The notes beneath the pieces were generated by a model, which saw nothing but the letters and a program-made list of their open reading frames with translations, did no database searches and was not told where the DNA came from. From assembly GCA_947446975.1 (NCBI GenBank), contig CANFHM010000011.1, positions 1 to 46,974 of the forward strand: a stretch of DNA of 46,974 nt, read 5' to 3'. The position numbers and the translations under genes are program-made. Shown piece after piece: positions 1-46,974 of this stretch. Numbering within the stretch: the stretch's first letter is position 1; each line of letters begins with the position of its first letter. Origin of the DNA: Microthrixaceae bacterium. GTDB taxonomy: Bacteria; Actinomycetota; Acidimicrobiia; Acidimicrobiales; Acidimicrobilacustridaceae.

Positions 1-321
1 GCTCGCCGCATCGGCATCGACGCACTGGTCGAGATCCATGACGAACCCGAGCTGCAGCGAGCCATCGATGCGGGTGCCGATCTCATCGGCGTGAATCAGC
101 GCGACCTCGTCACCTTCACCGTGGACACCGCCCGGGCCGTGCGCATGGCACCGCAGATGCCCGACGGCGTCGTGCGGGTGGCCGAGTCCGGCATCACCGG
201 CCCCGAGGATGCCGCCGTGCTGGCCGCCGCCGGCTTCCACGCCGTGCTGGTCGGTGAGCATCTGGTGACCTCCGGTGATCCCGAAGCCGGTGTCGCCGCC
301 CTCCGCCGGGCCCGTCGGTGA
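1..321 (+). CDS. trpC: Indole-3-glycerol phosphate synthase, C-terminal part (5'-truncated)
   Basis: Only the last 106 codons are present; the reading frame is open from base 1, so the gene begins upstream of the window. TrpC closes the indole ring in tryptophan synthesis, converting 1-(o-carboxyphenylamino)-1-deoxyribulose 5-phosphate to indole-3-glycerol phosphate in the cytosol. Family hallmarks of the second half of the TIM barrel are visible: LVEIHDEPEL, LIGVNQRDL, the phosphate-binding VAESGI and LVGEHLV near the end. It is followed convergently, 19 bp on, by a surface-protein gene, so the tryptophan genes are interrupted here and resume with trpF at 4209. The family assignment is firm. 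Confidence 0.93.
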   Translation, partial: ARRIGIDALVEIHDEPELQRAIDAGADLIGVNQRDLVTFTVDTARAVRMAPQMPDGVVRVAESGITGPEDAAVLAAAGFHAVLVGEHLVTSGDPEAGVAALRRARR

Positions 322-340
322 CCGGACCCGGCGCTCGGGC

Positions 341-1888
341 TCAGGAACGTGTGCTGTATGTGGTCGTCGCCGACTGACCGCTCCCCTCAGCGTTGGCGGC
401 CACGACCTTGATGACGTAGGACGTGCCGGTCGCCAGCCCACTGATGGAACACGTGCGGGCGACCGTGATGCACCCAGCGCCGCCGACGGTGATGCCGCCC
501 CTCTCGACGGTGACCGTGTAGCCGGTGATCGCGGAACCATTGCTCGCCGCCGAGGGCCAGGCCACCTTGACCGGTGCAGTGCGGCTCGTCTGGGAGGCGG
601 TGACCGGGGAGGGGGCGCCGGGCACTCCGATCGGGACGAGATTCGCCAGCTTCGCCGCACCCGAGTCGCCGGCGACGTTGGTCGCGACGAGACTCACCGT
701 GTAGTTCGAGCCGTTCGTGAGACCGGTGATCGTGCACGAGTTCGTTCCGAATGCGACAGTGCATGATCGAGTCGGGAGACCGGTCGAGGTCGCCGAGGCG
801 GTGTAGCCGGTGATGCTCGATCCGCCGTTGGACGACGGTGCGGTCCAACGGATGGCGAACGAGCCGAGTCGAGCTGAGTCGAGCGTCAGACCGGTCGGTC
901 GTCCCGGAGCACCTGCGGCCGAGGCACGTGGAGCGATCACCTGCGACGGGCTCGATGGCGCACTGTTGCCGAGGGCGTTCGTCGCCGTGACCGAGAAGGT
1001 GTAGCCGACACCATTGGTGAGGCCGGTGACGGTGCAGGACGTCGAGGACGTGGAACAGGTGCGTCCGTCCACAGCGACGCCTTCGGCGAATGTCGTGACT
1101 CGATAGCCGGTGATCGCCGACCCGCCGTCACTGAGGGGCGCCGTCCATGACACTGACGCTGCTTCGTTCCGCCGGGTCGCGATCACCCTCGTCGGCGAAC
1201 CGGGTGCAGGGTTGACCGTCCTGAGAAGTCCCGTGGCGAGCTCGTTGCGCGTGGTGCCCTCGGGGGCTGTGCCCTGGTACGCGGCATTCGGGTACCAGTG
1301 CGAATTGGCTCCCGATGCATAGGTCTGATCGACGATGAACCCCTGGGTACCGTCGGCTCCCGAGTAGGTCGTCTTCACGTTCGGGGACGGAGTGGTCACC
1401 AGGAACGAGAAGAACTGGGCACTGTCAGCCTTCGTCGCAGGTGCGACGATCTGGGGTCCGGTGAAGCGGATCACCTTGTTCGACCCGACGGTGAGCACCG
1501 AGCAGGACCATGTGTTCACCGCTGCTCCGGGCTGGTTGGTGTAGCCCGTGCCTGAGTTGTTGACCTGCAACAGCGCCGAACCGCACGCTGGATCGGTCCA
1601 ACCGGCGGGGATGTTGATCTCGACCTTGACGTCGGTGTCGTCGGAACCGTTGAACGGTGACGTCGTCTCGACTGCGGCGCGAACCACGAGGGTGTACCGG
1701 GTGCCCGGCGCGTAGGGGGAGGTCGTCGAACCGAGCGGGTTCGGCTGGTAGGAGAATCCGGCATAGGAGGAGAACCCCGCATGGGCGAACGCTGGAGTCG
1801 CCGATGCGATGAGGCCGGCCAGGCAGATGCCGACGAACAGGCCGGCGCGGCCGAGAGCCCTGCTCGAAGGAGTTGGAATGCGGTTCAT
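341..1888 (-). CDS. Secreted YcnI/DUF1775-like protein with three fibronectin type III domains
   Basis: A 515-residue exported protein. The start is the ATG preceded by an AGGAG ribosome site; a longer open frame runs upstream but lacks a signal peptide. Residues 1-35 form a signal peptide ending ATPAFA, so the mature protein starts with His (HAGFSSYAGF), as in YcnI/DUF1775 proteins, where the N-terminal histidine helps bind copper. Residues about 36-225 resemble that domain, with INIPAGW and a distal Trp (SHWYP). Residues about 229-322, 323-418 and 419-515 are three FN3 domains with repeated ITGY and TGLTNG motifs; each carries a closely spaced Cys pair (RTC..SC, RSC..NSC, GC..RTC), suggesting disulfides. 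There is no C-terminal membrane anchor or LPXTG. It lies opposite a second YcnI-like gene and shares its promoter region. Copper binding is inferred from the family. Confidence 0.75.
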   Translation of the reverse strand: MNRIPTPSSRALGRAGLFVGICLAGLIASATPAFAHAGFSSYAGFSYQPNPLGSTTSPYAPGTRYTLVVRAAVETTSPFNGSDDTDVKVEINIPAGWTDPACGSALLQVNNSGTGYTNQPGAAVNTWSCSVLTVGSNKVIRFTGPQIVAPATKADSAQFFSFLVTTPSPNVKTTYSGADGTQGFIVDQTYASGANSHWYPNAAYQGTAPEGTTRNELATGLLRTVNPAPGSPTRVIATRRNEAASVSWTAPLSDGGSAITGYRVTTFAEGVAVDGRTCSTSSTSCTVTGLTNGVGYTFSVTATNALGNSAPSSPSQVIAPRASAAGAPGRPTGLTLDSARLGSFAIRWTAPSSNGGSSITGYTASATSTGLPTRSCTVAFGTNSCTITGLTNGSNYTVSLVATNVAGDSGAAKLANLVPIGVPGAPSPVTASQTSRTAPVKVAWPSAASNGSAITGYTVTVERGGITVGGAGCITVARTCSISGLATGTSYVIKVVAANAEGSGQSATTTYSTRS

Positions 1889-1943
1889 GTCGGGTGGCTC
1901 CTGGGCGGCGTGTGATCGGCGCTCGTTCGCCGACAGGTCGGGA

Positions 1944-2005
1944 GTCGCTGATCCCCCTGCCAGAGTTCCCGAAGATGCTGGGAACTCTCGAGGTGTTTCT
2001 CCGAC
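1944..2005. promoter_or_regulatory. Divergent ECF-like promoters built on a perfect 9-bp inverted repeat
   Basis: AGAGTTCCC (1962-1970) and GGGAACTCT (1980-1988) are a perfect 9-bp inverted repeat around a 9-nt spacer. Each arm contains GGAAC, the usual -35 element of ECF sigma factors, pointing outward. On the plus strand GGAAC (1981-1985) is followed 16 nt later by CGAC (2002-2005). On the minus strand GGAAC (1969-1965) is followed 17 nt later by CGAC (1947-1944). Both flanking YcnI-like genes would then use matching promoters. The dyad could instead bind a dimeric regulator. Confidence 0.5.
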
Positions 2006-2013
2006 ACATGGGC

Positions 2014-2856
2014 ATGTTCTCGAATCACACTCGTCAGTCGATCGATCCCACGAAGTCACGGCCGGGGCCGGGAGTCCAGCTGAAGGTGCTCGTTGTTCTC
2101 GCGGCGTTCGGTGCCGGTCTGGTCAGCATGGTCGTCGCCGGCTCTCCCGCATCGGCCCATGCCACGTTTGTGACTCCCGCGACTGCCGCAGTCGGAACTG
2201 AGGTGTCATTCACCCTCGATGTGCCCCATGAGCGAGCAGAGGACGTCTTCAACACCGTCGTCCGGATCAAGGTTCCCAAGGGTTGGAGTGGAATCTCCTG
2301 CGCTCCGTTCCCCACATGGACATGCACTGCGAACTCCGGCGAGATCGATTTCATCAAGGACTCGGGCGCGGAGCCGGCGCAGGACGAGACGTTCCTGTTC
2401 GTCGCTCGCGCCGACGATGCCGGTCAGGTGGCGTTCCCCGTTGTCCAGATCTACAGCACAGGCGAGAACGTTCTGTGGCAGGACACCGCCAGAGTGACTG
2501 CGGAGGGCGGAGACCCGCCGGTCACCGAGGTGCCAGTGGTGCCGCCGACCAGGGGAGATGATCCGGACCCGGCAGGAGAACCGAGACCCTCCGCTGCCGT
2601 GGGCGAGGATTCCGCCGTTGATGGATCAGGCGGCGGACCGGATCGCGATCCGAACGTCACACTTCCTTCGGATCCGACTGTGTCGCCTGCAGATGTCCAT
2701 GCGTTCGACGCAGCCATGGCCGGTGAGGATGGAACATCCCCGTCGTCGGGAGATGGATCGAGTTCCGGTCTGTTGATCATCGTGGCCGCCGTCACGGTGC
2801 TCGCCGCGACTGGTGCAGCGACGTTCTTCGTGTTCCGGCGACGGTCCGGGGCCTGA
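2014..2856 (+). CDS. YcnI/DUF1775-like exported protein with C-terminal membrane anchor
   Basis: About 280 residues. A long N-terminal signal region with hydrophobic core LVVLAAFGAGLVSMVVAG ends SPASA, leaving a mature N-terminal His (HATFVTPATA). A classic DUF1775 domain follows: VSFTLDVPHER, IKVPKGW and a distal GENVLWQD. YcnI relatives bind copper through the N-terminal His and a conserved Trp outside the membrane. After residue about 175 comes a Pro/Asp/Gly-rich linker, then one transmembrane helix (LLIIVAAVTVLAATGAATFF) with a basic FRRR tail, so the domain is displayed outside and anchored. Start choice: ATG 2014 lies 9 nt after an ECF-like -10 (CGAC); ATG 2008 and ATG 1975 are in-frame alternatives. 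It is divergent from the FN3-bearing relative and convergent with the sigma gene. Confidence 0.72.
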   Translation: MFSNHTRQSIDPTKSRPGPGVQLKVLVVLAAFGAGLVSMVVAGSPASAHATFVTPATAAVGTEVSFTLDVPHERAEDVFNTVVRIKVPKGWSGISCAPFPTWTCTANSGEIDFIKDSGAEPAQDETFLFVARADDAGQVAFPVVQIYSTGENVLWQDTARVTAEGGDPPVTEVPVVPPTRGDDPDPAGEPRPSAAVGEDSAVDGSGGGPDRDPNVTLPSDPTVSPADVHAFDAAMAGEDGTSPSSGDGSSSGLLIIVAAVTVLAATGAATFFVFRRRSGA

Positions 2857-2875
2857 CCGGAGTTCGGTCGGTCCC

Positions 2876-3406
2876 TCAGTTCGCCTCAGCGATGGTGACG
2901 GAGGAGCGAAGATCCATGCGTGCCCGGGCCACCCTGGATCGCACAGTGCCGATCGGCACCTCGAGCACGACCGCTGCCTCGTCGTAGGACAGTCCCAGCA
3001 GCTGCGTCAACACGAACGCCTCCCTGCGGTCAGGGTGAAGGGCCTCGAGCAGCTCCGCAGTATGACCTTCGCCACTCGAAGGCGATGCAGAGGATCGATG
3101 CTGGGACTCGAGGCGTTGCAGGAGTCGTCGATCGCGGATCCGACTGCGCACATGGTCTGCACACACGTTGCGAGCGATCGCGAGAAGCCAACTTCGCACC
3201 GATGACTCGCCCCGGAACGCTCCGAGCGATCGGAGCGCCCGCATGTAGGTCTCGTTCACCAGATCTTCGACCTCGCCAGTCGAACCGAGCGAACTGCAGA
3301 GGCGCCAGACGGCGGGCTGCGTGAGTCGAACGAGCTGCTCGACCGAACGGTCGTCGCCCTCTCTGGCGGCGATCATCAAGTCGTGCAGAGGATCGTGCGC
3401 AGCCAC
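2876..3406 (-). CDS. ECF-family RNA polymerase sigma factor
   Basis: A 176-residue group 4 sigma factor. The GTG at 3406 gives the usual ECF length; the open frame continues upstream but with no sigma homology. Region 2 spans about residues 25-95, with EVEDLVNETYMRALRSLGAF for core binding and -10 recognition and SSVRSWLLAIARNVCADH after it. Region 4 spans about 120-170, with PDRREAFVLTQLLGLSYDEA and the helix-turn-helix VPIGTVRSRVARAR for -35 recognition. No extra SnoaL or C-terminal domain is seen. It is divergent from an anti-sigma gene 61 bp away and convergent with the YcnI-like gene. The GGAAC elements between the YcnI-like genes are plausible targets (inference); no GGAAC is seen ahead of the sigma gene itself, so autoregulation is not evident. 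Confidence 0.87.
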   Translation of the reverse strand: MAAHDPLHDLMIAAREGDDRSVEQLVRLTQPAVWRLCSSLGSTGEVEDLVNETYMRALRSLGAFRGESSVRSWLLAIARNVCADHVRSRIRDRRLLQRLESQHRSSASPSSGEGHTAELLEALHPDRREAFVLTQLLGLSYDEAAVVLEVPIGTVRSRVARARMDLRSSVTIAEAN

Positions 3407-3467
3407 GGCTCTAGTATCGCGCCGACGAAGCAGCGGTGAACGCCGCCCGATCCCCGGGAGCACGCTG

Positions 3468-4145
3468 ATGGCTGAGGAGATTCTGGCCTGTGGCGAGGTC
3501 GTCGAATCGATCTCCGCGCTCGCCGACGGCGAGGCATCAGTGCTCGACCGGACCGCGATCGGATTGCACCTCGGAGGTTGCTCGGAGTGCCGAGTGTTCG
3601 CAGAGTCGATACCGGACCGAGAACGCGGATTCGTCGTCGATTCGGCTCCGACGATGCCGGATCTGGGACCGTCCATCGCATCGAGATCGGCCCGGGCCGA
3701 ACGGCGCCAGGGGTGGGGAGTCACCCGGCTGGCGCTCGCTCTGGTCGCGGTATCGGTCGTCGCCCTCTCGCTGCCGGCACTGTTCCTCGGGGAGGACGGC
3801 GCTGCGCCATCGCATGAGGCCAGACACCTCGGGGCCTTCTCGATGGCCTACGGGATCGGCTTGATGGTGATCGTCTACCGGCCGTCACGAGCGAGGGCGT
3901 TCCTGCTCGTGACGATGCTGCTCGCCACATCACTGATCATCACGGCGATCTTCGATGTCGCTCAGGGCAACATTCCGCTCTCCGGCGAGGTCATCCATGT
4001 TCCCGAGGTTGCGAGCCTCGTCCTGGTCTGGCTCCTCGCCCGTCAGCGACCGGGTTCGCATCTGGGCGAAACGGATCGGGCCGACCCTGCGATCGTGGCG
4101 CTGCGACTCATCGATGAACCCGGCGACGAGGACCGAACGGGTTGA
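3468..4145 (+). CDS. Zinc-type (ZAS-like) membrane anti-sigma factor
   Basis: A 225-residue protein starting at the ATG behind a GGGAG ribosome site. The N-terminal cytoplasmic part carries HLGGCSEC (His34, Cys38, Cys41), the HxxxCxxC signature of zinc-binding anti-sigma domains, within a helical segment that would clasp the sigma factor. About four hydrophobic segments follow: TRLALALVAVSVVALSLPAL, AFSMAYGIGLMVIVY, AFLLVTMLLATSLIITAIF and EVASLVLVWLLA. A polar tail ends the protein. ZAS anti-sigma factors hold a partner ECF sigma inactive until an envelope or redox signal arrives. Divergent placement next to the ECF gene supports partnership; a shared operon is more common. The inducing signal is unknown; copper is a guess from the YcnI neighbours. 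Confidence 0.78.
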   Translation: MAEEILACGEVVESISALADGEASVLDRTAIGLHLGGCSECRVFAESIPDRERGFVVDSAPTMPDLGPSIASRSARAERRQGWGVTRLALALVAVSVVALSLPALFLGEDGAAPSHEARHLGAFSMAYGIGLMVIVYRPSRARAFLLVTMLLATSLIITAIFDVAQGNIPLSGEVIHVPEVASLVLVWLLARQRPGSHLGETDRADPAIVALRLIDEPGDEDRTG

Positions 4146-4196
4146 TCCATGACTGGCGAGCTCGGACCACATCTTCAAGCGACCCGTCCACGACGG

Positions 4197-4202
4197 TAGC
4201 GT
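4197..4202 (+). promoter_or_regulatory. -10 element (TAGCGT), leaderless trpF
   Basis: TAGCGT ends 6 nt before the GTG of trpF, the same spacing as at eight other genes here. No ribosome-binding sequence lies between it and the start codon. Confidence 0.55.
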
Positions 4203-4208
4203 TCTTCC

Positions 4209-4841
4209 GTGTTCATCAAGATCTGCGGGATCACCAACGTCTCCGATGCGCTCCTCGCCGTGGCCATGGGCGCCGAGGTGCTCGGCTTCGTCTTCGCCGA
4301 GTCGAAGCGGCAGGTCACGCCCGAGCAGGCCGGCGAGATCATCCAGCAGCTCCCCTATGACGTGACCGCCGTCGGGGTGTTCCGCAACGAGAACCCCGAC
4401 CACATCCTCGATGTCATCTCGGTGGCCCGGCTCACCGGCGTGCAGCTGCACGGCCAGGAGACCCCTGCCGAGGCGGCCCGGATCCGACGCCGGGCGCCCC
4501 TGCTCGTGCAGGCCTTCTCGGCGAACGACCCCCGACTGGCCCGCGTGGACGAGTACGCCGTCGATGCCGTGCTGCTCGATGCGCCGGTGCCCGGGTCGGG
4601 GGAGACCTTCGACTGGGATCTCGTGGGCTCGCTCCCGCAGCGGCGCCGGGTGATCCTCGCCGGTGGTCTCACGCCCGACAACGTGCGCGATGCGGTGCGG
4701 GCGGTTCGGCCATGGGGGGTGGATGTGGCGAGCGGGGTCGAGTCGGAGCCCGGACGCAAGGACGCCCTGGCGCTGCGCCGGTTCATCGATGAGGCGTCGA
4801 ATGCGCTTTCTGAGTTCTCCATCGACCCGGAGCGGGCCTAG
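4209..4841 (+). CDS. trpF: Phosphoribosylanthranilate isomerase
   Basis: TrpF isomerises N-(5'-phosphoribosyl)anthranilate to the carboxyphenylamino-deoxyribulose phosphate used by TrpC. The 210-residue length is normal for the single-domain TIM barrel. The N-terminus FIKICGITN carries the catalytic Cys; [11 protein letters not shown], the catalytic Asp region in [27 protein letters not shown] and VDVASGVE follow in family order. The start is GTG with a -10 hexamer 6 nt upstream, so the mRNA is probably leaderless. It is separated from trpC by the YcnI/sigma island and lies 65 bp before trpB. A TAGCCT overlapping its stop codon may give trpB an additional promoter. Confidence 0.95.
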
Positions 4842-4906
4842 CCTTCCGACACCCACCCGGGCATCGACCCCCCCCGTCGCTGTTCCAGTCGCAGAGAGGC
4901 ATCACC

Positions 4907-6064
4907 ATGGCATTGGCCGAGCCGTCATCCTCAGGTCGTTTCGGAGAGTTCGGGGGCCGCTACGTCCCCGAGACCCTCGTGCCGGCCTGCCTCGAGCTCG
5001 AGCGCGCCTTCCGCAGTGCATGGGGTGACCCCGTGTTCCGCGCCGAACTCGACGGCCTGCTCGCCGACTACGCCGGCCGTCCCTCGCCGCTCACCGAATG
5101 CCACCGACTCTCCGAGGAACTCGGGGTCCGGGTGCTGCTGAAGCGTGAGGATCTGAACCACACCGGCAGCCACAAGATCAACAACGTGCTGGGTCAGGCG
5201 CTCCTCGCCAAGCGGATGGGCAAGACCCGTCTCGTGGCCGAGACCGGTGCCGGTCAGCACGGCGTGGCATCGGCCACCGCAGCGGCGCTCATGGGCATGG
5301 AATGCATGGTCTACATGGGCGAGATCGACATCGAGCGCCAGGCGCTCAACGTCTTCCGCATGAAGCTGCTCGGCGCCGAGGTGGTGCCGGCGGTCTCCGG
5401 GAGCCGCACCCTCAAGGACGCCGTCAACGAGGCCATGCGCGACTGGGTGGCCACTGTCGAGACCACCCACTACTGCCTCGGCTCGGTGATGGGACCGCAT
5501 CCGTATCCGTGGATGGTGCGTGAGTTCCACACCGTCATCGGTGTCGAGGCCCGGGCCCAGTGCGAGAAGCTGCTCGACGGCGGCGTGCCCGACATCGTCA
5601 CCGCCTGCGTCGGCGGTGGTTCGAACGCCATCGGGATCTTCTCCGGCTTCGCCGACACCGACGCCGAACTGGTCGGGGTCGAGCCGGCCGGCGGCGCAGC
5701 GGTCGGCCGTGGTGTGCCCGGTGTGGTGCACGGCATGAAGAGCTATCTCATGCAGGACGAGTTCGGACAGGTGCAGGAGGCCCATTCCATCTCCGCCGGT
5801 CTCGACTATCCGGGCGTCGGACCGGAGCATTCGTTCCTCTCCTCGATCGGTCGGGCCCGCTACGAGGCCGTCACCGACGCCGAGGTCATCGACGCCTTCC
5901 AGCTGCTCAGCCGCACCGAGGGCATCATCCCCGCCCTCGAACCCGCCCATGCGCTGGCCTGGATCAGCCGGGATCGGGCGGCGCTCGCCGGGAAGACCGT
6001 GCTGCTGAACATGTCGGGTCGCGGCGACAAGGATGTCGGTCAGATGATGGAGATCCTGGGCTGA
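4907..6064 (+). CDS. trpB: Tryptophan synthase beta chain
   Basis: A 385-residue PLP enzyme joining indole and serine to give tryptophan; it forms an alpha2beta2 complex with TrpA. The N-terminus [15 protein letters not shown], the Schiff-base lysine in [10 protein letters not shown] (Lys90), [10 protein letters not shown], the PLP phosphate loop GGGSNAIG and [10 protein letters not shown] near the end are all present, and the length matches the family. The start ATG follows a GAGAGG ribosome site. The stop TGA shares one base with the trpA ATG, so translation is coupled. No attenuator-like leader peptide rich in Trp codons is visible upstream. Confidence 0.97.
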
Positions 6065-6894
6065 TGGTCACTGCTGCTGAGGAGGGGCTCACCATCCCCG
6101 AGGCACCGGCTGAGCCCGGTGTTCTGGAGTCCGCGCTGCGAGCAGCGCGGGCATCGGGTCGGAAGCTGCTGGTCCCCTATGTCACCGGCGGTCTCGGCGA
6201 CGACTGGGCCGACATCGTCCGGGCCGTCGCCGATGCCGGCGCCGACGCCATCGAGATCGGCGTACCGTTCTCCGATCCGGTCATGGACGGGCCCGTGATC
6301 CAGGAGGCCAGCGAGCTCGCCCTCCGGGCCGGCGCCACGCCGGTCACGGTGTTCGACGAACTTCGCACCATCGACGCTGGTGTCCCGATCGCCGTGATGA
6401 CCTATTACAACCTGGCCTTCCATATGGGTCACCAGCGTTTCGCCGAGTCGCTCGCCGCCGCCGGTGTGAGCGCCGCCATCCTGCCCGATCTCCCGCTCGA
6501 GGAGGTCGGCCCCTGGGCCACCGCCGCGGATGCGGCAGGGGTCGAGACCGTGCTGCTCGCCGCACCCACCGCCCCCGATGAGCGGCTCCCTCTCGTCTGC
6601 GCCCGGGCCCGTGGCTTCGTGTACGCCGTCGGACTGCTCGGGGTCACCGGGGAGCGCGACGCCCTCGCCTCCTCCTCGCTCGTCATCGCCCGCCGCCTGA
6701 AGGCGATCACCGACAAGCCGGTGCTGGTCGGGGTCGGTGTGTCCAACGCCGAGCAGGCCGTCGAGGTGTGTGCCGAGGCCGACGGTGTGGTCATCGGCTC
6801 GGCGCTGATGCGTCGGGTGCTCGAGGGTGTGGGGCCGGCCGGCGCCGGTGCCTTCATCGCCGAGGTCCGCGCCGCGCTCGACGCCGCATCCTGA
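6064..6894 (+). CDS. trpA: Tryptophan synthase alpha chain
   Basis: A 276-residue TIM barrel that splits indole-3-glycerol phosphate into indole and glyceraldehyde 3-phosphate and channels indole to TrpB. Catalytic Glu64 and Asp75 lie in IEIGVPFSDPVMDGP with the family's 11-residue spacing. MTYYNLAFHMG, LPDLPLEE, VYAVGLLGVTGER and VGVGVSNAEQ follow in order. The N-terminus has roughly 15 more residues than the enteric enzyme. Both ends overlap neighbours: TGATG with trpB, and ATGA with the downstream haemoglobin gene, giving a tightly coupled trpB-trpA-glbO unit. Confidence 0.96.
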   Translation: MVTAAEEGLTIPEAPAEPGVLESALRAARASGRKLLVPYVTGGLGDDWADIVRAVADAGADAIEIGVPFSDPVMDGPVIQEASELALRAGATPVTVFDELRTIDAGVPIAVMTYYNLAFHMGHQRFAESLAAAGVSAAILPDLPLEEVGPWATAADAAGVETVLLAAPTAPDERLPLVCARARGFVYAVGLLGVTGERDALASSSLVIARRLKAITDKPVLVGVGVSNAEQAVEVCAEADGVVIGSALMRRVLEGVGPAGAGAFIAEVRAALDAAS

Positions 6895-7334
6895 TGACCG
6901 AGGCGCAGCAGCCCCTGTTCGACCGGGTCGATGGGGTGGCGTTCTTCGAGCGCGTCGTCGATGCCTTCTATGAGGGGGTGATGACCGATCCCGTGCTCGC
7001 CCCCCTCTACGAGGTCGAGGATCTCGACGGTGCCCGCCATCGCCTCACGCTCTTCCTCGTGCAGTACTGGGGCGGGCCGAGCACCTACAACGATGAGCGC
7101 GGTCACCCTCGGCTGCGCATGCGTCATTCCCCCTACCGCATCAGCACCCTCGAACGGGACCGCTGGCTGGTCCACATGAACGCCGCCGTCGACGCCGAGC
7201 AGCATGCGGGTCGCCTCGAGGCCGCCGATCATGCGGCGATGCGCGCCTACTTCGTCACAGCTGCGGATCACATGATCAACAGCGGGGGACTGGCGATGCG
7301 GGGCGACGGCACGAGCTCGCATCTCGAACCCTGA
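6894..7334 (+). CDS. glbO: Truncated haemoglobin, group II (GlbO type)
   Basis: A 146-residue 2-on-2 globin. FFERVVDAFYEGVMTDPVLAPLY, the YWGGPSTYNDERGHPRL segment (CD-E region) and RMRHSPYRI with the proximal His are typical of actinobacterial trHbO; WLVHM contains the conserved G8 Trp. Group II globins bind O2 and are linked to oxygen or peroxide chemistry. The start ATG overlaps the trpA stop (ATGA), so the gene is translated with the tryptophan genes. Why a globin travels with trpA is not explained by the sequence. A 190-bp non-coding gap follows. Confidence 0.9.
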   Translation: MTEAQQPLFDRVDGVAFFERVVDAFYEGVMTDPVLAPLYEVEDLDGARHRLTLFLVQYWGGPSTYNDERGHPRLRMRHSPYRISTLERDRWLVHMNAAVDAEQHAGRLEAADHAAMRAYFVTAADHMINSGGLAMRGDGTSSHLEP

Positions 7335-7423
7335 GGGCGGCAGTTCCATCGACCCGGATGCATAGGTATGCCGCATTCGGGTCCATCCACCAACCTCGCG
7401 CCGGATGCCGCGAAGCTAGGGCA

Positions 7424-7441
7424 TCGGGCGGTTCCGCCCGA
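7424..7441. repeat. 8-bp inverted repeat in the hup leader
   Basis: TCGGGCGG and CCGCCCGA flank a 2-nt centre (TT). It sits in the 190-bp gap before the HU gene, just after a possible -10 (TAGGGC, about 7417). It could be an operator at the start site or a hairpin at the 5' end of the mRNA. The rest of the gap shows only the AGGAGG ribosome site close to the HU start. Confidence 0.4.
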
Positions 7442-7524
7442 GTTCGTCACGAGAACCCCGGGGATCTCGGGGAAGATCCCAGCCAGGGTCGCCAGATGCC
7501 CGCCAGGGCCAACAGGAGGATGTC

Positions 7525-7809
7525 ATGACCAAGAGTGAACTCATCGCCGAGATCGCCGAGCGCACCGGCCAGACCAAGACCGATGTCGAGAAGACGCTCA
7601 AGTCGTTCGAGGACATCGCTCACGAGGTCGTCGCCAAGGGTGGCGAGAAGCTCACGCTCCCGGGCTTCATCAGCTTCGAGCAGACCCATCGCAACGCCCG
7701 CACGGCCCGCAACCCCCAGACCGGCGAGACCATCCAGGTCCCCGCGTCCAAGGCTGCCAAGGTCACCGCTGGTTCCAAGCTGAAGGCCTCCGCCAAGGGC
7801 GCCAAGTAA
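7525..7809 (+). CDS. hup: HU-family nucleoid DNA-binding protein
   Basis: A 94-residue histone-like protein that bends and compacts DNA as a dimer. It starts MTKSELIAEIAERTG and carries the beta-arm signature region (KLTLPGFISFE, then ARTARNPQTGETIQVPASKA). Unlike the mycobacterial HupB/Lsr2-type proteins it has only a very short Lys/Ala tail (KLKASAKGAK). A strong AGGAGG ribosome site lies 5 nt before the ATG, fitting high expression. A strong hairpin follows the stop codon, so it is probably monocistronic. Confidence 0.95.
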   Translation: MTKSELIAEIAERTGQTKTDVEKTLKSFEDIAHEVVAKGGEKLTLPGFISFEQTHRNARTARNPQTGETIQVPASKAAKVTAGSKLKASAKGAK

Positions 7810-7830
7810 TCCAGCTCCCAGACGTCTGGA

Positions 7831-7857
7831 CGGAGGGGCGCCCGGTGCGCCCCTCCG
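7831..7857 (+). terminator. Hairpin terminator after hup
   Basis: An 11-bp perfect GC stem (CGGAGGGGCGC paired with GCGCCCCTCCG) around a 5-nt loop lies about 20 nt after the HU stop. It has no T-tract, which is common in high-GC actinomycetes. Confidence 0.6.
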
Positions 7858-7892
7858 CCGCGTCCGGGTGCCGCCGGCGTTCGGTCGGCCGC

Positions 7893-7898
7893 TAGCGT
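7893..7898 (+). promoter_or_regulatory. -10 element (TAGCGT), leaderless bcp
   Basis: TAGCGT ends exactly 6 nt before the ATG of the peroxiredoxin gene; there is no room for a ribosome site. Confidence 0.55.
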
Positions 7899-7904
7899 TC
7901 GGGC

Positions 7905-8377
<473 letters not shown>

Positions 8378-8381
<4 letters not shown>

Positions 8382-8806
8382 GCCTCCCCGCCCCCATCGA
8401 GGTGCTGCCGCATCGGGCGCCGTTCCTGCTGCTCGACGAGGTCACCGAACTGCACCTCGGTGAGGGAGCGATCGGCCGGTGGCGGCTCACCGGCGACGAG
8501 GACTTCTTCGCAGGTCATTTCCCCGGACGTCCCACGCTGCCGGGTGTCCTGATGCTCGAGGCGATCGCACAGCTCGGCGCCTATGCCGTGCTGAGCGATC
8601 CCGCCCATGCTGGGAAGCTGCCGCTGTTCGGAGGGGTGGAGAAGGCCCGGTTCCGCCGACAGGTGGTGCCCGGCGACACCCTCCGTCTGGAGATCACACT
8701 CGGTCGCATGTCAGCCCGGGCCGGCAAGGGCTCGGGCCGGGCCCTGGTGGGCGACGCAGTGGCCTGCGAGGCCGAGATCCTCTTCGTGTTCGCCGACGCG
8801 GAGTGA
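8378..8806 (+). CDS. fabZ: 3-hydroxyacyl-ACP dehydratase
   Basis: A 142-residue hot-dog-fold enzyme that dehydrates (3R)-hydroxyacyl-ACP to trans-2-enoyl-ACP. The catalytic His47 lies in FFAGHFPGRPTLPGVLMLEAIAQ and Glu61 in the same motif; IEVLPHRAPFLLLD is the usual N-terminus. It is coupled to bcp and lies 3 nt before ogt. It supplies the dehydratase step for the FAS-II operon encoded just downstream on the opposite strand, which lacks one. Confidence 0.93.
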
Positions 8807-8809
8807 CCC

Positions 8810-9310
8810 ATGGCGCTCGGTGTCCTGCGTGCACCGTTCGGTTCGCTGTGCGTGGTCACCTCCGAGCTCGGTGTCGTCGGCATCGAGTTCGGCACCAGCA
8901 GTCGGGTGGTGTCCGCGCTGCATCCGGATGGCCCGGCTGCGGCTGCGCATCTCGAGCAGGCGCTGGCCGAGCTCGGCGAGTACCTCGCCGGTGAGCGGCG
9001 GAGCTTCACCGTGCCACTGGATCGTGCCGGCCGTCAGGGGTTCCGCGGTCAGGTCCTCGATGCGCTCGAGACCGTGCCGTTCGGGCGCACTGTCTCCTAT
9101 GCGGAACTGGCCGGGCTCGCCGGGCGTCCGCGTGCCTTCCGGGCGGTGGGCACCACGATGGGCCTGAACCCGATCGCGGTGATCGTGCCCTGCCATCGGG
9201 TGCTGCGGGCCGGCGGGGCGCTCGGTCAGTACGGCGGAGGGATCGCGGCGAAGCAGTGGCTGCTGGAGCTCGAGGGATGGTCGCCGCCCGGGGTGCGGAC
9301 GCCCGGGTGA
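8810..9310 (+). CDS. ogt: Methylated-DNA--protein-cysteine S-methyltransferase
   Basis: A 166-residue suicide repair protein that takes the methyl group from O6-methylguanine. The acceptor Cys128 lies in the invariant PCHRV; the helix-turn-helix region VPFGRTVSYAELAGLAG and GTTMGLNPIAVIVP precede it, and GYGGG-like QYGGGIAAKQWLLE follows. Length matches the Ogt/MGMT family without an AdaA domain. It is the third gene of bcp-fabZ-ogt, 3 nt behind fabZ, and converges on fabF. Confidence 0.94.
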   Translation: MALGVLRAPFGSLCVVTSELGVVGIEFGTSSRVVSALHPDGPAAAAHLEQALAELGEYLAGERRSFTVPLDRAGRQGFRGQVLDALETVPFGRTVSYAELAGLAGRPRAFRAVGTTMGLNPIAVIVPCHRVLRAGGALGQYGGGIAAKQWLLELEGWSPPGVRTPG

Positions 9311-9321
9311 TGCCGACGCCG

Positions 9322-9359
9322 GGGTGACCCTGTGTCGTGAGGGTGACCCTGTGTCGTAT
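9322..9359. repeat. Tandem 19-bp repeat, two copies
   Basis: GGGTGACCCTGTGTCGTGA (9322-9340) is followed immediately by a copy differing only in the last two bases (9341-9359), then a partial GGGTGG. It lies between the convergent ogt and fabF genes. Function unknown. Confidence 0.6.
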
Positions 9360-9390
9360 GGGTGGTCCGGTGTGGTCGGGGCTGCGTGGT

Positions 9391-10566
9391 TCAGTCAGCC
9401 GGACCGATGACGATGCAGCCGTTGTGGCCGCCGAATCCGAAACTGTTCGACAGCGTGGGCCCCGGGGTCCAGCGGCGAGCCTCGCCGGTGACGATGTCGA
9501 TCGGTGCCATCTCGGGATCTCGCTCGACCAGCCCGGCGGTGGGGGGCAGGAGCCCCTTCTGGATCGCCAGCACGATGGACACCGCCTCGAGCGCACCGGC
9601 TGCGCCCAGGGAGTGCCCGGTGACCCCCTTGATTGAGGTGACCGGAGGTCCGGCCGGACCGAACACGGTGTCGATCGCCGCTGCCTCGGCGGCATCGTTG
9701 AGCGGGGTCGAGGTGCCGTGGGCGTTGACATGGGCGATGTCGGCCGGGGTGAGGCCGGCATCGTCGATGGCCATGCGCATGCAGGCGATCGCACCGACAC
9801 CACCCGGCGAGGGCGCCGTGATGTGGTGGGCGTCGGCGTTGGACGCCGCGCCCATGAGTTCGGCGAGGATCGTGGCTCCGCGGGCGCGTGCGGACTCCCA
9901 CTCCTCGAGCACGAGGACCCCGGCACCCTCGGCCAGCACGAATCCGTCGCGGTTGCGGTCGAACGGACGGGAGAGGCACTCGTTGGACATCGCGGTCATG
10001 TTGGTGAAGCCGGCGATCCCGGTGGGAGTCATCGCCGCCTCGGAGGATCCGGTGATCACCGCGTCGCACCGTCCGTGGCGGATGAGGTTGAACGCGTTGC
10101 CGATGGCCTGGGTGCCCGCGGCGCAGGCGGTGCAGGTGGTCTCGCAGGGACCCTGCCAGCCGTAGCGCATCGAGACCGCTGCTGATGCCGCATTCGACAT
10201 GAGCATCGGGACGAGGAACGGACTCACTCGTCGGGATCCCTTGTGATCGTTGACCAGCACCTGCTCCTCGAGGGTGGTGAGCCCCCCGATACCGGTGCCG
10301 ATCCAGACTCCGTGACGCGCCGGATCACCGGGGATGTCGCCGGCCATGGCCATCGCCTCAGCGGTGGCGGCCAGTGCGAACTGGGTGAAGCGGTCGCTGC
10401 GGCGGGCGTCCTTCGGATTGTCGAAGAACGGTTGTGGATCGAAGTCGTGCACCCGCCGCAGACCCTCGGGGGCGGGGGAGAGGAGTCCGTTCCAGAACGC
10501 CTCGGTGCCCAGCCCGCAGGGGCTGATGACGCCGATGCCGGTGATCGCGACGCGACGGGGTTCCAT
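9391..10566 (-). CDS. fabF: 3-oxoacyl-ACP synthase II (KAS II)
   Basis: A 391-residue condensing enzyme that elongates acyl-ACP with malonyl-ACP. The Cys-His-His triad is visible: nucleophile Cys148 in TACAAGTQAIG, the first His in NAHGTSTPLND and the second in KGVTGHSLGAAG. RVAITGIGVISPCG is the usual N-terminus and FGFGGHNG the C-terminal loop. The start is the ATG sharing one base with the acpP stop; a GTG 3 nt earlier is possible. It is the last gene of fabD-fabH-fabG-acpP-fabF. Confidence 0.95.
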   Translation of the reverse strand: MEPRRVAITGIGVISPCGLGTEAFWNGLLSPAPEGLRRVHDFDPQPFFDNPKDARRSDRFTQFALAATAEAMAMAGDIPGDPARHGVWIGTGIGGLTTLEEQVLVNDHKGSRRVSPFLVPMLMSNAASAAVSMRYGWQGPCETTCTACAAGTQAIGNAFNLIRHGRCDAVITGSSEAAMTPTGIAGFTNMTAMSNECLSRPFDRNRDGFVLAEGAGVLVLEEWESARARGATILAELMGAASNADAHHITAPSPGGVGAIACMRMAIDDAGLTPADIAHVNAHGTSTPLNDAAEAAAIDTVFGPAGPPVTSIKGVTGHSLGAAGALEAVSIVLAIQKGLLPPTAGLVERDPEMAPIDIVTGEARRWTPGPTLSNSFGFGGHNGCIVIGPAD

Positions 10567-10802
10567 CACTGCTTGGAGGTGACCAACTCGAACGCCTGGC
10601 CGACGGTCTCGATGCCCTCGAGCTCGGATTCGTCGACGCTCACATCGAAGACCTCTTCGAGTTCCATGACGAGCTCCACGAGGTCGAGGCTGTCGGCGTC
10701 GAGGTCCTCACCGAAACGGGCGTCCATCGTGACCTGGTCGGCGCTGACCGAGAGCACCTTCACGGCGCATGCCTTGAACTTCTCGAATGCTTCGTCACTC
10801 AT
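10566..10802 (-). CDS. acpP: Acyl carrier protein
   Basis: A 78-residue acidic four-helix protein that carries growing acyl chains on 4'-phosphopantetheine. The attachment Ser38 lies in DLDADSLDLVELVM, and ARFGEDL precedes it. The start ATG follows an AGGAG site. The longer open frame upstream has no ACP homology. Its stop overlaps the fabF start. An 88-bp gap from fabG with its own TAGCGT hexamer suggests extra transcription of acpP-fabF, as ACP is needed in excess. Confidence 0.96.
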   Translation of the reverse strand: MSDEAFEKFKACAVKVLSVSADQVTMDARFGEDLDADSLDLVELVMELEEVFDVSVDESELEGIETVGQAFELVTSKQ

Positions 10803-10834
10803 GATTGCTCCTTGCGTGGTGTGCGATGTCGGCC

Positions 10835-10840
10835 ACGCTA
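10835..10840 (-). promoter_or_regulatory. -10 element (TAGCGT) for acpP-fabF
   Basis: TAGCGT on the minus strand, 32 nt before the acpP start, in the only sizeable gap of the fab operon. The leader would contain the AGGAG ribosome site. Confidence 0.5.
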
Positions 10841-10890
10841 GTGGCCGTCGTGTGTCGATCAGGACCGCTGATCGGGCGGTGCTGCGTGGA

Positions 10891-11604
10891 TCAGGTGGCA
10901 CCCATCCCGAGGCCGCCGTCCACCGGGAGGACGGCACCGGTGATGTAGCCGGCGCCATCCGAAGCGAGGAACGTGACCGCCGCGGCGATCTCGTCGGGAG
11001 TGGCGAGTCGTCCGAGCGGCACGGCCCCCTCGATCGCTGCACGCGTGTCATCGGAGACGGCGGCGAACATGTCGGTCTCGACGGGACCGGGTGCGACGAC
11101 GTTGACGGTGATGCTTCGTGACGCGAACTCCCGGGCCAGGGATCGGGCGAGACCGATGAGTCCGGCCTTCGACGCCGCGTAGTTGGCCTGCCCGGCCTGA
11201 CCGGTGGAACCCACGACCGACCCGATGAAGATGATCCGGCCGAACCGGGCGCGCATCATCTTCTGCACGGCTCGCTTGGCCACACGGAACCCACCGGTGA
11301 GGTTGGCGTCGAGCACCGAGGCGAAGTCATCGGTTCCCATCCGCAGCACGAGCATGTCGGCGGTCATGCCGGCGTTGGAGACGAGCACCTCGACCGGGCC
11401 CAGCGTGGCTTCGATCTCGGTGAAGGCAGCGTCGACCTGCTCGGTGTCGGTGACATCGCAGCGCACGCACAGCAGACCCTCGGCATCGGCCGGTGGATCA
11501 CCACGGTGGGTGATGGCCACGGCATCGCCGTTGGCGACGAAGGCCCGGGCACAGGCGAGGCCGATCCCTCGGTTGCCACCGGTGACGAGAACCACTCGAC
11601 TCAT
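10891..11604 (-). CDS. fabG: 3-oxoacyl-ACP reductase
   Basis: A 237-residue short-chain dehydrogenase reducing 3-oxoacyl-ACP with NADPH. The Rossmann motif TGGNRGIG, the NAG motif (VLVSNAGMT), catalytic Ser in GSVVGSTGQAG and Tyr/Lys in NYAASKAG are all present, and it ends with the family's GAVLPVDGGLGM. The position between fabH and acpP separates it from the many unrelated SDR paralogues. The start ATG overlaps the fabH stop (ATGA). Confidence 0.93.
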   Translation of the reverse strand: MSRVVLVTGGNRGIGLACARAFVANGDAVAITHRGDPPADAEGLLCVRCDVTDTEQVDAAFTEIEATLGPVEVLVSNAGMTADMLVLRMGTDDFASVLDANLTGGFRVAKRAVQKMMRARFGRIIFIGSVVGSTGQAGQANYAASKAGLIGLARSLAREFASRSITVNVVAPGPVETDMFAAVSDDTRAAIEGAVPLGRLATPDEIAAAVTFLASDGAGYITGAVLPVDGGLGMGAT

Positions 11605-12566
11605 GTTCGACCCTCCGGGATCCGTCCTGTCCAGCGCAGCACGGCACTGGCCCAGCTCATACCTGCACCGAATCCGACCAGCAGCACCAAGTCATTCTCG
11701 CCGACCCGACCGTCCTCGAGCGCTCGCACGAGGGCCAGCGGGATCGATGCCGAGGAGGTGTTGCCGGTCTCGTGCAGCACGGTGGCCACCCGATCGGTCG
11801 GGACCTCGAGGCGGGAGCAGGCGGCTTCGATGATGCGGATGTTGGCCTGATGGGGCACGACGAGTGCGAGGTCGGCGGCGGTGACACCGGCATCGGCCAT
11901 CGAGGCGCGGGCGCTGTCGACCATGACGGTGACCGCCCTGCGGAAGACCTCCTTGCCGTTCATCCGGATGTAGCCACCGATCGGGGCGTCGAGCAGCGTG
12001 CGGGCCGAGCCGTCGGAACCGAGATCGAAGGCCAGCAGCTGGTCGTGGTCGGTGGCTTCGAGGAGCACTGCGCCGGCGCCATCACCGAAGAGGATGGCGG
12101 TGTTGCGGTCGTCCTGATCGGTGACCCGGCTGAGGGTCTCGGCGCCGATCAGCAGCACACGACCGAGGCCCATGGCGATGAGGCCGTGGGCCTGGACGAG
12201 TCCGTACACGAAGCCGGAGCAGGCGGCATTGAGATCGCAGGCGCCGCCGGCGATGGCGAGCTCCTCCTGCACCTGCGATGCGGTGGAGGGGATCTGGTAG
12301 TCGGGACTCGTGGTGGCGAGCAGCACGAAGTCGACATCGGCGCCGGTGAGCCCCGCCATGTCGAGTGCGGCCCGCCCCGCTCGTACGGCGAGCGCGGCAG
12401 TGGTGCTGCCGTGGCGCCGTTCCCTGATGCCGGTGCGCTCGGTGATCCAGGCATCGTTCGTGTCGAGACGGGCCTCGAGATCGGCGTTGGTGACGATGGT
12501 GTCGGGGAGGGCGGTGCCCCAGCCGATGATGGTGGCGCCCGAGCCGGTCTGCCGTTGCGTGGTCAT
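11601..12566 (-). CDS. fabH: 3-oxoacyl-ACP synthase III (KAS III)
   Basis: A 321-residue initiator of fatty-acid synthesis, condensing an acyl-CoA primer with malonyl-ACP. Cys116 in DLNAACSGFVYG, His in VVPHQANIRI and Asn in HETGNTSSASIP form the catalytic triad; WITERTGIRERR is the CoA-binding region. The start is the ATG overlapping the fabD stop (ATGA) rather than the longer open frame. Primer preference (acetyl or branched) cannot be read by eye. Confidence 0.95.
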   Translation of the reverse strand: MTTQRQTGSGATIIGWGTALPDTIVTNADLEARLDTNDAWITERTGIRERRHGSTTAALAVRAGRAALDMAGLTGADVDFVLLATTSPDYQIPSTASQVQEELAIAGGACDLNAACSGFVYGLVQAHGLIAMGLGRVLLIGAETLSRVTDQDDRNTAILFGDGAGAVLLEATDHDQLLAFDLGSDGSARTLLDAPIGGYIRMNGKEVFRRAVTVMVDSARASMADAGVTAADLALVVPHQANIRIIEAACSRLEVPTDRVATVLHETGNTSSASIPLALVRALEDGRVGENDLVLLVGFGAGMSWASAVLRWTGRIPEGRT

Positions 12567-13738
12567 GCGGATCGCAGCCAGGCGATGGGCTGACTCTGCG
12601 TGACCCGTTCGCCCTCGACGGCGAGCATGTTGACGAGGGTCCCGTGGAACGGCGAGCGCACGGCATGGTCGCCGACGGTGCCGAGCACGCACCCGGGCGT
12701 GAGCCCGAAACCGGGTCCGACGCCAGCTGCCGAGGTGAAGACGCCGGCGGCGGGGCTCACCACCATGCGTTCCGTGGCGAACAGGTGCTCACCCTCGTGG
12801 ATGCCGTCGCCGGAGTCGCTGGGCATGGCGAGCAGCCCGAGCAGTCGGTCGAGGTCGCCGGGCGTCGAGACGCTCATGGTGGATGCGCCGGTGAGGGTCC
12901 GCTTGGCCATGCCGGTGAGCACACCGCCGGGACCGAGTTCGACGACGACGGTGGCGCCGGCATCGCCGAGGTTGTGGAGGGTCTGGCGCCAGCGCACCGG
13001 GCTGCACAGCTGGGCCCCCAGCAGACTCGACCATTCCGTGGCCGAGACATGCGCGCGGGCGTCGACGTTGGCGTAGATGGGGAGTTCGGCCTCGCGGAGA
13101 TCGGCGCCGTCGATCGCCGTGCGCAGCGCCGAGCGGGCGGGTTCCATGAACGGTGTGTGGAAGGCGCCGCTGACGGCCATCGGCATGACCTTCTTCGCTC
13201 CGAGTTCCCTGGCCACGGCCGAGGCATCGGCGACGCCCTCGGGTGATCCGGCGACGACGACCTGACCGGGCGCGTTGTAGTTGGCCACCCAGACATCGGA
13301 CTCGCACCGGGCGCAGGCGACCTCGACGTCGTCGTCATCGAGACCGAGCACCGCAGCCATGGTGCCGACGCGAGCGGTGGTGGCGGCGAGCATCGCCGTG
13401 CCCCGGGCATGCACGAGGCGCAGTCCGTCCTCGAAGGAGAGCGCACCGGAGGCGACGAGGGCGCTGTACTCGCCGAGGCTGTGGCCGGCGGCTGCAGCCG
13501 GTTCCACGCCGAGGCGTTCGACGGCATCGAGCACCACGAGACTCATCAGGAACGTGGACAGCTGGGCGTTGTCGGTCCGGGTGAGCTCCTCGGCCCCGGT
13601 GTGCAGCAGCAGCTCCTCGAGATCCCGATCGAGGACCGCCGACGCCTCGCCGACGAGTTCCCAGCTCGGATGCTGCTTCCAATGTTCGCCCATCCCCGCC
13701 TTCTGGGACCCCTGACCGGGGAAGGTGAACACGATCAT
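12563..13738 (-). CDS. fabD: Malonyl-CoA:ACP transacylase with C-terminal lipoyl/biotinyl-like domain
   Basis: A 391-residue protein. Residues 1 to about 300 are FabD, which loads malonyl onto ACP: FTFPGQGSQKAGM, nucleophile Ser in AGHSLGEYSALVA, catalytic His in SGAFHTPFM and VVVELGPGGVLTGM. FabD usually ends near residue 310. Here roughly 85 more residues follow, including a segment (RSPFHGTLVNMLAVEGERV..SQPIAWL) that resembles half a biotinyl/lipoyl domain, but the modified Lys of the MKM motif is missing (NML). An unmodified lipoyl-like fold is therefore predicted. It opens the fab operon and overlaps fabH. Confidence 0.9.
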   Translation of the reverse strand: MIVFTFPGQGSQKAGMGEHWKQHPSWELVGEASAVLDRDLEELLLHTGAEELTRTDNAQLSTFLMSLVVLDAVERLGVEPAAAAGHSLGEYSALVASGALSFEDGLRLVHARGTAMLAATTARVGTMAAVLGLDDDDVEVACARCESDVWVANYNAPGQVVVAGSPEGVADASAVARELGAKKVMPMAVSGAFHTPFMEPARSALRTAIDGADLREAELPIYANVDARAHVSATEWSSLLGAQLCSPVRWRQTLHNLGDAGATVVVELGPGGVLTGMAKRTLTGASTMSVSTPGDLDRLLGLLAMPSDSGDGIHEGEHLFATERMVVSPAAGVFTSAAGVGPGFGLTPGCVLGTVGDHAVRSPFHGTLVNMLAVEGERVTQSQPIAWLRSA

Positions 13739-13813
13739 CGGTGCAGTGGGTCCTTTGCAGAGGGGATGGGGGAATCAGAGTGGGCCCCGAGGAACGGAGA
13801 GGGGGCCTTGGGG

Positions 13814-13897
13814 TGCGGCGGGAGGGATTCGAACCCTCAAGCCCTTGCGGGCAGCGGGGTTTGAGCCCGCCCTGTATGCCAGTTCCAGCACCGCCGC
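13814..13897 (-). tRNA. tRNA-Leu(CAA)
   Basis: An 84-nt class II tRNA. The acceptor stem GCGGCGG pairs with CCGCCGC and discriminator A. The D arm is CTG..CAG. The anticodon stem GCGGG/CCCGC holds loop CTCAAAC, anticodon CAA, which reads UUG. A long variable arm (GCCC GCAA GGGC) is diagnostic of Leu. The T arm is GAGGG-TTCGAAT-CCCTC. CCA is not encoded. It lies upstream of fabD on the same strand, 75 bp away. Confidence 0.95.
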
Positions 13898-13914
13898 AAT
13901 GAGGTGCGTCGGTC

Positions 13915-13920
13915 ACGCTA
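13915..13920 (-). promoter_or_regulatory. -10 element (TAGCGT) for tRNA-Leu
   Basis: TAGCGT on the minus strand, 17 nt before the mature 5' end of the tRNA. No clear -35 is visible. Confidence 0.45.
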
Positions 13921-13945
13921 CCAATCGGGCAGTGGAGGGCCGGGC

Positions 13946-13957
13946 TACCCATGGGTA
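13946..13957. repeat. Perfect 12-bp palindrome TACCCATGGGTA
   Basis: It lies midway between the divergent tRNA-Leu and small coiled-coil gene promoters. It is a candidate protein-binding site; nothing else identifies it. Confidence 0.35.
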
Positions 13958-14004
13958 ACCACAGGATCCCGTCGCCGCCTCCGGTCGCAGGCGGGATGTC
14001 CCCG

Positions 14005-14010
14005 TACACT
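14005..14010 (+). promoter_or_regulatory. -10 element (TACACT), leaderless coiled-coil gene
   Basis: TACACT ends 6 nt before the GTG at 14017, the spacing seen at other leaderless genes here. Confidence 0.5.
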
Positions 14011-14016
14011 CGGGAG

Positions 14017-14310
14017 GTGAACCGGAACCTGCTGGAACGCCGACTGCGCGAGTTGAGTGCGCAGCTGCGCGAGCTGCGCCAGGAGCTGGTGGTGGTGGAC
14101 GAGCAGCTCGAGAGCCTCGCCGGGGTCGCCGACGACGCCAGGATCCGATCACTGGTGTCGGAGACCCCGCTCGCCGAGCGCGAGCATCGGGAGGCCTCGA
14201 GGCACGCTGACGCCATGCGTCGGCATCGGGCCGAGGTGGTCAGCGACATCGCCCGGCTCGAGCAGCAGCAGGACGAACTCCTCGACCGACTCACCGCATC
14301 GACGGACTGA
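14017..14310 (+). CDS. Small coiled-coil protein of unknown function
   Basis: A 97-residue, highly charged, almost entirely helical protein (LLERRLRELSAQLRELRQEL, then AEREHREASRHADAMRRHR and IARLEQQQDELLDRL) with heptad-like leucines. No signal peptide, membrane segment or enzyme motif is seen. The GTG start at 14017 is chosen because a TACACT -10 ends 6 nt before it; an in-frame ATG at 13996 lies upstream of that promoter. It precedes pdtaR by 70 bp on the same strand. I do not recognise a named family; a structural or regulatory partner is possible but unproven. Confidence 0.65.
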   Translation: MNRNLLERRLRELSAQLRELRQELVVVDEQLESLAGVADDARIRSLVSETPLAEREHREASRHADAMRRHRAEVVSDIARLEQQQDELLDRLTASTD

Positions 14311-14328
14311 CCAGCACCCGACGGCCGG

Positions 14329-14334
14329 TACGAT
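14329..14334 (+). promoter_or_regulatory. -10 element (TACGAT) for pdtaR-polA
   Basis: TACGAT lies 46 nt before the pdtaR GTG; the leader contains the GGAGGGGAAG ribosome site. Confidence 0.45.
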
Positions 14335-14380
14335 CCTGCCGAGTTCCGGCGACCGCCCGGGCCGAGCGGAGGGGAAGTCG

Positions 14381-14965
14381 GTGACGATCCGAGTCATGCT
14401 CGCCGAGGATGAGGCGATCATCCGCCTCGATCTGAAGGAGACCCTCGAGGAGGAGGGCTACCTGGTCGTCGGCGAGACCGGACGCGGCGACGAGGCAGTC
14501 GCCCTCGCCCGCGAACTGCGACCCGACCTCGCCATCCTCGACATCAAGATGCCCGGTCTCGATGGACTCGAGGTGGCCCGCGAACTCACCCGGGACCGGA
14601 TCTGTGCGGTCCTCATCCTCTCGGCGTTCAGCCAACGCGATCTCATCGAGCGGGCCCGCGACGCCGGAGCCCTCGCCTATCTCGTCAAGCCCTTCCAGCG
14701 CAGCGAGCTGGTGCCGGCCGTCGAAGTGGCGATCGGGCGCTTCCGCGAACTGCGGGCGCTGACCGAGCTCACCGAATCGCTCGAGGAGCAGCTCGCCGCC
14801 CGCAAGGTCATCGATCGGGCGAAGGGCCTGCTCATCGACACCTGCGGCCTCACCGAATCCGAGGCGTTCTCGTTCATCCAGCACACCGCCATGAGCGATC
14901 GCGCGACCATGCAGTCCGTGGCCGAGCGCGTGCTCGCCGGCGAACTCCGACCAGAAGGACCCTGA
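14381..14965 (+). CDS. pdtaR: ANTAR-domain response regulator (PdtaR type)
   Basis: A 194-residue two-domain regulator. Residues 1-120 are a receiver: acidic pocket AEDEAIIR, phosphoacceptor Asp in LAILDIKMPGLDG, the Ser/Thr position in LILSAFSQ and Lys in YLVKPFQ. Residues about 130-190 are an ANTAR RNA-binding domain (ARKVIDRAKGLLID, then SEAFSFIQHTAMSDR). ANTAR proteins act as antiterminators by stabilising paired hexaloop RNA structures. The GTG start follows GGAGGGGAAG. It overlaps polA by one base (TGATG). The mycobacterial homologue Rv1626 also lies close to polA and answers to the histidine kinase PdtaS, not seen here. Confidence 0.9.
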   Translation: MTIRVMLAEDEAIIRLDLKETLEEEGYLVVGETGRGDEAVALARELRPDLAILDIKMPGLDGLEVARELTRDRICAVLILSAFSQRDLIERARDAGALAYLVKPFQRSELVPAVEVAIGRFRELRALTELTESLEEQLAARKVIDRAKGLLIDTCGLTESEAFSFIQHTAMSDRATMQSVAERVLAGELRPEGP

Positions 14966-17661
14966 TGTCCACGCTCATGCTCATCGACGGGAACTCCCTC
15001 ACCTATCGGGCGTTCTTCGCACTGCCCACCGACATGGCCACGGCCTCCGGTCAGGTCACCAATGCGGTGTACGGCTTCACGTCGATGCTGGTGAACCTGC
15101 TGCGCGATCAGCGTCCCGATCACCTCGCTGTTGTGTTCGACCGTTCGGAGCCCACCTTCCGTCATCTCGCCCTCGAGAGCTACAAGGCCAACCGTGAGTC
15201 CTCCCCGGACATCCTGCGCCAGCAGATGGGTCTGGTCCGCCAGGTCGTCGAGGTCCTGAAGGTGCCGGTCCTCGACCTCGTCGGGTTCGAGGCCGATGAC
15301 ATCATCGCCACCCTCGCCACCGAGGCCGAGGCTCGGGGCGACGACGTCATCATCGTCACAGGCGACCGCGACAGCTACCAGTTGGTGCACGACCCCCATA
15401 TCCGGGTCCTCTACAACAAACGTGGCGTCTCCGACTACGCCCTCTATGACGAGGCGGGGATCCTCGAGCGCACCGGTGTCACGCCCACCAGCTACGTCGA
15501 GTACGCCGCGCTCCGAGGCGATCCATCCGACAACCTCCCCGGTGTGCCGGGCGTCGGCGAGAAGACCGCAGCGAAGCTCATCACCACCTACGGCGGCATC
15601 GACGGCATCTACGAGCATCTCGACGAGCTCACACCGAAGCTGCGTCAGAACCTCGCCGAGAACGAGGATCGCGCCCGCATCAACGTCGATCTCATGCGTC
15701 TGCGCCGCGACGCCCCGGTGTCGGTGCACGTCGATGAACTCCGCATCGGTGACTACGACCTCGACGAGGTCCGGCGGGTGTTCGACTTCTTCGAGTTCCG
15801 GGCCCTCTACGAACGGCTCCTCGAGGTGCTCGGCGCGGTGGAGACCGGCTCGGTCGTCGCCGAGGCCCGGGGCCGCGTGCTCGAGGCCGAGCGAAGCGAT
15901 CTCGATCGTGCCGTCGACGCGTCGGGTGTGCTGCGCGCACTGGCCGATTCCGATGAGCCGCTGGCCATCGCCGGGGCCTGGGAGGGCGCCGAGGGACGAT
16001 CGGCACTCACCGGTCTCGCCATGGTCACCGACTCCGCCAGTGGCGACGTCGCCTGGATCCCCGCCTCCGTGCTCGCCGACGATGCCGTCCGGGCCGCGCT
16101 CTCGGCGCTCGTCGCCGCCGATGGCCGCCCCATCGCCGCGCATGATTCCAAGGCGATCATCCGCAGCCTGCTGCAGCTCGACATCGATCTCCGCTCGCTC
16201 ACGCTCGACACGATGATCGCGGCCTACCTGCTCGACCCATCTGAGTCGCGCTACGAACTCGACCAGCTCGTCGTGCGCTTCGCCGATGCATCGCTGCCGA
16301 TCGACGACGCCACCCCGACCGGTCAGCTCGATCTCGACGGTGGCGGCGACACCGGTGCCGACGCACAGACCGCCGCTCGCCGGGCGCTCGGCGTCGACGC
16401 ACTCATCGGCCCGATGGGCGAGGCCCTCGCCGCCCGCGGTCTGGCCCAGCTCAACCTCGACATCGAGGTGCCGCTCATCCGTGTGCTGGCCCGCATGGAG
16501 ATCCTCGGGGTCGGTGTCGATGTCGACGAGCTGCGCCGCCTCAACACCGAGCTGACCGCTCGATGCGATGAGCTCCGGGCGCTCATCTGTGCAGACGCCG
16601 GGGAGGAGTTCAACGTGAACTCCACGGTCAAGCTGCGCGAGATCCTCTTCGACCGCCTCGGGCTCGCTCCGCAGAAGAAGACCAAGACCGGGTACTCCAC
16701 CGATGCCGCGTCGCTCGAGAAGCTGCGGGGTCAGCACCCGATCGTCGAGCATCTCCTGGCGTACCGCGAGGTCGAGAAGCTCCGTTCCACCTACGGCGAG
16801 GGTCTCCTGGCCGAGGTCGGGCCCGACGGACGGATCCACGCCACGTTCAACCAGACGGTGGCCCGGACCGGTCGTCTCAGCTCCGATGCCCCGAACCTCC
16901 ACAACATCCCGGTGCGCTCCGAGCTCGGTCGCAGCTTCCGGCGGGCCTTCGTGCCGGCCGAGGGGTTCACCCTGCTCGTGGCCGACTACAACCAGATCGA
17001 GCTGCGCTGCATCGCCCATCTCGCCGAGGACCCCGGACTCATCGGCGCCTTCGAGTCCGGACAGGACATCCACAACGCCACCGCGGCCCGAGTGTTCGAC
17101 GTGGATCCGGGTTCGGTCACCATCGAGCAGCGATCGAAGGCGAAGATGGTCAGCTACGGCCTGGCCTACGGCATGGAGGCCTACGGTCTGGCCCAGCGTC
17201 TCGGTGTCGGCGTGGGCGAGGCCCAGCAGATCCTCGACTCGTACTTCGAGGCGTTCCCGGCCGTGCATGCCTATATGGATCGCACCGTCGCCGAGGCCCG
17301 GGAGCGCGGCTACACCGAGACCCTCTTCGGTCGGCGTCGTCAGATCCCCGAGCTGTCATCCTCGAACTTCCGGGTCCGTCAGGCCGGTGAGCGACAGGCG
17401 ATGAACGCAGGGATCCAGGGTCTGGCCGCCGACATCTTCAAGGTAGCGCTCGTCCGCCTGGACCAGCTGCTGGAACAGTCGGGCGGTGGGAGCCGGCTCA
17501 TCCTGCAGGTGCATGACGAGGTCATCTGCGAGGTCGTCCCCGCCGAGCTCGAGGCGGTCACGGCCCTGGTGCTCGATGCCATGTCCGGGGCCTTCGATCT
17601 CCGGGTCCCCCTCGAGGTGAACCTCTCGGTCGGGGACTCCTGGGCCGCGGCGAAGGGCTGA
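14965..17661 (+). CDS. polA: DNA polymerase I
   Basis: An 898-residue repair and Okazaki-processing polymerase. Residues 1 to about 290 are the 5' nuclease (LMLIDGNSLTYRAFFALP, VVFDRSEPTFRH, IIVTGDRDSYQLV and helix-hairpin-helix GVPGVGEKTA). Residues about 310-500 fold as the 3'-5' exonuclease, but the first acidic motif is absent (IAGAWEG where DTE is expected), so proofreading is probably lost, as in other actinomycetes. Residues about 520-898 are the polymerase: TGRLSSDAPNLHNIP, motif A VADYNQIELR (Asn for the usual Ser), motif B RSKAKMVSYGLAYG and motif C QVHDEVICE. It is coupled to pdtaR. Confidence 0.97.
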   Translation: MSTLMLIDGNSLTYRAFFALPTDMATASGQVTNAVYGFTSMLVNLLRDQRPDHLAVVFDRSEPTFRHLALESYKANRESSPDILRQQMGLVRQVVEVLKVPVLDLVGFEADDIIATLATEAEARGDDVIIVTGDRDSYQLVHDPHIRVLYNKRGVSDYALYDEAGILERTGVTPTSYVEYAALRGDPSDNLPGVPGVGEKTAAKLITTYGGIDGIYEHLDELTPKLRQNLAENEDRARINVDLMRLRRDAPVSVHVDELRIGDYDLDEVRRVFDFFEFRALYERLLEVLGAVETGSVVAEARGRVLEAERSDLDRAVDASGVLRALADSDEPLAIAGAWEGAEGRSALTGLAMVTDSASGDVAWIPASVLADDAVRAALSALVAADGRPIAAHDSKAIIRSLLQLDIDLRSLTLDTMIAAYLLDPSESRYELDQLVVRFADASLPIDDATPTGQLDLDGGGDTGADAQTAARRALGVDALIGPMGEALAARGLAQLNLDIEVPLIRVLARMEILGVGVDVDELRRLNTELTARCDELRALICADAGEEFNVNSTVKLREILFDRLGLAPQKKTKTGYSTDAASLEKLRGQHPIVEHLLAYREVEKLRSTYGEGLLAEVGPDGRIHATFNQTVARTGRLSSDAPNLHNIPVRSELGRSFRRAFVPAEGFTLLVADYNQIELRCIAHLAEDPGLIGAFESGQDIHNATAARVFDVDPGSVTIEQRSKAKMVSYGLAYGMEAYGLAQRLGVGVGEAQQILDSYFEAFPAVHAYMDRTVAEARERGYTETLFGRRRQIPELSSSNFRVRQAGERQAMNAGIQGLAADIFKVALVRLDQLLEQSGGGSRLILQVHDEVICEVVPAELEAVTALVLDAMSGAFDLRVPLEVNLSVGDSWAAAKG

Positions 17662-17665
17662 GCGG

Positions 17666-18421
17666 GTGTCCGATCCGGTCCGATCCGACGATCACTGGTT
17701 CGAGGCGCTGGCCGACCATCTCGGCGAGGCCTATCTGCGCTACTCGTTCACGATGGGAACGGCCAACGAGGTCGCCTTCCTCATCGATGTGCTCGGCCTC
17801 GAACCGGGCATGCGTGTGCTCGATGTCGGCTGCGGTCCCGGTCGTCATGCCCGGGCGCTGGGGGAGGCGGGACTCTCGGTCCACGGGGTCGACATCTCAC
17901 AGCGGTTCGTCGACATCGCCCGACTCGATGCGCCGGCCGGGGTCACCTTCGAACGGCTCGACGCCCGCCACCTGCCCTTCGACTCCGAGTTCGATGCGGT
18001 GATCTCCCTGTGTCAGGGGGCGTTCGGACTCGCCGGAGGAGGCGACTCGGTTCCGATGGGTGATCCCGATGCCACCGTGCTCGACGGCATGGCATCGGCC
18101 CTGCGACCCGGAGGTGGCATCGCCGTGTCAGCGTTCTCCGCCTACTTCCAGGTCCGCTGGCTGGAGGACACCGACAGTTTCGATGTGGGAGCCGGGGTGA
18201 ACCATGAGCGCACCGAACTGCGATCCCCGGATGGCGCTCGGGCCGAGCACGATCTCTGGACCACCTGCTTCACACCCCGTGAACTGCGTCTGCTCGCCGC
18301 CCGGTCCGGGCTCACGGTCGAGGAGATCTGGTCGGTGTCACCGGGCGACTACGCCCGTCGCCCGCCCGACCTCGATCATCACGAGTTCCTCCTGCTGGCC
18401 CGCCGCCCTCCGACTCCCTGA
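17666..18421 (+). CDS. Class I SAM-dependent methyltransferase
   Basis: A 251-residue Rossmann-type methyltransferase. Motif I is VLDVGCGPGRHARALGEAG (SAM binding), with the acidic residue of motif II in VHGVDISQRF; FDAVISLCQGAFGL is the motif IV region. Later, HDLWTTCFTPRELRLLAARSG and DHHEFLLLARR are typical of small-molecule methyltransferases. The substrate cannot be assigned. It starts with GTG 4 nt after the polA stop, so it is probably cotranscribed with polA. Confidence 0.8.
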   Translation: MSDPVRSDDHWFEALADHLGEAYLRYSFTMGTANEVAFLIDVLGLEPGMRVLDVGCGPGRHARALGEAGLSVHGVDISQRFVDIARLDAPAGVTFERLDARHLPFDSEFDAVISLCQGAFGLAGGGDSVPMGDPDATVLDGMASALRPGGGIAVSAFSAYFQVRWLEDTDSFDVGAGVNHERTELRSPDGARAEHDLWTTCFTPRELRLLAARSGLTVEEIWSVSPGDYARRPPDLDHHEFLLLARRPPTP

Positions 18422-18455
18422 CGACCTCAAGTGGCCCTTGGGGTCCCTGCGTGCC

Positions 18456-18461
18456 TAACCT
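18456..18461 (+). promoter_or_regulatory. -10 element (TAACCT) for rpsA
   Basis: TAACCT lies about 98 nt before the chosen rpsA start, giving a leader of roughly 90 nt that contains two overlapping short hairpins. Confidence 0.4.
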
Positions 18462-18480
18462 CTGAGTTCCTCATGCGCGC

Positions 18481-18508
18481 GAGCGCTGTCGAACGCTCCG
18501 TCCGGAGC
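18481..18508 (+). promoter_or_regulatory. Mutually exclusive hairpins in the rpsA leader
   Basis: GAGCG (18481-18485) can pair with CGCTC (18494-18498). Alternatively GCTCCG (18495-18500) pairs with CGGAGC (18503-18508). The two share bases and cannot coexist. S1 represses its own mRNA in other bacteria, so a leader switch is conceivable; this is inference. Confidence 0.3.
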
Positions 18509-18558
18509 CAGATCCCTTGTCCACCCTCGAATCCTTATCCACCGAAGAGAGAACCACC

Positions 18559-19935
18559 TTGTCCGACCAGATCACCACCGACGCGGCTGACGCCGCAACC
18601 CCCGCCGAAGCCGCTCCCGAGACCAACGGCATGGGCAGCTTCGACTCCGAGGGCCGCTACATCCCTCGTCAGATCATCGAGAACGATCTCGGTGCCGAGT
18701 CGCTCGACGAGGCGTACACGACCTCGATGGTGCAGGTGGAGGACGGTCAGATCGTCGAGGGGACGATCGTCAAGGTCGATCACGACGAGGTGCTCCTCGA
18801 CATCGGCTACAAGTCCGAGGGTGTCATCCCGGCCCGCGAACTCTCGATCCGCAACGACGTCGATCCCTCCGAGATCGTCTCGCTCGGTGAGCGCATCGAG
18901 GCCCTCGTCCTCACCAAGGAGGACAAGGAGGGTCGTCTCGTCCTGTCCAAGAAGCGCGCCCAGTACGAGCGGGCCTGGGGCACGATCGAGAAGATCAAGG
19001 AAGAAGAGGGTGTCGTCAGCGGCCCGGTCATCGAGGTCGTCAAGGGCGGCCTCATCGTCGACATCGGCCTCCGCGGCTTCCTTCCCGCCTCGCTCGTCGA
19101 ACTGCGTCGTGTCCGTGACCTCGCCCCCTACGTGGGCCGCACCGTCGACGCCAAGATCATTGAGCTCGACAAGAACCGCAACAACGTCGTCCTCTCCCGT
19201 CGGGCATGGCTCGAGGAGACCCAGAAGGAACAGCGCGACGACTTCCTCACGAACCTCAAGCCCGGCGAGGTCCGCCGTGGTGTGGTGTCGTCGGTGGTCA
19301 ACTTCGGCGCCTTCGTCGACCTCGGCGGCATGGACGGCCTCGTGCACGTGTCCGAGCTGTCCTGGAAGCACGTCGACCATCCCGGCTCCGTCGTCGCCGT
19401 CGGCGATGAGATCGAGGTGCAGGTCCTCGAGGTCGATCTCGACCGCGAGCGCATCAGCCTCTCGCTGAAGGCCACCCAGCAGGATCCGTGGCAGCAGTTC
19501 GCCTCGGCCCATCAGGTCGGCGAGCTCGTCTACGGCCGGGTCACCAAGCTGGTGCCGTTCGGTTCGTTCGTCCAGGTCGGCGACGGCATCGAGGGCCTCG
19601 TGCACATCTCCGAGATGTCCGCCCACCATGTCGATCTGCCCGAGCAGGTCGTCACCCCGGGCGAGGAGCTGTGGGTCAAGATCATCGACCTCGACCTCCA
19701 GCGTCGTCGCATCAGCCTCTCGATCAAGCAGGCCGCCGAGGGTGGCATCGTGGCCGCCGAGTACCAGGAGCACTTCGGCGAGCACGCCTACGACGATCAG
19801 GGCAACTACATCGGTGGCGCCGAGTCCACCGAGGCCCAGCAGGCATGGGCGGAGTACTACGCCGAGCACGGCGATGAGGGCATGGTCCCCGCTGGTGACG
19901 ACGCCGTCGCCGACGAGGCTCCCGCCGCCGAGTGA
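18559..19935 (+). CDS. rpsA: 30S ribosomal protein S1
   Basis: About 458 residues with four S1 (OB-fold) RNA-binding domains, as in actinobacterial S1: GQIVEGTIVKVDHDEVLLDIG, VVSGPVIEVVKGGLIVDIGL, RRGVVSSVVNFGAFVDLGG and GELVYGRVTKLVPFGSFVQVG. The Glu/Ala-rich tail is disordered. It brings mRNA to the 30S subunit. The start codon is TTG. The TTG at 18559 is preceded by AAGAGAG at good spacing; an in-frame TTG at 18517 would add 14 residues and has no clear ribosome site. A long perfect hairpin follows the stop. Confidence 0.93.
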   Translation: MSDQITTDAADAATPAEAAPETNGMGSFDSEGRYIPRQIIENDLGAESLDEAYTTSMVQVEDGQIVEGTIVKVDHDEVLLDIGYKSEGVIPARELSIRNDVDPSEIVSLGERIEALVLTKEDKEGRLVLSKKRAQYERAWGTIEKIKEEEGVVSGPVIEVVKGGLIVDIGLRGFLPASLVELRRVRDLAPYVGRTVDAKIIELDKNRNNVVLSRRAWLEETQKEQRDDFLTNLKPGEVRRGVVSSVVNFGAFVDLGGMDGLVHVSELSWKHVDHPGSVVAVGDEIEVQVLEVDLDRERISLSLKATQQDPWQQFASAHQVGELVYGRVTKLVPFGSFVQVGDGIEGLVHISEMSAHHVDLPEQVVTPGEELWVKIIDLDLQRRRISLSIKQAAEGGIVAAEYQEHFGEHAYDDQGNYIGGAESTEAQQAWAEYYAEHGDEGMVPAGDDAVADEAPAAE

Positions 19936-19941
19936 TCCGGA

Positions 19942-19972
19942 GTTCCGACGCGGCCTCAGGCCGCGTCGGAAC
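19942..19972. terminator. Bidirectional terminator hairpin, rpsA/luxR
   Basis: GTTCCGACGCGGCC and GGCCGCGTCGGAAC form a perfect 14-bp stem with a 3-nt loop TCA. On the minus strand the loop reads TGA, the stop codon of the luxR gene, and one arm encodes its last residues. It begins 6 nt after the rpsA stop and serves both convergent genes. Confidence 0.75.
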
Positions 19973-20240
19973 GCTCCAACTGCACGATCCCGAGACGCAG
20001 GGCGATGAGCACCGCCTGCGTCCGATCGCGCGCGTCGAGCTTCTGGTAGATCGACGCCAGATGGTTCTTGACCGTCTTCTGGGAGAGGTAGAGGCGAGCG
20101 GCGATCTGGGGCGTGGAGCACCCGTCGGTGATCGCCTGGAGGACCTCGGTCTCGCGCCGGGTGATCGCGTCGAGCGGCAGTCGCCAGCCGATGACGTTGG
20201 TGGGTGAATGGGTCGGTGGGGTCATGCGCAGTTCGTTCAT
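19956..20240 (-). CDS. Single-domain LuxR-type transcriptional regulator
   Basis: About 94 residues, consisting essentially of a GerE/LuxR helix-turn-helix: ITRRETEVLQAITDGCSTPQIA, then LYLSQKTVKNHLASIYQKL and DRTQAVLIALRLGIV. No receiver or sensor domain is attached, so any control is by expression or a partner. The start is uncertain: ATG 20240 is chosen, ATG 20225 is possible, and the frame runs on upstream to an ATG at 20315 that would cross the coaE start. It is divergent from coaE, and its 3' end forms half of the rpsA terminator. Confidence 0.78.
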   Translation of the reverse strand: MNELRMTPPTHSPTNVIGWRLPLDAITRRETEVLQAITDGCSTPQIAARLYLSQKTVKNHLASIYQKLDARDRTQAVLIALRLGIVQLERSDAA

Positions 20241-20299
20241 GGCGCATGAGTCGGCAGCGACGCGCAGAAGTTGAGGAGAGACACCGAAAATCCATCGGA

Positions 20300-20305
20300 T
20301 ACATT
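20300..20305 (+). promoter_or_regulatory. -10 element (TACATT), probable leaderless coaE
   Basis: TACATT ends 8 nt before the ATG at 20314. An in-frame GTG at 20308 lies too close to it to be the start. Confidence 0.45.
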
Positions 20306-20313
20306 CGGTGACC

Positions 20314-20949
20314 ATGTTGCTCCTCGGCCTCACCGGCGGGATCGGTTCCGGTAAATCCACTGTCTCGTCCGCCCTCGCCGAACGAGGGGCCGTCGTCATC
20401 GATGCCGATGGGGTGGTCCGCGAACTCCAGGCGCCCGGTGGCGCGGTACTGGCCGCCATGGTCGACCACTTCGGCGAGGGCATCCTCGCCGCCGATGGCA
20501 CCCTCGACCGTCAGGCCGTGGCGAACATCGTGTTCACCGACGCCGAGCAGCTCAAGGCGCTCAACGCCATCGTGCACCCGGCGGTGGGAGCCGAGATCGA
20601 CGCGCGCATCGAGGCGCAGCGCGACCTCGACAACATCGTGGTGCTCGACATCCCGCTGCTGGTCGAGAACAAGCCCTATGCGCCCGAGGGTGTCATCGTG
20701 GTCGACACCGATCCGGAGATCGCCGTCGACCGACTCGTCCGATTCCGCGGCTTCAGCGCCGACGATGCCCGCGCCCGGATGGCCCGGCAGGCCACCCGCG
20801 AGCAGCGTCTGGCCGAGGCTGATTTCGTGGTGCCCAACGACGGCACCCCGGAGGATCTCGTCGCCCATATCGACGCCTGCTGGGAGTGGATCCGGGGCCT
20901 CGAGGCGGCGAAGGTGGCAGCCGGCCCGGCCGCCGACGGCAGCGACTGA
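20314..20949 (+). CDS. coaE: Dephospho-CoA kinase
   Basis: A 211-residue P-loop kinase carrying out the last step of coenzyme A synthesis, phosphorylation of dephospho-CoA. The Walker A motif GLTGGIGSGKST is at the N-terminus; DADGVVRELQAPGG, NAIVHPAVGAEI, VVLDIPLLVEN and RMARQATREQRL follow in family order. Unlike the longer mycobacterial protein it has no C-terminal UPF0157 (GrpB-like) domain. The ATG start fits the leaderless pattern. It converges on dprE1 with only 6 nt between stops. Confidence 0.94.
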   Translation: MLLLGLTGGIGSGKSTVSSALAERGAVVIDADGVVRELQAPGGAVLAAMVDHFGEGILAADGTLDRQAVANIVFTDAEQLKALNAIVHPAVGAEIDARIEAQRDLDNIVVLDIPLLVENKPYAPEGVIVVDTDPEIAVDRLVRFRGFSADDARARMARQATREQRLAEADFVVPNDGTPEDLVAHIDACWEWIRGLEAAKVAAGPAADGSD

Positions 20950-20955
20950 GGAGAC

Positions 20956-22359
20956 CTACAGCGAGAGTCGGCGAGCGAGGTCGCTGGTGATACGACGATG
21001 CGGATCGACGCGCTCCCGGACCGCGCGCCATTCGTCCAGGCTCGGGTACATCTGCGGCACGAGTTCGGCCCGCACCCGCGAGTCCTTCGCGAGGTAGATA
21101 CGTCCGCCGGCCTCGACCACCATGTCGTCGAGTCGATCGAGCAGGGGAGCCAGACCGGGGACGCCGGTGGGGATGTCGAGGGCGAGGGTCCAACCCGGCG
21201 CGGGGAACGACAACGGCGAGGCGTTGTTCGGACCGAAGGCCTTGAGCACGGCGAGGAATGACGTGCATCCCGCAGCGCTGAGTTCCTCGATGATGCGCCG
21301 CAGCGTGGCTTCGGTGCCGAAGGGGATCACGAACTGCCACTGGAGGAATCCGCCGGGCCCGTAGATCCGGTTCCAGCCCCCGACCATGTCGAGCGGATGG
21401 AAGAAGGTGGGGATGGTCTGCAGTTCGTCGCGACGCAGCTTCGGCGCCTTGCGGAACCAGAGTTCGTTGAAGGCTCGCACGGTGAGCTTGTTGAGCAGGC
21501 CGCCCGGGACGAACGGCGGTGCCGAGGCGATCACGCCGGCCCGGTACTCGAAGGGATCGGTGCCGGCGGAGGCATCGAGCTCCTCGGCGGTGGCGAACCG
21601 GCCCCGGGTGAGCACGGAACGACCCATCGAGGCACCGGTGGCCATCAGATCGATCCAGGCCACGGAGTAGTCGTAGTCGGCATCTCCCGTGGCCATGAGT
21701 TCGACGACCGTGTCGAGATCAGGCGCCCGGTCGGTGTCGACGAGGAGTCGACTGGAACCGATGCGCGGGCAGCGGAACGTGGCGTCGAGGATCACGCCGG
21801 TGAGGCCCATGCCACCGGCGGTGGCCCAGAACAGTTCGGGGTCCTGCGTCGGACCGATCTCGACGACCGACCCATCGGCGAGTTGCAGATGGAGCGACTC
21901 GACGTGATCGCACCACGAGCCCTTGCGGTGGTGGTTCTTGCCGTGGATGTCGGCGGCGATGGCCCCGCCGACCGTGACATAGCGAGTGCCCGGCGTGACC
22001 GGCACGAAGAGTCCCTGTGGCACGAGTGAATGCAGCAGTCGGTCGATGCTGACCCCGGATTCGGCGGTGACGAGCACATGATCGGAGTCGGGGGCGGCAG
22101 GATGCACCGTGAACGCGTCGACGTCGATGGTCTCGATGACCCGACCGCCACTGTTCTGTGCGGCGTCGCCGTAGCTCCGGCCGAGACCGCGGGCCAGGAG
22201 ACCACGGGGGTTCGACCCGGGCAGCGACCGTCGGAGTTCGACGGCCGAGGTGGGGCGCCGGACATCGGCCGCCGTGGGGGCGGTGCGTCCCCAGCCGAAG
22301 AGTTCGGTGGAACGGGGGTGCGCCAGTTCGGCGGCCGGTTCAGGCGGTGTAGATGGCAA
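20956..22359 (-). CDS. dprE1: Decaprenylphosphoryl-beta-D-ribose 2'-oxidase (DprE1-like)
   Basis: About 467 residues, an FAD-linked oxidase of the VAO fold. With DprE2 it epimerises decaprenyl-phosphoryl-ribose to the arabinose donor for cell-wall arabinan. The match to mycobacterial DprE1 is extensive: ELFGWGRTAPT, ARGLGRSYGDAAQN, VPVTPGTRYVTVGGAIAADI, HGKNHH (FAD-linked His region), FWATAGGMGLTG, FFHPLDMVGGWNRIYGP, QWQFVIP and YLAKDSR. The cysteine attacked by benzothiazinones in mycobacteria is Ala here (GWTLALD). The start is probably the TTG at 22359 overlapping the ubiA end by 20 nt; a CTG at 22326 is the alternative. Confidence 0.88.
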   Translation of the reverse strand: MPSTPPEPAAELAHPRSTELFGWGRTAPTAADVRRPTSAVELRRSLPGSNPRGLLARGLGRSYGDAAQNSGGRVIETIDVDAFTVHPAAPDSDHVLVTAESGVSIDRLLHSLVPQGLFVPVTPGTRYVTVGGAIAADIHGKNHHRKGSWCDHVESLHLQLADGSVVEIGPTQDPELFWATAGGMGLTGVILDATFRCPRIGSSRLLVDTDRAPDLDTVVELMATGDADYDYSVAWIDLMATGASMGRSVLTRGRFATAEELDASAGTDPFEYRAGVIASAPPFVPGGLLNKLTVRAFNELWFRKAPKLRRDELQTIPTFFHPLDMVGGWNRIYGPGGFLQWQFVIPFGTEATLRRIIEELSAAGCTSFLAVLKAFGPNNASPLSFPAPGWTLALDIPTGVPGLAPLLDRLDDMVVEAGGRIYLAKDSRVRAELVPQMYPSLDEWRAVRERVDPHRRITSDLARRLSL

Positions 22360-23260
22360 AGCCGTAGATGAGGATCCAGGCAGCACCGGCGATGAGCAGG
22401 GTGCGATCGGACAGGACGAGGTTCTCCGGCTCAGCGCCCTTGCCCTGATCGAGCAGGAGCGCGTAGCGCAGGATGGCGATGGCGAAGGGCACGATGGAGA
22501 GCTGGAACAGCACGTTGTTGCCACCATGCAGATCGGCCGATGAGAAGGCCCACAGGCAGTAGGTGATGAGCGCGCCACCGGAGAACACGGCTCGCAGATA
22601 TGTGAGGAACGCCGGCGTGTAGAGGGCCAGCACCGGCCGCACCTCCGCCGCCTGCTCACCGAGATCGGACTGCTCGCCCTGTCGTTTGCCGGTCACCATG
22701 AAGAGCGCACCGAAGCTGGTGACGATGAAGAACCACTCCGAGATCGGCACGCTGGTGGCGGTGGCTCCACCGATGGCCCGGAGCACGAAACCGGCAGCCA
22801 CCGACATGATGTCGAGCACCGCCATGTGCTTGAGCCAGAGGGTGTAGCAGGTGGTGAGCGCCAGGTAGGCGAGGATCGTGAACCCGAAATCGCGTTCGAT
22901 GAGGAAGGCCCCGCAGACTCCGCCGACGAGCAGGAGGATCGAGAGCACGATGGCGAACGGGACGGGCACGATGCCGGCGGCGATCGGTCGTTCGCATTTG
23001 GTCGGGTGCCGGCGGTCGGACTCCACATCGGAGATGTCGTTGATGAGATAGGTGGCACTCGCGGCGGCGCAGAAGCACAGGAAGGCGCCGATGGCATGGA
23101 ACAGTTCGACCCGTTCATCGATGACTCCAGCCGCCGCCGGCGCGGCGAACACGAGGACGTTCTTCATCCACTGCTTGGGTCGCAGTTCGCGCACCACCCC
23201 GCCGAGGAATGATCCCCGGGGTGCCGCGGCCGGCACGGACGAGGGCATCGGGTCAGCCAC
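22340..23260 (-). CDS. ubiA: Decaprenyl-phosphate phosphoribosyltransferase (UbiA family)
   Basis: A 306-residue integral membrane prenyltransferase. In the DprE pathway the homologue Rv3806c transfers phosphoribose from PRPP to decaprenyl phosphate. The Asp-rich motif N74-D75-x2-D78-x3-D82 (NDISDVESD) followed by RRHPTKCERPIA is characteristic of this branch, and LRPKQWMKNVLVFAAP is its usual N-terminus. Seven to nine hydrophobic helices follow, with SVPISEWFFIVTSFGALFMV and GKRQGE typical of the second motif region. It overlaps dprE2 by 8 nt and dprE1 by 20 nt, giving a compact three-gene pathway. Confidence 0.88.
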   Translation of the reverse strand: MADPMPSSVPAAAPRGSFLGGVVRELRPKQWMKNVLVFAAPAAAGVIDERVELFHAIGAFLCFCAAASATYLINDISDVESDRRHPTKCERPIAAGIVPVPFAIVLSILLLVGGVCGAFLIERDFGFTILAYLALTTCYTLWLKHMAVLDIMSVAAGFVLRAIGGATATSVPISEWFFIVTSFGALFMVTGKRQGEQSDLGEQAAEVRPVLALYTPAFLTYLRAVFSGGALITYCLWAFSSADLHGGNNVLFQLSIVPFAIAILRYALLLDQGKGAEPENLVLSDRTLLIAGAAWILIYGFAIYTA

Positions 23261-24008
23261 CGAGACGACGCCAGATCATGCGCGGCGCATGGATGAGACC
23301 GGCGAACACGAATCGCAGGATCGACGGGGCGAAGATGAGTTCCCGGCCCTTGGCCAGACCGTCGACCACGACCTCGGCGACCTTGTCGGGGGTGGTGGAG
23401 AACGGGGCCGGCTTCATGCCGTCGGTCATCTTCGTGTGGACGAATCCCGGTCGGACGACCACTACCCGGACGCCGGAACCCACGAGGGCGTCGCCGAGGC
23501 CCTGAGAGAAGAGATCCTGACCGGCCTTGGTGGCCCCGTACACGAAATTGTCGGCACGGCCGCGCATGGCGGCGATGGAGGTGATCATGAGCAGGGTGCC
23601 GTGACCCTGGCGACGCATGAGGTCGGCCACGATGAGACCCGAGGTGACCGCACCGCCGAAGTTGGCGTTGACGGCCTGCAGGGCGAACAGCGGGTCGGCG
23701 TCGAACTCGGCCTGTGAGCCCAGCATGCCGAAGGCGGAGATGACGAGGTCGATGTCGCCGTCGGCGAACGCAGCCGTGAGCACACCGGCGTGGGTCTCGG
23801 GCTGCAGGGCATCGAAGGCGATGGCCGAGGCGGAGACTCCGGCGGCGGTGAGGCGCTCGATCGTGGATGCCGCGCTCGACGGCTCCCGCACCGCCAGCAG
23901 GACGCGACGCGTACGACCCTCGATCAGGCGGTCCACGATGGCGAGGGCGATCTCGGAGTTCCCTCCGAGCACCAGCACCGATTGCATCGCTCCCAACGCG
24001 TCTCGCAT
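23253..24008 (-). CDS. dprE2: Decaprenylphosphoryl-D-2-keto-erythropentose reductase (DprE2-like)
   Basis: A 251-residue short-chain dehydrogenase that reduces the DprE1 product to decaprenyl-phosphoryl-arabinose. The nucleotide motif is LVLGGNSEIALAI, in the GGxSEI form typical of DprE2, and the catalytic region is MITSIAAMRGRADNFVYGATKAG. VRVVVVRPGFVHTKMT and KGRELIFAP also match, as does the C-terminus (HAPRMIWRRLGG). The ATG at 24008 has an AAGGG site and aligns with the mycobacterial N-terminus; ATG 23987 is less good. It is the first gene of dprE2-ubiA-dprE1. TAACCT on the minus strand (24082-24077) is a possible promoter, followed at once by hairpin CTTGCC-GAGC-GGCAAG (24063-24078). 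Confidence 0.87.
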   Translation of the reverse strand: MRDALGAMQSVLVLGGNSEIALAIVDRLIEGRTRRVLLAVREPSSAASTIERLTAAGVSASAIAFDALQPETHAGVLTAAFADGDIDLVISAFGMLGSQAEFDADPLFALQAVNANFGGAVTSGLIVADLMRRQGHGTLLMITSIAAMRGRADNFVYGATKAGQDLFSQGLGDALVGSGVRVVVVRPGFVHTKMTDGMKPAPFSTTPDKVAEVVVDGLAKGRELIFAPSILRFVFAGLIHAPRMIWRRLGG

Positions 24009-24099
24009 CAGATTCGCCCTTGTCCGGGTAGGGGGTCGACCGCCGGGTGCGGGACCGAGGTTCTTGCCGAGCGGCAAGGTTAGACGGCGTGCACCTCCG

Positions 24100-24105
24100 T
24101 AGACT
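24100..24105 (+). promoter_or_regulatory. -10 element (TAGACT), leaderless uvrB
   Basis: TAGACT ends 6 nt before the uvrB ATG. No LexA-type operator is visible in the 103-bp gap to dprE2. Confidence 0.5.
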
Positions 24106-24111
24106 CACACC

Positions 24112-26127
24112 ATGCCGCCGTTCCGTCTGGTGTCCGAGTTCTCTCCCGCCGGCGACCAGCCCCGGGCGATCGAACAGCTCACGGCGAGCATCAACGCCGG
24201 CAACCGTTTCCAGACCCTGCTCGGCATCACCGGCTCCGGCAAGAGCGCCACGATCGCCTGGACGATCGAGGCCCTGCAGCGCCCGACCCTGGTGATCGCC
24301 CCGAACAAGTCGCTCGCCGCCCAGCTGGCCAACGAGTTCCGCGAATTCTTCCCCGAGAACCGGGTCGAGTACTTCGTCTCCTACTACGACTACTACCAAC
24401 CCGAGGCCTACATGCCGTCCTCGGACACGTACATCGAGAAGGACTCCTCGGTGAACGACGAGATCGACCGGCTGCGTCACGCGGCCACCTCGGCGCTGCT
24501 CACCCGGCGCGACACCATCGTCGTCGCCTCTGTCTCGTGCATCTACGGCCTCGGCTCACCGCTCGAGTATCAGGACCAACTCCTCGTCCTCCGCCCGGGC
24601 GAGACCCACGACCAGCGCCACATCCTGAAGCGGCTCGTCGACATGCAGTACGAGCGCAACGACATGAATCTCGTGCGGGGCAAGTTCCGGGTCCGTGGCG
24701 ACACCATCGAGGTGCATCCCGCCTATGACGAGACCCTCATCCGTATCGAACTCTTCGGTGACGAGATCGAGCGGGTGCTCGTGGTCGACCCGATCACCGG
24801 TGAGAAGGTCACCGAGCTCGAGGAGCTCATCATCTTCCCGGCCACGCATTACGTGGCGGGCGAGGAGCGCCTGCACGCCGCCATGGGCCGCATCCAGGCA
24901 GAACTGCAGGAGCAGCTCGCCCATTTCGAGAAGGAGGGGAAGCTGCTCGAGGCCCAACGTCTCCGCATGCGCACCCAGTACGACCTCGAGATGATGGAGG
25001 AACTGGGCTACTGCAACGGCATCGAGAACTACTCGGGGCCGATCGACGGGCGGAAACCGGGCGAGCCCCCATTCACCCTCCTCGACTACTTCCCCGACGA
25101 TTTCCTCGTGGTGCTCGACGAGAGCCATCAGGCCATTCCGCAGCTCCACGGTCAGTTCGCCGGCGACCGCTCGCGGAAGCAGACGCTGATCGAGCACGGT
25201 TTCCGTCTCCCGTCGGCTGCGGACAACCGGCCGCTGCGCTTCGAGGAGATCATGGAGCGGCTCAAGCAGGTGGTGTTCCTCTCGGCCACACCGGGCCCGT
25301 TCGAGCTCGAGAACTCAGCGGCGATCGTCGAGCAGGTCGTGCGTCCCACCGGCCTCGTCGATCCCGAGGTCATCGTCAAGCCCACCAAGGGGCAGATCGA
25401 CGATCTCATCGAGCAGATCAACCAGCGGATCGTCAAGGGCGATCGGGTGCTCGTCACCACCCTCACGAAGAAGATGGCCGAGGACCTCACCGACTATCTC
25501 CTCGAGCTCGGCATCAAGGTGCGCTATCTGCATTCCGAGGTCGACACCATCGAACGCATCGAGATCCTCCGTGATCTCCGGCTCGGTGAGTTCGACGTGC
25601 TGATCGGCATCAACCTCCTGCGGGAGGGTCTCGATCTGCCCGAGGTCTCGCTGGTGGCGATCCTCGACGCCGACAAGGAGGGGTTCCTCCGATCGGTCAC
25701 CTCGCTCGTCCAGACCATCGGTCGTGCGGCTCGCAACGTCGACGGGCAGGTGATCATGTACGCCGACACGATCACCGATTCGATGCAGCGGGCGATCTCC
25801 GAGACGAACCGTCGTCGCGGGCTCCAGCAGCAGTACAACCTGGATCACGGCATCAACCCGCAGACGATCCGCAAGGCGGTCACCGACATCCTCGCCAGCC
25901 TCCGTCCGGCGCAGGGCGCACCCGTCCCGGGCTCGGACCGACGCTCCACGAGTCGCGACAAGGTGCGCAGCGATCTCGCCGATCTCCCCTCCGACGAGCT
26001 CGCCCGTCTCGTGCTCACGCTCGAGGAGGAGATGAAGGAGGCGGCGGCTGATCTCCGGTTCGAGTACGCCGCCCGCCTCCGCGACGAGATCAAGGAACTG
26101 CGTCGGGAGCTGCGCGAGGTCGGCTGA
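24112..26127 (+). CDS. uvrB: Excinuclease ABC subunit B
   Basis: A 671-residue DNA helicase-like damage verifier of nucleotide excision repair. Walker A is GITGSGKSA, in the actinobacterial form. The beta-hairpin that clamps damaged DNA is visible as [12 protein letters not shown]; helicase motifs include [31 protein letters not shown] and QTIGRAARN. The C-terminal UVR motif ([19 protein letters not shown]) binds UvrA/UvrC. It is followed by uvrA with its own leaderless promoter 56 bp on. Start as set by the -10 spacing. Confidence 0.98.
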
Positions 26128-26170
26128 GCCCATCGATCCCCTGACCGGACCGGGCCTCGCGCATCACCGG

Positions 26171-26176
26171 TAGGGT
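26171..26176 (+). promoter_or_regulatory. -10 element (TAGGGT), leaderless uvrA
   Basis: TAGGGT ends 7 nt before the GTG at 26184. An upstream in-frame GTG at 26175 overlaps the hexamer itself, so it is unlikely to be the start. Confidence 0.5.
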
Positions 26177-26183
26177 GACCGCC

Positions 26184-29030
26184 GTGGATCAGCTGGTCAT
26201 CCGGGGTGCGAGAGAGCACAACCTCCGAAACATCTCCATCGACCTCCCCCGGGACCGGCTCATCGTGTTCACGGGCCTGTCCGGATCCGGGAAGTCCTCG
26301 CTCGCCTTCGACACCATCTACGCCGAGGGTCAGCGTCGCTATGTCGAATCCCTCTCGGCCTATGCCCGCCAGTTCCTCGGCCAGATGGACAAGCCCGATG
26401 TCGATTTCATCGAGGGGCTGTCGCCGGCGATCTCGATCGACCAGAAGTCGGCATCGCGCAATCCCCGCTCCACGGTGGGCACGATCACCGAGGTCTACGA
26501 CTATCTGCGTCTGCTCTATGCGCGTATCGGCGTCCCGCACTGTCCCAACGATGGTGCGGTCATCAAGCGTCAGACCCCGCAGCAGATCGTCGACCGGGTG
26601 CTGGAACTCCCCGAGGGCACACGGTTCCAGGTGCTCGCCCCGGTGGTGCGCGGTCGCAAGGGCACCTACGACACGCTGCTGTCCGATCTCGCCTCGCAGG
26701 GTTTCGCCCGGGCGATCATCGACGGCGAGCTGCATGAACTGACCGACACCGTCGAACTCGCCCGGTACGAGCAGCACACCATCCAGGTCGTGGTCGATCG
26801 TCTCGTGCGCAAGGACGGCATCGACCGTCGGCTCACCGATTCGCTCGAGACGGCCCTGCGCATCGCCGAGGGAGTGGCCGAGGTGCAGGTCGTCGGCCGG
26901 GGCGACGACTCCGGGCTCGACGACGAGATCCTCACGTTCAGCCAGCATCTCGGCTGCCCGGAGTGCGGCATCAGCTTCGAGGAGCTGGCGCCGCGCAACT
27001 TCTCGTTCAACTCGCCCTACGGCGCCTGTGAGCACTGCGATGGTCTGGGCACGAGGTTCGAGGTCGATCCCGATCTGGTCGTCCCGAATCCTGACCTCTC
27101 GATCGCCGAGGGTGCGCTCGCCCCCTGGGCCACGGCTCGCACGCAGTACTTCGGGCGGCTGCTGGAGTCGGTGTGCGACATCAACGACATCGACCCGGAC
27201 ACCCCCTTCGTCGACCTGCCGAAGAAGGCGCAGAAGCTCCTGCTGCACGGAACCGGCTCCACCGGGAGGGTCCAGGTCCGGTACAAGAACCGGTACGGGC
27301 GCCAGCGCTCCTACGACGCCCGGTACGAGGGCATCATCCCTTGGCTGCAGCGACGCCACTCCGATGCCGAGAGCGACAGTGCCCGCGAGCAGGTCGAGAG
27401 CTACATGCGCGAGGTGCCGTGCCCGGTCTGCGAGGGATCCCGCCTGCGGCCATTCAGCCTCGGTGTCACCATCGACGGCCACTCCATCGCCGACATCTCC
27501 AGCATGTCCATCTCCGATGCCGCCGCGGCGCTCGCCGGACTCGAACTCTCCGAACGTGATCGCATGATCGCCGAACGGGTCGTCAAGGAGATCAACGCCC
27601 GCATGGGGTTCCTGCTCGACGTGGGCCTCGACTACCTGAGTCTCGGTCGTTCGGCCGCCACCCTCGCCGGTGGTGAGGCCCAACGGATCCGCCTCGCGTC
27701 CCAGATCGGATCCGGCCTCGTCGGTGTGCTCTATGTGCTCGACGAACCCTCCATCGGACTGCATCAGCGCGACAACCGTCGACTCATCGACACGCTGCTC
27801 CGCCTCCGCGACCTCGGCAACACCGTCCTGGTCGTCGAGCACGACGAGGACACCATCAAGGTGGCCGATCATGTGGTCGACATCGGCCCGGGTGCCGGCG
27901 AGCACGGGGGAGCGGTCGTCTACTCCGGCAACGTCAAGGGTCTGCTGAAGTCGAAGGAGTCGATCACCGGCCAGTACGTCTCTGGTCGGCGCACCATCCC
28001 GGTGCCGGCGGTTCGGCGCACGCCGGGCGCCGACAGGCTCGTGGTCCGCGGGGCGCGTGAGCACAACCTCAAGAACATCGATGTCGAGTTCCCGCTGCGG
28101 GTGTTCACGGCGGTCACGGGCGTGTCGGGTTCCGGCAAGTCCACGGTCGTCAACGACATCCTGCACCGCTCACTCATGCAGCATGTCTACGGCGCCAAGG
28201 TGGCCCCCGGCCTGCATCGGAAGGTCGAGGGTCTGGAGCACATCGACAAGGTCATCAACATCGACCAGTCGCCCATCGGTCGCACGCCCCGATCCAATCC
28301 GGCCACCTACACCGGAGTGTTCGATCACATCCGCAAGCTCTTCGCCCAGACCCACGAGGCCAAGGTGCGCGGATATCTGCCGGGTCGGTTCTCGTTCAAC
28401 GTCGCCGGCGGACGCTGCGAGGCCTGTTCGGGCGACGGCACCATCAAGATCGAGATGCATTTCCTGCCCGATGTCTACGTGCCGTGTGAGGTCTGCAAGG
28501 GGGCTCGGTACAACCGCGACACGCTCGACATCACGTTCAAGGATCACAACATCTCCGACATCCTCAACATGAGCTGTGCCGAGGGGGTCGAGTTCTTCGC
28601 CAACCAGCCCGCGATCGCCCGCCATCTGCAGACCATCGTGGATGTGGGTCTCGGCTATGTGCGTCTCGGCCAGCCGGCCACCACCCTCTCCGGGGGCGAG
28701 GCCCAGCGCGTGAAGCTGGCCTCGGAACTCGCCAAGCGCTCCACCGGGCACACGATGTACATCCTCGACGAGCCCACCACCGGACTCCATTTCGAGGACA
28801 TCCGCAAACTGCTCACCGTGCTGTCCCGGCTCGTCGATCAGGGCAACACCGTGCTCGTCATCGAGCACAACCTCGATGTGATCAAGACGGCGGACTGGAT
28901 CATCGATCTCGGTCCGGAGGGCGGCAGTGGCGGCGGCACGCTCGTGGTCGAGGGCACGCCCGAGCTCGTGGCGGCCACACCGGAGAGCTACACCGGGAAA
29001 TTCCTGGCACCGCTGCTGGCCGGTTCCTAG
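26184..29030 (+). CDS. uvrA: Excinuclease ABC subunit A
   Basis: A 948-residue tandem ABC ATPase that finds bulky DNA lesions and loads UvrB. Two Walker A motifs ([12 protein letters not shown] near residue 30, [12 protein letters not shown] near 640) and two signature/Walker B sets ([40 protein letters not shown]) are present. Zinc modules show [24 protein letters not shown] and [18 protein letters not shown]. The GTG start gives the family N-terminus ([13 protein letters not shown]). A nested hairpin separates it from convergent nadA. Confidence 0.98.
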
Positions 29031-29032
29031 CT

Positions 29033-29080
29033 CGGACCCGCACCGTGCCGGCCGGGCCCCGGCATCGTCGACCGGGTCCG
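29033..29080. terminator. Nested inverted repeats between uvrA and nadA
   Basis: An outer stem CGGACCCG (29033-29040) pairs with CGGGTCCG (29073-29080). Inside, TGCCGG (29046-29051) pairs with CCGGCA (29059-29064). It fills the 54-bp gap between convergent genes and is likely to terminate in both directions. Confidence 0.55.
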
Positions 29081-29084
29081 CGGC

Positions 29085-30203
29085 TCAGGTGATGGAGAGC
29101 ATCCGGTCGAGCGCCACCTTCGCCCAGCGTGCGGTGGTCGGATCGACGGTGATCCGGTTGACCACCCGATCCTCGATGAGGTTCTCGAGCACCCAGCACA
29201 GATGCACCGCATCGATCCGGAACATCGTGGAGCACGGGCACACGAGCGGGTCCAGCGAGACGACGGTCTTGTCCGGGGTCTCGGCATCGAGTCGGTTCAC
29301 GAGATGGATCTCGGTGCCCACCCCGATGACCGACCCGACCGGCGCGGCCTCGACCGCCCGGATGATGGCGTCGGTGGAGCCCACCTGATCGGCGAGTTCG
29401 CAGACCTCATGGGCGCATTCGGGATGGGTGATGACGATGCCGTCGGGATGGGAGGCTCGGAACTGTTCGATGTGTTCGGGGCGGAACCGCTGGTGCACCG
29501 AGCAGTGCCCCCGCCACAGCAGGAACGTGGCGTCGGTGATGTCGGCATCGGTGAGTCCACCGTGCTCGGCCCGCGGGTTCCAGATCCGCATGTCCTCGGC
29601 GGTGAAGCCGAGATCGAACCCCGTGTTGCGCCCGAGATGCTGATCGGGGAAGAACAGCACCTTGGTGCCCCCGGCGCCATCGTCGGCGCGATCACCGAGC
29701 GAGAGGGCCCAGCGCAGCACGGCGGCGGCGTTGGAGGAGGTGCACACCGCGCCCCCATGCTCGCCGACGAACGCCTTGAGGGCGGCCGAGGAGTTCATGT
29801 AGGTGATGGGGATGACGCGGGAGATGTCCGTGGTGCGGGCCAGGGTTTCCCATGCCTCCTCGACCTCCTCGAGGTCGGCCATATCGGCCATGGAGCAGCC
29901 GGCGTTGAGGTCGGGGAGGATGACCGACTGATGATCTCCGGTGAGGATGTCGGCTGACTCGGCCATGAAGTGCACGCCGCAGAACACGATGTACTCGGCC
30001 TCGGGATGCTCCTGGGCCAGCACCGAGAGCCGGAAGGAATCCCCGCGGGCATCGGCCCACCGCATGACCTCATCGCGCTGGTAGTGATGACCGAGGATGA
30101 AGAGCCGTTCCCCGAGCGTTGTCCGGGCCGCGTGGATCCGTGCCTCGAGCTCGTCGGGCGTCGCGTCGGTGTAGCGCTCGGGGAGGGGGAGTTGGAGCCG
30201 CAT
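29085..30203 (-). CDS. nadA: Quinolinate synthase
   Basis: A 372-residue [4Fe-4S] enzyme that condenses iminoaspartate with dihydroxyacetone phosphate to quinolinate for NAD synthesis. The three cluster cysteines lie in VFCGVHFMAES, THPECAHEV and VCPCSTMF. ILGHHYQRDEV, LPDLNAGCSMADM, YMNSSAALKAF, CTSSNAA and FFPDQHLGRNTG match the three pseudo-repeats. The start ATG follows GGAGAG; the much longer open frame upstream is spurious. nadB and nadC, often adjacent, are absent from this window. The 5' leader may be about 155 nt if TACACT (30371-30366, minus) is the -10. Confidence 0.95.
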   Translation of the reverse strand: MRLQLPLPERYTDATPDELEARIHAARTTLGERLFILGHHYQRDEVMRWADARGDSFRLSVLAQEHPEAEYIVFCGVHFMAESADILTGDHQSVILPDLNAGCSMADMADLEEVEEAWETLARTTDISRVIPITYMNSSAALKAFVGEHGGAVCTSSNAAAVLRWALSLGDRADDGAGGTKVLFFPDQHLGRNTGFDLGFTAEDMRIWNPRAEHGGLTDADITDATFLLWRGHCSVHQRFRPEHIEQFRASHPDGIVITHPECAHEVCELADQVGSTDAIIRAVEAAPVGSVIGVGTEIHLVNRLDAETPDKTVVSLDPLVCPCSTMFRIDAVHLCWVLENLIEDRVVNRITVDPTTARWAKVALDRMLSIT

Positions 30204-30404
30204 GGTGGCTCTCCAGACTGGTTCGGTTCTCTGGGTGGTTCCGGGTGTCGCGGTGAAGCGGTGCTGCATCCTCCGATGTGACCGGTGGGGGCAGCCTGGA
30301 CGCCGCGCCACGGGGATGTCGGTCTCGGAGGATTCGGTGCTGCCGGATTCCAGGCCGGCGGGGAGAGTGTAGGCGCGGCGACACGATGCGCGTCCTTCCG
30401 GCCG

Positions 30405-30410
30405 TACGAT
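30405..30410 (+). promoter_or_regulatory. -10 element (TACGAT), leaderless uvrC
   Basis: TACGAT ends 6 nt before the uvrC ATG at 30417. The rest of the 213-bp nadA-uvrC gap holds a possible divergent -10 (TACACT) and short GC hairpins but no gene. Confidence 0.5.
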
Positions 30411-30416
30411 GCGCCG

Positions 30417-32297
30417 ATGGTTCAGCGACCGCCGGCCGGCACGATCCCCGATGAACCCGGGTCCTACCAGTTCAAGGATGCGCACGGTCGGGTCATCTAC
30501 GTCGGCAAGGCGAAGAGTCTGCGCCAGCGGCTCTCGAACTACTTCCAGAACCCCGCGCTGCTCCCGACCCGCACGGCACAGATGGTCGAGACCGCCGAGA
30601 CGGTGGAGTGGATCCAGGTCCGGACGGAACTCGACGCACTCATGCTCGAGTACAGCCTCATCAAGCAGTACGAGCCGCGATTCAACATCGATCTGAAGGA
30701 TGACAAGAGCTATCCGTTCCTCGCCATCACGACAGATGACGACTGGCCCCGGGCCACCGTGATGCGCGGCGTGAAGCGCAAGGGGGCCCGGTACTTCGGT
30801 CCGTACGCCCAGGCCTGGGCGGTCCGCGACACCCTCGACCTGCTGCTGCGCACGTTCCCCGTCCGCACCTGCTCGGACACGAAGCTGAACCGTCACGCCA
30901 AGCTCGGTCGACCCTGTCTGCTGTTCCACATCGAGAAGTGCAGTGGTCCGTGCGTCGGCGAGGTGACCCGCGAGGACTACGACTCGATGGTCCGCGAACT
31001 CATCGAATTCCTCGAGGGCGACACCGACGCAGTGGTCGGCCGACTCGAGTCCGAGATGCAGCAGGCGAGCGACGACCTCGAGTTCGAGCGGGCGGCACGT
31101 CTTCGTGACCGTCTCGGCGCCGTCCGATCCGTCATCGAGAAGCAGCAGATGGTGCTCGAGAAGGAGGAGGATCTCGACATCATCGGGCTGGCCGGTGATG
31201 ATCTCGAATCCTCCGTGCAGGTGTTCCATGTGCGGCGCGGTCGGGTCGTGGGTCGCAGGGGGTTCGTGCTCGATCTGGCCGAGGACCTCGCCCCGGGTGA
31301 GCTGATCGACCGCGTGCTCGAACGGCTCTACGGGGAGATCCCGCCGCTCGGCGTCCCCCGGGAGGTGCTCGTGGCCGAGCCATCCGCGCAGCCCGAGCTC
31401 TACGAGGAGTGGCTGAGCACCCAGCGCGGCACACGGGTGACGATCCGGGTGCCGCAGCGCGGTGACAAACGCGAGCTCATGGCCACGGTGGTCCACAACG
31501 CCGCCGAGGAGTTCGGTCGCCATCGCCTGCGGCGCGCCGCGGATCACAACACGCGGGCGCGGGCACTCAGCGATCTCCAGGAGCACCTCGGTCTGCCGGA
31601 GGCTCCGCTGCGCATCGAGTGTTACGACATGAGTCATATCCAGGGCACCGACTACGTGGGATCGATGGTGGTGCTCGAGGATGGTCTGCCCAAGAAGAGT
31701 GAGTACCGACGCTTCAAGATCCGTGGCGATCAGGGCAACGACGATTTCGCCGCCATGGAGCAGGTGCTCACCCGCCGCTTCACGGCCTATCTCGAGGAGC
31801 GGGCCCTCCCGATCGCCGAGCGGGAGGGACGCTTCTCCTATCCGCCCCAGCTGCTCCTCGTCGACGGTGGCAAGGGGCAGCTGTCGGTGGCGGTGCGCGT
31901 GCTCGAGGAGCTCGGACTCTCCGAGGAGATCCCCGTGGCGTCGCTGGCCAAGCGCTTCGAGGAGGTGTTCGTGCCCGGACACTCCGAGCCGAGGATCGTG
32001 CCCCGCAACAGCGAGGCGCTGTTCCTGCTGCAGCGGATCCGCGATGAGGCGCACCGTTTCGCCATCTCCTTCCATCGCGAGCTGCGGGGCAAACGCATGA
32101 CCACCTCGGTGCTCGACGACATCGCCGGGCTCGGCGATGTCCGACGCAAGCGACTCGTCAAGGAGCTCGGGGGAGTGGGTGCGGTGAAGAAGGCCTCACT
32201 CGAGGAGCTCACGGCGCTCGCGTGGCTGCCCGATTCGGTGGCTCGCGCCGTGTACGACAAGATCCACTCGCCCGCACCGGGCCGAACCGCCGACTGA
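30417..32297 (+). CDS. uvrC: Excinuclease ABC subunit C
   Basis: A 626-residue nuclease that makes both incisions in nucleotide excision repair. Residues about 15-95 are the GIY-YIG domain for the 3' cut (GSYQFKDAHGRVIYVGKAK). A Cys-rich segment (TCSDTKLNRH..CLLFHIEKCSGPC) follows, then a UVR motif (DDLEFERAARLRDRLGAV) that binds UvrB. The RNase H-like domain for the 5' cut shows CYDMSHIQGTDYVGSMVV and LLVDGGKGQL. The C-terminus has helix-hairpin-helix motifs (DIAGLGDVRRKRLVKELGG). The start is set by the leaderless -10. Confidence 0.97.
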   Translation: MVQRPPAGTIPDEPGSYQFKDAHGRVIYVGKAKSLRQRLSNYFQNPALLPTRTAQMVETAETVEWIQVRTELDALMLEYSLIKQYEPRFNIDLKDDKSYPFLAITTDDDWPRATVMRGVKRKGARYFGPYAQAWAVRDTLDLLLRTFPVRTCSDTKLNRHAKLGRPCLLFHIEKCSGPCVGEVTREDYDSMVRELIEFLEGDTDAVVGRLESEMQQASDDLEFERAARLRDRLGAVRSVIEKQQMVLEKEEDLDIIGLAGDDLESSVQVFHVRRGRVVGRRGFVLDLAEDLAPGELIDRVLERLYGEIPPLGVPREVLVAEPSAQPELYEEWLSTQRGTRVTIRVPQRGDKRELMATVVHNAAEEFGRHRLRRAADHNTRARALSDLQEHLGLPEAPLRIECYDMSHIQGTDYVGSMVVLEDGLPKKSEYRRFKIRGDQGNDDFAAMEQVLTRRFTAYLEERALPIAEREGRFSYPPQLLLVDGGKGQLSVAVRVLEELGLSEEIPVASLAKRFEEVFVPGHSEPRIVPRNSEALFLLQRIRDEAHRFAISFHRELRGKRMTTSVLDDIAGLGDVRRKRLVKELGGVGAVKKASLEELTALAWLPDSVARAVYDKIHSPAPGRTAD

Positions 32298-32307
32298 TGG
32301 AGTCCCC

Positions 32308-33051
32308 GTGACCGACAACGATGTGAACGCCGACCTCTGGGAGGCCCACGCCGACTGGTGGCAGCGGGAGTTCACCGACGGCGTCGACCCGGAGTACACC
32401 GATCAGATCATCCCGCTGGTGGTCGAGTGGACCGCTGGGTTCGACCGCATCCTCGAGGTCGGCACGGGGGAGGGGCAGGTGGCCCGGGCGATGGCTGCAT
32501 CCGGTGCGAGCGTCGTGGGGCTCGATCCCACCCGCAACCAGATCCTCGAGGCCGCTCGCCGGGGCGGAGGACCTTCGTATCTCCGCTCGGGCGCCGAGGT
32601 GCTGCCGTTCCCCGACGCCAGTTTCGACGCCGTGGTGTGCTGTCTGGTCTTCGAGCACATCGACGCCGTGGATGAGGCGCTCGCCGAGGTGGCCCGGGTG
32701 CTCCGGCCCGGCGGGCGCTTCGTGTTCTGTCTCAACCATCCGCTGCTGCAGACCCCGGGCTCGGGATGGATCGACGATCAGATGATCGATCCGCCCGAGC
32801 AGTACTGGCGGATCGGTCCGTACCTCGTCGAGCAGGCGGTGGTCGAGGAGGTCGAGAAGGACGTGTTCATCCGCTTCGTGCACCGACCTCTGAGCCGGTA
32901 CATCAACACGATGGCCGACAACGGGTTGATGCTCGAACGACTGCTCGAACCCGCCCCGCCGCAGGGGTTCATCGATCGGGCTCCCGAGTACGAGGACGTG
33001 GCGACGATCCCTCGTCTGCTGACGCTGGTGGCCCGCCGCAGCGCGGACTGA
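32308..33051 (+). CDS. Class I SAM-dependent methyltransferase
   Basis: A 247-residue methyltransferase of the UbiE/type 11 kind. Motif I is ILEVGTGEGQVARAMAASG, the acidic motif II residue is in VVGLDPTRNQ, and LPFPDASFDAVVCCLVFEHI with VARVLRPGGRFVFCLNHP gives motifs IV-VI. The C-terminal half (PPEQYWRIGPYLVEQ, HRPLSRYINTMADNG) suggests a small-molecule substrate that cannot be named. GTG start 10 nt after the uvrC stop implies cotranscription; it converges on the MDMPI-like gene. Confidence 0.82.
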   Translation: MTDNDVNADLWEAHADWWQREFTDGVDPEYTDQIIPLVVEWTAGFDRILEVGTGEGQVARAMAASGASVVGLDPTRNQILEAARRGGGPSYLRSGAEVLPFPDASFDAVVCCLVFEHIDAVDEALAEVARVLRPGGRFVFCLNHPLLQTPGSGWIDDQMIDPPEQYWRIGPYLVEQAVVEEVEKDVFIRFVHRPLSRYINTMADNGLMLERLLEPAPPQGFIDRAPEYEDVATIPRLLTLVARRSAD

Positions 33052-33064
33052 GCCGGAGCAACCG

Positions 33065-33631
33065 TCAGGGGCGTCGGCCCATGAAGTCGAGCAGCCTGAC
33101 GTCGAGCGGTGCATCCTCATGCTCGCCGCTCGGTCCCTCGCCGAACTGGCCCACCTGACCGATGAACGGTCGCATGGGCTGCACGCTCTCCCACACGAGG
33201 GCCACGAGGTCGTCATCGAGTGTTTCGTCGATGCCTGCACCGCGGGCGAGATCCCAGGCGTGCACGACGTTGTCGCCGATGCGGAAGCCGAGCAGCTGCG
33301 CCACGGGCATGTCCATCGCCGGATGGGCGACCATGCGTTCGAGAGCGCCCGGTTCGGCGAACGCGGCGGCCAGATCATCGGCGGCGCGGCTGAACTGGGC
33401 GACGACGTCCTCGTCGAGTGCGGTCGTCGCGAGCATGTCGATCGCCTGCTCACGTGACGCTCCGCGGATGAGTGCCGCCGACATCGTGGCGCCGGAGATC
33501 GAGTGGCGGATGACCTCGGCGACATCCCAACCCTCACAGGGGGAGGGGTCGTGCATCGCGGTCGGCGGGACGATCCGGAGCTTCGATTCGAAGAGGTCGG
33601 CGGAACGGGCGAGGGCTTCGAGCTGGTCCAT
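33065..33631 (-). CDS. MDMPI-like (TIGR03086-type, DinB-fold) protein
   Basis: A 188-residue four-helix-bundle protein of the mycothiol-dependent maleylpyruvate isomerase N-terminal family. Family motifs seen: HDPSPCEGWDVAEVIRHSI, with the first metal-ligand His in the VIRHS helix, and GDNVVHAWDLARGAGI with a second His. Such proteins bind a divalent metal and often use thiol cofactors; the reaction of this one is unknown. An mshC-like gene at 42840 shows mycothiol is probably made. ATG start with TAGAGT ending 6 nt upstream, so leaderless. Confidence 0.78.
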   Translation of the reverse strand: MDQLEALARSADLFESKLRIVPPTAMHDPSPCEGWDVAEVIRHSISGATMSAALIRGASREQAIDMLATTALDEDVVAQFSRAADDLAAAFAEPGALERMVAHPAMDMPVAQLLGFRIGDNVVHAWDLARGAGIDETLDDDLVALVWESVQPMRPFIGQVGQFGEGPSGEHEDAPLDVRLLDFMGRRP

Positions 33632-33637
33632 GTCCGG

Positions 33638-33643
33638 ACTCTA
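33638..33643 (-). promoter_or_regulatory. -10 element (TAGAGT), leaderless MDMPI-like gene
   Basis: TAGAGT on the minus strand ends 6 nt before the ATG at 33631. It lies 34 bp from the divergent rapZ -10. Confidence 0.5.
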
Positions 33644-33677
33644 GGTGTCCGCGATCGCCCGTCGGGCGCTGCACCGG

Positions 33678-33683
33678 TAGCGT
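33678..33683 (+). promoter_or_regulatory. -10 element (TAGCGT), leaderless rapZ
   Basis: TAGCGT ends 6 nt before the rapZ GTG, identical in sequence and spacing to the trpF and bcp elements. Confidence 0.55.
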
Positions 33684-33689
33684 TGCGCC

Positions 33690-34544
33690 GTGAGCGACTT
33701 CGTGGTGATCACCGGGTTGTCGGGTGCGGGGCGTTCCCAGGCCGCCGACATCCTCGAGGATCTCGGCTGGTTCGTCATCGACAACCTTCCCCCGGCGCTC
33801 ATCCCGAAGGTGGCCGAACTCGCCCAGGCTCCCGGCACGAGCATCTCGAAGATCGTGCTCGTCGTCGGCACCGGGCCGTACCACTCCGACGCGCTGCCGG
33901 CCCTCGCCGAACTGCGGGCCCAGGGGTTCCGCCTCCGGATCGCCTTCCTCGAGGCGAGCACCGATGTGCTCGTCCGGCGCTACGAGAGCACGCGGCGACG
34001 GCATCCGCTGGCCACTGCTGATCTCACCCTCGCCGAGGCCATCGAGCAGGAGCGCGACGTCCTGCAGCCGGTGAAGGCCGAGGCCCATGTCGTCATCGAC
34101 ACCTCGGATCTCAACGTGCATCAGCTGCGCAGTCGGATGCTCGACCTCTTCGCCGCCGATGCGCCGGCCGGGGGGATGCAGACCACGATCACCTCGTTCG
34201 GGTACAAGCACGGACTCCCGCTCGACACGGATCTGGTGATCGACTGCCGGTTCCTCCCGAACCCCCACTGGATCGAGGAGCTCCGTCCCCACACCGGCCT
34301 CGACACTGATGTCCGCGACTACGTCCTCGGGCAGGCGCTCAGTCAGGCGTTCCTCGCCCAGCTCGAGGGTCTGCTCGGGCTCCTCCTGCCCGCCTATGTG
34401 GCCGAGGGGAAGTCCTATCTCACGGTGGCGTTCGGCTGCACCGGGGGCCGTCACCGGTCGGTGGCGATCGCCGAGGCGGTGGCTGCATCACTGCGTGCGC
34501 AGGGGACCGATCTGCGGGTCACCCATCGCGACATCGATCGCTAG
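33690..34544 (+). CDS. rapZ: RNase adapter / nucleotide-binding protein RapZ (YvcJ family)
   Basis: A 284-residue P-loop protein. Walker A is ITGLSGAGRSQAADILED, with Arg for the usual Lys in GxGRS as in many RapZ proteins. FLEASTDVLVRRYESTRRRHPL, the C-terminal FGYKHGLPLDTDLVIDCRFLPNP and the GCTGGRHRSV motif are family-typical. RapZ hydrolyses nucleotides and, in enterics, binds small RNAs and RNase E; its actinomycete role is less clear. GTG start from the leaderless -10. Most actinomycetes have yvcK and whiA next; here gap follows directly. Confidence 0.92.
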   Translation: MSDFVVITGLSGAGRSQAADILEDLGWFVIDNLPPALIPKVAELAQAPGTSISKIVLVVGTGPYHSDALPALAELRAQGFRLRIAFLEASTDVLVRRYESTRRRHPLATADLTLAEAIEQERDVLQPVKAEAHVVIDTSDLNVHQLRSRMLDLFAADAPAGGMQTTITSFGYKHGLPLDTDLVIDCRFLPNPHWIEELRPHTGLDTDVRDYVLGQALSQAFLAQLEGLLGLLLPAYVAEGKSYLTVAFGCTGGRHRSVAIAEAVAASLRAQGTDLRVTHRDIDR

Positions 34545-34574
34545 CGGTCCGCAGGTGCCGGCGGGCGCGTCGCC

Positions 34575-34580
34575 TAAGGT
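34575..34580 (+). promoter_or_regulatory. -10 element (TAAGGT) for gap-pgk-tpiA
   Basis: TAAGGT lies 42 nt before the gap ATG, leaving a leader of about 35 nt that carries AGGAGG. Confidence 0.45.
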
Positions 34581-34622
34581 CTCCCCGTCGCTACGAGCAG
34601 CCCTCAGGAGGCATCACCAATC

Positions 34623-35630
34623 ATGACGATCCGCGTCGGCATCAACGGCTTCGGCCGCATCGGCCGCAACTTCTACCGTGCAGTTCGCCAGTCGGGCGCC
34701 GACATCGAGATCGTCGCCGCGAACGACCTCGGCTCCGTCCCGGCGATGGCCCATCTGCTCAAGTACGACACGGTCATGGGCCGCCTCGATGCCACGGTCG
34801 AAGCCACCGACGACGGCATCCTCGTCGACGGGAAGCTCCTGAAGATCACCGCCATCCGCGAGCCCAAGGATCTCCCGTGGGCCGACCTCGGCGTCGACAT
34901 CGTCGTCGAGTCCACCGGTTTCTTCACGGACCGCTCGAAGGCCGCCGCCCATCTCGAGGCCGGCGCCCCGTTCGTCATCATCTCCGCCCCGGCCACCGAG
35001 GCCGATGCCACGTTCGTGGTCGGCGTCAATGACGACACCTTCGATCCGGCCATCCACAAGGTCGTGTCCAATGCCTCGTGCACCACGAACTGCTTCGTGC
35101 CGATGATCAAGGTCCTCGACGACGCCTTCGGTGTCGAGAAGGGTCTCATGACCACCGTGCACGCCTACACCGGCGATCAGAACCTCGTCGATGGACCCCA
35201 CTCCGACATGCGTCGGGCCCGCGCCTCGGCGGCCAACATCACGCCGTCGTCCACCGGCGCCGCACGCGCCACCGGCCTCGTCCTCGAGGCCATGAAGGGC
35301 AAGCTCGACGGCACGGCGCTGCGCGTCCCGGTCCCGGACGGCTCCATCACCGACTTCGTCGGCGTGCTCAAGCGCGATGTCACCGTCGAGGAGATCAACG
35401 AGGCGTTCAGGGCAGCGGCATCGTCCGGCCCGCTCTCGAAGGTCCTCGTCTACACCGATGAGCCCATCGTGTCCTCCGACATCGTCGGTCAGCCGGCCTC
35501 GTGCACCTTCGACTCGAAACTCACGATGGCCATGGGCAACCTCGTCAAGATCCTCGGCTGGTACGACAACGAGTGGGGCTACTCGAACCGCCTCGTCGAC
35601 CTCGTGCAGGTCATGGCCGGCTCGAAGTAG
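34623..35630 (+). CDS. gap: Glyceraldehyde-3-phosphate dehydrogenase, type I
   Basis: A 335-residue glycolytic enzyme making 1,3-bisphosphoglycerate. NAD motif VGINGFGRIGRN; Asp35 in AANDLGS indicates NAD rather than NADP preference. The catalytic Cys153 is in SNASCTTNCF, and the catalytic His follows in TTVHAYTGDQ. VPVPDGSITDF and WYDNEWGYSNR close the protein. AGGAGG lies about 11 nt before the ATG. It heads gap-pgk-tpiA-secG, with pgk 10 nt downstream. Confidence 0.98.
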   Translation: MTIRVGINGFGRIGRNFYRAVRQSGADIEIVAANDLGSVPAMAHLLKYDTVMGRLDATVEATDDGILVDGKLLKITAIREPKDLPWADLGVDIVVESTGFFTDRSKAAAHLEAGAPFVIISAPATEADATFVVGVNDDTFDPAIHKVVSNASCTTNCFVPMIKVLDDAFGVEKGLMTTVHAYTGDQNLVDGPHSDMRRARASAANITPSSTGAARATGLVLEAMKGKLDGTALRVPVPDGSITDFVGVLKRDVTVEEINEAFRAAASSGPLSKVLVYTDEPIVSSDIVGQPASCTFDSKLTMAMGNLVKILGWYDNEWGYSNRLVDLVQVMAGSK

Positions 35631-35640
35631 TCCAGTACAG

Positions 35641-36771
35641 ATGAGCGTTCCCACCCTCGAGGACCTCGGCGACGTCTCGGGTCGGCGCGTGCTGCTGCGC
35701 GCCGACTTCAACGTCCCGATCGCCGATGGCGAGATCGTCGACGATTTCCGCATCCGTGCGGCGCTGCCGACCATCGAATGGCTCACCAGCAGGGGAGCCA
35801 CCGTCACGGCCTGCACCCATCTCGGCCGACCCAAGGGCGCACCGGACCCGAAGTACTCGGTCGAGCCGGTGCGTCGTCGCCTCGCCGAACTGGCCCCGGG
35901 GGTGGAACTGCTCGACAACCTGCGCTTCGATGCCGGCGAGACCTCCAACGATCCGGCGTTCGTGCAGACACTCATCGCCGGTCAGGATCTCTACGTCAAC
36001 GATGCCTTCGGTGCGTCGCATCGCTCGCATGCTTCCATCGTGGGACCCCCGCAGTTCCTGCCGTCGGCCGCCGGTCGCCTGCTCGAGCGCGAGGTCGAGG
36101 TCCTGCTGCCGCTGCGCGAAGCACCGGCCCGACCGTTCGTCGTGATCCTCGGGGGCTCCAAGGTCTCCGACAAGCTCGGCGTGATCCAGGCGCTCAGTCA
36201 GGTCGCTGATGCCCTCATCATCGGCGGTGGCATGTGCTTCACGTTCCTCGCCGCACAGGGTCATCGCGTCGGCGACTCGCTCCTCGAGGTCGACCAGATC
36301 GACACGTGTCGTCAGCTGCTCGATTCGGGTATCACGATCCACATCCCGCACGATGTCACCGCCCTGGGCCCCGGTGGCCAGATCGGCGATCCCTCCGCCG
36401 GCGGTGAGGTGCGCCAGATGGGCGCCGACCTGCCCGATGGTTGGAAGGGACTCGACATCGGTCCCGGCACCGCCGCCGAGTTCGGCGACATCATCGCCGA
36501 GGCCCGCACGATCTTCTGGAACGGTCCCATGGGCGTGTTCGAGGATCCACGGTTCGCCGCCGGCACCCGTCATGTCGCCCAGTCGATGGCCGAGGCCCGT
36601 GGCTTCACCGTCGTCGGTGGTGGTGACTCCGCCGCCGCACTCGACGCCTTCGGTCTGGCGAACGAGGTCGATCATGTCTCCACCGGAGGTGGCGCGTCAC
36701 TCGAACTCCTCGAGAACGGCGACCTCCCCGGACTCGAAGCGCTCAGAGGAGCCTCCAATGCCCGCCCGTAA
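35641..36771 (+). CDS. pgk: Phosphoglycerate kinase
   Basis: A 376-residue enzyme transferring phosphate from 1,3-bisphosphoglycerate to ADP. LLRADFNVPIADGEI and TACTHLGRPKG are substrate-binding regions of the N-domain; NLRFDAGET, VNDAFGASHRSHAS, VVILGGSKVSDKLGV, FWNGPMGVFED and VVGGGDSAAAL continue in order, ending STGGGASLELLE. It is slightly shorter than the usual 390-400 residues. The true start is the ATG at 35641; the frame is open upstream within gap. Its 3' end overlaps tpiA by 14 nt. Confidence 0.97.
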   Translation: MSVPTLEDLGDVSGRRVLLRADFNVPIADGEIVDDFRIRAALPTIEWLTSRGATVTACTHLGRPKGAPDPKYSVEPVRRRLAELAPGVELLDNLRFDAGETSNDPAFVQTLIAGQDLYVNDAFGASHRSHASIVGPPQFLPSAAGRLLEREVEVLLPLREAPARPFVVILGGSKVSDKLGVIQALSQVADALIIGGGMCFTFLAAQGHRVGDSLLEVDQIDTCRQLLDSGITIHIPHDVTALGPGGQIGDPSAGGEVRQMGADLPDGWKGLDIGPGTAAEFGDIIAEARTIFWNGPMGVFEDPRFAAGTRHVAQSMAEARGFTVVGGGDSAAALDAFGLANEVDHVSTGGGASLELLENGDLPGLEALRGASNARP

Positions 36772-37534
36772 GCCACTCATCTCCGGCAACTGGAAGATGA
36801 ACCTCAATCACTTCGAGGCGACCTCCACGCTCGACAAACTGCGCTACCTCCTCACCAAGGAGGACTACGAGGCCGTCGACGTCTCGGTCCATGCGCCGTT
36901 CACCGACATCCGTACGGTGCAGACCTTCCTCGAGAGCGAGAAGGTGAGCATCGCCATCGGAGCCCAGAACTGCCACTGGGAACCCAACGGCGCCTACACC
37001 GGCGAGATCGCCCCCGGGATGCTGGCGAAGCTCAATGTCTCCTATGTGATCCTCGGGCACAGCGAGCGACGCGAGATCTTCGGTGAGACCGACATCCAGA
37101 TCGCCCGCAAGGTCTCGGCGGTGTTCGCCAACGGCATGACCCCGATCCTGTGCTGTGGCGAGACCCTCGCCGAACGCGAGGGTGAGGCCACCCATGGCAA
37201 GGTCACCGGCCAGGTGCATGCCGGCCTCGAGGCACTCACGGCCGAGCAGGTGGCGAGCATGGTCATCGCCTACGAACCGATCTGGGCGATCGGCACGGGC
37301 CGCACGGCGAGCGCCGAGGATGCCCAGCAGGTGTGCGGCTGGATCCGGGCCAAGGTGGCAGAGATGAAGGGTGCCGATGCCGCTGCAGCGGTGCGCATCC
37401 AGTACGGCGGTTCGGTGAAGGGCGCCAACGCCGCCGAACTCATGGCCCAGCCCGATATCGACGGCGCACTCGTCGGTGGAGCGGCGCTCGACGCCGATGA
37501 GTTCGCCCGGATCGTGCAGTTCCGGCTCGCCTGA
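36758..37534 (+). CDS. tpiA: Triosephosphate isomerase
   Basis: A 258-residue TIM barrel interconverting dihydroxyacetone phosphate and glyceraldehyde 3-phosphate. Catalytic Lys in SGNWKMNLN, His in LGHSERREIFGE and Glu in AYEPIWAIGTG (loop 6) are present, and IQYGGSVKGANAAELM and DGALVGGAAL bind phosphate. The start ATG lies inside the end of pgk, with GAGGAG upstream, so the two are translationally coupled. The promoter of secG overlaps its stop codon. Confidence 0.97.
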   Translation: MPARKPLISGNWKMNLNHFEATSTLDKLRYLLTKEDYEAVDVSVHAPFTDIRTVQTFLESEKVSIAIGAQNCHWEPNGAYTGEIAPGMLAKLNVSYVILGHSERREIFGETDIQIARKVSAVFANGMTPILCCGETLAEREGEATHGKVTGQVHAGLEALTAEQVASMVIAYEPIWAIGTGRTASAEDAQQVCGWIRAKVAEMKGADAAAAVRIQYGGSVKGANAAELMAQPDIDGALVGGAALDADEFARIVQFRLA

Positions 37535-37540
37535 TACATT
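37535..37540 (+). promoter_or_regulatory. -10 element (TACATT), leaderless secG
   Basis: TACATT begins right after the tpiA stop and ends 6 nt before the secG GTG. Confidence 0.5.
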
Positions 37541-37546
37541 CTCGCC

Positions 37547-37777
37547 GTGCTCATCGCCGTCCTCGTCCTCCACGTCGCCGTCTCGCTGACCCTCGTCTTC
37601 CTCGTGCTGCTCCACAGCGGTCGTGGTGGCGGTCTCTCCGACATGTTCGGCGGCGGTCTCGGTGCATCGGCGGCGGGGTCCACGGTCGTCGAGAAGAACC
37701 TCGATCGACTCACGGTGGTGGCGGGCGTGGTCTTCACGTTCACCTCGGTCGCCCTCGCACTGCTGATCGACAAGTAG
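37547..37777 (+). CDS. secG: Preprotein translocase subunit SecG
   Basis: A 76-residue membrane protein of the SecYEG channel. Two hydrophobic helices (IAVLVLHVAVSLTLVFLVLL and VVAGVVFTFTSVALALLI) flank the typical Gly/Ser-rich loop HSGRGGGLSDMFGGGLG. Its place right after tpiA is conserved in many bacteria. GTG start with the leaderless -10. The ABC ATPase gene begins 4 nt after its stop. Confidence 0.93.
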   Translation: MLIAVLVLHVAVSLTLVFLVLLHSGRGGGLSDMFGGGLGASAAGSTVVEKNLDRLTVVAGVVFTFTSVALALLIDK

Positions 37778-37781
37778 GTCC

Positions 37782-38618
37782 ATGGCGGTCAGCGCCGTCC
37801 GACCGGTCCCGGGCGCACCGGCGCTGGAACTGCGCGATGTCGGCCTCATCCGCGACGGTCGACCCATCCTCTCGCATGTCGACTGGACCGTCGACGCCGG
37901 CCAGCGCTGGGTCGTGCTCGGACGCAACGGCTGCGGCAAGTCCTCGCTCGTGCGCATCGGGTCGCTCTACCTCCACCCGAGCATCGGATCGGTCCGTCTG
38001 CTCGGCCATGCACTCGGTCGCGTCGATGTGCGATCACTGCGACGCCTCGTCGGCGTCGCCAGCACAGGCATGGCCGACATGCTCCGCTCCGATCTCACGC
38101 CGATCGATGTCGTGATGACCGCCAAGAACGCGGCCCTCGAACCCTGGTGGCACACCTACGACGACGCTGATCGCGCCCGCGCCGCTGACTGCCTCGATCG
38201 GATGGGCGTCGGGGCGTTCGCCGATCGCAGCTTCGTCTCGATGTCATCGGGCGAGCGTCAACGGGTGCTGCTGGCCCGCACACTCATGCCGAGCCCGGGC
38301 ATCGTGTTCCTCGACGAACCTACCGCCGGACTCGACCTCGCCGGCCGCGAGGATCTCGTCGGTGCCCTGGGCGATCTCGCCGGCGATCCCGGCTCCCCGG
38401 CCACGGTGCTGGTCACCCACCATGTGGAGGAGATCCCCGCCGGGTTCACCCATGTCCTGCTCATCGCCGATGGTGGGGTGCAGCGCGCCGGTCCGATCGA
38501 GGAGGTGCTCACCGCGGACGAGCTCTCCCGCTGCTTCGGGACCGCCCTCGAACTCGAGCACCGACATGGTCGATGGTGGGCCTGGGCGAGCCGCGGCGGC
38601 GACGCCCCCCGACAGTAG
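37782..38618 (+). CDS. ABC transporter ATP-binding protein (orphan)
   Basis: A 278-residue ATPase subunit. Walker A GRNGCGKSS, signature MSSGERQRVLLART, Walker B IVFLDEPTAGLDL and switch His in VTHHVEEIPAGF are intact. The sequence resembles the stand-alone YlmA/ModF-like ATPases. No permease or binding-protein gene is nearby, so its partner and substrate are unknown; it may act alone. Its TAG stop is also the first half of the TAGGCT element before the next gene. Confidence 0.85.
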   Translation: MAVSAVRPVPGAPALELRDVGLIRDGRPILSHVDWTVDAGQRWVVLGRNGCGKSSLVRIGSLYLHPSIGSVRLLGHALGRVDVRSLRRLVGVASTGMADMLRSDLTPIDVVMTAKNAALEPWWHTYDDADRARAADCLDRMGVGAFADRSFVSMSSGERQRVLLARTLMPSPGIVFLDEPTAGLDLAGREDLVGALGDLAGDPGSPATVLVTHHVEEIPAGFTHVLLIADGGVQRAGPIEEVLTADELSRCFGTALELEHRHGRWWAWASRGGDAPRQ

Positions 38619-38621
38619 GCT
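38616..38621 (+). promoter_or_regulatory. -10 element (TAGGCT), leaderless CNNM/CBS gene with ATC start
   Basis: TAGGCT, whose TAG is the stop of the ABC gene, ends 6 nt before an ATC codon that opens the CNNM reading frame. Confidence 0.45.
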
Positions 38622-38627
38622 CGGCCC

Positions 38628-39983
38628 ATCGGCACCACGCTCGGACTCGTCGTCGTCCTCCTGCTCATCCTCGCCAACGGCTTCTTCGTGGCGGCGGAGT
38701 TCGCGCTCGTCGCCGTCGACCCGAACCGTGTCGAGTTCGCCGCCTCGGAGGGTGGACGCCGCGCCCGGGTGGCACGGGGACTCCTCGGCCGGCTCTCGTT
38801 CCATCTCTCGGGAGCCCAGCTCGGCATCACCGTCACCTCGCTGCTGGTCGGCATCGTGGCCGAGCCGGCGATCGCCCATCTGCTGGAACCGGCGCTCGAG
38901 CCGCTCGTCGGCGCCGCGGCCACCACCGGGGTCTCGCTCGCAGCGGCCATCTTCATCGCCACGATCGTCCAGATGATCGTGGGCGAGCTCGTCCCGAAGG
39001 GACTGGCGATCGCCCGTCCCGAGACCACCACGTTCCTCCTTGCCCCGGTCATCCGGGTCTACGGCATCGTGTTCGGACCCCTCATCCATCTGCTCGACAG
39101 TGCGGCGAACGCCGCCGTGCGTCTCGTGGGGATCGAACCCACCGAGGAGCTGTCCCGGGTGCGCACCCTTCCCGAGCTGCAGGCGCTGGTCGAGGCCTCT
39201 GCCGAGGGGGGCACGCTCGACATCTCGGCGAGTCGGCTGCTCACCCGCACGATCCGATTCGATCGGAAGGTCGCCGAGGATGTCCTCATCCCCCGCACGG
39301 CGGTGGTGGCCATCGAGCAGGACGCATCGGTGGAGGCGCTGGTGCAGCTCGCGCTGCGCACGGGCCACTCGAGATTCATCGTGCACGGTGAGGATCTCGA
39401 CGAGCTGATCGGTGTGGTCGAGATCCGTCGGGTCCATCAGGTGCCTGCTCCCGAGCGGGCCACCACTGCGGTGAGCACTCTCGTGCAGGAGGTGCTCATG
39501 GTGCCCGAGAGTCGGGCGCTCGACGAGCTGCTGATCGATCTCCGCCGCAGCGGGACGCAGCTCGCCGTGGTGGTCGACGAGTACGGCGGCACGGCCGGGA
39601 TCGTCACCCTGGAGGACATCCTCGAGGAGATCGTCGGCGAGATCGCCGATGAGCACGACACCGAGGCCCAGGTGTCCAGCCGGGCGATCCGAGCGGGGGA
39701 GTGGATGCTGCTCGGCACACTCCATCCCGATGAGGTCGCCGATGCCACCTCGCTGGAGCTGCCCGAGGGCGAGTACGAGACCCTCGCCGGGTTCATGCTC
39801 GACCGGCTCGGACACATCCCGGGCACGGGCGAGATCGTGGAGTTCGAGGGGTGGAGACTGCGGGTGTCGGCCATGGATCGCCGGCGGATCGCCATGGTGC
39901 TGGTGCAGTCGCCCACCTTCGAGGCATCTCCCGACGCTGCTGATCGGGCCCGCAGCCTGCCGGGTCGCCGGAGTGAGCCATGA
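38628..39983 (+). CDS. CNNM/CBS/CorC membrane protein (HlyC/CorC family), apparent ATC start
   Basis: About 451 residues if translation begins at ATC 38628. The N-terminal DUF21/CNNM membrane domain has several helices, beginning LGLVVVLLLILANGFFVAAE. Two CBS domains follow at about residues 220-340, with VVVDEYGGTAGIVTLEDILEE, then a C-terminal CorC/HlyC domain (WMLLGTLHPDEVADATSLEL). Relatives take part in Mg/Co efflux or ion balance. The frame is closed by TAG at 38616 and has no ATG, GTG or TTG until GTG 38688, which would delete the conserved first helix. The neighbouring paralogue has the same helix behind a normal ATG. It overlaps that paralogue by 4 nt. Confidence 0.85.
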   Translation: MGTTLGLVVVLLLILANGFFVAAEFALVAVDPNRVEFAASEGGRRARVARGLLGRLSFHLSGAQLGITVTSLLVGIVAEPAIAHLLEPALEPLVGAAATTGVSLAAAIFIATIVQMIVGELVPKGLAIARPETTTFLLAPVIRVYGIVFGPLIHLLDSAANAAVRLVGIEPTEELSRVRTLPELQALVEASAEGGTLDISASRLLTRTIRFDRKVAEDVLIPRTAVVAIEQDASVEALVQLALRTGHSRFIVHGEDLDELIGVVEIRRVHQVPAPERATTAVSTLVQEVLMVPESRALDELLIDLRRSGTQLAVVVDEYGGTAGIVTLEDILEEIVGEIADEHDTEAQVSSRAIRAGEWMLLGTLHPDEVADATSLELPEGEYETLAGFMLDRLGHIPGTGEIVEFEGWRLRVSAMDRRRIAMVLVQSPTFEASPDAADRARSLPGRRSEP

Positions 39984-41074
39984 ACCTCTGGCCCTTCGTC
40001 GTGATCCTCGTGCTGCTGGCGATCAACGGATTCTTCGTGGCCCTCGAGTTCGCCCTCGTGGGCTCACGCAGCAGTCGTCTGGAGCCCATGGCCGATGCCG
40101 GTGACCGCTCCGCCACGCGTGCGCTGGCCGCCATGCGTGAACTCAGCGTGCAGCTCGCCGGTGCCCAGCTCGGCATCACGATCGCCTCGCTGCTGCTCGG
40201 CCTCATCGGCGAACCCGCCGTGTCCGGCCTCCTCGAATCGCCGGTCGGTCACATCCCCGGTCTGCCCGAGGGCTGGATCCATCCGATGGCGGCGGTCGTC
40301 GGCCTCCTCATCGTCGTGTTCGCGCACATGGTGCTGGGTGAGATGGTGCCGAAGAACATCACCCTCACCCGTCCCGAGTCGGCGCTGCGCGTGCTCACCG
40401 GGCCGAATCGTGCCTATCTCGTCCTCGCCCGACCGTTCGTGCGAGTGCTGAACCTCGTGGCCAATGCCGGGGTCCGCCTCCTGGGTGTCGAACCACGCGA
40501 CGAGCTCGCCAGCGCCCACACCACCGCCGAGCTCGCCGTGCTGGTCACAGCCTCGCAGGAGGAGGGGACCATCCCCGACACCGCCGCCCAGATCCTCTCC
40601 GGCGTGCTCGACTTCGGTGGGCGCTCGGTGGCCGAGGCCTGCACCACCCTCGATCGGGTGGTCACGGTGGCGGCCACCGCCACTGCAGCGGCGGCCGAGC
40701 AGCTCGTGCTCGACAGTGACCGCACCCGACTCGTCGTGGTGGGCGGCGGCGGGTTCGATGAGGTTCTCGGCTTCCTGCACGCCAAGGACCTCCTCTCCAT
40801 CGACCATGGCGCGGCGGCCGTCACTCCGGTGCGCGGGCTGGTCCGGACGATGCCGGCGATCAGCAGCGCGACGACGCTGGAATCAGCGCTGTCGGTCATG
40901 CGTGAGAACCGGGTGCATCTCCTCCGGGTGGAGGATGCCGCTGGCGCGATGGTGGGCATCATCACCCTCGATGATCTGCTGCGCGAACTGCTCGCCGATC
41001 TCACACCCGGCGCCGATGGCGAGGCGCCGGCCGATGATGGGGGAGCGGACCTCGAGGGCGGTTCTGACGACTGA
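39980..41074 (+). CDS. CNNM/CBS membrane protein lacking the CorC domain
   Basis: A 364-residue paralogue of the preceding gene, starting in its stop codon (ATGA). The CNNM membrane domain (FVVILVLLAINGFFVALEFALV, then AGAQLGITIASLLLGLIGEP and VFAHMVLGEMVPKNITL) is followed by a diverged CBS pair ending VGIITLDDLLRELLADL. The protein then stops in an acidic tail, without the CorC/HlyC domain. Two unequal paralogues translated together may form a heteromer (inference). It converges on fabI with a 42-bp gap. Confidence 0.87.
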   Translation: MNLWPFVVILVLLAINGFFVALEFALVGSRSSRLEPMADAGDRSATRALAAMRELSVQLAGAQLGITIASLLLGLIGEPAVSGLLESPVGHIPGLPEGWIHPMAAVVGLLIVVFAHMVLGEMVPKNITLTRPESALRVLTGPNRAYLVLARPFVRVLNLVANAGVRLLGVEPRDELASAHTTAELAVLVTASQEEGTIPDTAAQILSGVLDFGGRSVAEACTTLDRVVTVAATATAAAAEQLVLDSDRTRLVVVGGGGFDEVLGFLHAKDLLSIDHGAAAVTPVRGLVRTMPAISSATTLESALSVMRENRVHLLRVEDAAGAMVGIITLDDLLRELLADLTPGADGEAPADDGGADLEGGSDD

Positions 41075-41116
41075 CGGAACATCCCGCTGCGGTCGGGCCC
41101 TCCGGAGCGCGGTCGA

Positions 41117-41884
41117 TCAGGCGCCGGTGGCGTGGTACCCGCCGTCGACGTGGATGACCTCGCCGGTGGTCTGCGGGAACCAGTCCGACAGCAGGGCGAC
41201 ACAGGCACGGGCCACACCCGGGGCATCGCGCACATCCCAGCCGAGCGGCGCCCGTTCGTCCCAGACATCCTCGAACTTCGAGAATCCGGGGATCGACCGG
41301 GCGGCGATGGTCTTGATCGGCCCCGCCGCCACGAGGTTGACCCGGATCTGCTGCGGACCGAGGTAGCGGGCGAGGTAGCGCGAGGTGGATTCGAAGGCTG
41401 ACTTCGCCACACCCATCCAGTCGTAGGAGGGCCAGGAGACGGTGTTGTCGAAGTCGAGGCCGACGATCGAGCCGCCCCGGGGCATGAGCGGCGCAACGAC
41501 ATCGGCGAGTGCCTTCAGCGAGTAGGCGGAGATGTTCATCGCCACCGAGACGTCATCCCAGGTGGCCTCCATGAAGGTGCCGCCGAGGCAGACCGGCGGA
41601 GCGAATCCGATGGCATGGAGGGCGCCGTCGAGCGTGCCCCAACGGCTCCCGAGTTCGGTGCGGAGCGCGTCGACATGGCTGGGATCGGACACATCGAACT
41701 CGAGGACCACCGGTTCCGTCGGAAGTTTCCGGGCGCTCTTCTGGGTGTGCTTCATGCCGTTGCCGGCACCGGTGAGGATGATCTCGGCGCCCTCCTGCTG
41801 GGCCAGCGCGGCGACACCGAAGCCGATCGAGGACTCGGTGAGCACCCCGGTGATGAGCAGTCGCTTTCCTTCGAGCAGTCCCAT
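41117..41884 (-). CDS. fabI: Enoyl-ACP reductase (NADH), InhA/FabI type
   Basis: A 255-residue atypical SDR completing each fatty-acid elongation cycle. LLITGVLTESSIGFGVA is the FabI nucleotide-binding motif, and Tyr and Lys of the Y-x6-K site lie in SYDWMGVAKSAFES. VNLVAAGPIKTIAARSI and the C-terminal GEVIHVDGGYHATG are family features. Similarity is close to mycobacterial InhA, but the residue matching InhA Ser94 is Ala91 (LHAIGFAPP). The ATG follows GGAGG; TAACGT (41914-41909, minus) is a likely -10. It lies apart from the main fab operon. Confidence 0.94.
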   Translation of the reverse strand: MGLLEGKRLLITGVLTESSIGFGVAALAQQEGAEIILTGAGNGMKHTQKSARKLPTEPVVLEFDVSDPSHVDALRTELGSRWGTLDGALHAIGFAPPVCLGGTFMEATWDDVSVAMNISAYSLKALADVVAPLMPRGGSIVGLDFDNTVSWPSYDWMGVAKSAFESTSRYLARYLGPQQIRVNLVAAGPIKTIAARSIPGFSKFEDVWDERAPLGWDVRDAPGVARACVALLSDWFPQTTGEVIHVDGGYHATGA

Positions 41885-41908
41885 GGATCCTCCAGTCGAT
41901 GTGCCCGA

Positions 41909-41914
41909 ACGTTA
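41909..41914 (-). promoter_or_regulatory. -10 element (TAACGT) for fabI
   Basis: TAACGT on the minus strand lies 24 nt before the fabI ATG; the short leader carries GGAGG. Confidence 0.45.
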
Positions 41915-41977
41915 GGCCCCGCGACGGCGGTGGCCGGACCGCATGGGTCCGGTGACCGTGCTCGGCGACCCGCCCGT

Positions 41978-41999
41978 GGATCGGATTCGGATCGGATGC
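41978..41999. repeat. Tandem 11-bp direct repeat
   Basis: GGATCGGATTC is followed directly by GGATCGGATGC, one mismatch. It lies in the fabI/npdG intergenic region upstream of a palindrome; one helical turn per copy would suit a repeated binding site. Confidence 0.45.
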
Positions 42000-42024
42000 G
42001 GGGTGCATGCGGGATGGGTGGAAC

Positions 42025-42038
42025 TTACCGTTCGGTAA
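42025..42038. promoter_or_regulatory. TetR-type palindrome over the npdG-type promoter
   Basis: TTACCG-TT-CGGTAA is a 6-bp inverted repeat. It ends 20 nt before the TACGGT -10 and would overlap the -35 region. The form is that of TetR-family operators; no TetR gene is in the window. Confidence 0.45.
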
Positions 42039-42058
42039 CAACGGCGGCCCCGGGCGGC

Positions 42059-42064
42059 TACGGT
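42059..42064 (+). promoter_or_regulatory. -10 element (TACGGT), leaderless npdG-type gene
   Basis: TACGGT ends 7 nt before the GTG at 42072. Confidence 0.45.
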
Positions 42065-42071
42065 CTCGGCC

Positions 42072-42734
42072 GTGAAGATCGGAATCCTCGGTGCAACTGG
42101 TCCTGCTGGCAGTGGTCTCGGCGTTCGGCTCGCGGTCGCCGGTCATGAGGTCATCCTCGGCTCCCGCTCCGCCGAGCGGGCCCAGGAGGTCGTCGACGAA
42201 CTCACGCAGCGCTGGCCCGATCACGACCTCGCCATCTCCGCCGCCGACAACGAAGGTGCGTCGCGGGCCGAACTCATCGTGATCGCCACGCCGTGGGATG
42301 CCGCCTGGACCACCGCCAAGGCGGTCGGCGACAACCTCCATGGCAAGGTCGTCCTGTCGATGGCCAACGCACTGGTGCGCGTCGGGCACGAGTTCCAGCC
42401 CCTGGTGCCGCCGCGCGGGTCGGTAGCCGCCAGTGTGCAGGCGGCGGTGCCCGACTGCCGTGTCGTGGCGGCACTCCACCATGTGCCGGCCAAGGAACTC
42501 GGCGACCTCGCGCATCCGGTCGAGAGCGATGTGCTCGTGTGCTCGGATCATGCCGATGCCAAGCGGATCTGCATGGATCTCATCGGTGAGATCCCGGCCA
42601 TGCGTGTCCTCGACGCCGGCGACCTCACGCAGGCTGCACCCATCGAAGCCTTCACGGCGGTGCTGCTCGAGCTGAACCTGCGCTACCGGACCCGGGTGGC
42701 CATCAAGTTCACCGGTCGCAACCTCCCCGAGTAG
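42072..42734 (+). CDS. npdG: F420H2:NADP oxidoreductase-type (NPDG family) protein
   Basis: A 220-residue Rossmann protein resembling F420-dependent NADP reductases, which pass hydride between F420 and NADP(H). The N-terminus KIGILGATGPAGSGLGVRLA, then GHEVILGSRSAER, binds NADP. ELIVIATPWDAAWTTA and VLSMANAL match the family, and VAALHHVPAKEL resembles the loop near the F420 pocket. This implies an F420-making cell, though no cofactor biosynthesis gene is in view. GTG start from the leaderless -10. A TetR-type palindrome covers the promoter. Confidence 0.83.
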   Translation: MKIGILGATGPAGSGLGVRLAVAGHEVILGSRSAERAQEVVDELTQRWPDHDLAISAADNEGASRAELIVIATPWDAAWTTAKAVGDNLHGKVVLSMANALVRVGHEFQPLVPPRGSVAASVQAAVPDCRVVAALHHVPAKELGDLAHPVESDVLVCSDHADAKRICMDLIGEIPAMRVLDAGDLTQAAPIEAFTAVLLELNLRYRTRVAIKFTGRNLPE

Positions 42735-42761
42735 GTGTCCGTGGATGCCGGTGCGCACCGG

Positions 42762-42767
42762 TAGCCT
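42762..42767 (+). promoter_or_regulatory. -10 element (TAGCCT) ahead of mshC
   Basis: TAGCCT lies 28 nt before a 15-codon mini-ORF and 72 nt before mshC. Confidence 0.4.
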
Positions 42768-42795
42768 TCGAGGGTTCTGAGCCCGGGGATCTTCG

Positions 42796-42843
42796 ATGAC
42801 TGACAACCACCTGTTCGTGCAGACCGCTGGAGTGACGCCATGA
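42796..42843 (+). CDS. Possible 15-residue leader peptide coupled to mshC
   Basis: ATG at 42796 opens a 15-codon frame ([15 protein letters not shown]) whose TGA overlaps the mshC ATG (ATGATG). The mshC ribosome site (GGAG) lies inside it. There is no run of regulatory codons such as Cys. It may couple translation or simply be chance; expression is unproven. Confidence 0.3.
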   Translation: MTDNHLFVQTAGVTP

Positions 42844-43991
42844 TGCGTCTCTACGACACCGCCCGGCGGGAGATCATCCCGTTCGAGCCCGGCCCCGTCG
42901 TCACGATGTACACGTGCGGCATCACCCCCTACGACGCCACCCACCTCGGGCACGCCGCCACCTATGTCACCTACGACGTGCTCCAGCGACGCCTCCGCGA
43001 TCTCGGTCACGAGACCAGATGCGTCCGCAACGTCACCGACGTCGATGACGACCTGCTGCGCAAGGCCCGTGAACTGGGCGTCCACTACCTCGACCTCGCC
43101 GCCGCCGAGACCGCCCGGTTCGATGCCGACATGGTGGCGCTCAACGTCGTCGAATGCTGGAGCGAGCCCCGCGCCACCTCCGCCATCGCCGACATCCGGG
43201 GCTTCATCGGGATGGTGCTCGATCGCGGCCATGCCTACGTGAGCGGCGGGTCGGTCTACTTCGACGTCAGCACCGTCGACACCTTCGGTCAGATCTCCCA
43301 CTACTCCCGCGACGAGATGATCGAACTCGCCCGCCAGCATGGTGGGAACCCCGACGATCCCAACAAGCGTGACCCTCTCGACTTCGTGCTCTGGCAGCCC
43401 TCCGCCCCTGATGAGCCGGCGTGGGAGTCGCTCTGGGGTCCGGGTCGCCCCGGTTGGCATATCGAATGCTCGGCGCTGGCGCTGCGGGAGCTCGACACCA
43501 CGATCGATCTGCACGGCGGCGGCTCTGATCTCATCTTCCCGCATCACGAGTGCGAGGCGGCCCAGAGCGAGGCCGCCACCGGTGTGCCGTTCGTCCGGCA
43601 CTGGATGCATCAGGCGATGGTCCGCATGGACGGCGAGAAGATGTCGAAGTCGTTGGGCAATCTCGTGTTCATCAGTGAACTCCGCAGGACCTACGACACC
43701 CGGGCCATCCGCCTCGGCATCGTCGTCCATCACTATCGCGACTCATGGTCCTGGAACGACGACATCATGCCGGTCGCCGCTGCTCGGCTCGACGCCTGGC
43801 TCGCCACCTCCTCGGATCCCGCCACTCCCGACAGTGACGATGCACTCGAGCAGGTCCGGGCCCGACTCGACGACGATCTCGACACCCCCGGTGCCGTCGC
43901 CGCCATCGATGCCGCTGTCGCCCGTGGCGAGAGCGTGGTGCGGGCCGCGGCGCTGCTCGGCGTCTTCCTCGTGGGCGAACCCACCGTCTGA
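42840..43991 (+). CDS. mshC: Cysteine:glucosaminyl-inositol ligase (MshC-like)
   Basis: A 383-residue relative of cysteinyl-tRNA synthetase. MshC joins cysteine to GlcN-Ins in mycothiol synthesis. Diagnostic for MshC over CysRS are [20 protein letters not shown] (CGITPYDA rather than CGPTVYD) and the short length with no anticodon-binding domain. [10 protein letters not shown], the zinc region with [14 protein letters not shown] and [11 protein letters not shown], and KMSKSLGN are intact. Known MshC proteins are about 410 residues. ATG at 42840 has GGAG upstream; ATG 42843 is also possible. A true CysRS is unlikely but cannot be excluded by eye. Confidence 0.83.
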
Positions 43992-44018
43992 GTCCGGCGG
44001 CGCCGGCCACCGGCGAAG

Positions 44019-44028
44019 CCTCCGGAGG
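44019..44028. repeat. Palindrome CCTCCGGAGG between mshC and thrS
   Basis: A perfect 10-bp palindrome inside a longer pairing of GTCCG (43992-43996) with CGGAC (44033-44037). The 67-bp gap may fold into a structure ending the mshC transcript. Confidence 0.35.
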
Positions 44029-44044
44029 GCCTCGGACCCTCAAG

Positions 44045-44050
44045 TAACCT
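44045..44050 (+). promoter_or_regulatory. -10 element (TAACCT), probable leaderless thrS
   Basis: TAACCT ends 8 nt before the thrS ATG. A leader this short leaves no space for a T-box. Confidence 0.45.
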
Positions 44051-44058
44051 GCGTCCCC

Positions 44059-46011
44059 ATGTCCTCGCAGATCACGATCACGCTCCCCGACGGTTCCGAA
44101 CGTCAACTCGACGAAGGCGCCACGGTCGGCGATCTCGCCGCGTCGATCGGTGCACGTCTCGCGAAGGCTGCGGTCATCGGATCGGTCAACGGCGTCGAGC
44201 GGGATCTCGTCTGGCCCCTCGCCGACGGCGATGTCGTCTCCATCATCACCGAGACCGACGATCGCGGTCTCTACACGATCCGTCACTCCACGGCCCATGT
44301 GCTCGCCCAGGCCGTGCTCGATCTCTTCCCGGGCGCCACCTTCGCCATCGGACCTCCCGTCGAGAACGGCTTCTACTACGACTTCGAACTGCCTGACCGG
44401 GGCACCTTCACCCCGGACGATCTGGAGCGGATCGACACGCGCATGCGCGAGATCATCAAGGAGCAGCAGCCGTTCATCCGCGACGAGATCGCTGAAGCGG
44501 TCGCACTCGAACTGTTCCGCGACCACAAGTACAAGTGCGAGATCATCCGCGGCGCCGCCGAGGATCCGATGTCGGCCACCGAGACCGGTCTGGTGCGCAC
44601 CTACGAGAACCCGCCGCGGTTCATCGACCTCTGTCGTGGCCCGCATGTCCCCGACACCGGCCGTCTCGGTCACTTCAAGCTCATGCGCGTGGCCGGCGCC
44701 TACTGGCGCGGCGACGAGAAGAACCCGATGCTGCAGCGGATCTACGGCACGGCGTGGGCATCGAAGAAGGAACTCGAGGCGTATCTCACCCGGCTGGAGG
44801 AGGCCGAGAAGCGCGACCATCGCAAGCTCGGCGTCGAACTCGATCTCTTCTCGTTCCCCGAGGAGATCGGTTCGGGTCTGGCCGTGTTCCATCCCAAGGG
44901 CGGCATCATCCGGCGCATCATGGAGGACTACTCGCGAACCCGCCATGAGCAGGCCGGTTACGAGTTCGTCTACTCGCCGCACATCACCAAGTCGAACCTG
45001 TTCGAGAAGAGTGGCCATCTCGACTGGTACGCCGACGGCATGTACCCGCCGATGGAGCTCGACGGCGGCACCGAGTACTACCTCAAGCCGATGAACTGTC
45101 CGTTCCACATCCTGATCTTCGGATCGGGCCAGCGGTCCTATCGCGAACTCCCGCTGCGACTCTTCGAGTTCGGCACCGTGTACCGCTACGAGAAGTCCGG
45201 CGTGGTCCAGGGTCTCACCCGGGCCCGCGGTTTCGCCCAGGACGACGCCCATATCTTCTGCACCCGGGAACAGGCGCCGGCCGAACTCGCCCGGGCCCTG
45301 GACTTCGTGCTCGATCTGCTGCGCGATTACGGCCTCGACGACTTCTACGTCGAGCTCTCGACCAAACCGGAGACCAAGGCGGTCGGCACCGATGAGGAAT
45401 GGGAGGAGGCCATCGAGGTCCTCCGCACCGTGGCCCTCGACAAGGGCATGCAGCTGGTGATGGACGAGGGTGGTGGCGCGTTCTACGGCCCCAAGATCTC
45501 CGTGCAGGCCCGTGACGCCATCGGGCGCACCTGGCAGATGTCCACCATCCAGCTCGACTTCCAGCTGCCGCAGCGGTTCGACCTGAGTTACGTCGGGGCC
45601 GACAACGAACGTCATCGTCCGGTGATGATCCATCGGGCGCTGTTCGGCTCGGTCGAGCGCTTCTTCGCCGTGCTGCTCGAGCATTACGCCGGTGCCTTCC
45701 CGGCCTGGCTCGCTCCGGTGCAGGTCAGGGTGCTGCCGGTGCGGGGCGATCACGATCAGTTCGCCCGTGATCTCGTCGACCGTCTCAGGGCCGCCGGGTT
45801 CCGCTCGGACATGGTGGTTGCCGATGAGCCCCTCGGCGGTCGGATCCGCAAGGCCAAGATGGAGAAGCTGCCGTATGTGCTCGTGGTCGGCGATGACGAC
45901 GTCGCCAACGACACGGTCGGAGTCAACCCCCGAGGCGGTGATGTCGAGCGCGATGTCGCCGTCGATGCGTTCATCGCCCGGCTCGGCGCCGACGTCGCCG
46001 CCCACGCCTGA
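44059..46011 (+). CDS. thrS: Threonyl-tRNA synthetase
   Basis: A 650-residue class II synthetase. Residues 1-65 are the TGS domain ([22 protein letters not shown]). The editing domain shows [11 protein letters not shown] and YYDFELPD. The catalytic core has zinc ligands in MNCPFHI, QDDAHIF and MIHRALFGS, plus class II motifs [15 protein letters not shown] and RGFAQDD. Residues about 540-650 are the anticodon-binding domain ([21 protein letters not shown]). The ATG at 44059 is the true start; the longer open frame upstream lies within mshC. Confidence 0.97.
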
Positions 46012-46014
46012 GCC

Positions 46015-46557
46015 ATGACCGACTCCGGCCTCGATCACCTGTGGGCCGGCTGGCGCCATTCGTACATCACCACCGTCAGCACCCCGGGAGACACATCGCT
46101 CGAACCGGATGAGACCGGTTCGCTGTTCGAGCGGATCCTGCGGCTCGATGACGATGCAGCGTTCGTGGTGCACCGCGGCCGCACCTGCTCGGTGCTGCTC
46201 AACGCCTATCCCTACTGCAGCGGACACATGCTGGTGGTCCCGAACCGCGCCGTCGCCGAGCTCGAACAGCTCACCGTCGACGAACGACACGAACTCGCCG
46301 ATCTCACCACCGCTGCGGTCGTCGCCCTTCGAGCCGCCTACCGATGCGAGGGCGTCAACATCGGCACCAATCTCGGCGAGGCCGCCGGTGCCGGTGTCCC
46401 GACCCATGTGCACACCCATGTGCTTCCCCGCTGGGCGGGAGACACCAACTTCATGACCTCGGTGGCGCTCACCCGCGTGCTCCCCGAACCCCTCGATGTG
46501 TCCTGCTCGCGTCTACGTGCCGCATGGCCGACCGACTACGGTCCCAGTGATGCCTGA
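46015..46557 (+). CDS. HIT-family nucleotide hydrolase/phosphorylase
   Basis: A 180-residue histidine-triad protein. The catalytic motif is HVHTHVLPRW; upstream LLNAYPYCSGHMLVVPNRAV is the nucleotide-binding region, and GVNIGTNLGEAAGAGV precedes the triad. The extended N-terminus (LDHLWAGWRHSYI) is typical of the actinobacterial Rv2613c group, shown to act as an Ap4A phosphorylase; the same thrS-HIT adjacency occurs in mycobacteria. It starts 4 nt after thrS and overlaps the next gene by 8 nt. Confidence 0.9.
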   Translation: MTDSGLDHLWAGWRHSYITTVSTPGDTSLEPDETGSLFERILRLDDDAAFVVHRGRTCSVLLNAYPYCSGHMLVVPNRAVAELEQLTVDERHELADLTTAAVVALRAAYRCEGVNIGTNLGEAAGAGVPTHVHTHVLPRWAGDTNFMTSVALTRVLPEPLDVSCSRLRAAWPTDYGPSDA

Positions 46558-46974
46558 TCCCACCGATGCGACCCCGGAGCCGGCGGCCCTGCGTGATGCG
46601 GAGATCCGCGACGCGCTCCCCGAGGATCTCGATGCAGCCGGCTACGTCGGCCCGTACCTGTTCCCCAACAACAACCGGCGGCGCATCCCCGCGCTGCTCT
46701 ACTGGGCGATCTCGGCGGTGTGCATCATCGTGTGGGTCCTGCGTCGCGATCACGATCCGGTGCTCATCGACACCGGTGTGTTCGTCGCCGCCGTCGTGCT
46801 CGCCCTCATCGGTCTGTACAGCTTCATCGCCGGATGGAACCTGGCGATCGACGAGTCCGATGCGCTGGTGGCGGCCACCCGGCAGGTCGGTTTCCCCGTC
46901 GGTCATGCCTCGGCCCAGATGGGCTGGCGCGGACTCCTGAGCCGACCCACCTGGCGGGTGCTCGTCTACTCAGC
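46550..46974 (+). CDS. Membrane protein of unknown function (3'-truncated by window)
   Basis: The ATG at 46550 opens a frame that runs off the window after 141 codons. An acidic N-terminus (EPAALRDAEIRDALPEDLDA) precedes GYVGPYLFPNNNRRRIP. Two transmembrane helices follow (ALLYWAISAVCIIVWVL and GVFVAAVVLALIGLYSFIAGW), then a soluble stretch (ATRQVGFPVGHASAQMGWRGL). I do not recognise the family. The start overlaps the HIT gene by 8 nt, so thrS, HIT and this gene are probably one operon. In mycobacteria the phosphatidylinositol-phosphate synthase follows here; this protein is not it. Confidence 0.7.
   Translation, partial: MPDPTDATPEPAALRDAEIRDALPEDLDAAGYVGPYLFPNNNRRRIPALLYWAISAVCIIVWVLRRDHDPVLIDTGVFVAAVVLALIGLYSFIAGWNLAIDESDALVAATRQVGFPVGHASAQMGWRGLLSRPTWRVLVYS

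Follow-up and report, generated by a model that had tools for sequence, protein, structure and literature searches.

The window, i.e. the whole 46,974-nt stretch analysed here, contains only 38 TANNNT hexamers on both strands, and the 13 that an earlier note had listed in front of genes are all present at the spacings it gave. With the gap defined as the number of nucleotides between the end of TANNNT and the start codon, trpF, bcp, a coiled-coil gene, uvrB, uvrC, an MDMPI gene (minus strand), rapZ, secG and CNNM-1 show a gap of 6, uvrA (GTG 26184) and npdG of 7, and thrS and coaE (ATG 20314) of 8. For uvrA, coaE and the coiled-coil gene this spacing requires a start differing from one that the gene caller also gave. 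The first codon is ATG or GTG in 12 of the 13 genes; concerning the nine starts described as lying at exactly gap 6, the hexamers stand, but the "start" of CNNM-1 is an ATC (38628), which had passed unremarked. The features are as follows.

4197 to 4202, plus strand: TAGCGT, candidate -10 element of trpF, gap 6 to GTG 4209
7893 to 7898, plus strand: TAGCGT, candidate -10 element of bcp, gap 6 to ATG 7905
14005 to 14010, plus strand: TACACT ahead of the coiled-coil-like gene, whose start is uncertain; gap 6 if GTG 14017 is used
20300 to 20305, plus strand: TACATT, candidate -10 element of coaE, gap 8 to ATG 20314
24100 to 24105, plus strand: TAGACT, candidate -10 element of uvrB, ATG 24112 follows at gap 6, an arrangement shared widely across the phylum
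26171 to 26176, plus strand: TAGGGT, candidate -10 element of uvrA, gap 7 to GTG 26184
30405 to 30410, plus strand: TACGAT, candidate -10 element of uvrC, gap 6 to ATG 30417
33638 to 33643, minus strand: TAGAGT, candidate -10 element of the MDMPI_N gene (33065 to 33631), gap 6 to ATG
33678 to 33683, plus strand: TAGCGT, candidate -10 element of rapZ, gap 6 to GTG 33690, divergent from the putative MDMPI_N promoter
34575 to 34580, plus strand: TAAGGT before the gap gene, a contrast case with a predicted leader of ~36 nt, an AGGAGG SD and ATG 34623
37535 to 37540, plus strand: TACATT, candidate -10 element of secG, gap 6 to GTG 37547, directly behind the tpi stop codon
38616 to 38621, plus strand: TAGGCT before CNNM-1, gap 6 to ATC 38628, its TAG also terminating the ABC gene 37782 to 38618
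38628 to 39983, plus strand: CNNM-1, gene for a CNNM/CBS/CorC_HlyC membrane protein, with a putative AUC start codon
42059 to 42064, plus strand: TACGGT, candidate -10 element of npdG, gap 7 to GTG 42072
44045 to 44050, plus strand: TAACCT, candidate -10 element of thrS, gap 8 to ATG 44059

In the window TANNNT-N6-RTG occurs 8 times, against 4.2 expected from shuffles, and 6 of 100 shuffles reach 8. This count alone is weak, hence placement at gene starts is what matters: all 8 sites fall at called starts when the caller is trained on a larger set, and 7 of 8 when it is trained on the window only, the exception being the coiled-coil gene.

Genome-wide spacing and probable leaderless initiation

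The genome sample, which joins the window to two disjoint samples, covers 847 kb (36%) of the 2.35 Mb genome and holds 763 genes, whose starts come from our own simple gene caller. TANNNT ends at gaps 6, 7, 8 and 9 before 67, 34, 24 and 12 starts, respectively; these 137 genes (~18%, about one in six) are referred to as TA-led, while 365 of the 763 carry neither TANNNT nor an SD 4-mer. Gaps 6, 7 and 8 account for 35, 17 and 11 of the 391 genes in the first sample, where shuffling yields 0.8-1.0 per position; in the second, compared with neighbouring gaps rather than with shuffles, they account for 32, 16 and 13 of 374, the remaining gaps between 0 and 20 holding 0-3 genes each except for 7 at gap 9. 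The genome-wide peak at 6-8 nt, on which the earlier note had staked its proposal, is hence present in both disjoint samples. Its suggestion that the spacing could serve as a start-site predictor is borne out as well, since 67 of 100 TANNNT-N6-RTG sites lie at a called start and 19 more at an alternative start that is in frame and no more than 30 codons away (86/100 together), against none of 11 sites in a gap-4 control.

TA-led genes nearly exclude the SD sequence, an SD 4-mer being found in 4/137 of them vs 261/626 of the others (P=1e-22), and they more often head transcription units: 63/218 genes (29%) behind an oppositely oriented neighbour are TA-led, vs 16/250 (6%) of the packed same-strand genes, which lie <=20 nt from the preceding gene. 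Of the genes previously stated to have a ribosome site, hup, acpP, gap and the FabI-like one (minus strand, 41117-41884) do carry SD-like sequences, and no nadA gene was identified. The related statement that operon-internal genes have ribosome sites holds for the 103 of these 250 packed genes with an SD 4-mer and fails for 132, which show neither signal.

The peak, its replication, the near-absence of SD and the unit-head position all support the proposal of widespread leaderless mRNAs made at the outset, with transcript starts inferred from the spacing. As a reading of the sequence, a widespread use of SigA-type -10 boxes for leaderless initiation is thus well supported. The hexamers would act as -10 elements of housekeeping promoters (SigA-type), and transcription would begin at the start codon's first base or 1-3 nt ahead of it. 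Transcription from the start codon would leave the mRNA with neither leader nor SD, and the ribosome would begin at the 5'-terminal codon. About 18% of the genes, more often the first of a transcription unit, would be expressed in this way, the others being SD-led or having neither signal. As the best explanation of the whole data set, the AUC case below included, we hold this very probable. No conserved -35 element is visible in 68 aligned promoters, so promoter identity would rest on the -10 element and its spacing; nor was a DNA-damage promoter box seen before uvrB by eye. A -35 element or DNA-damage box shared by the uvr genes was rejected on these grounds.

A variant of this explanation accepts the -10 elements as real and lets the mRNAs of gap 7-9 genes retain a leader of 1-3 nt. 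These gaps make up 70 of the 137 TA-led genes; however, the distance from -10 element to start site varies in mapped promoters (motif centred 7-12 bp upstream in the M. tuberculosis data of PMC3898074), so that a gap of 7-9 does not fix the start site, and we consider the variant rather unlikely. That the hexamers reflect chance, composition or left-over stop codons can be dismissed, since stop codons of preceding genes supply the TA in only 9/137 TA-led genes, and the shuffles (35 genes observed at gap 6 in the first sample vs ~1 per position), the replicated peak and the 86/100 sites at starts refute it.

Taxonomic spread and known systems

Gap histograms were compiled by group from 57 of 80 uvrB-relative loci, those of unclear group or on short contigs being excluded. 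Acidimicrobial-like MAG loci show 13 genes at gap 6 and 8 at gap 7 of 133, and Actinomycetes loci 21 and 6 of 263, while the 377 genes of Clostridia/Bacilli loci show no such peak; five Chloroflexota loci show a small gap-6 excess (4/62 genes, with 4 also at gap 11), too few to judge. "Acidimicrobial-like" is our own grouping (L023-L029 and L031-L033), in which some MAGs are titled only Actinomycetota or Actinomycetes and L023 carries the title Bifidobacterium breve, which is probably wrong; no 16S rRNA was found in our MAG, and its placement rests on uvrB relatives, some of them titled Acidimicrobiales, Acidimicrobiaceae or Ilumatobacteraceae.

The layout is widely kept at uvrB, where it occurs in 26/28 actinobacterial loci (starts searched from -25 to +10 codons) vs 1/18 of Clostridia/Bacilli (18 of 25 loci used), and at 1/770 internal RTG control codons. 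A second, phylum-wide panel took for each family the 30 best-scoring loci of 60 genomes, our own genome included for uvrB and uvrC, with starts searched from -30 to +10 codons (thrS: -50). There uvrB retains the layout in 25/30 loci, against 3/736 internal controls, and in 5 of these 25 an SD 4-mer likewise precedes one of the candidate starts. The layout is kept in fewer than half of the loci for uvrA (12/30), uvrC (13/30), thrS (6/30) and gap (1/30), and uvrA keeps it in 8/8 acidimicrobial-like loci placed. If uvrB is leaderless across much of the phylum, one may ask whether repair genes gain from SD-independent translation.

Leaderless TA-led genes are a known actinobacterial trait and not new for Actinomycetota (PMC3160421, PMC3898074, as far as the available parts of these papers go), in agreement with the earlier remark that leaderless mRNAs are well known in actinomycetes. 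In M. tuberculosis, start-site mapping shows leaderless starts and this same TANNNT (PMC3898074). As in the genes described by Zheng et al. 2011, Cortes et al. 2013 and Shell et al. 2015 (PMC3160421, PMC3898074, PMC4633059), which are common in high-GC actinobacteria, the first T of TANNNT lies ~12 bp before the start, SD sequences are lacking and both ATG and GTG are used; the genes studied here share the marks of that class, TANNNT at a fixed short distance and a near-absence of SD. Unlike in these studies, the host is an uncultured acidimicrobial-type MAG, and the accessible text of PMC3160421 contains no "Acidimicrob-" word. The present data extend a known trait to an uncultured clade and add a start-codon predictor. 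The same promoter-next-to-ORF layout is described, in a different phylum, for the -10 region of Deinococcus-Thermus (PMC12340547, from the part of the article available).

The ATC codon of CNNM-1

CNNM-1 encodes CNNM, CBS and CorC_HlyC domains; for the PaeA polyamine exporter (NF052568) the stretch 38688-39983 scores 177.3 bits, below the NCBIfam cut-off of 500 bits. A second CNNM gene overlaps CNNM-1 by 4 nt. We compared 52 orthologous loci, made up of the 30 best loci, 14 further matches of the same search and the 8 best new matches of a second search; paralogues and lower-scoring matches were excluded, and the next 20 loci of the second search were inspected for the start codon only. The aligned start codon is ATC in 25 loci, ATA in 6 (L198 and L201 among them, and L204, placed on differing genes and settled as ATA), CTC in 1, GTA in 1 and ATG/GTG/TTG in 19. 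In 14 of the 52 no ATG, GTG or TTG occurs between the upstream stop and codon 17. The CNNM loci thereby show both marks of a near-cognate start, a canonical codon in orthologues and no usable canonical start, and the near-cognate codon recurs across the order and, beyond it, in further families of this phylum. A conserved AUC start at 38628 is therefore likely.

It is very improbable that ATC 38628 is an ordinary Ile codon and that translation begins elsewhere. The codon does not in itself mark a start, ATC making up 12317 of the 12393 Ile codons in the genome sample, and a GTG (38688) follows in frame. At least 4 of the 33 non-canonical loci have a canonical codon adjacent or <=3 codons away: a GTG stands one codon earlier in L159, three codons earlier in both L203 and L204, and one codon later in L124, which has ATC at the aligned position but probably starts at this GTG, which overlaps the ABC stop. 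Against this, an in-frame stop lies 12 nt upstream of the ATC, a start at GTG 38688 would remove the first membrane segment, canonical codons occupy exactly this position in 19 orthologues, 14 loci offer no canonical alternative, and ATA, found in 6 loci, accounts for only 24 of the 12393 Ile codons in this genome's sample. By rough counts, ATA is used more often in those relatives that have it at this position, as far as their short loci show.

General use of ATC, ATT or CTG starts shows no clear excess in the sample: behind an SD 5-mer ATT occurs 3 times vs 1.5 expected and CTG 29 vs 20.5 (P=0.04), and ATC is outside the twelve most enriched codons. ATC starts at gap 6 as a genome-wide class were likewise discarded (3 vs 1.5 expected), as only CNNM-1 is convincing; of the other two, one is immediately followed by an ATG and one precedes a called ATG by 72 nt.

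IF3-controlled non-canonical starts are known for infC (ATT in E. coli, ATC in Streptomyces) and Streptomyces sigR (GTC) (PMC5472188, from the portion available); in the relatives compared here infC has ATA in 24 loci and ATC in 5 (29/30 loci placed). CNNM resembles these in that many relatives have AUC/AUA where the start codon is expected, 14/25 non-canonical order-level loci having an SD-like sequence, and differs in encoding a membrane protein of the CNNM/CorC type rather than a translation factor or a sigma factor, in that the codon is positioned as a leaderless start would be in 6/44 order-level loci, and in that IF3 control is putative. If the AUC start is true, a membrane transporter-type gene joins the short list of conserved non-canonical starts, which gene finders restricted to ATG/GTG/TTG miss. 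In mycobacteria only ATG/GTG initiate leaderless translation (Shell et al. 2015, PMC4633059, in the part available); one TA-led member here has ATC, and a leaderless AUC, if true, would break the rule that leaderless translation requires AUG or GUG.

Concerning the transcript, the -10 spacing makes a leaderless CNNM-1 mRNA plausible in this genome. That it carries a 5'-terminal AUC, and that the near-cognate codon holds both CNNM genes under start-codon fidelity control like infC and sigR, we put forward tentatively, at slightly less than even confidence. Bolder and speculative is the further step that relaxed fidelity at high Mg2+ or polyamine could raise exporter synthesis, a feedback via the ribosome.

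Alternatively, CNNM-1 may lie on the ABC transcript, with ribosomes that end at TAG 38616-38618 restarting at the AUC 9 nt on, a possibility that we hold real though doubtful. In L103, L105 and L106 the hexamer's TAG ends the ABC gene, and in 13 congeners the two genes overlap by 4 nt, so the pair can be coupled. Coupling is opposed by L104, where a TGA closes the ABC gene earlier, 15 nt ahead of the start, and TAGGAT still stands at gap 6, and by L157 and L159, which have TAGGCT-N6-ATC and, over the preceding 413 and 435 nt searched, respectively, no ABC gene, L159 being a qualified case given the GTG one codon ahead of its ATC. Finally, TAG/TAA stops 9-12 nt before a start form a complete TANNNT in 9/13 cases, vs 7/32 for stops at 0-8 or 13-60 nt (P=0.005), which looks as though stops at this distance had been retained as -10 boxes.

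Spacing of TANNNT hexamers and start codons

The window corresponds to contig C11 in a metagenome-assembled genome (MAG G000; 2.35 Mb, 96 contigs, 88.6% complete), whose closest uvrB relatives with named records are mostly acidimicrobial or actinobacterial MAGs. A codon-usage script blind to promoters and Shine-Dalgarno (SD) sites called the genes, so that the choice of starts carries no bias toward the TANNNT signal, and NCBIfam and Pfam scans supplied the names. The first sample plus the window comprises 447 kb and 391 genes with upstream sequence, and a second, disjoint sample 400 kb and 374 genes.

An earlier note had placed a TANNNT hexamer 6-8 nt before 13 window genes, as the -10 box of widespread leaderless mRNAs, and every one was found at its position. 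The motif is scarce in the window (38, both strands counted), and its 8 TANNNT-N6-RTG sites coincide with called starts in 8/8 cases by one gene calling and 7/8 by another. The count by distance that the note had proposed gives a peak at 6-8 nt in both disjoint samples: gaps of 6, 7, 8 and 9 nt precede 35, 17, 11 and 5 starts in the first sample plus window, where dinucleotide shuffles yield 0.8-1.0 at each gap, and 32, 16, 13 and 7 in the disjoint sample. Gaps 0-5 account for 4 cases altogether in both samples and the window, and the TA-led genes (gap 6-9) total 137 of 763.

SD 4-mers are a real signal in this genome (265/763 at the start-proximal place versus 84/763 in the stretch 40 nt farther upstream), and at -18 to -5 they occur in 4 of the 137 TA-led genes but in 261 of the 626 remaining ones (P=1e-22, Fisher test). 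Concerning gene position, the TA-led share is 63/218 behind an oppositely oriented neighbour and, for same-strand genes, 27/160 at >60 nt, 26/107 at 21-60 nt and 16/250 at <=20 nt. The base preceding the start in gap-6 genes (n=67) is C in 42, G in 19, T in 6 and never A, while A holds this place in 28/264 SD genes. No -35 consensus emerged among 68 promoters, as likewise reported for M. tuberculosis in the available extract of PMC3898074.

Taken as the start predictor that had been proposed, TANNNT-N6-RTG occurs 100 times in 847 kb, with 67 sites on called starts and a further 19 on in-frame alternative starts <=30 codons away; none of 11 gap-4 TANNNT-RTG sites in the same 847 kb matches a start. 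By contrast, TAAGGT ends 42 nt before the ATG of the gap gene, leaving a leader of about 36 nt that contains an AGGAGG SD.

Two side observations concern the hexamer itself. The TAG/TAA stop of the preceding gene doubles as the -10 TA in 9/137 TA-led genes (sample loci L003-L022 and L133-L152), and such stops complete TANNNT in 9/13 cases when 9-12 nt before the start versus 7/32 for the remaining distances within 60 nt. TACGGT lies 7 nt before ATG 46550 (46537-46550, + strand) of a gene at the window end, absent from the earlier list, which is likely a further leaderless start.

Conservation across taxa and the uvrB layout

Nine acidimicrobial-like loci (133 genes) show 13 starts at gap 6 and 8 at gap 7, and 18 Actinomycetes loci (263 genes) 21 and 6. 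No such peak appears in 25 Clostridia/Bacilli loci (377 genes), and five Chloroflexota loci (62 genes; 4 at gap 6, 4 at gap 11) are too few to judge. The pattern is in line with that of Zheng et al. 2011 (PMC3160421, as far as excerpted), and the leaderless trait is already known in kind.

Single families were screened for an in-frame ATG/GTG near the gene start with TANNNT at gap 6-9. This layout is found for uvrB in 9/10 acidimicrobial-like, 17/18 Actinomycetes and 1/18 Clostridia/Bacilli loci, with internal RTG codons of uvrB as control giving 1/770 in actinobacteria and 26/408 in Clostridia/Bacilli, where TANNNT is commoner. For uvrA the figures are 8/8, 4/6 and 2/12. A second panel drew on 60 genomes across the phylum (GC 0.28 to 0.74), taking the best 30 loci per family by score:

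Loci with the layout (n=30 each) and internal controls, second panel
uvrB: 25 (own genome included); 3/736
uvrA: 12; 4/570
uvrC: 13; 9/702
thrS: 6; 13/605
gap: 1; 8/543

An SD 4-mer precedes some candidate start in 5 of the 25 TA-led uvrB loci as well. Other called genes pass this lenient layout test in 37/247 cases in Actinomycetes (uvrB left out) and 164/710 in the own-genome samples. Judged by these counts against other genes and families, uvrB stands out in keeping the layout, and uvrA is exceptional mainly among acidimicrobial-like loci. A thin literature search found no paper reporting this. One MAG contig (L023) is titled Bifidobacterium breve; its UvrB is 87% identical to the acidimicrobial-type protein of the window, so the title is probably wrong.

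A probable AUC start in a CNNM gene

37782-38618: ABC gene, upstream of CNNM-1
38628..39983, + strand: CNNM-1, membrane protein gene with CNNM, CBS and CorC_HlyC domains

The CNNM-1 frame holds TAG at 38616-38618 and then no ATG/GTG/TTG before GTG 38688, a start that would remove the first membrane segment; TAGGCT ends 6 nt before ATC 38628. Codon 1 in 44 order-level CNNM loci is ATC in 23, ATA in 1, CTC in 1 and ATG/GTG/TTG in 19, and in 8 further loci of the phylum ATA in 5, ATC in 2 and GTA in 1; in the own genome ATA accounts for 24 of 12393 Ile codons. From upstream stop to codon 17, a canonical start is wholly absent in 14/52 loci. A GTG lies one codon ahead of ATC in L159 and three codons upstream of the non-canonical codon in L203 and L204, and of the next 20, more distant, phylum loci 19 show a canonical start at this place or no more than 3 codons away, with one unclear. 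The CNNM locus L109 is on public record WLFD01000009.1, where 60 bases match exactly at the position expected. We are highly confident that AUC is the start codon of CNNM-1; the literature searched yielded no paper on a non-canonical start in a CNNM gene.

The 13 ATG/GTG rows of the own genus are recovered as a single, fully supported clade, and in all of them CNNM overlaps the ABC gene by 4 nt. Canonical codon and overlap hence go together in this clade, in whichever direction the change ran. For the 6 other canonical rows no ABC gene was found upstream. The orthologue L165 may have a leaderless start at TTG, with TAGACT 7 nt ahead of that codon.

Whether the CNNM-1 transcript begins at the AUC is evenly balanced. 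Among the 25 non-canonical order-level rows, an SD-like 4-/5-mer ends 5-10 nt upstream in 14, TANNNT stands at gap exactly 6 in 6, and 5 have neither. Those six belong to two genera (L103-L106 of the own genus, L157 and L159 of another in the same family), against a background rate of ~0.0016 per codon, which argues for a leaderless start. Against it counts the mycobacterial rule of Shell et al. 2015 (PMC4633059, in the portion available) that leaderless translation is initiated by ATG/GTG and no other codon. A tentative alternative is that ribosomes ending the ABC gene re-initiate on the AUC: in three loci the ABC gene stops at the TAG of the hexamer, and a restart 9 nt beyond it would need no promoter, but L104 retains the hexamer though its ABC stop lies elsewhere, which favours the leaderless reading.

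As for control, infC in the same relatives (L167-L196, with L190 on contig C3 of G000) starts with ATA in 24 and ATC in 5 loci (29/30 placed), with SD-like sequence, by eye, in most; in L180 and L194 a TTG lies two codons ahead. By analogy with infC and sigR, described in the available part of PMC5472188 as being under IF3 start-codon control, such control probably operates on CNNM-1. In Salmonella, bacterial proteins of the CorC/CNNM type handle an excess of Mg2+ or polyamine (PMC12421838, excerpt), and one may speculate that start-codon fidelity links the Mg2+/polyamine level to exporter synthesis.

Elsewhere in the window, the ribosomal protein S1 gene (18559-19935, + strand) has an apparent TTG start, a codon shared at the aligned place by L024 and L031, with another codon in three further loci. 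The genes for DprE1, decaprenyl-phosphate phosphoribosyltransferase and DprE2 are clustered at 20956-23978 (- strand) of this acidimicrobial-type genome.
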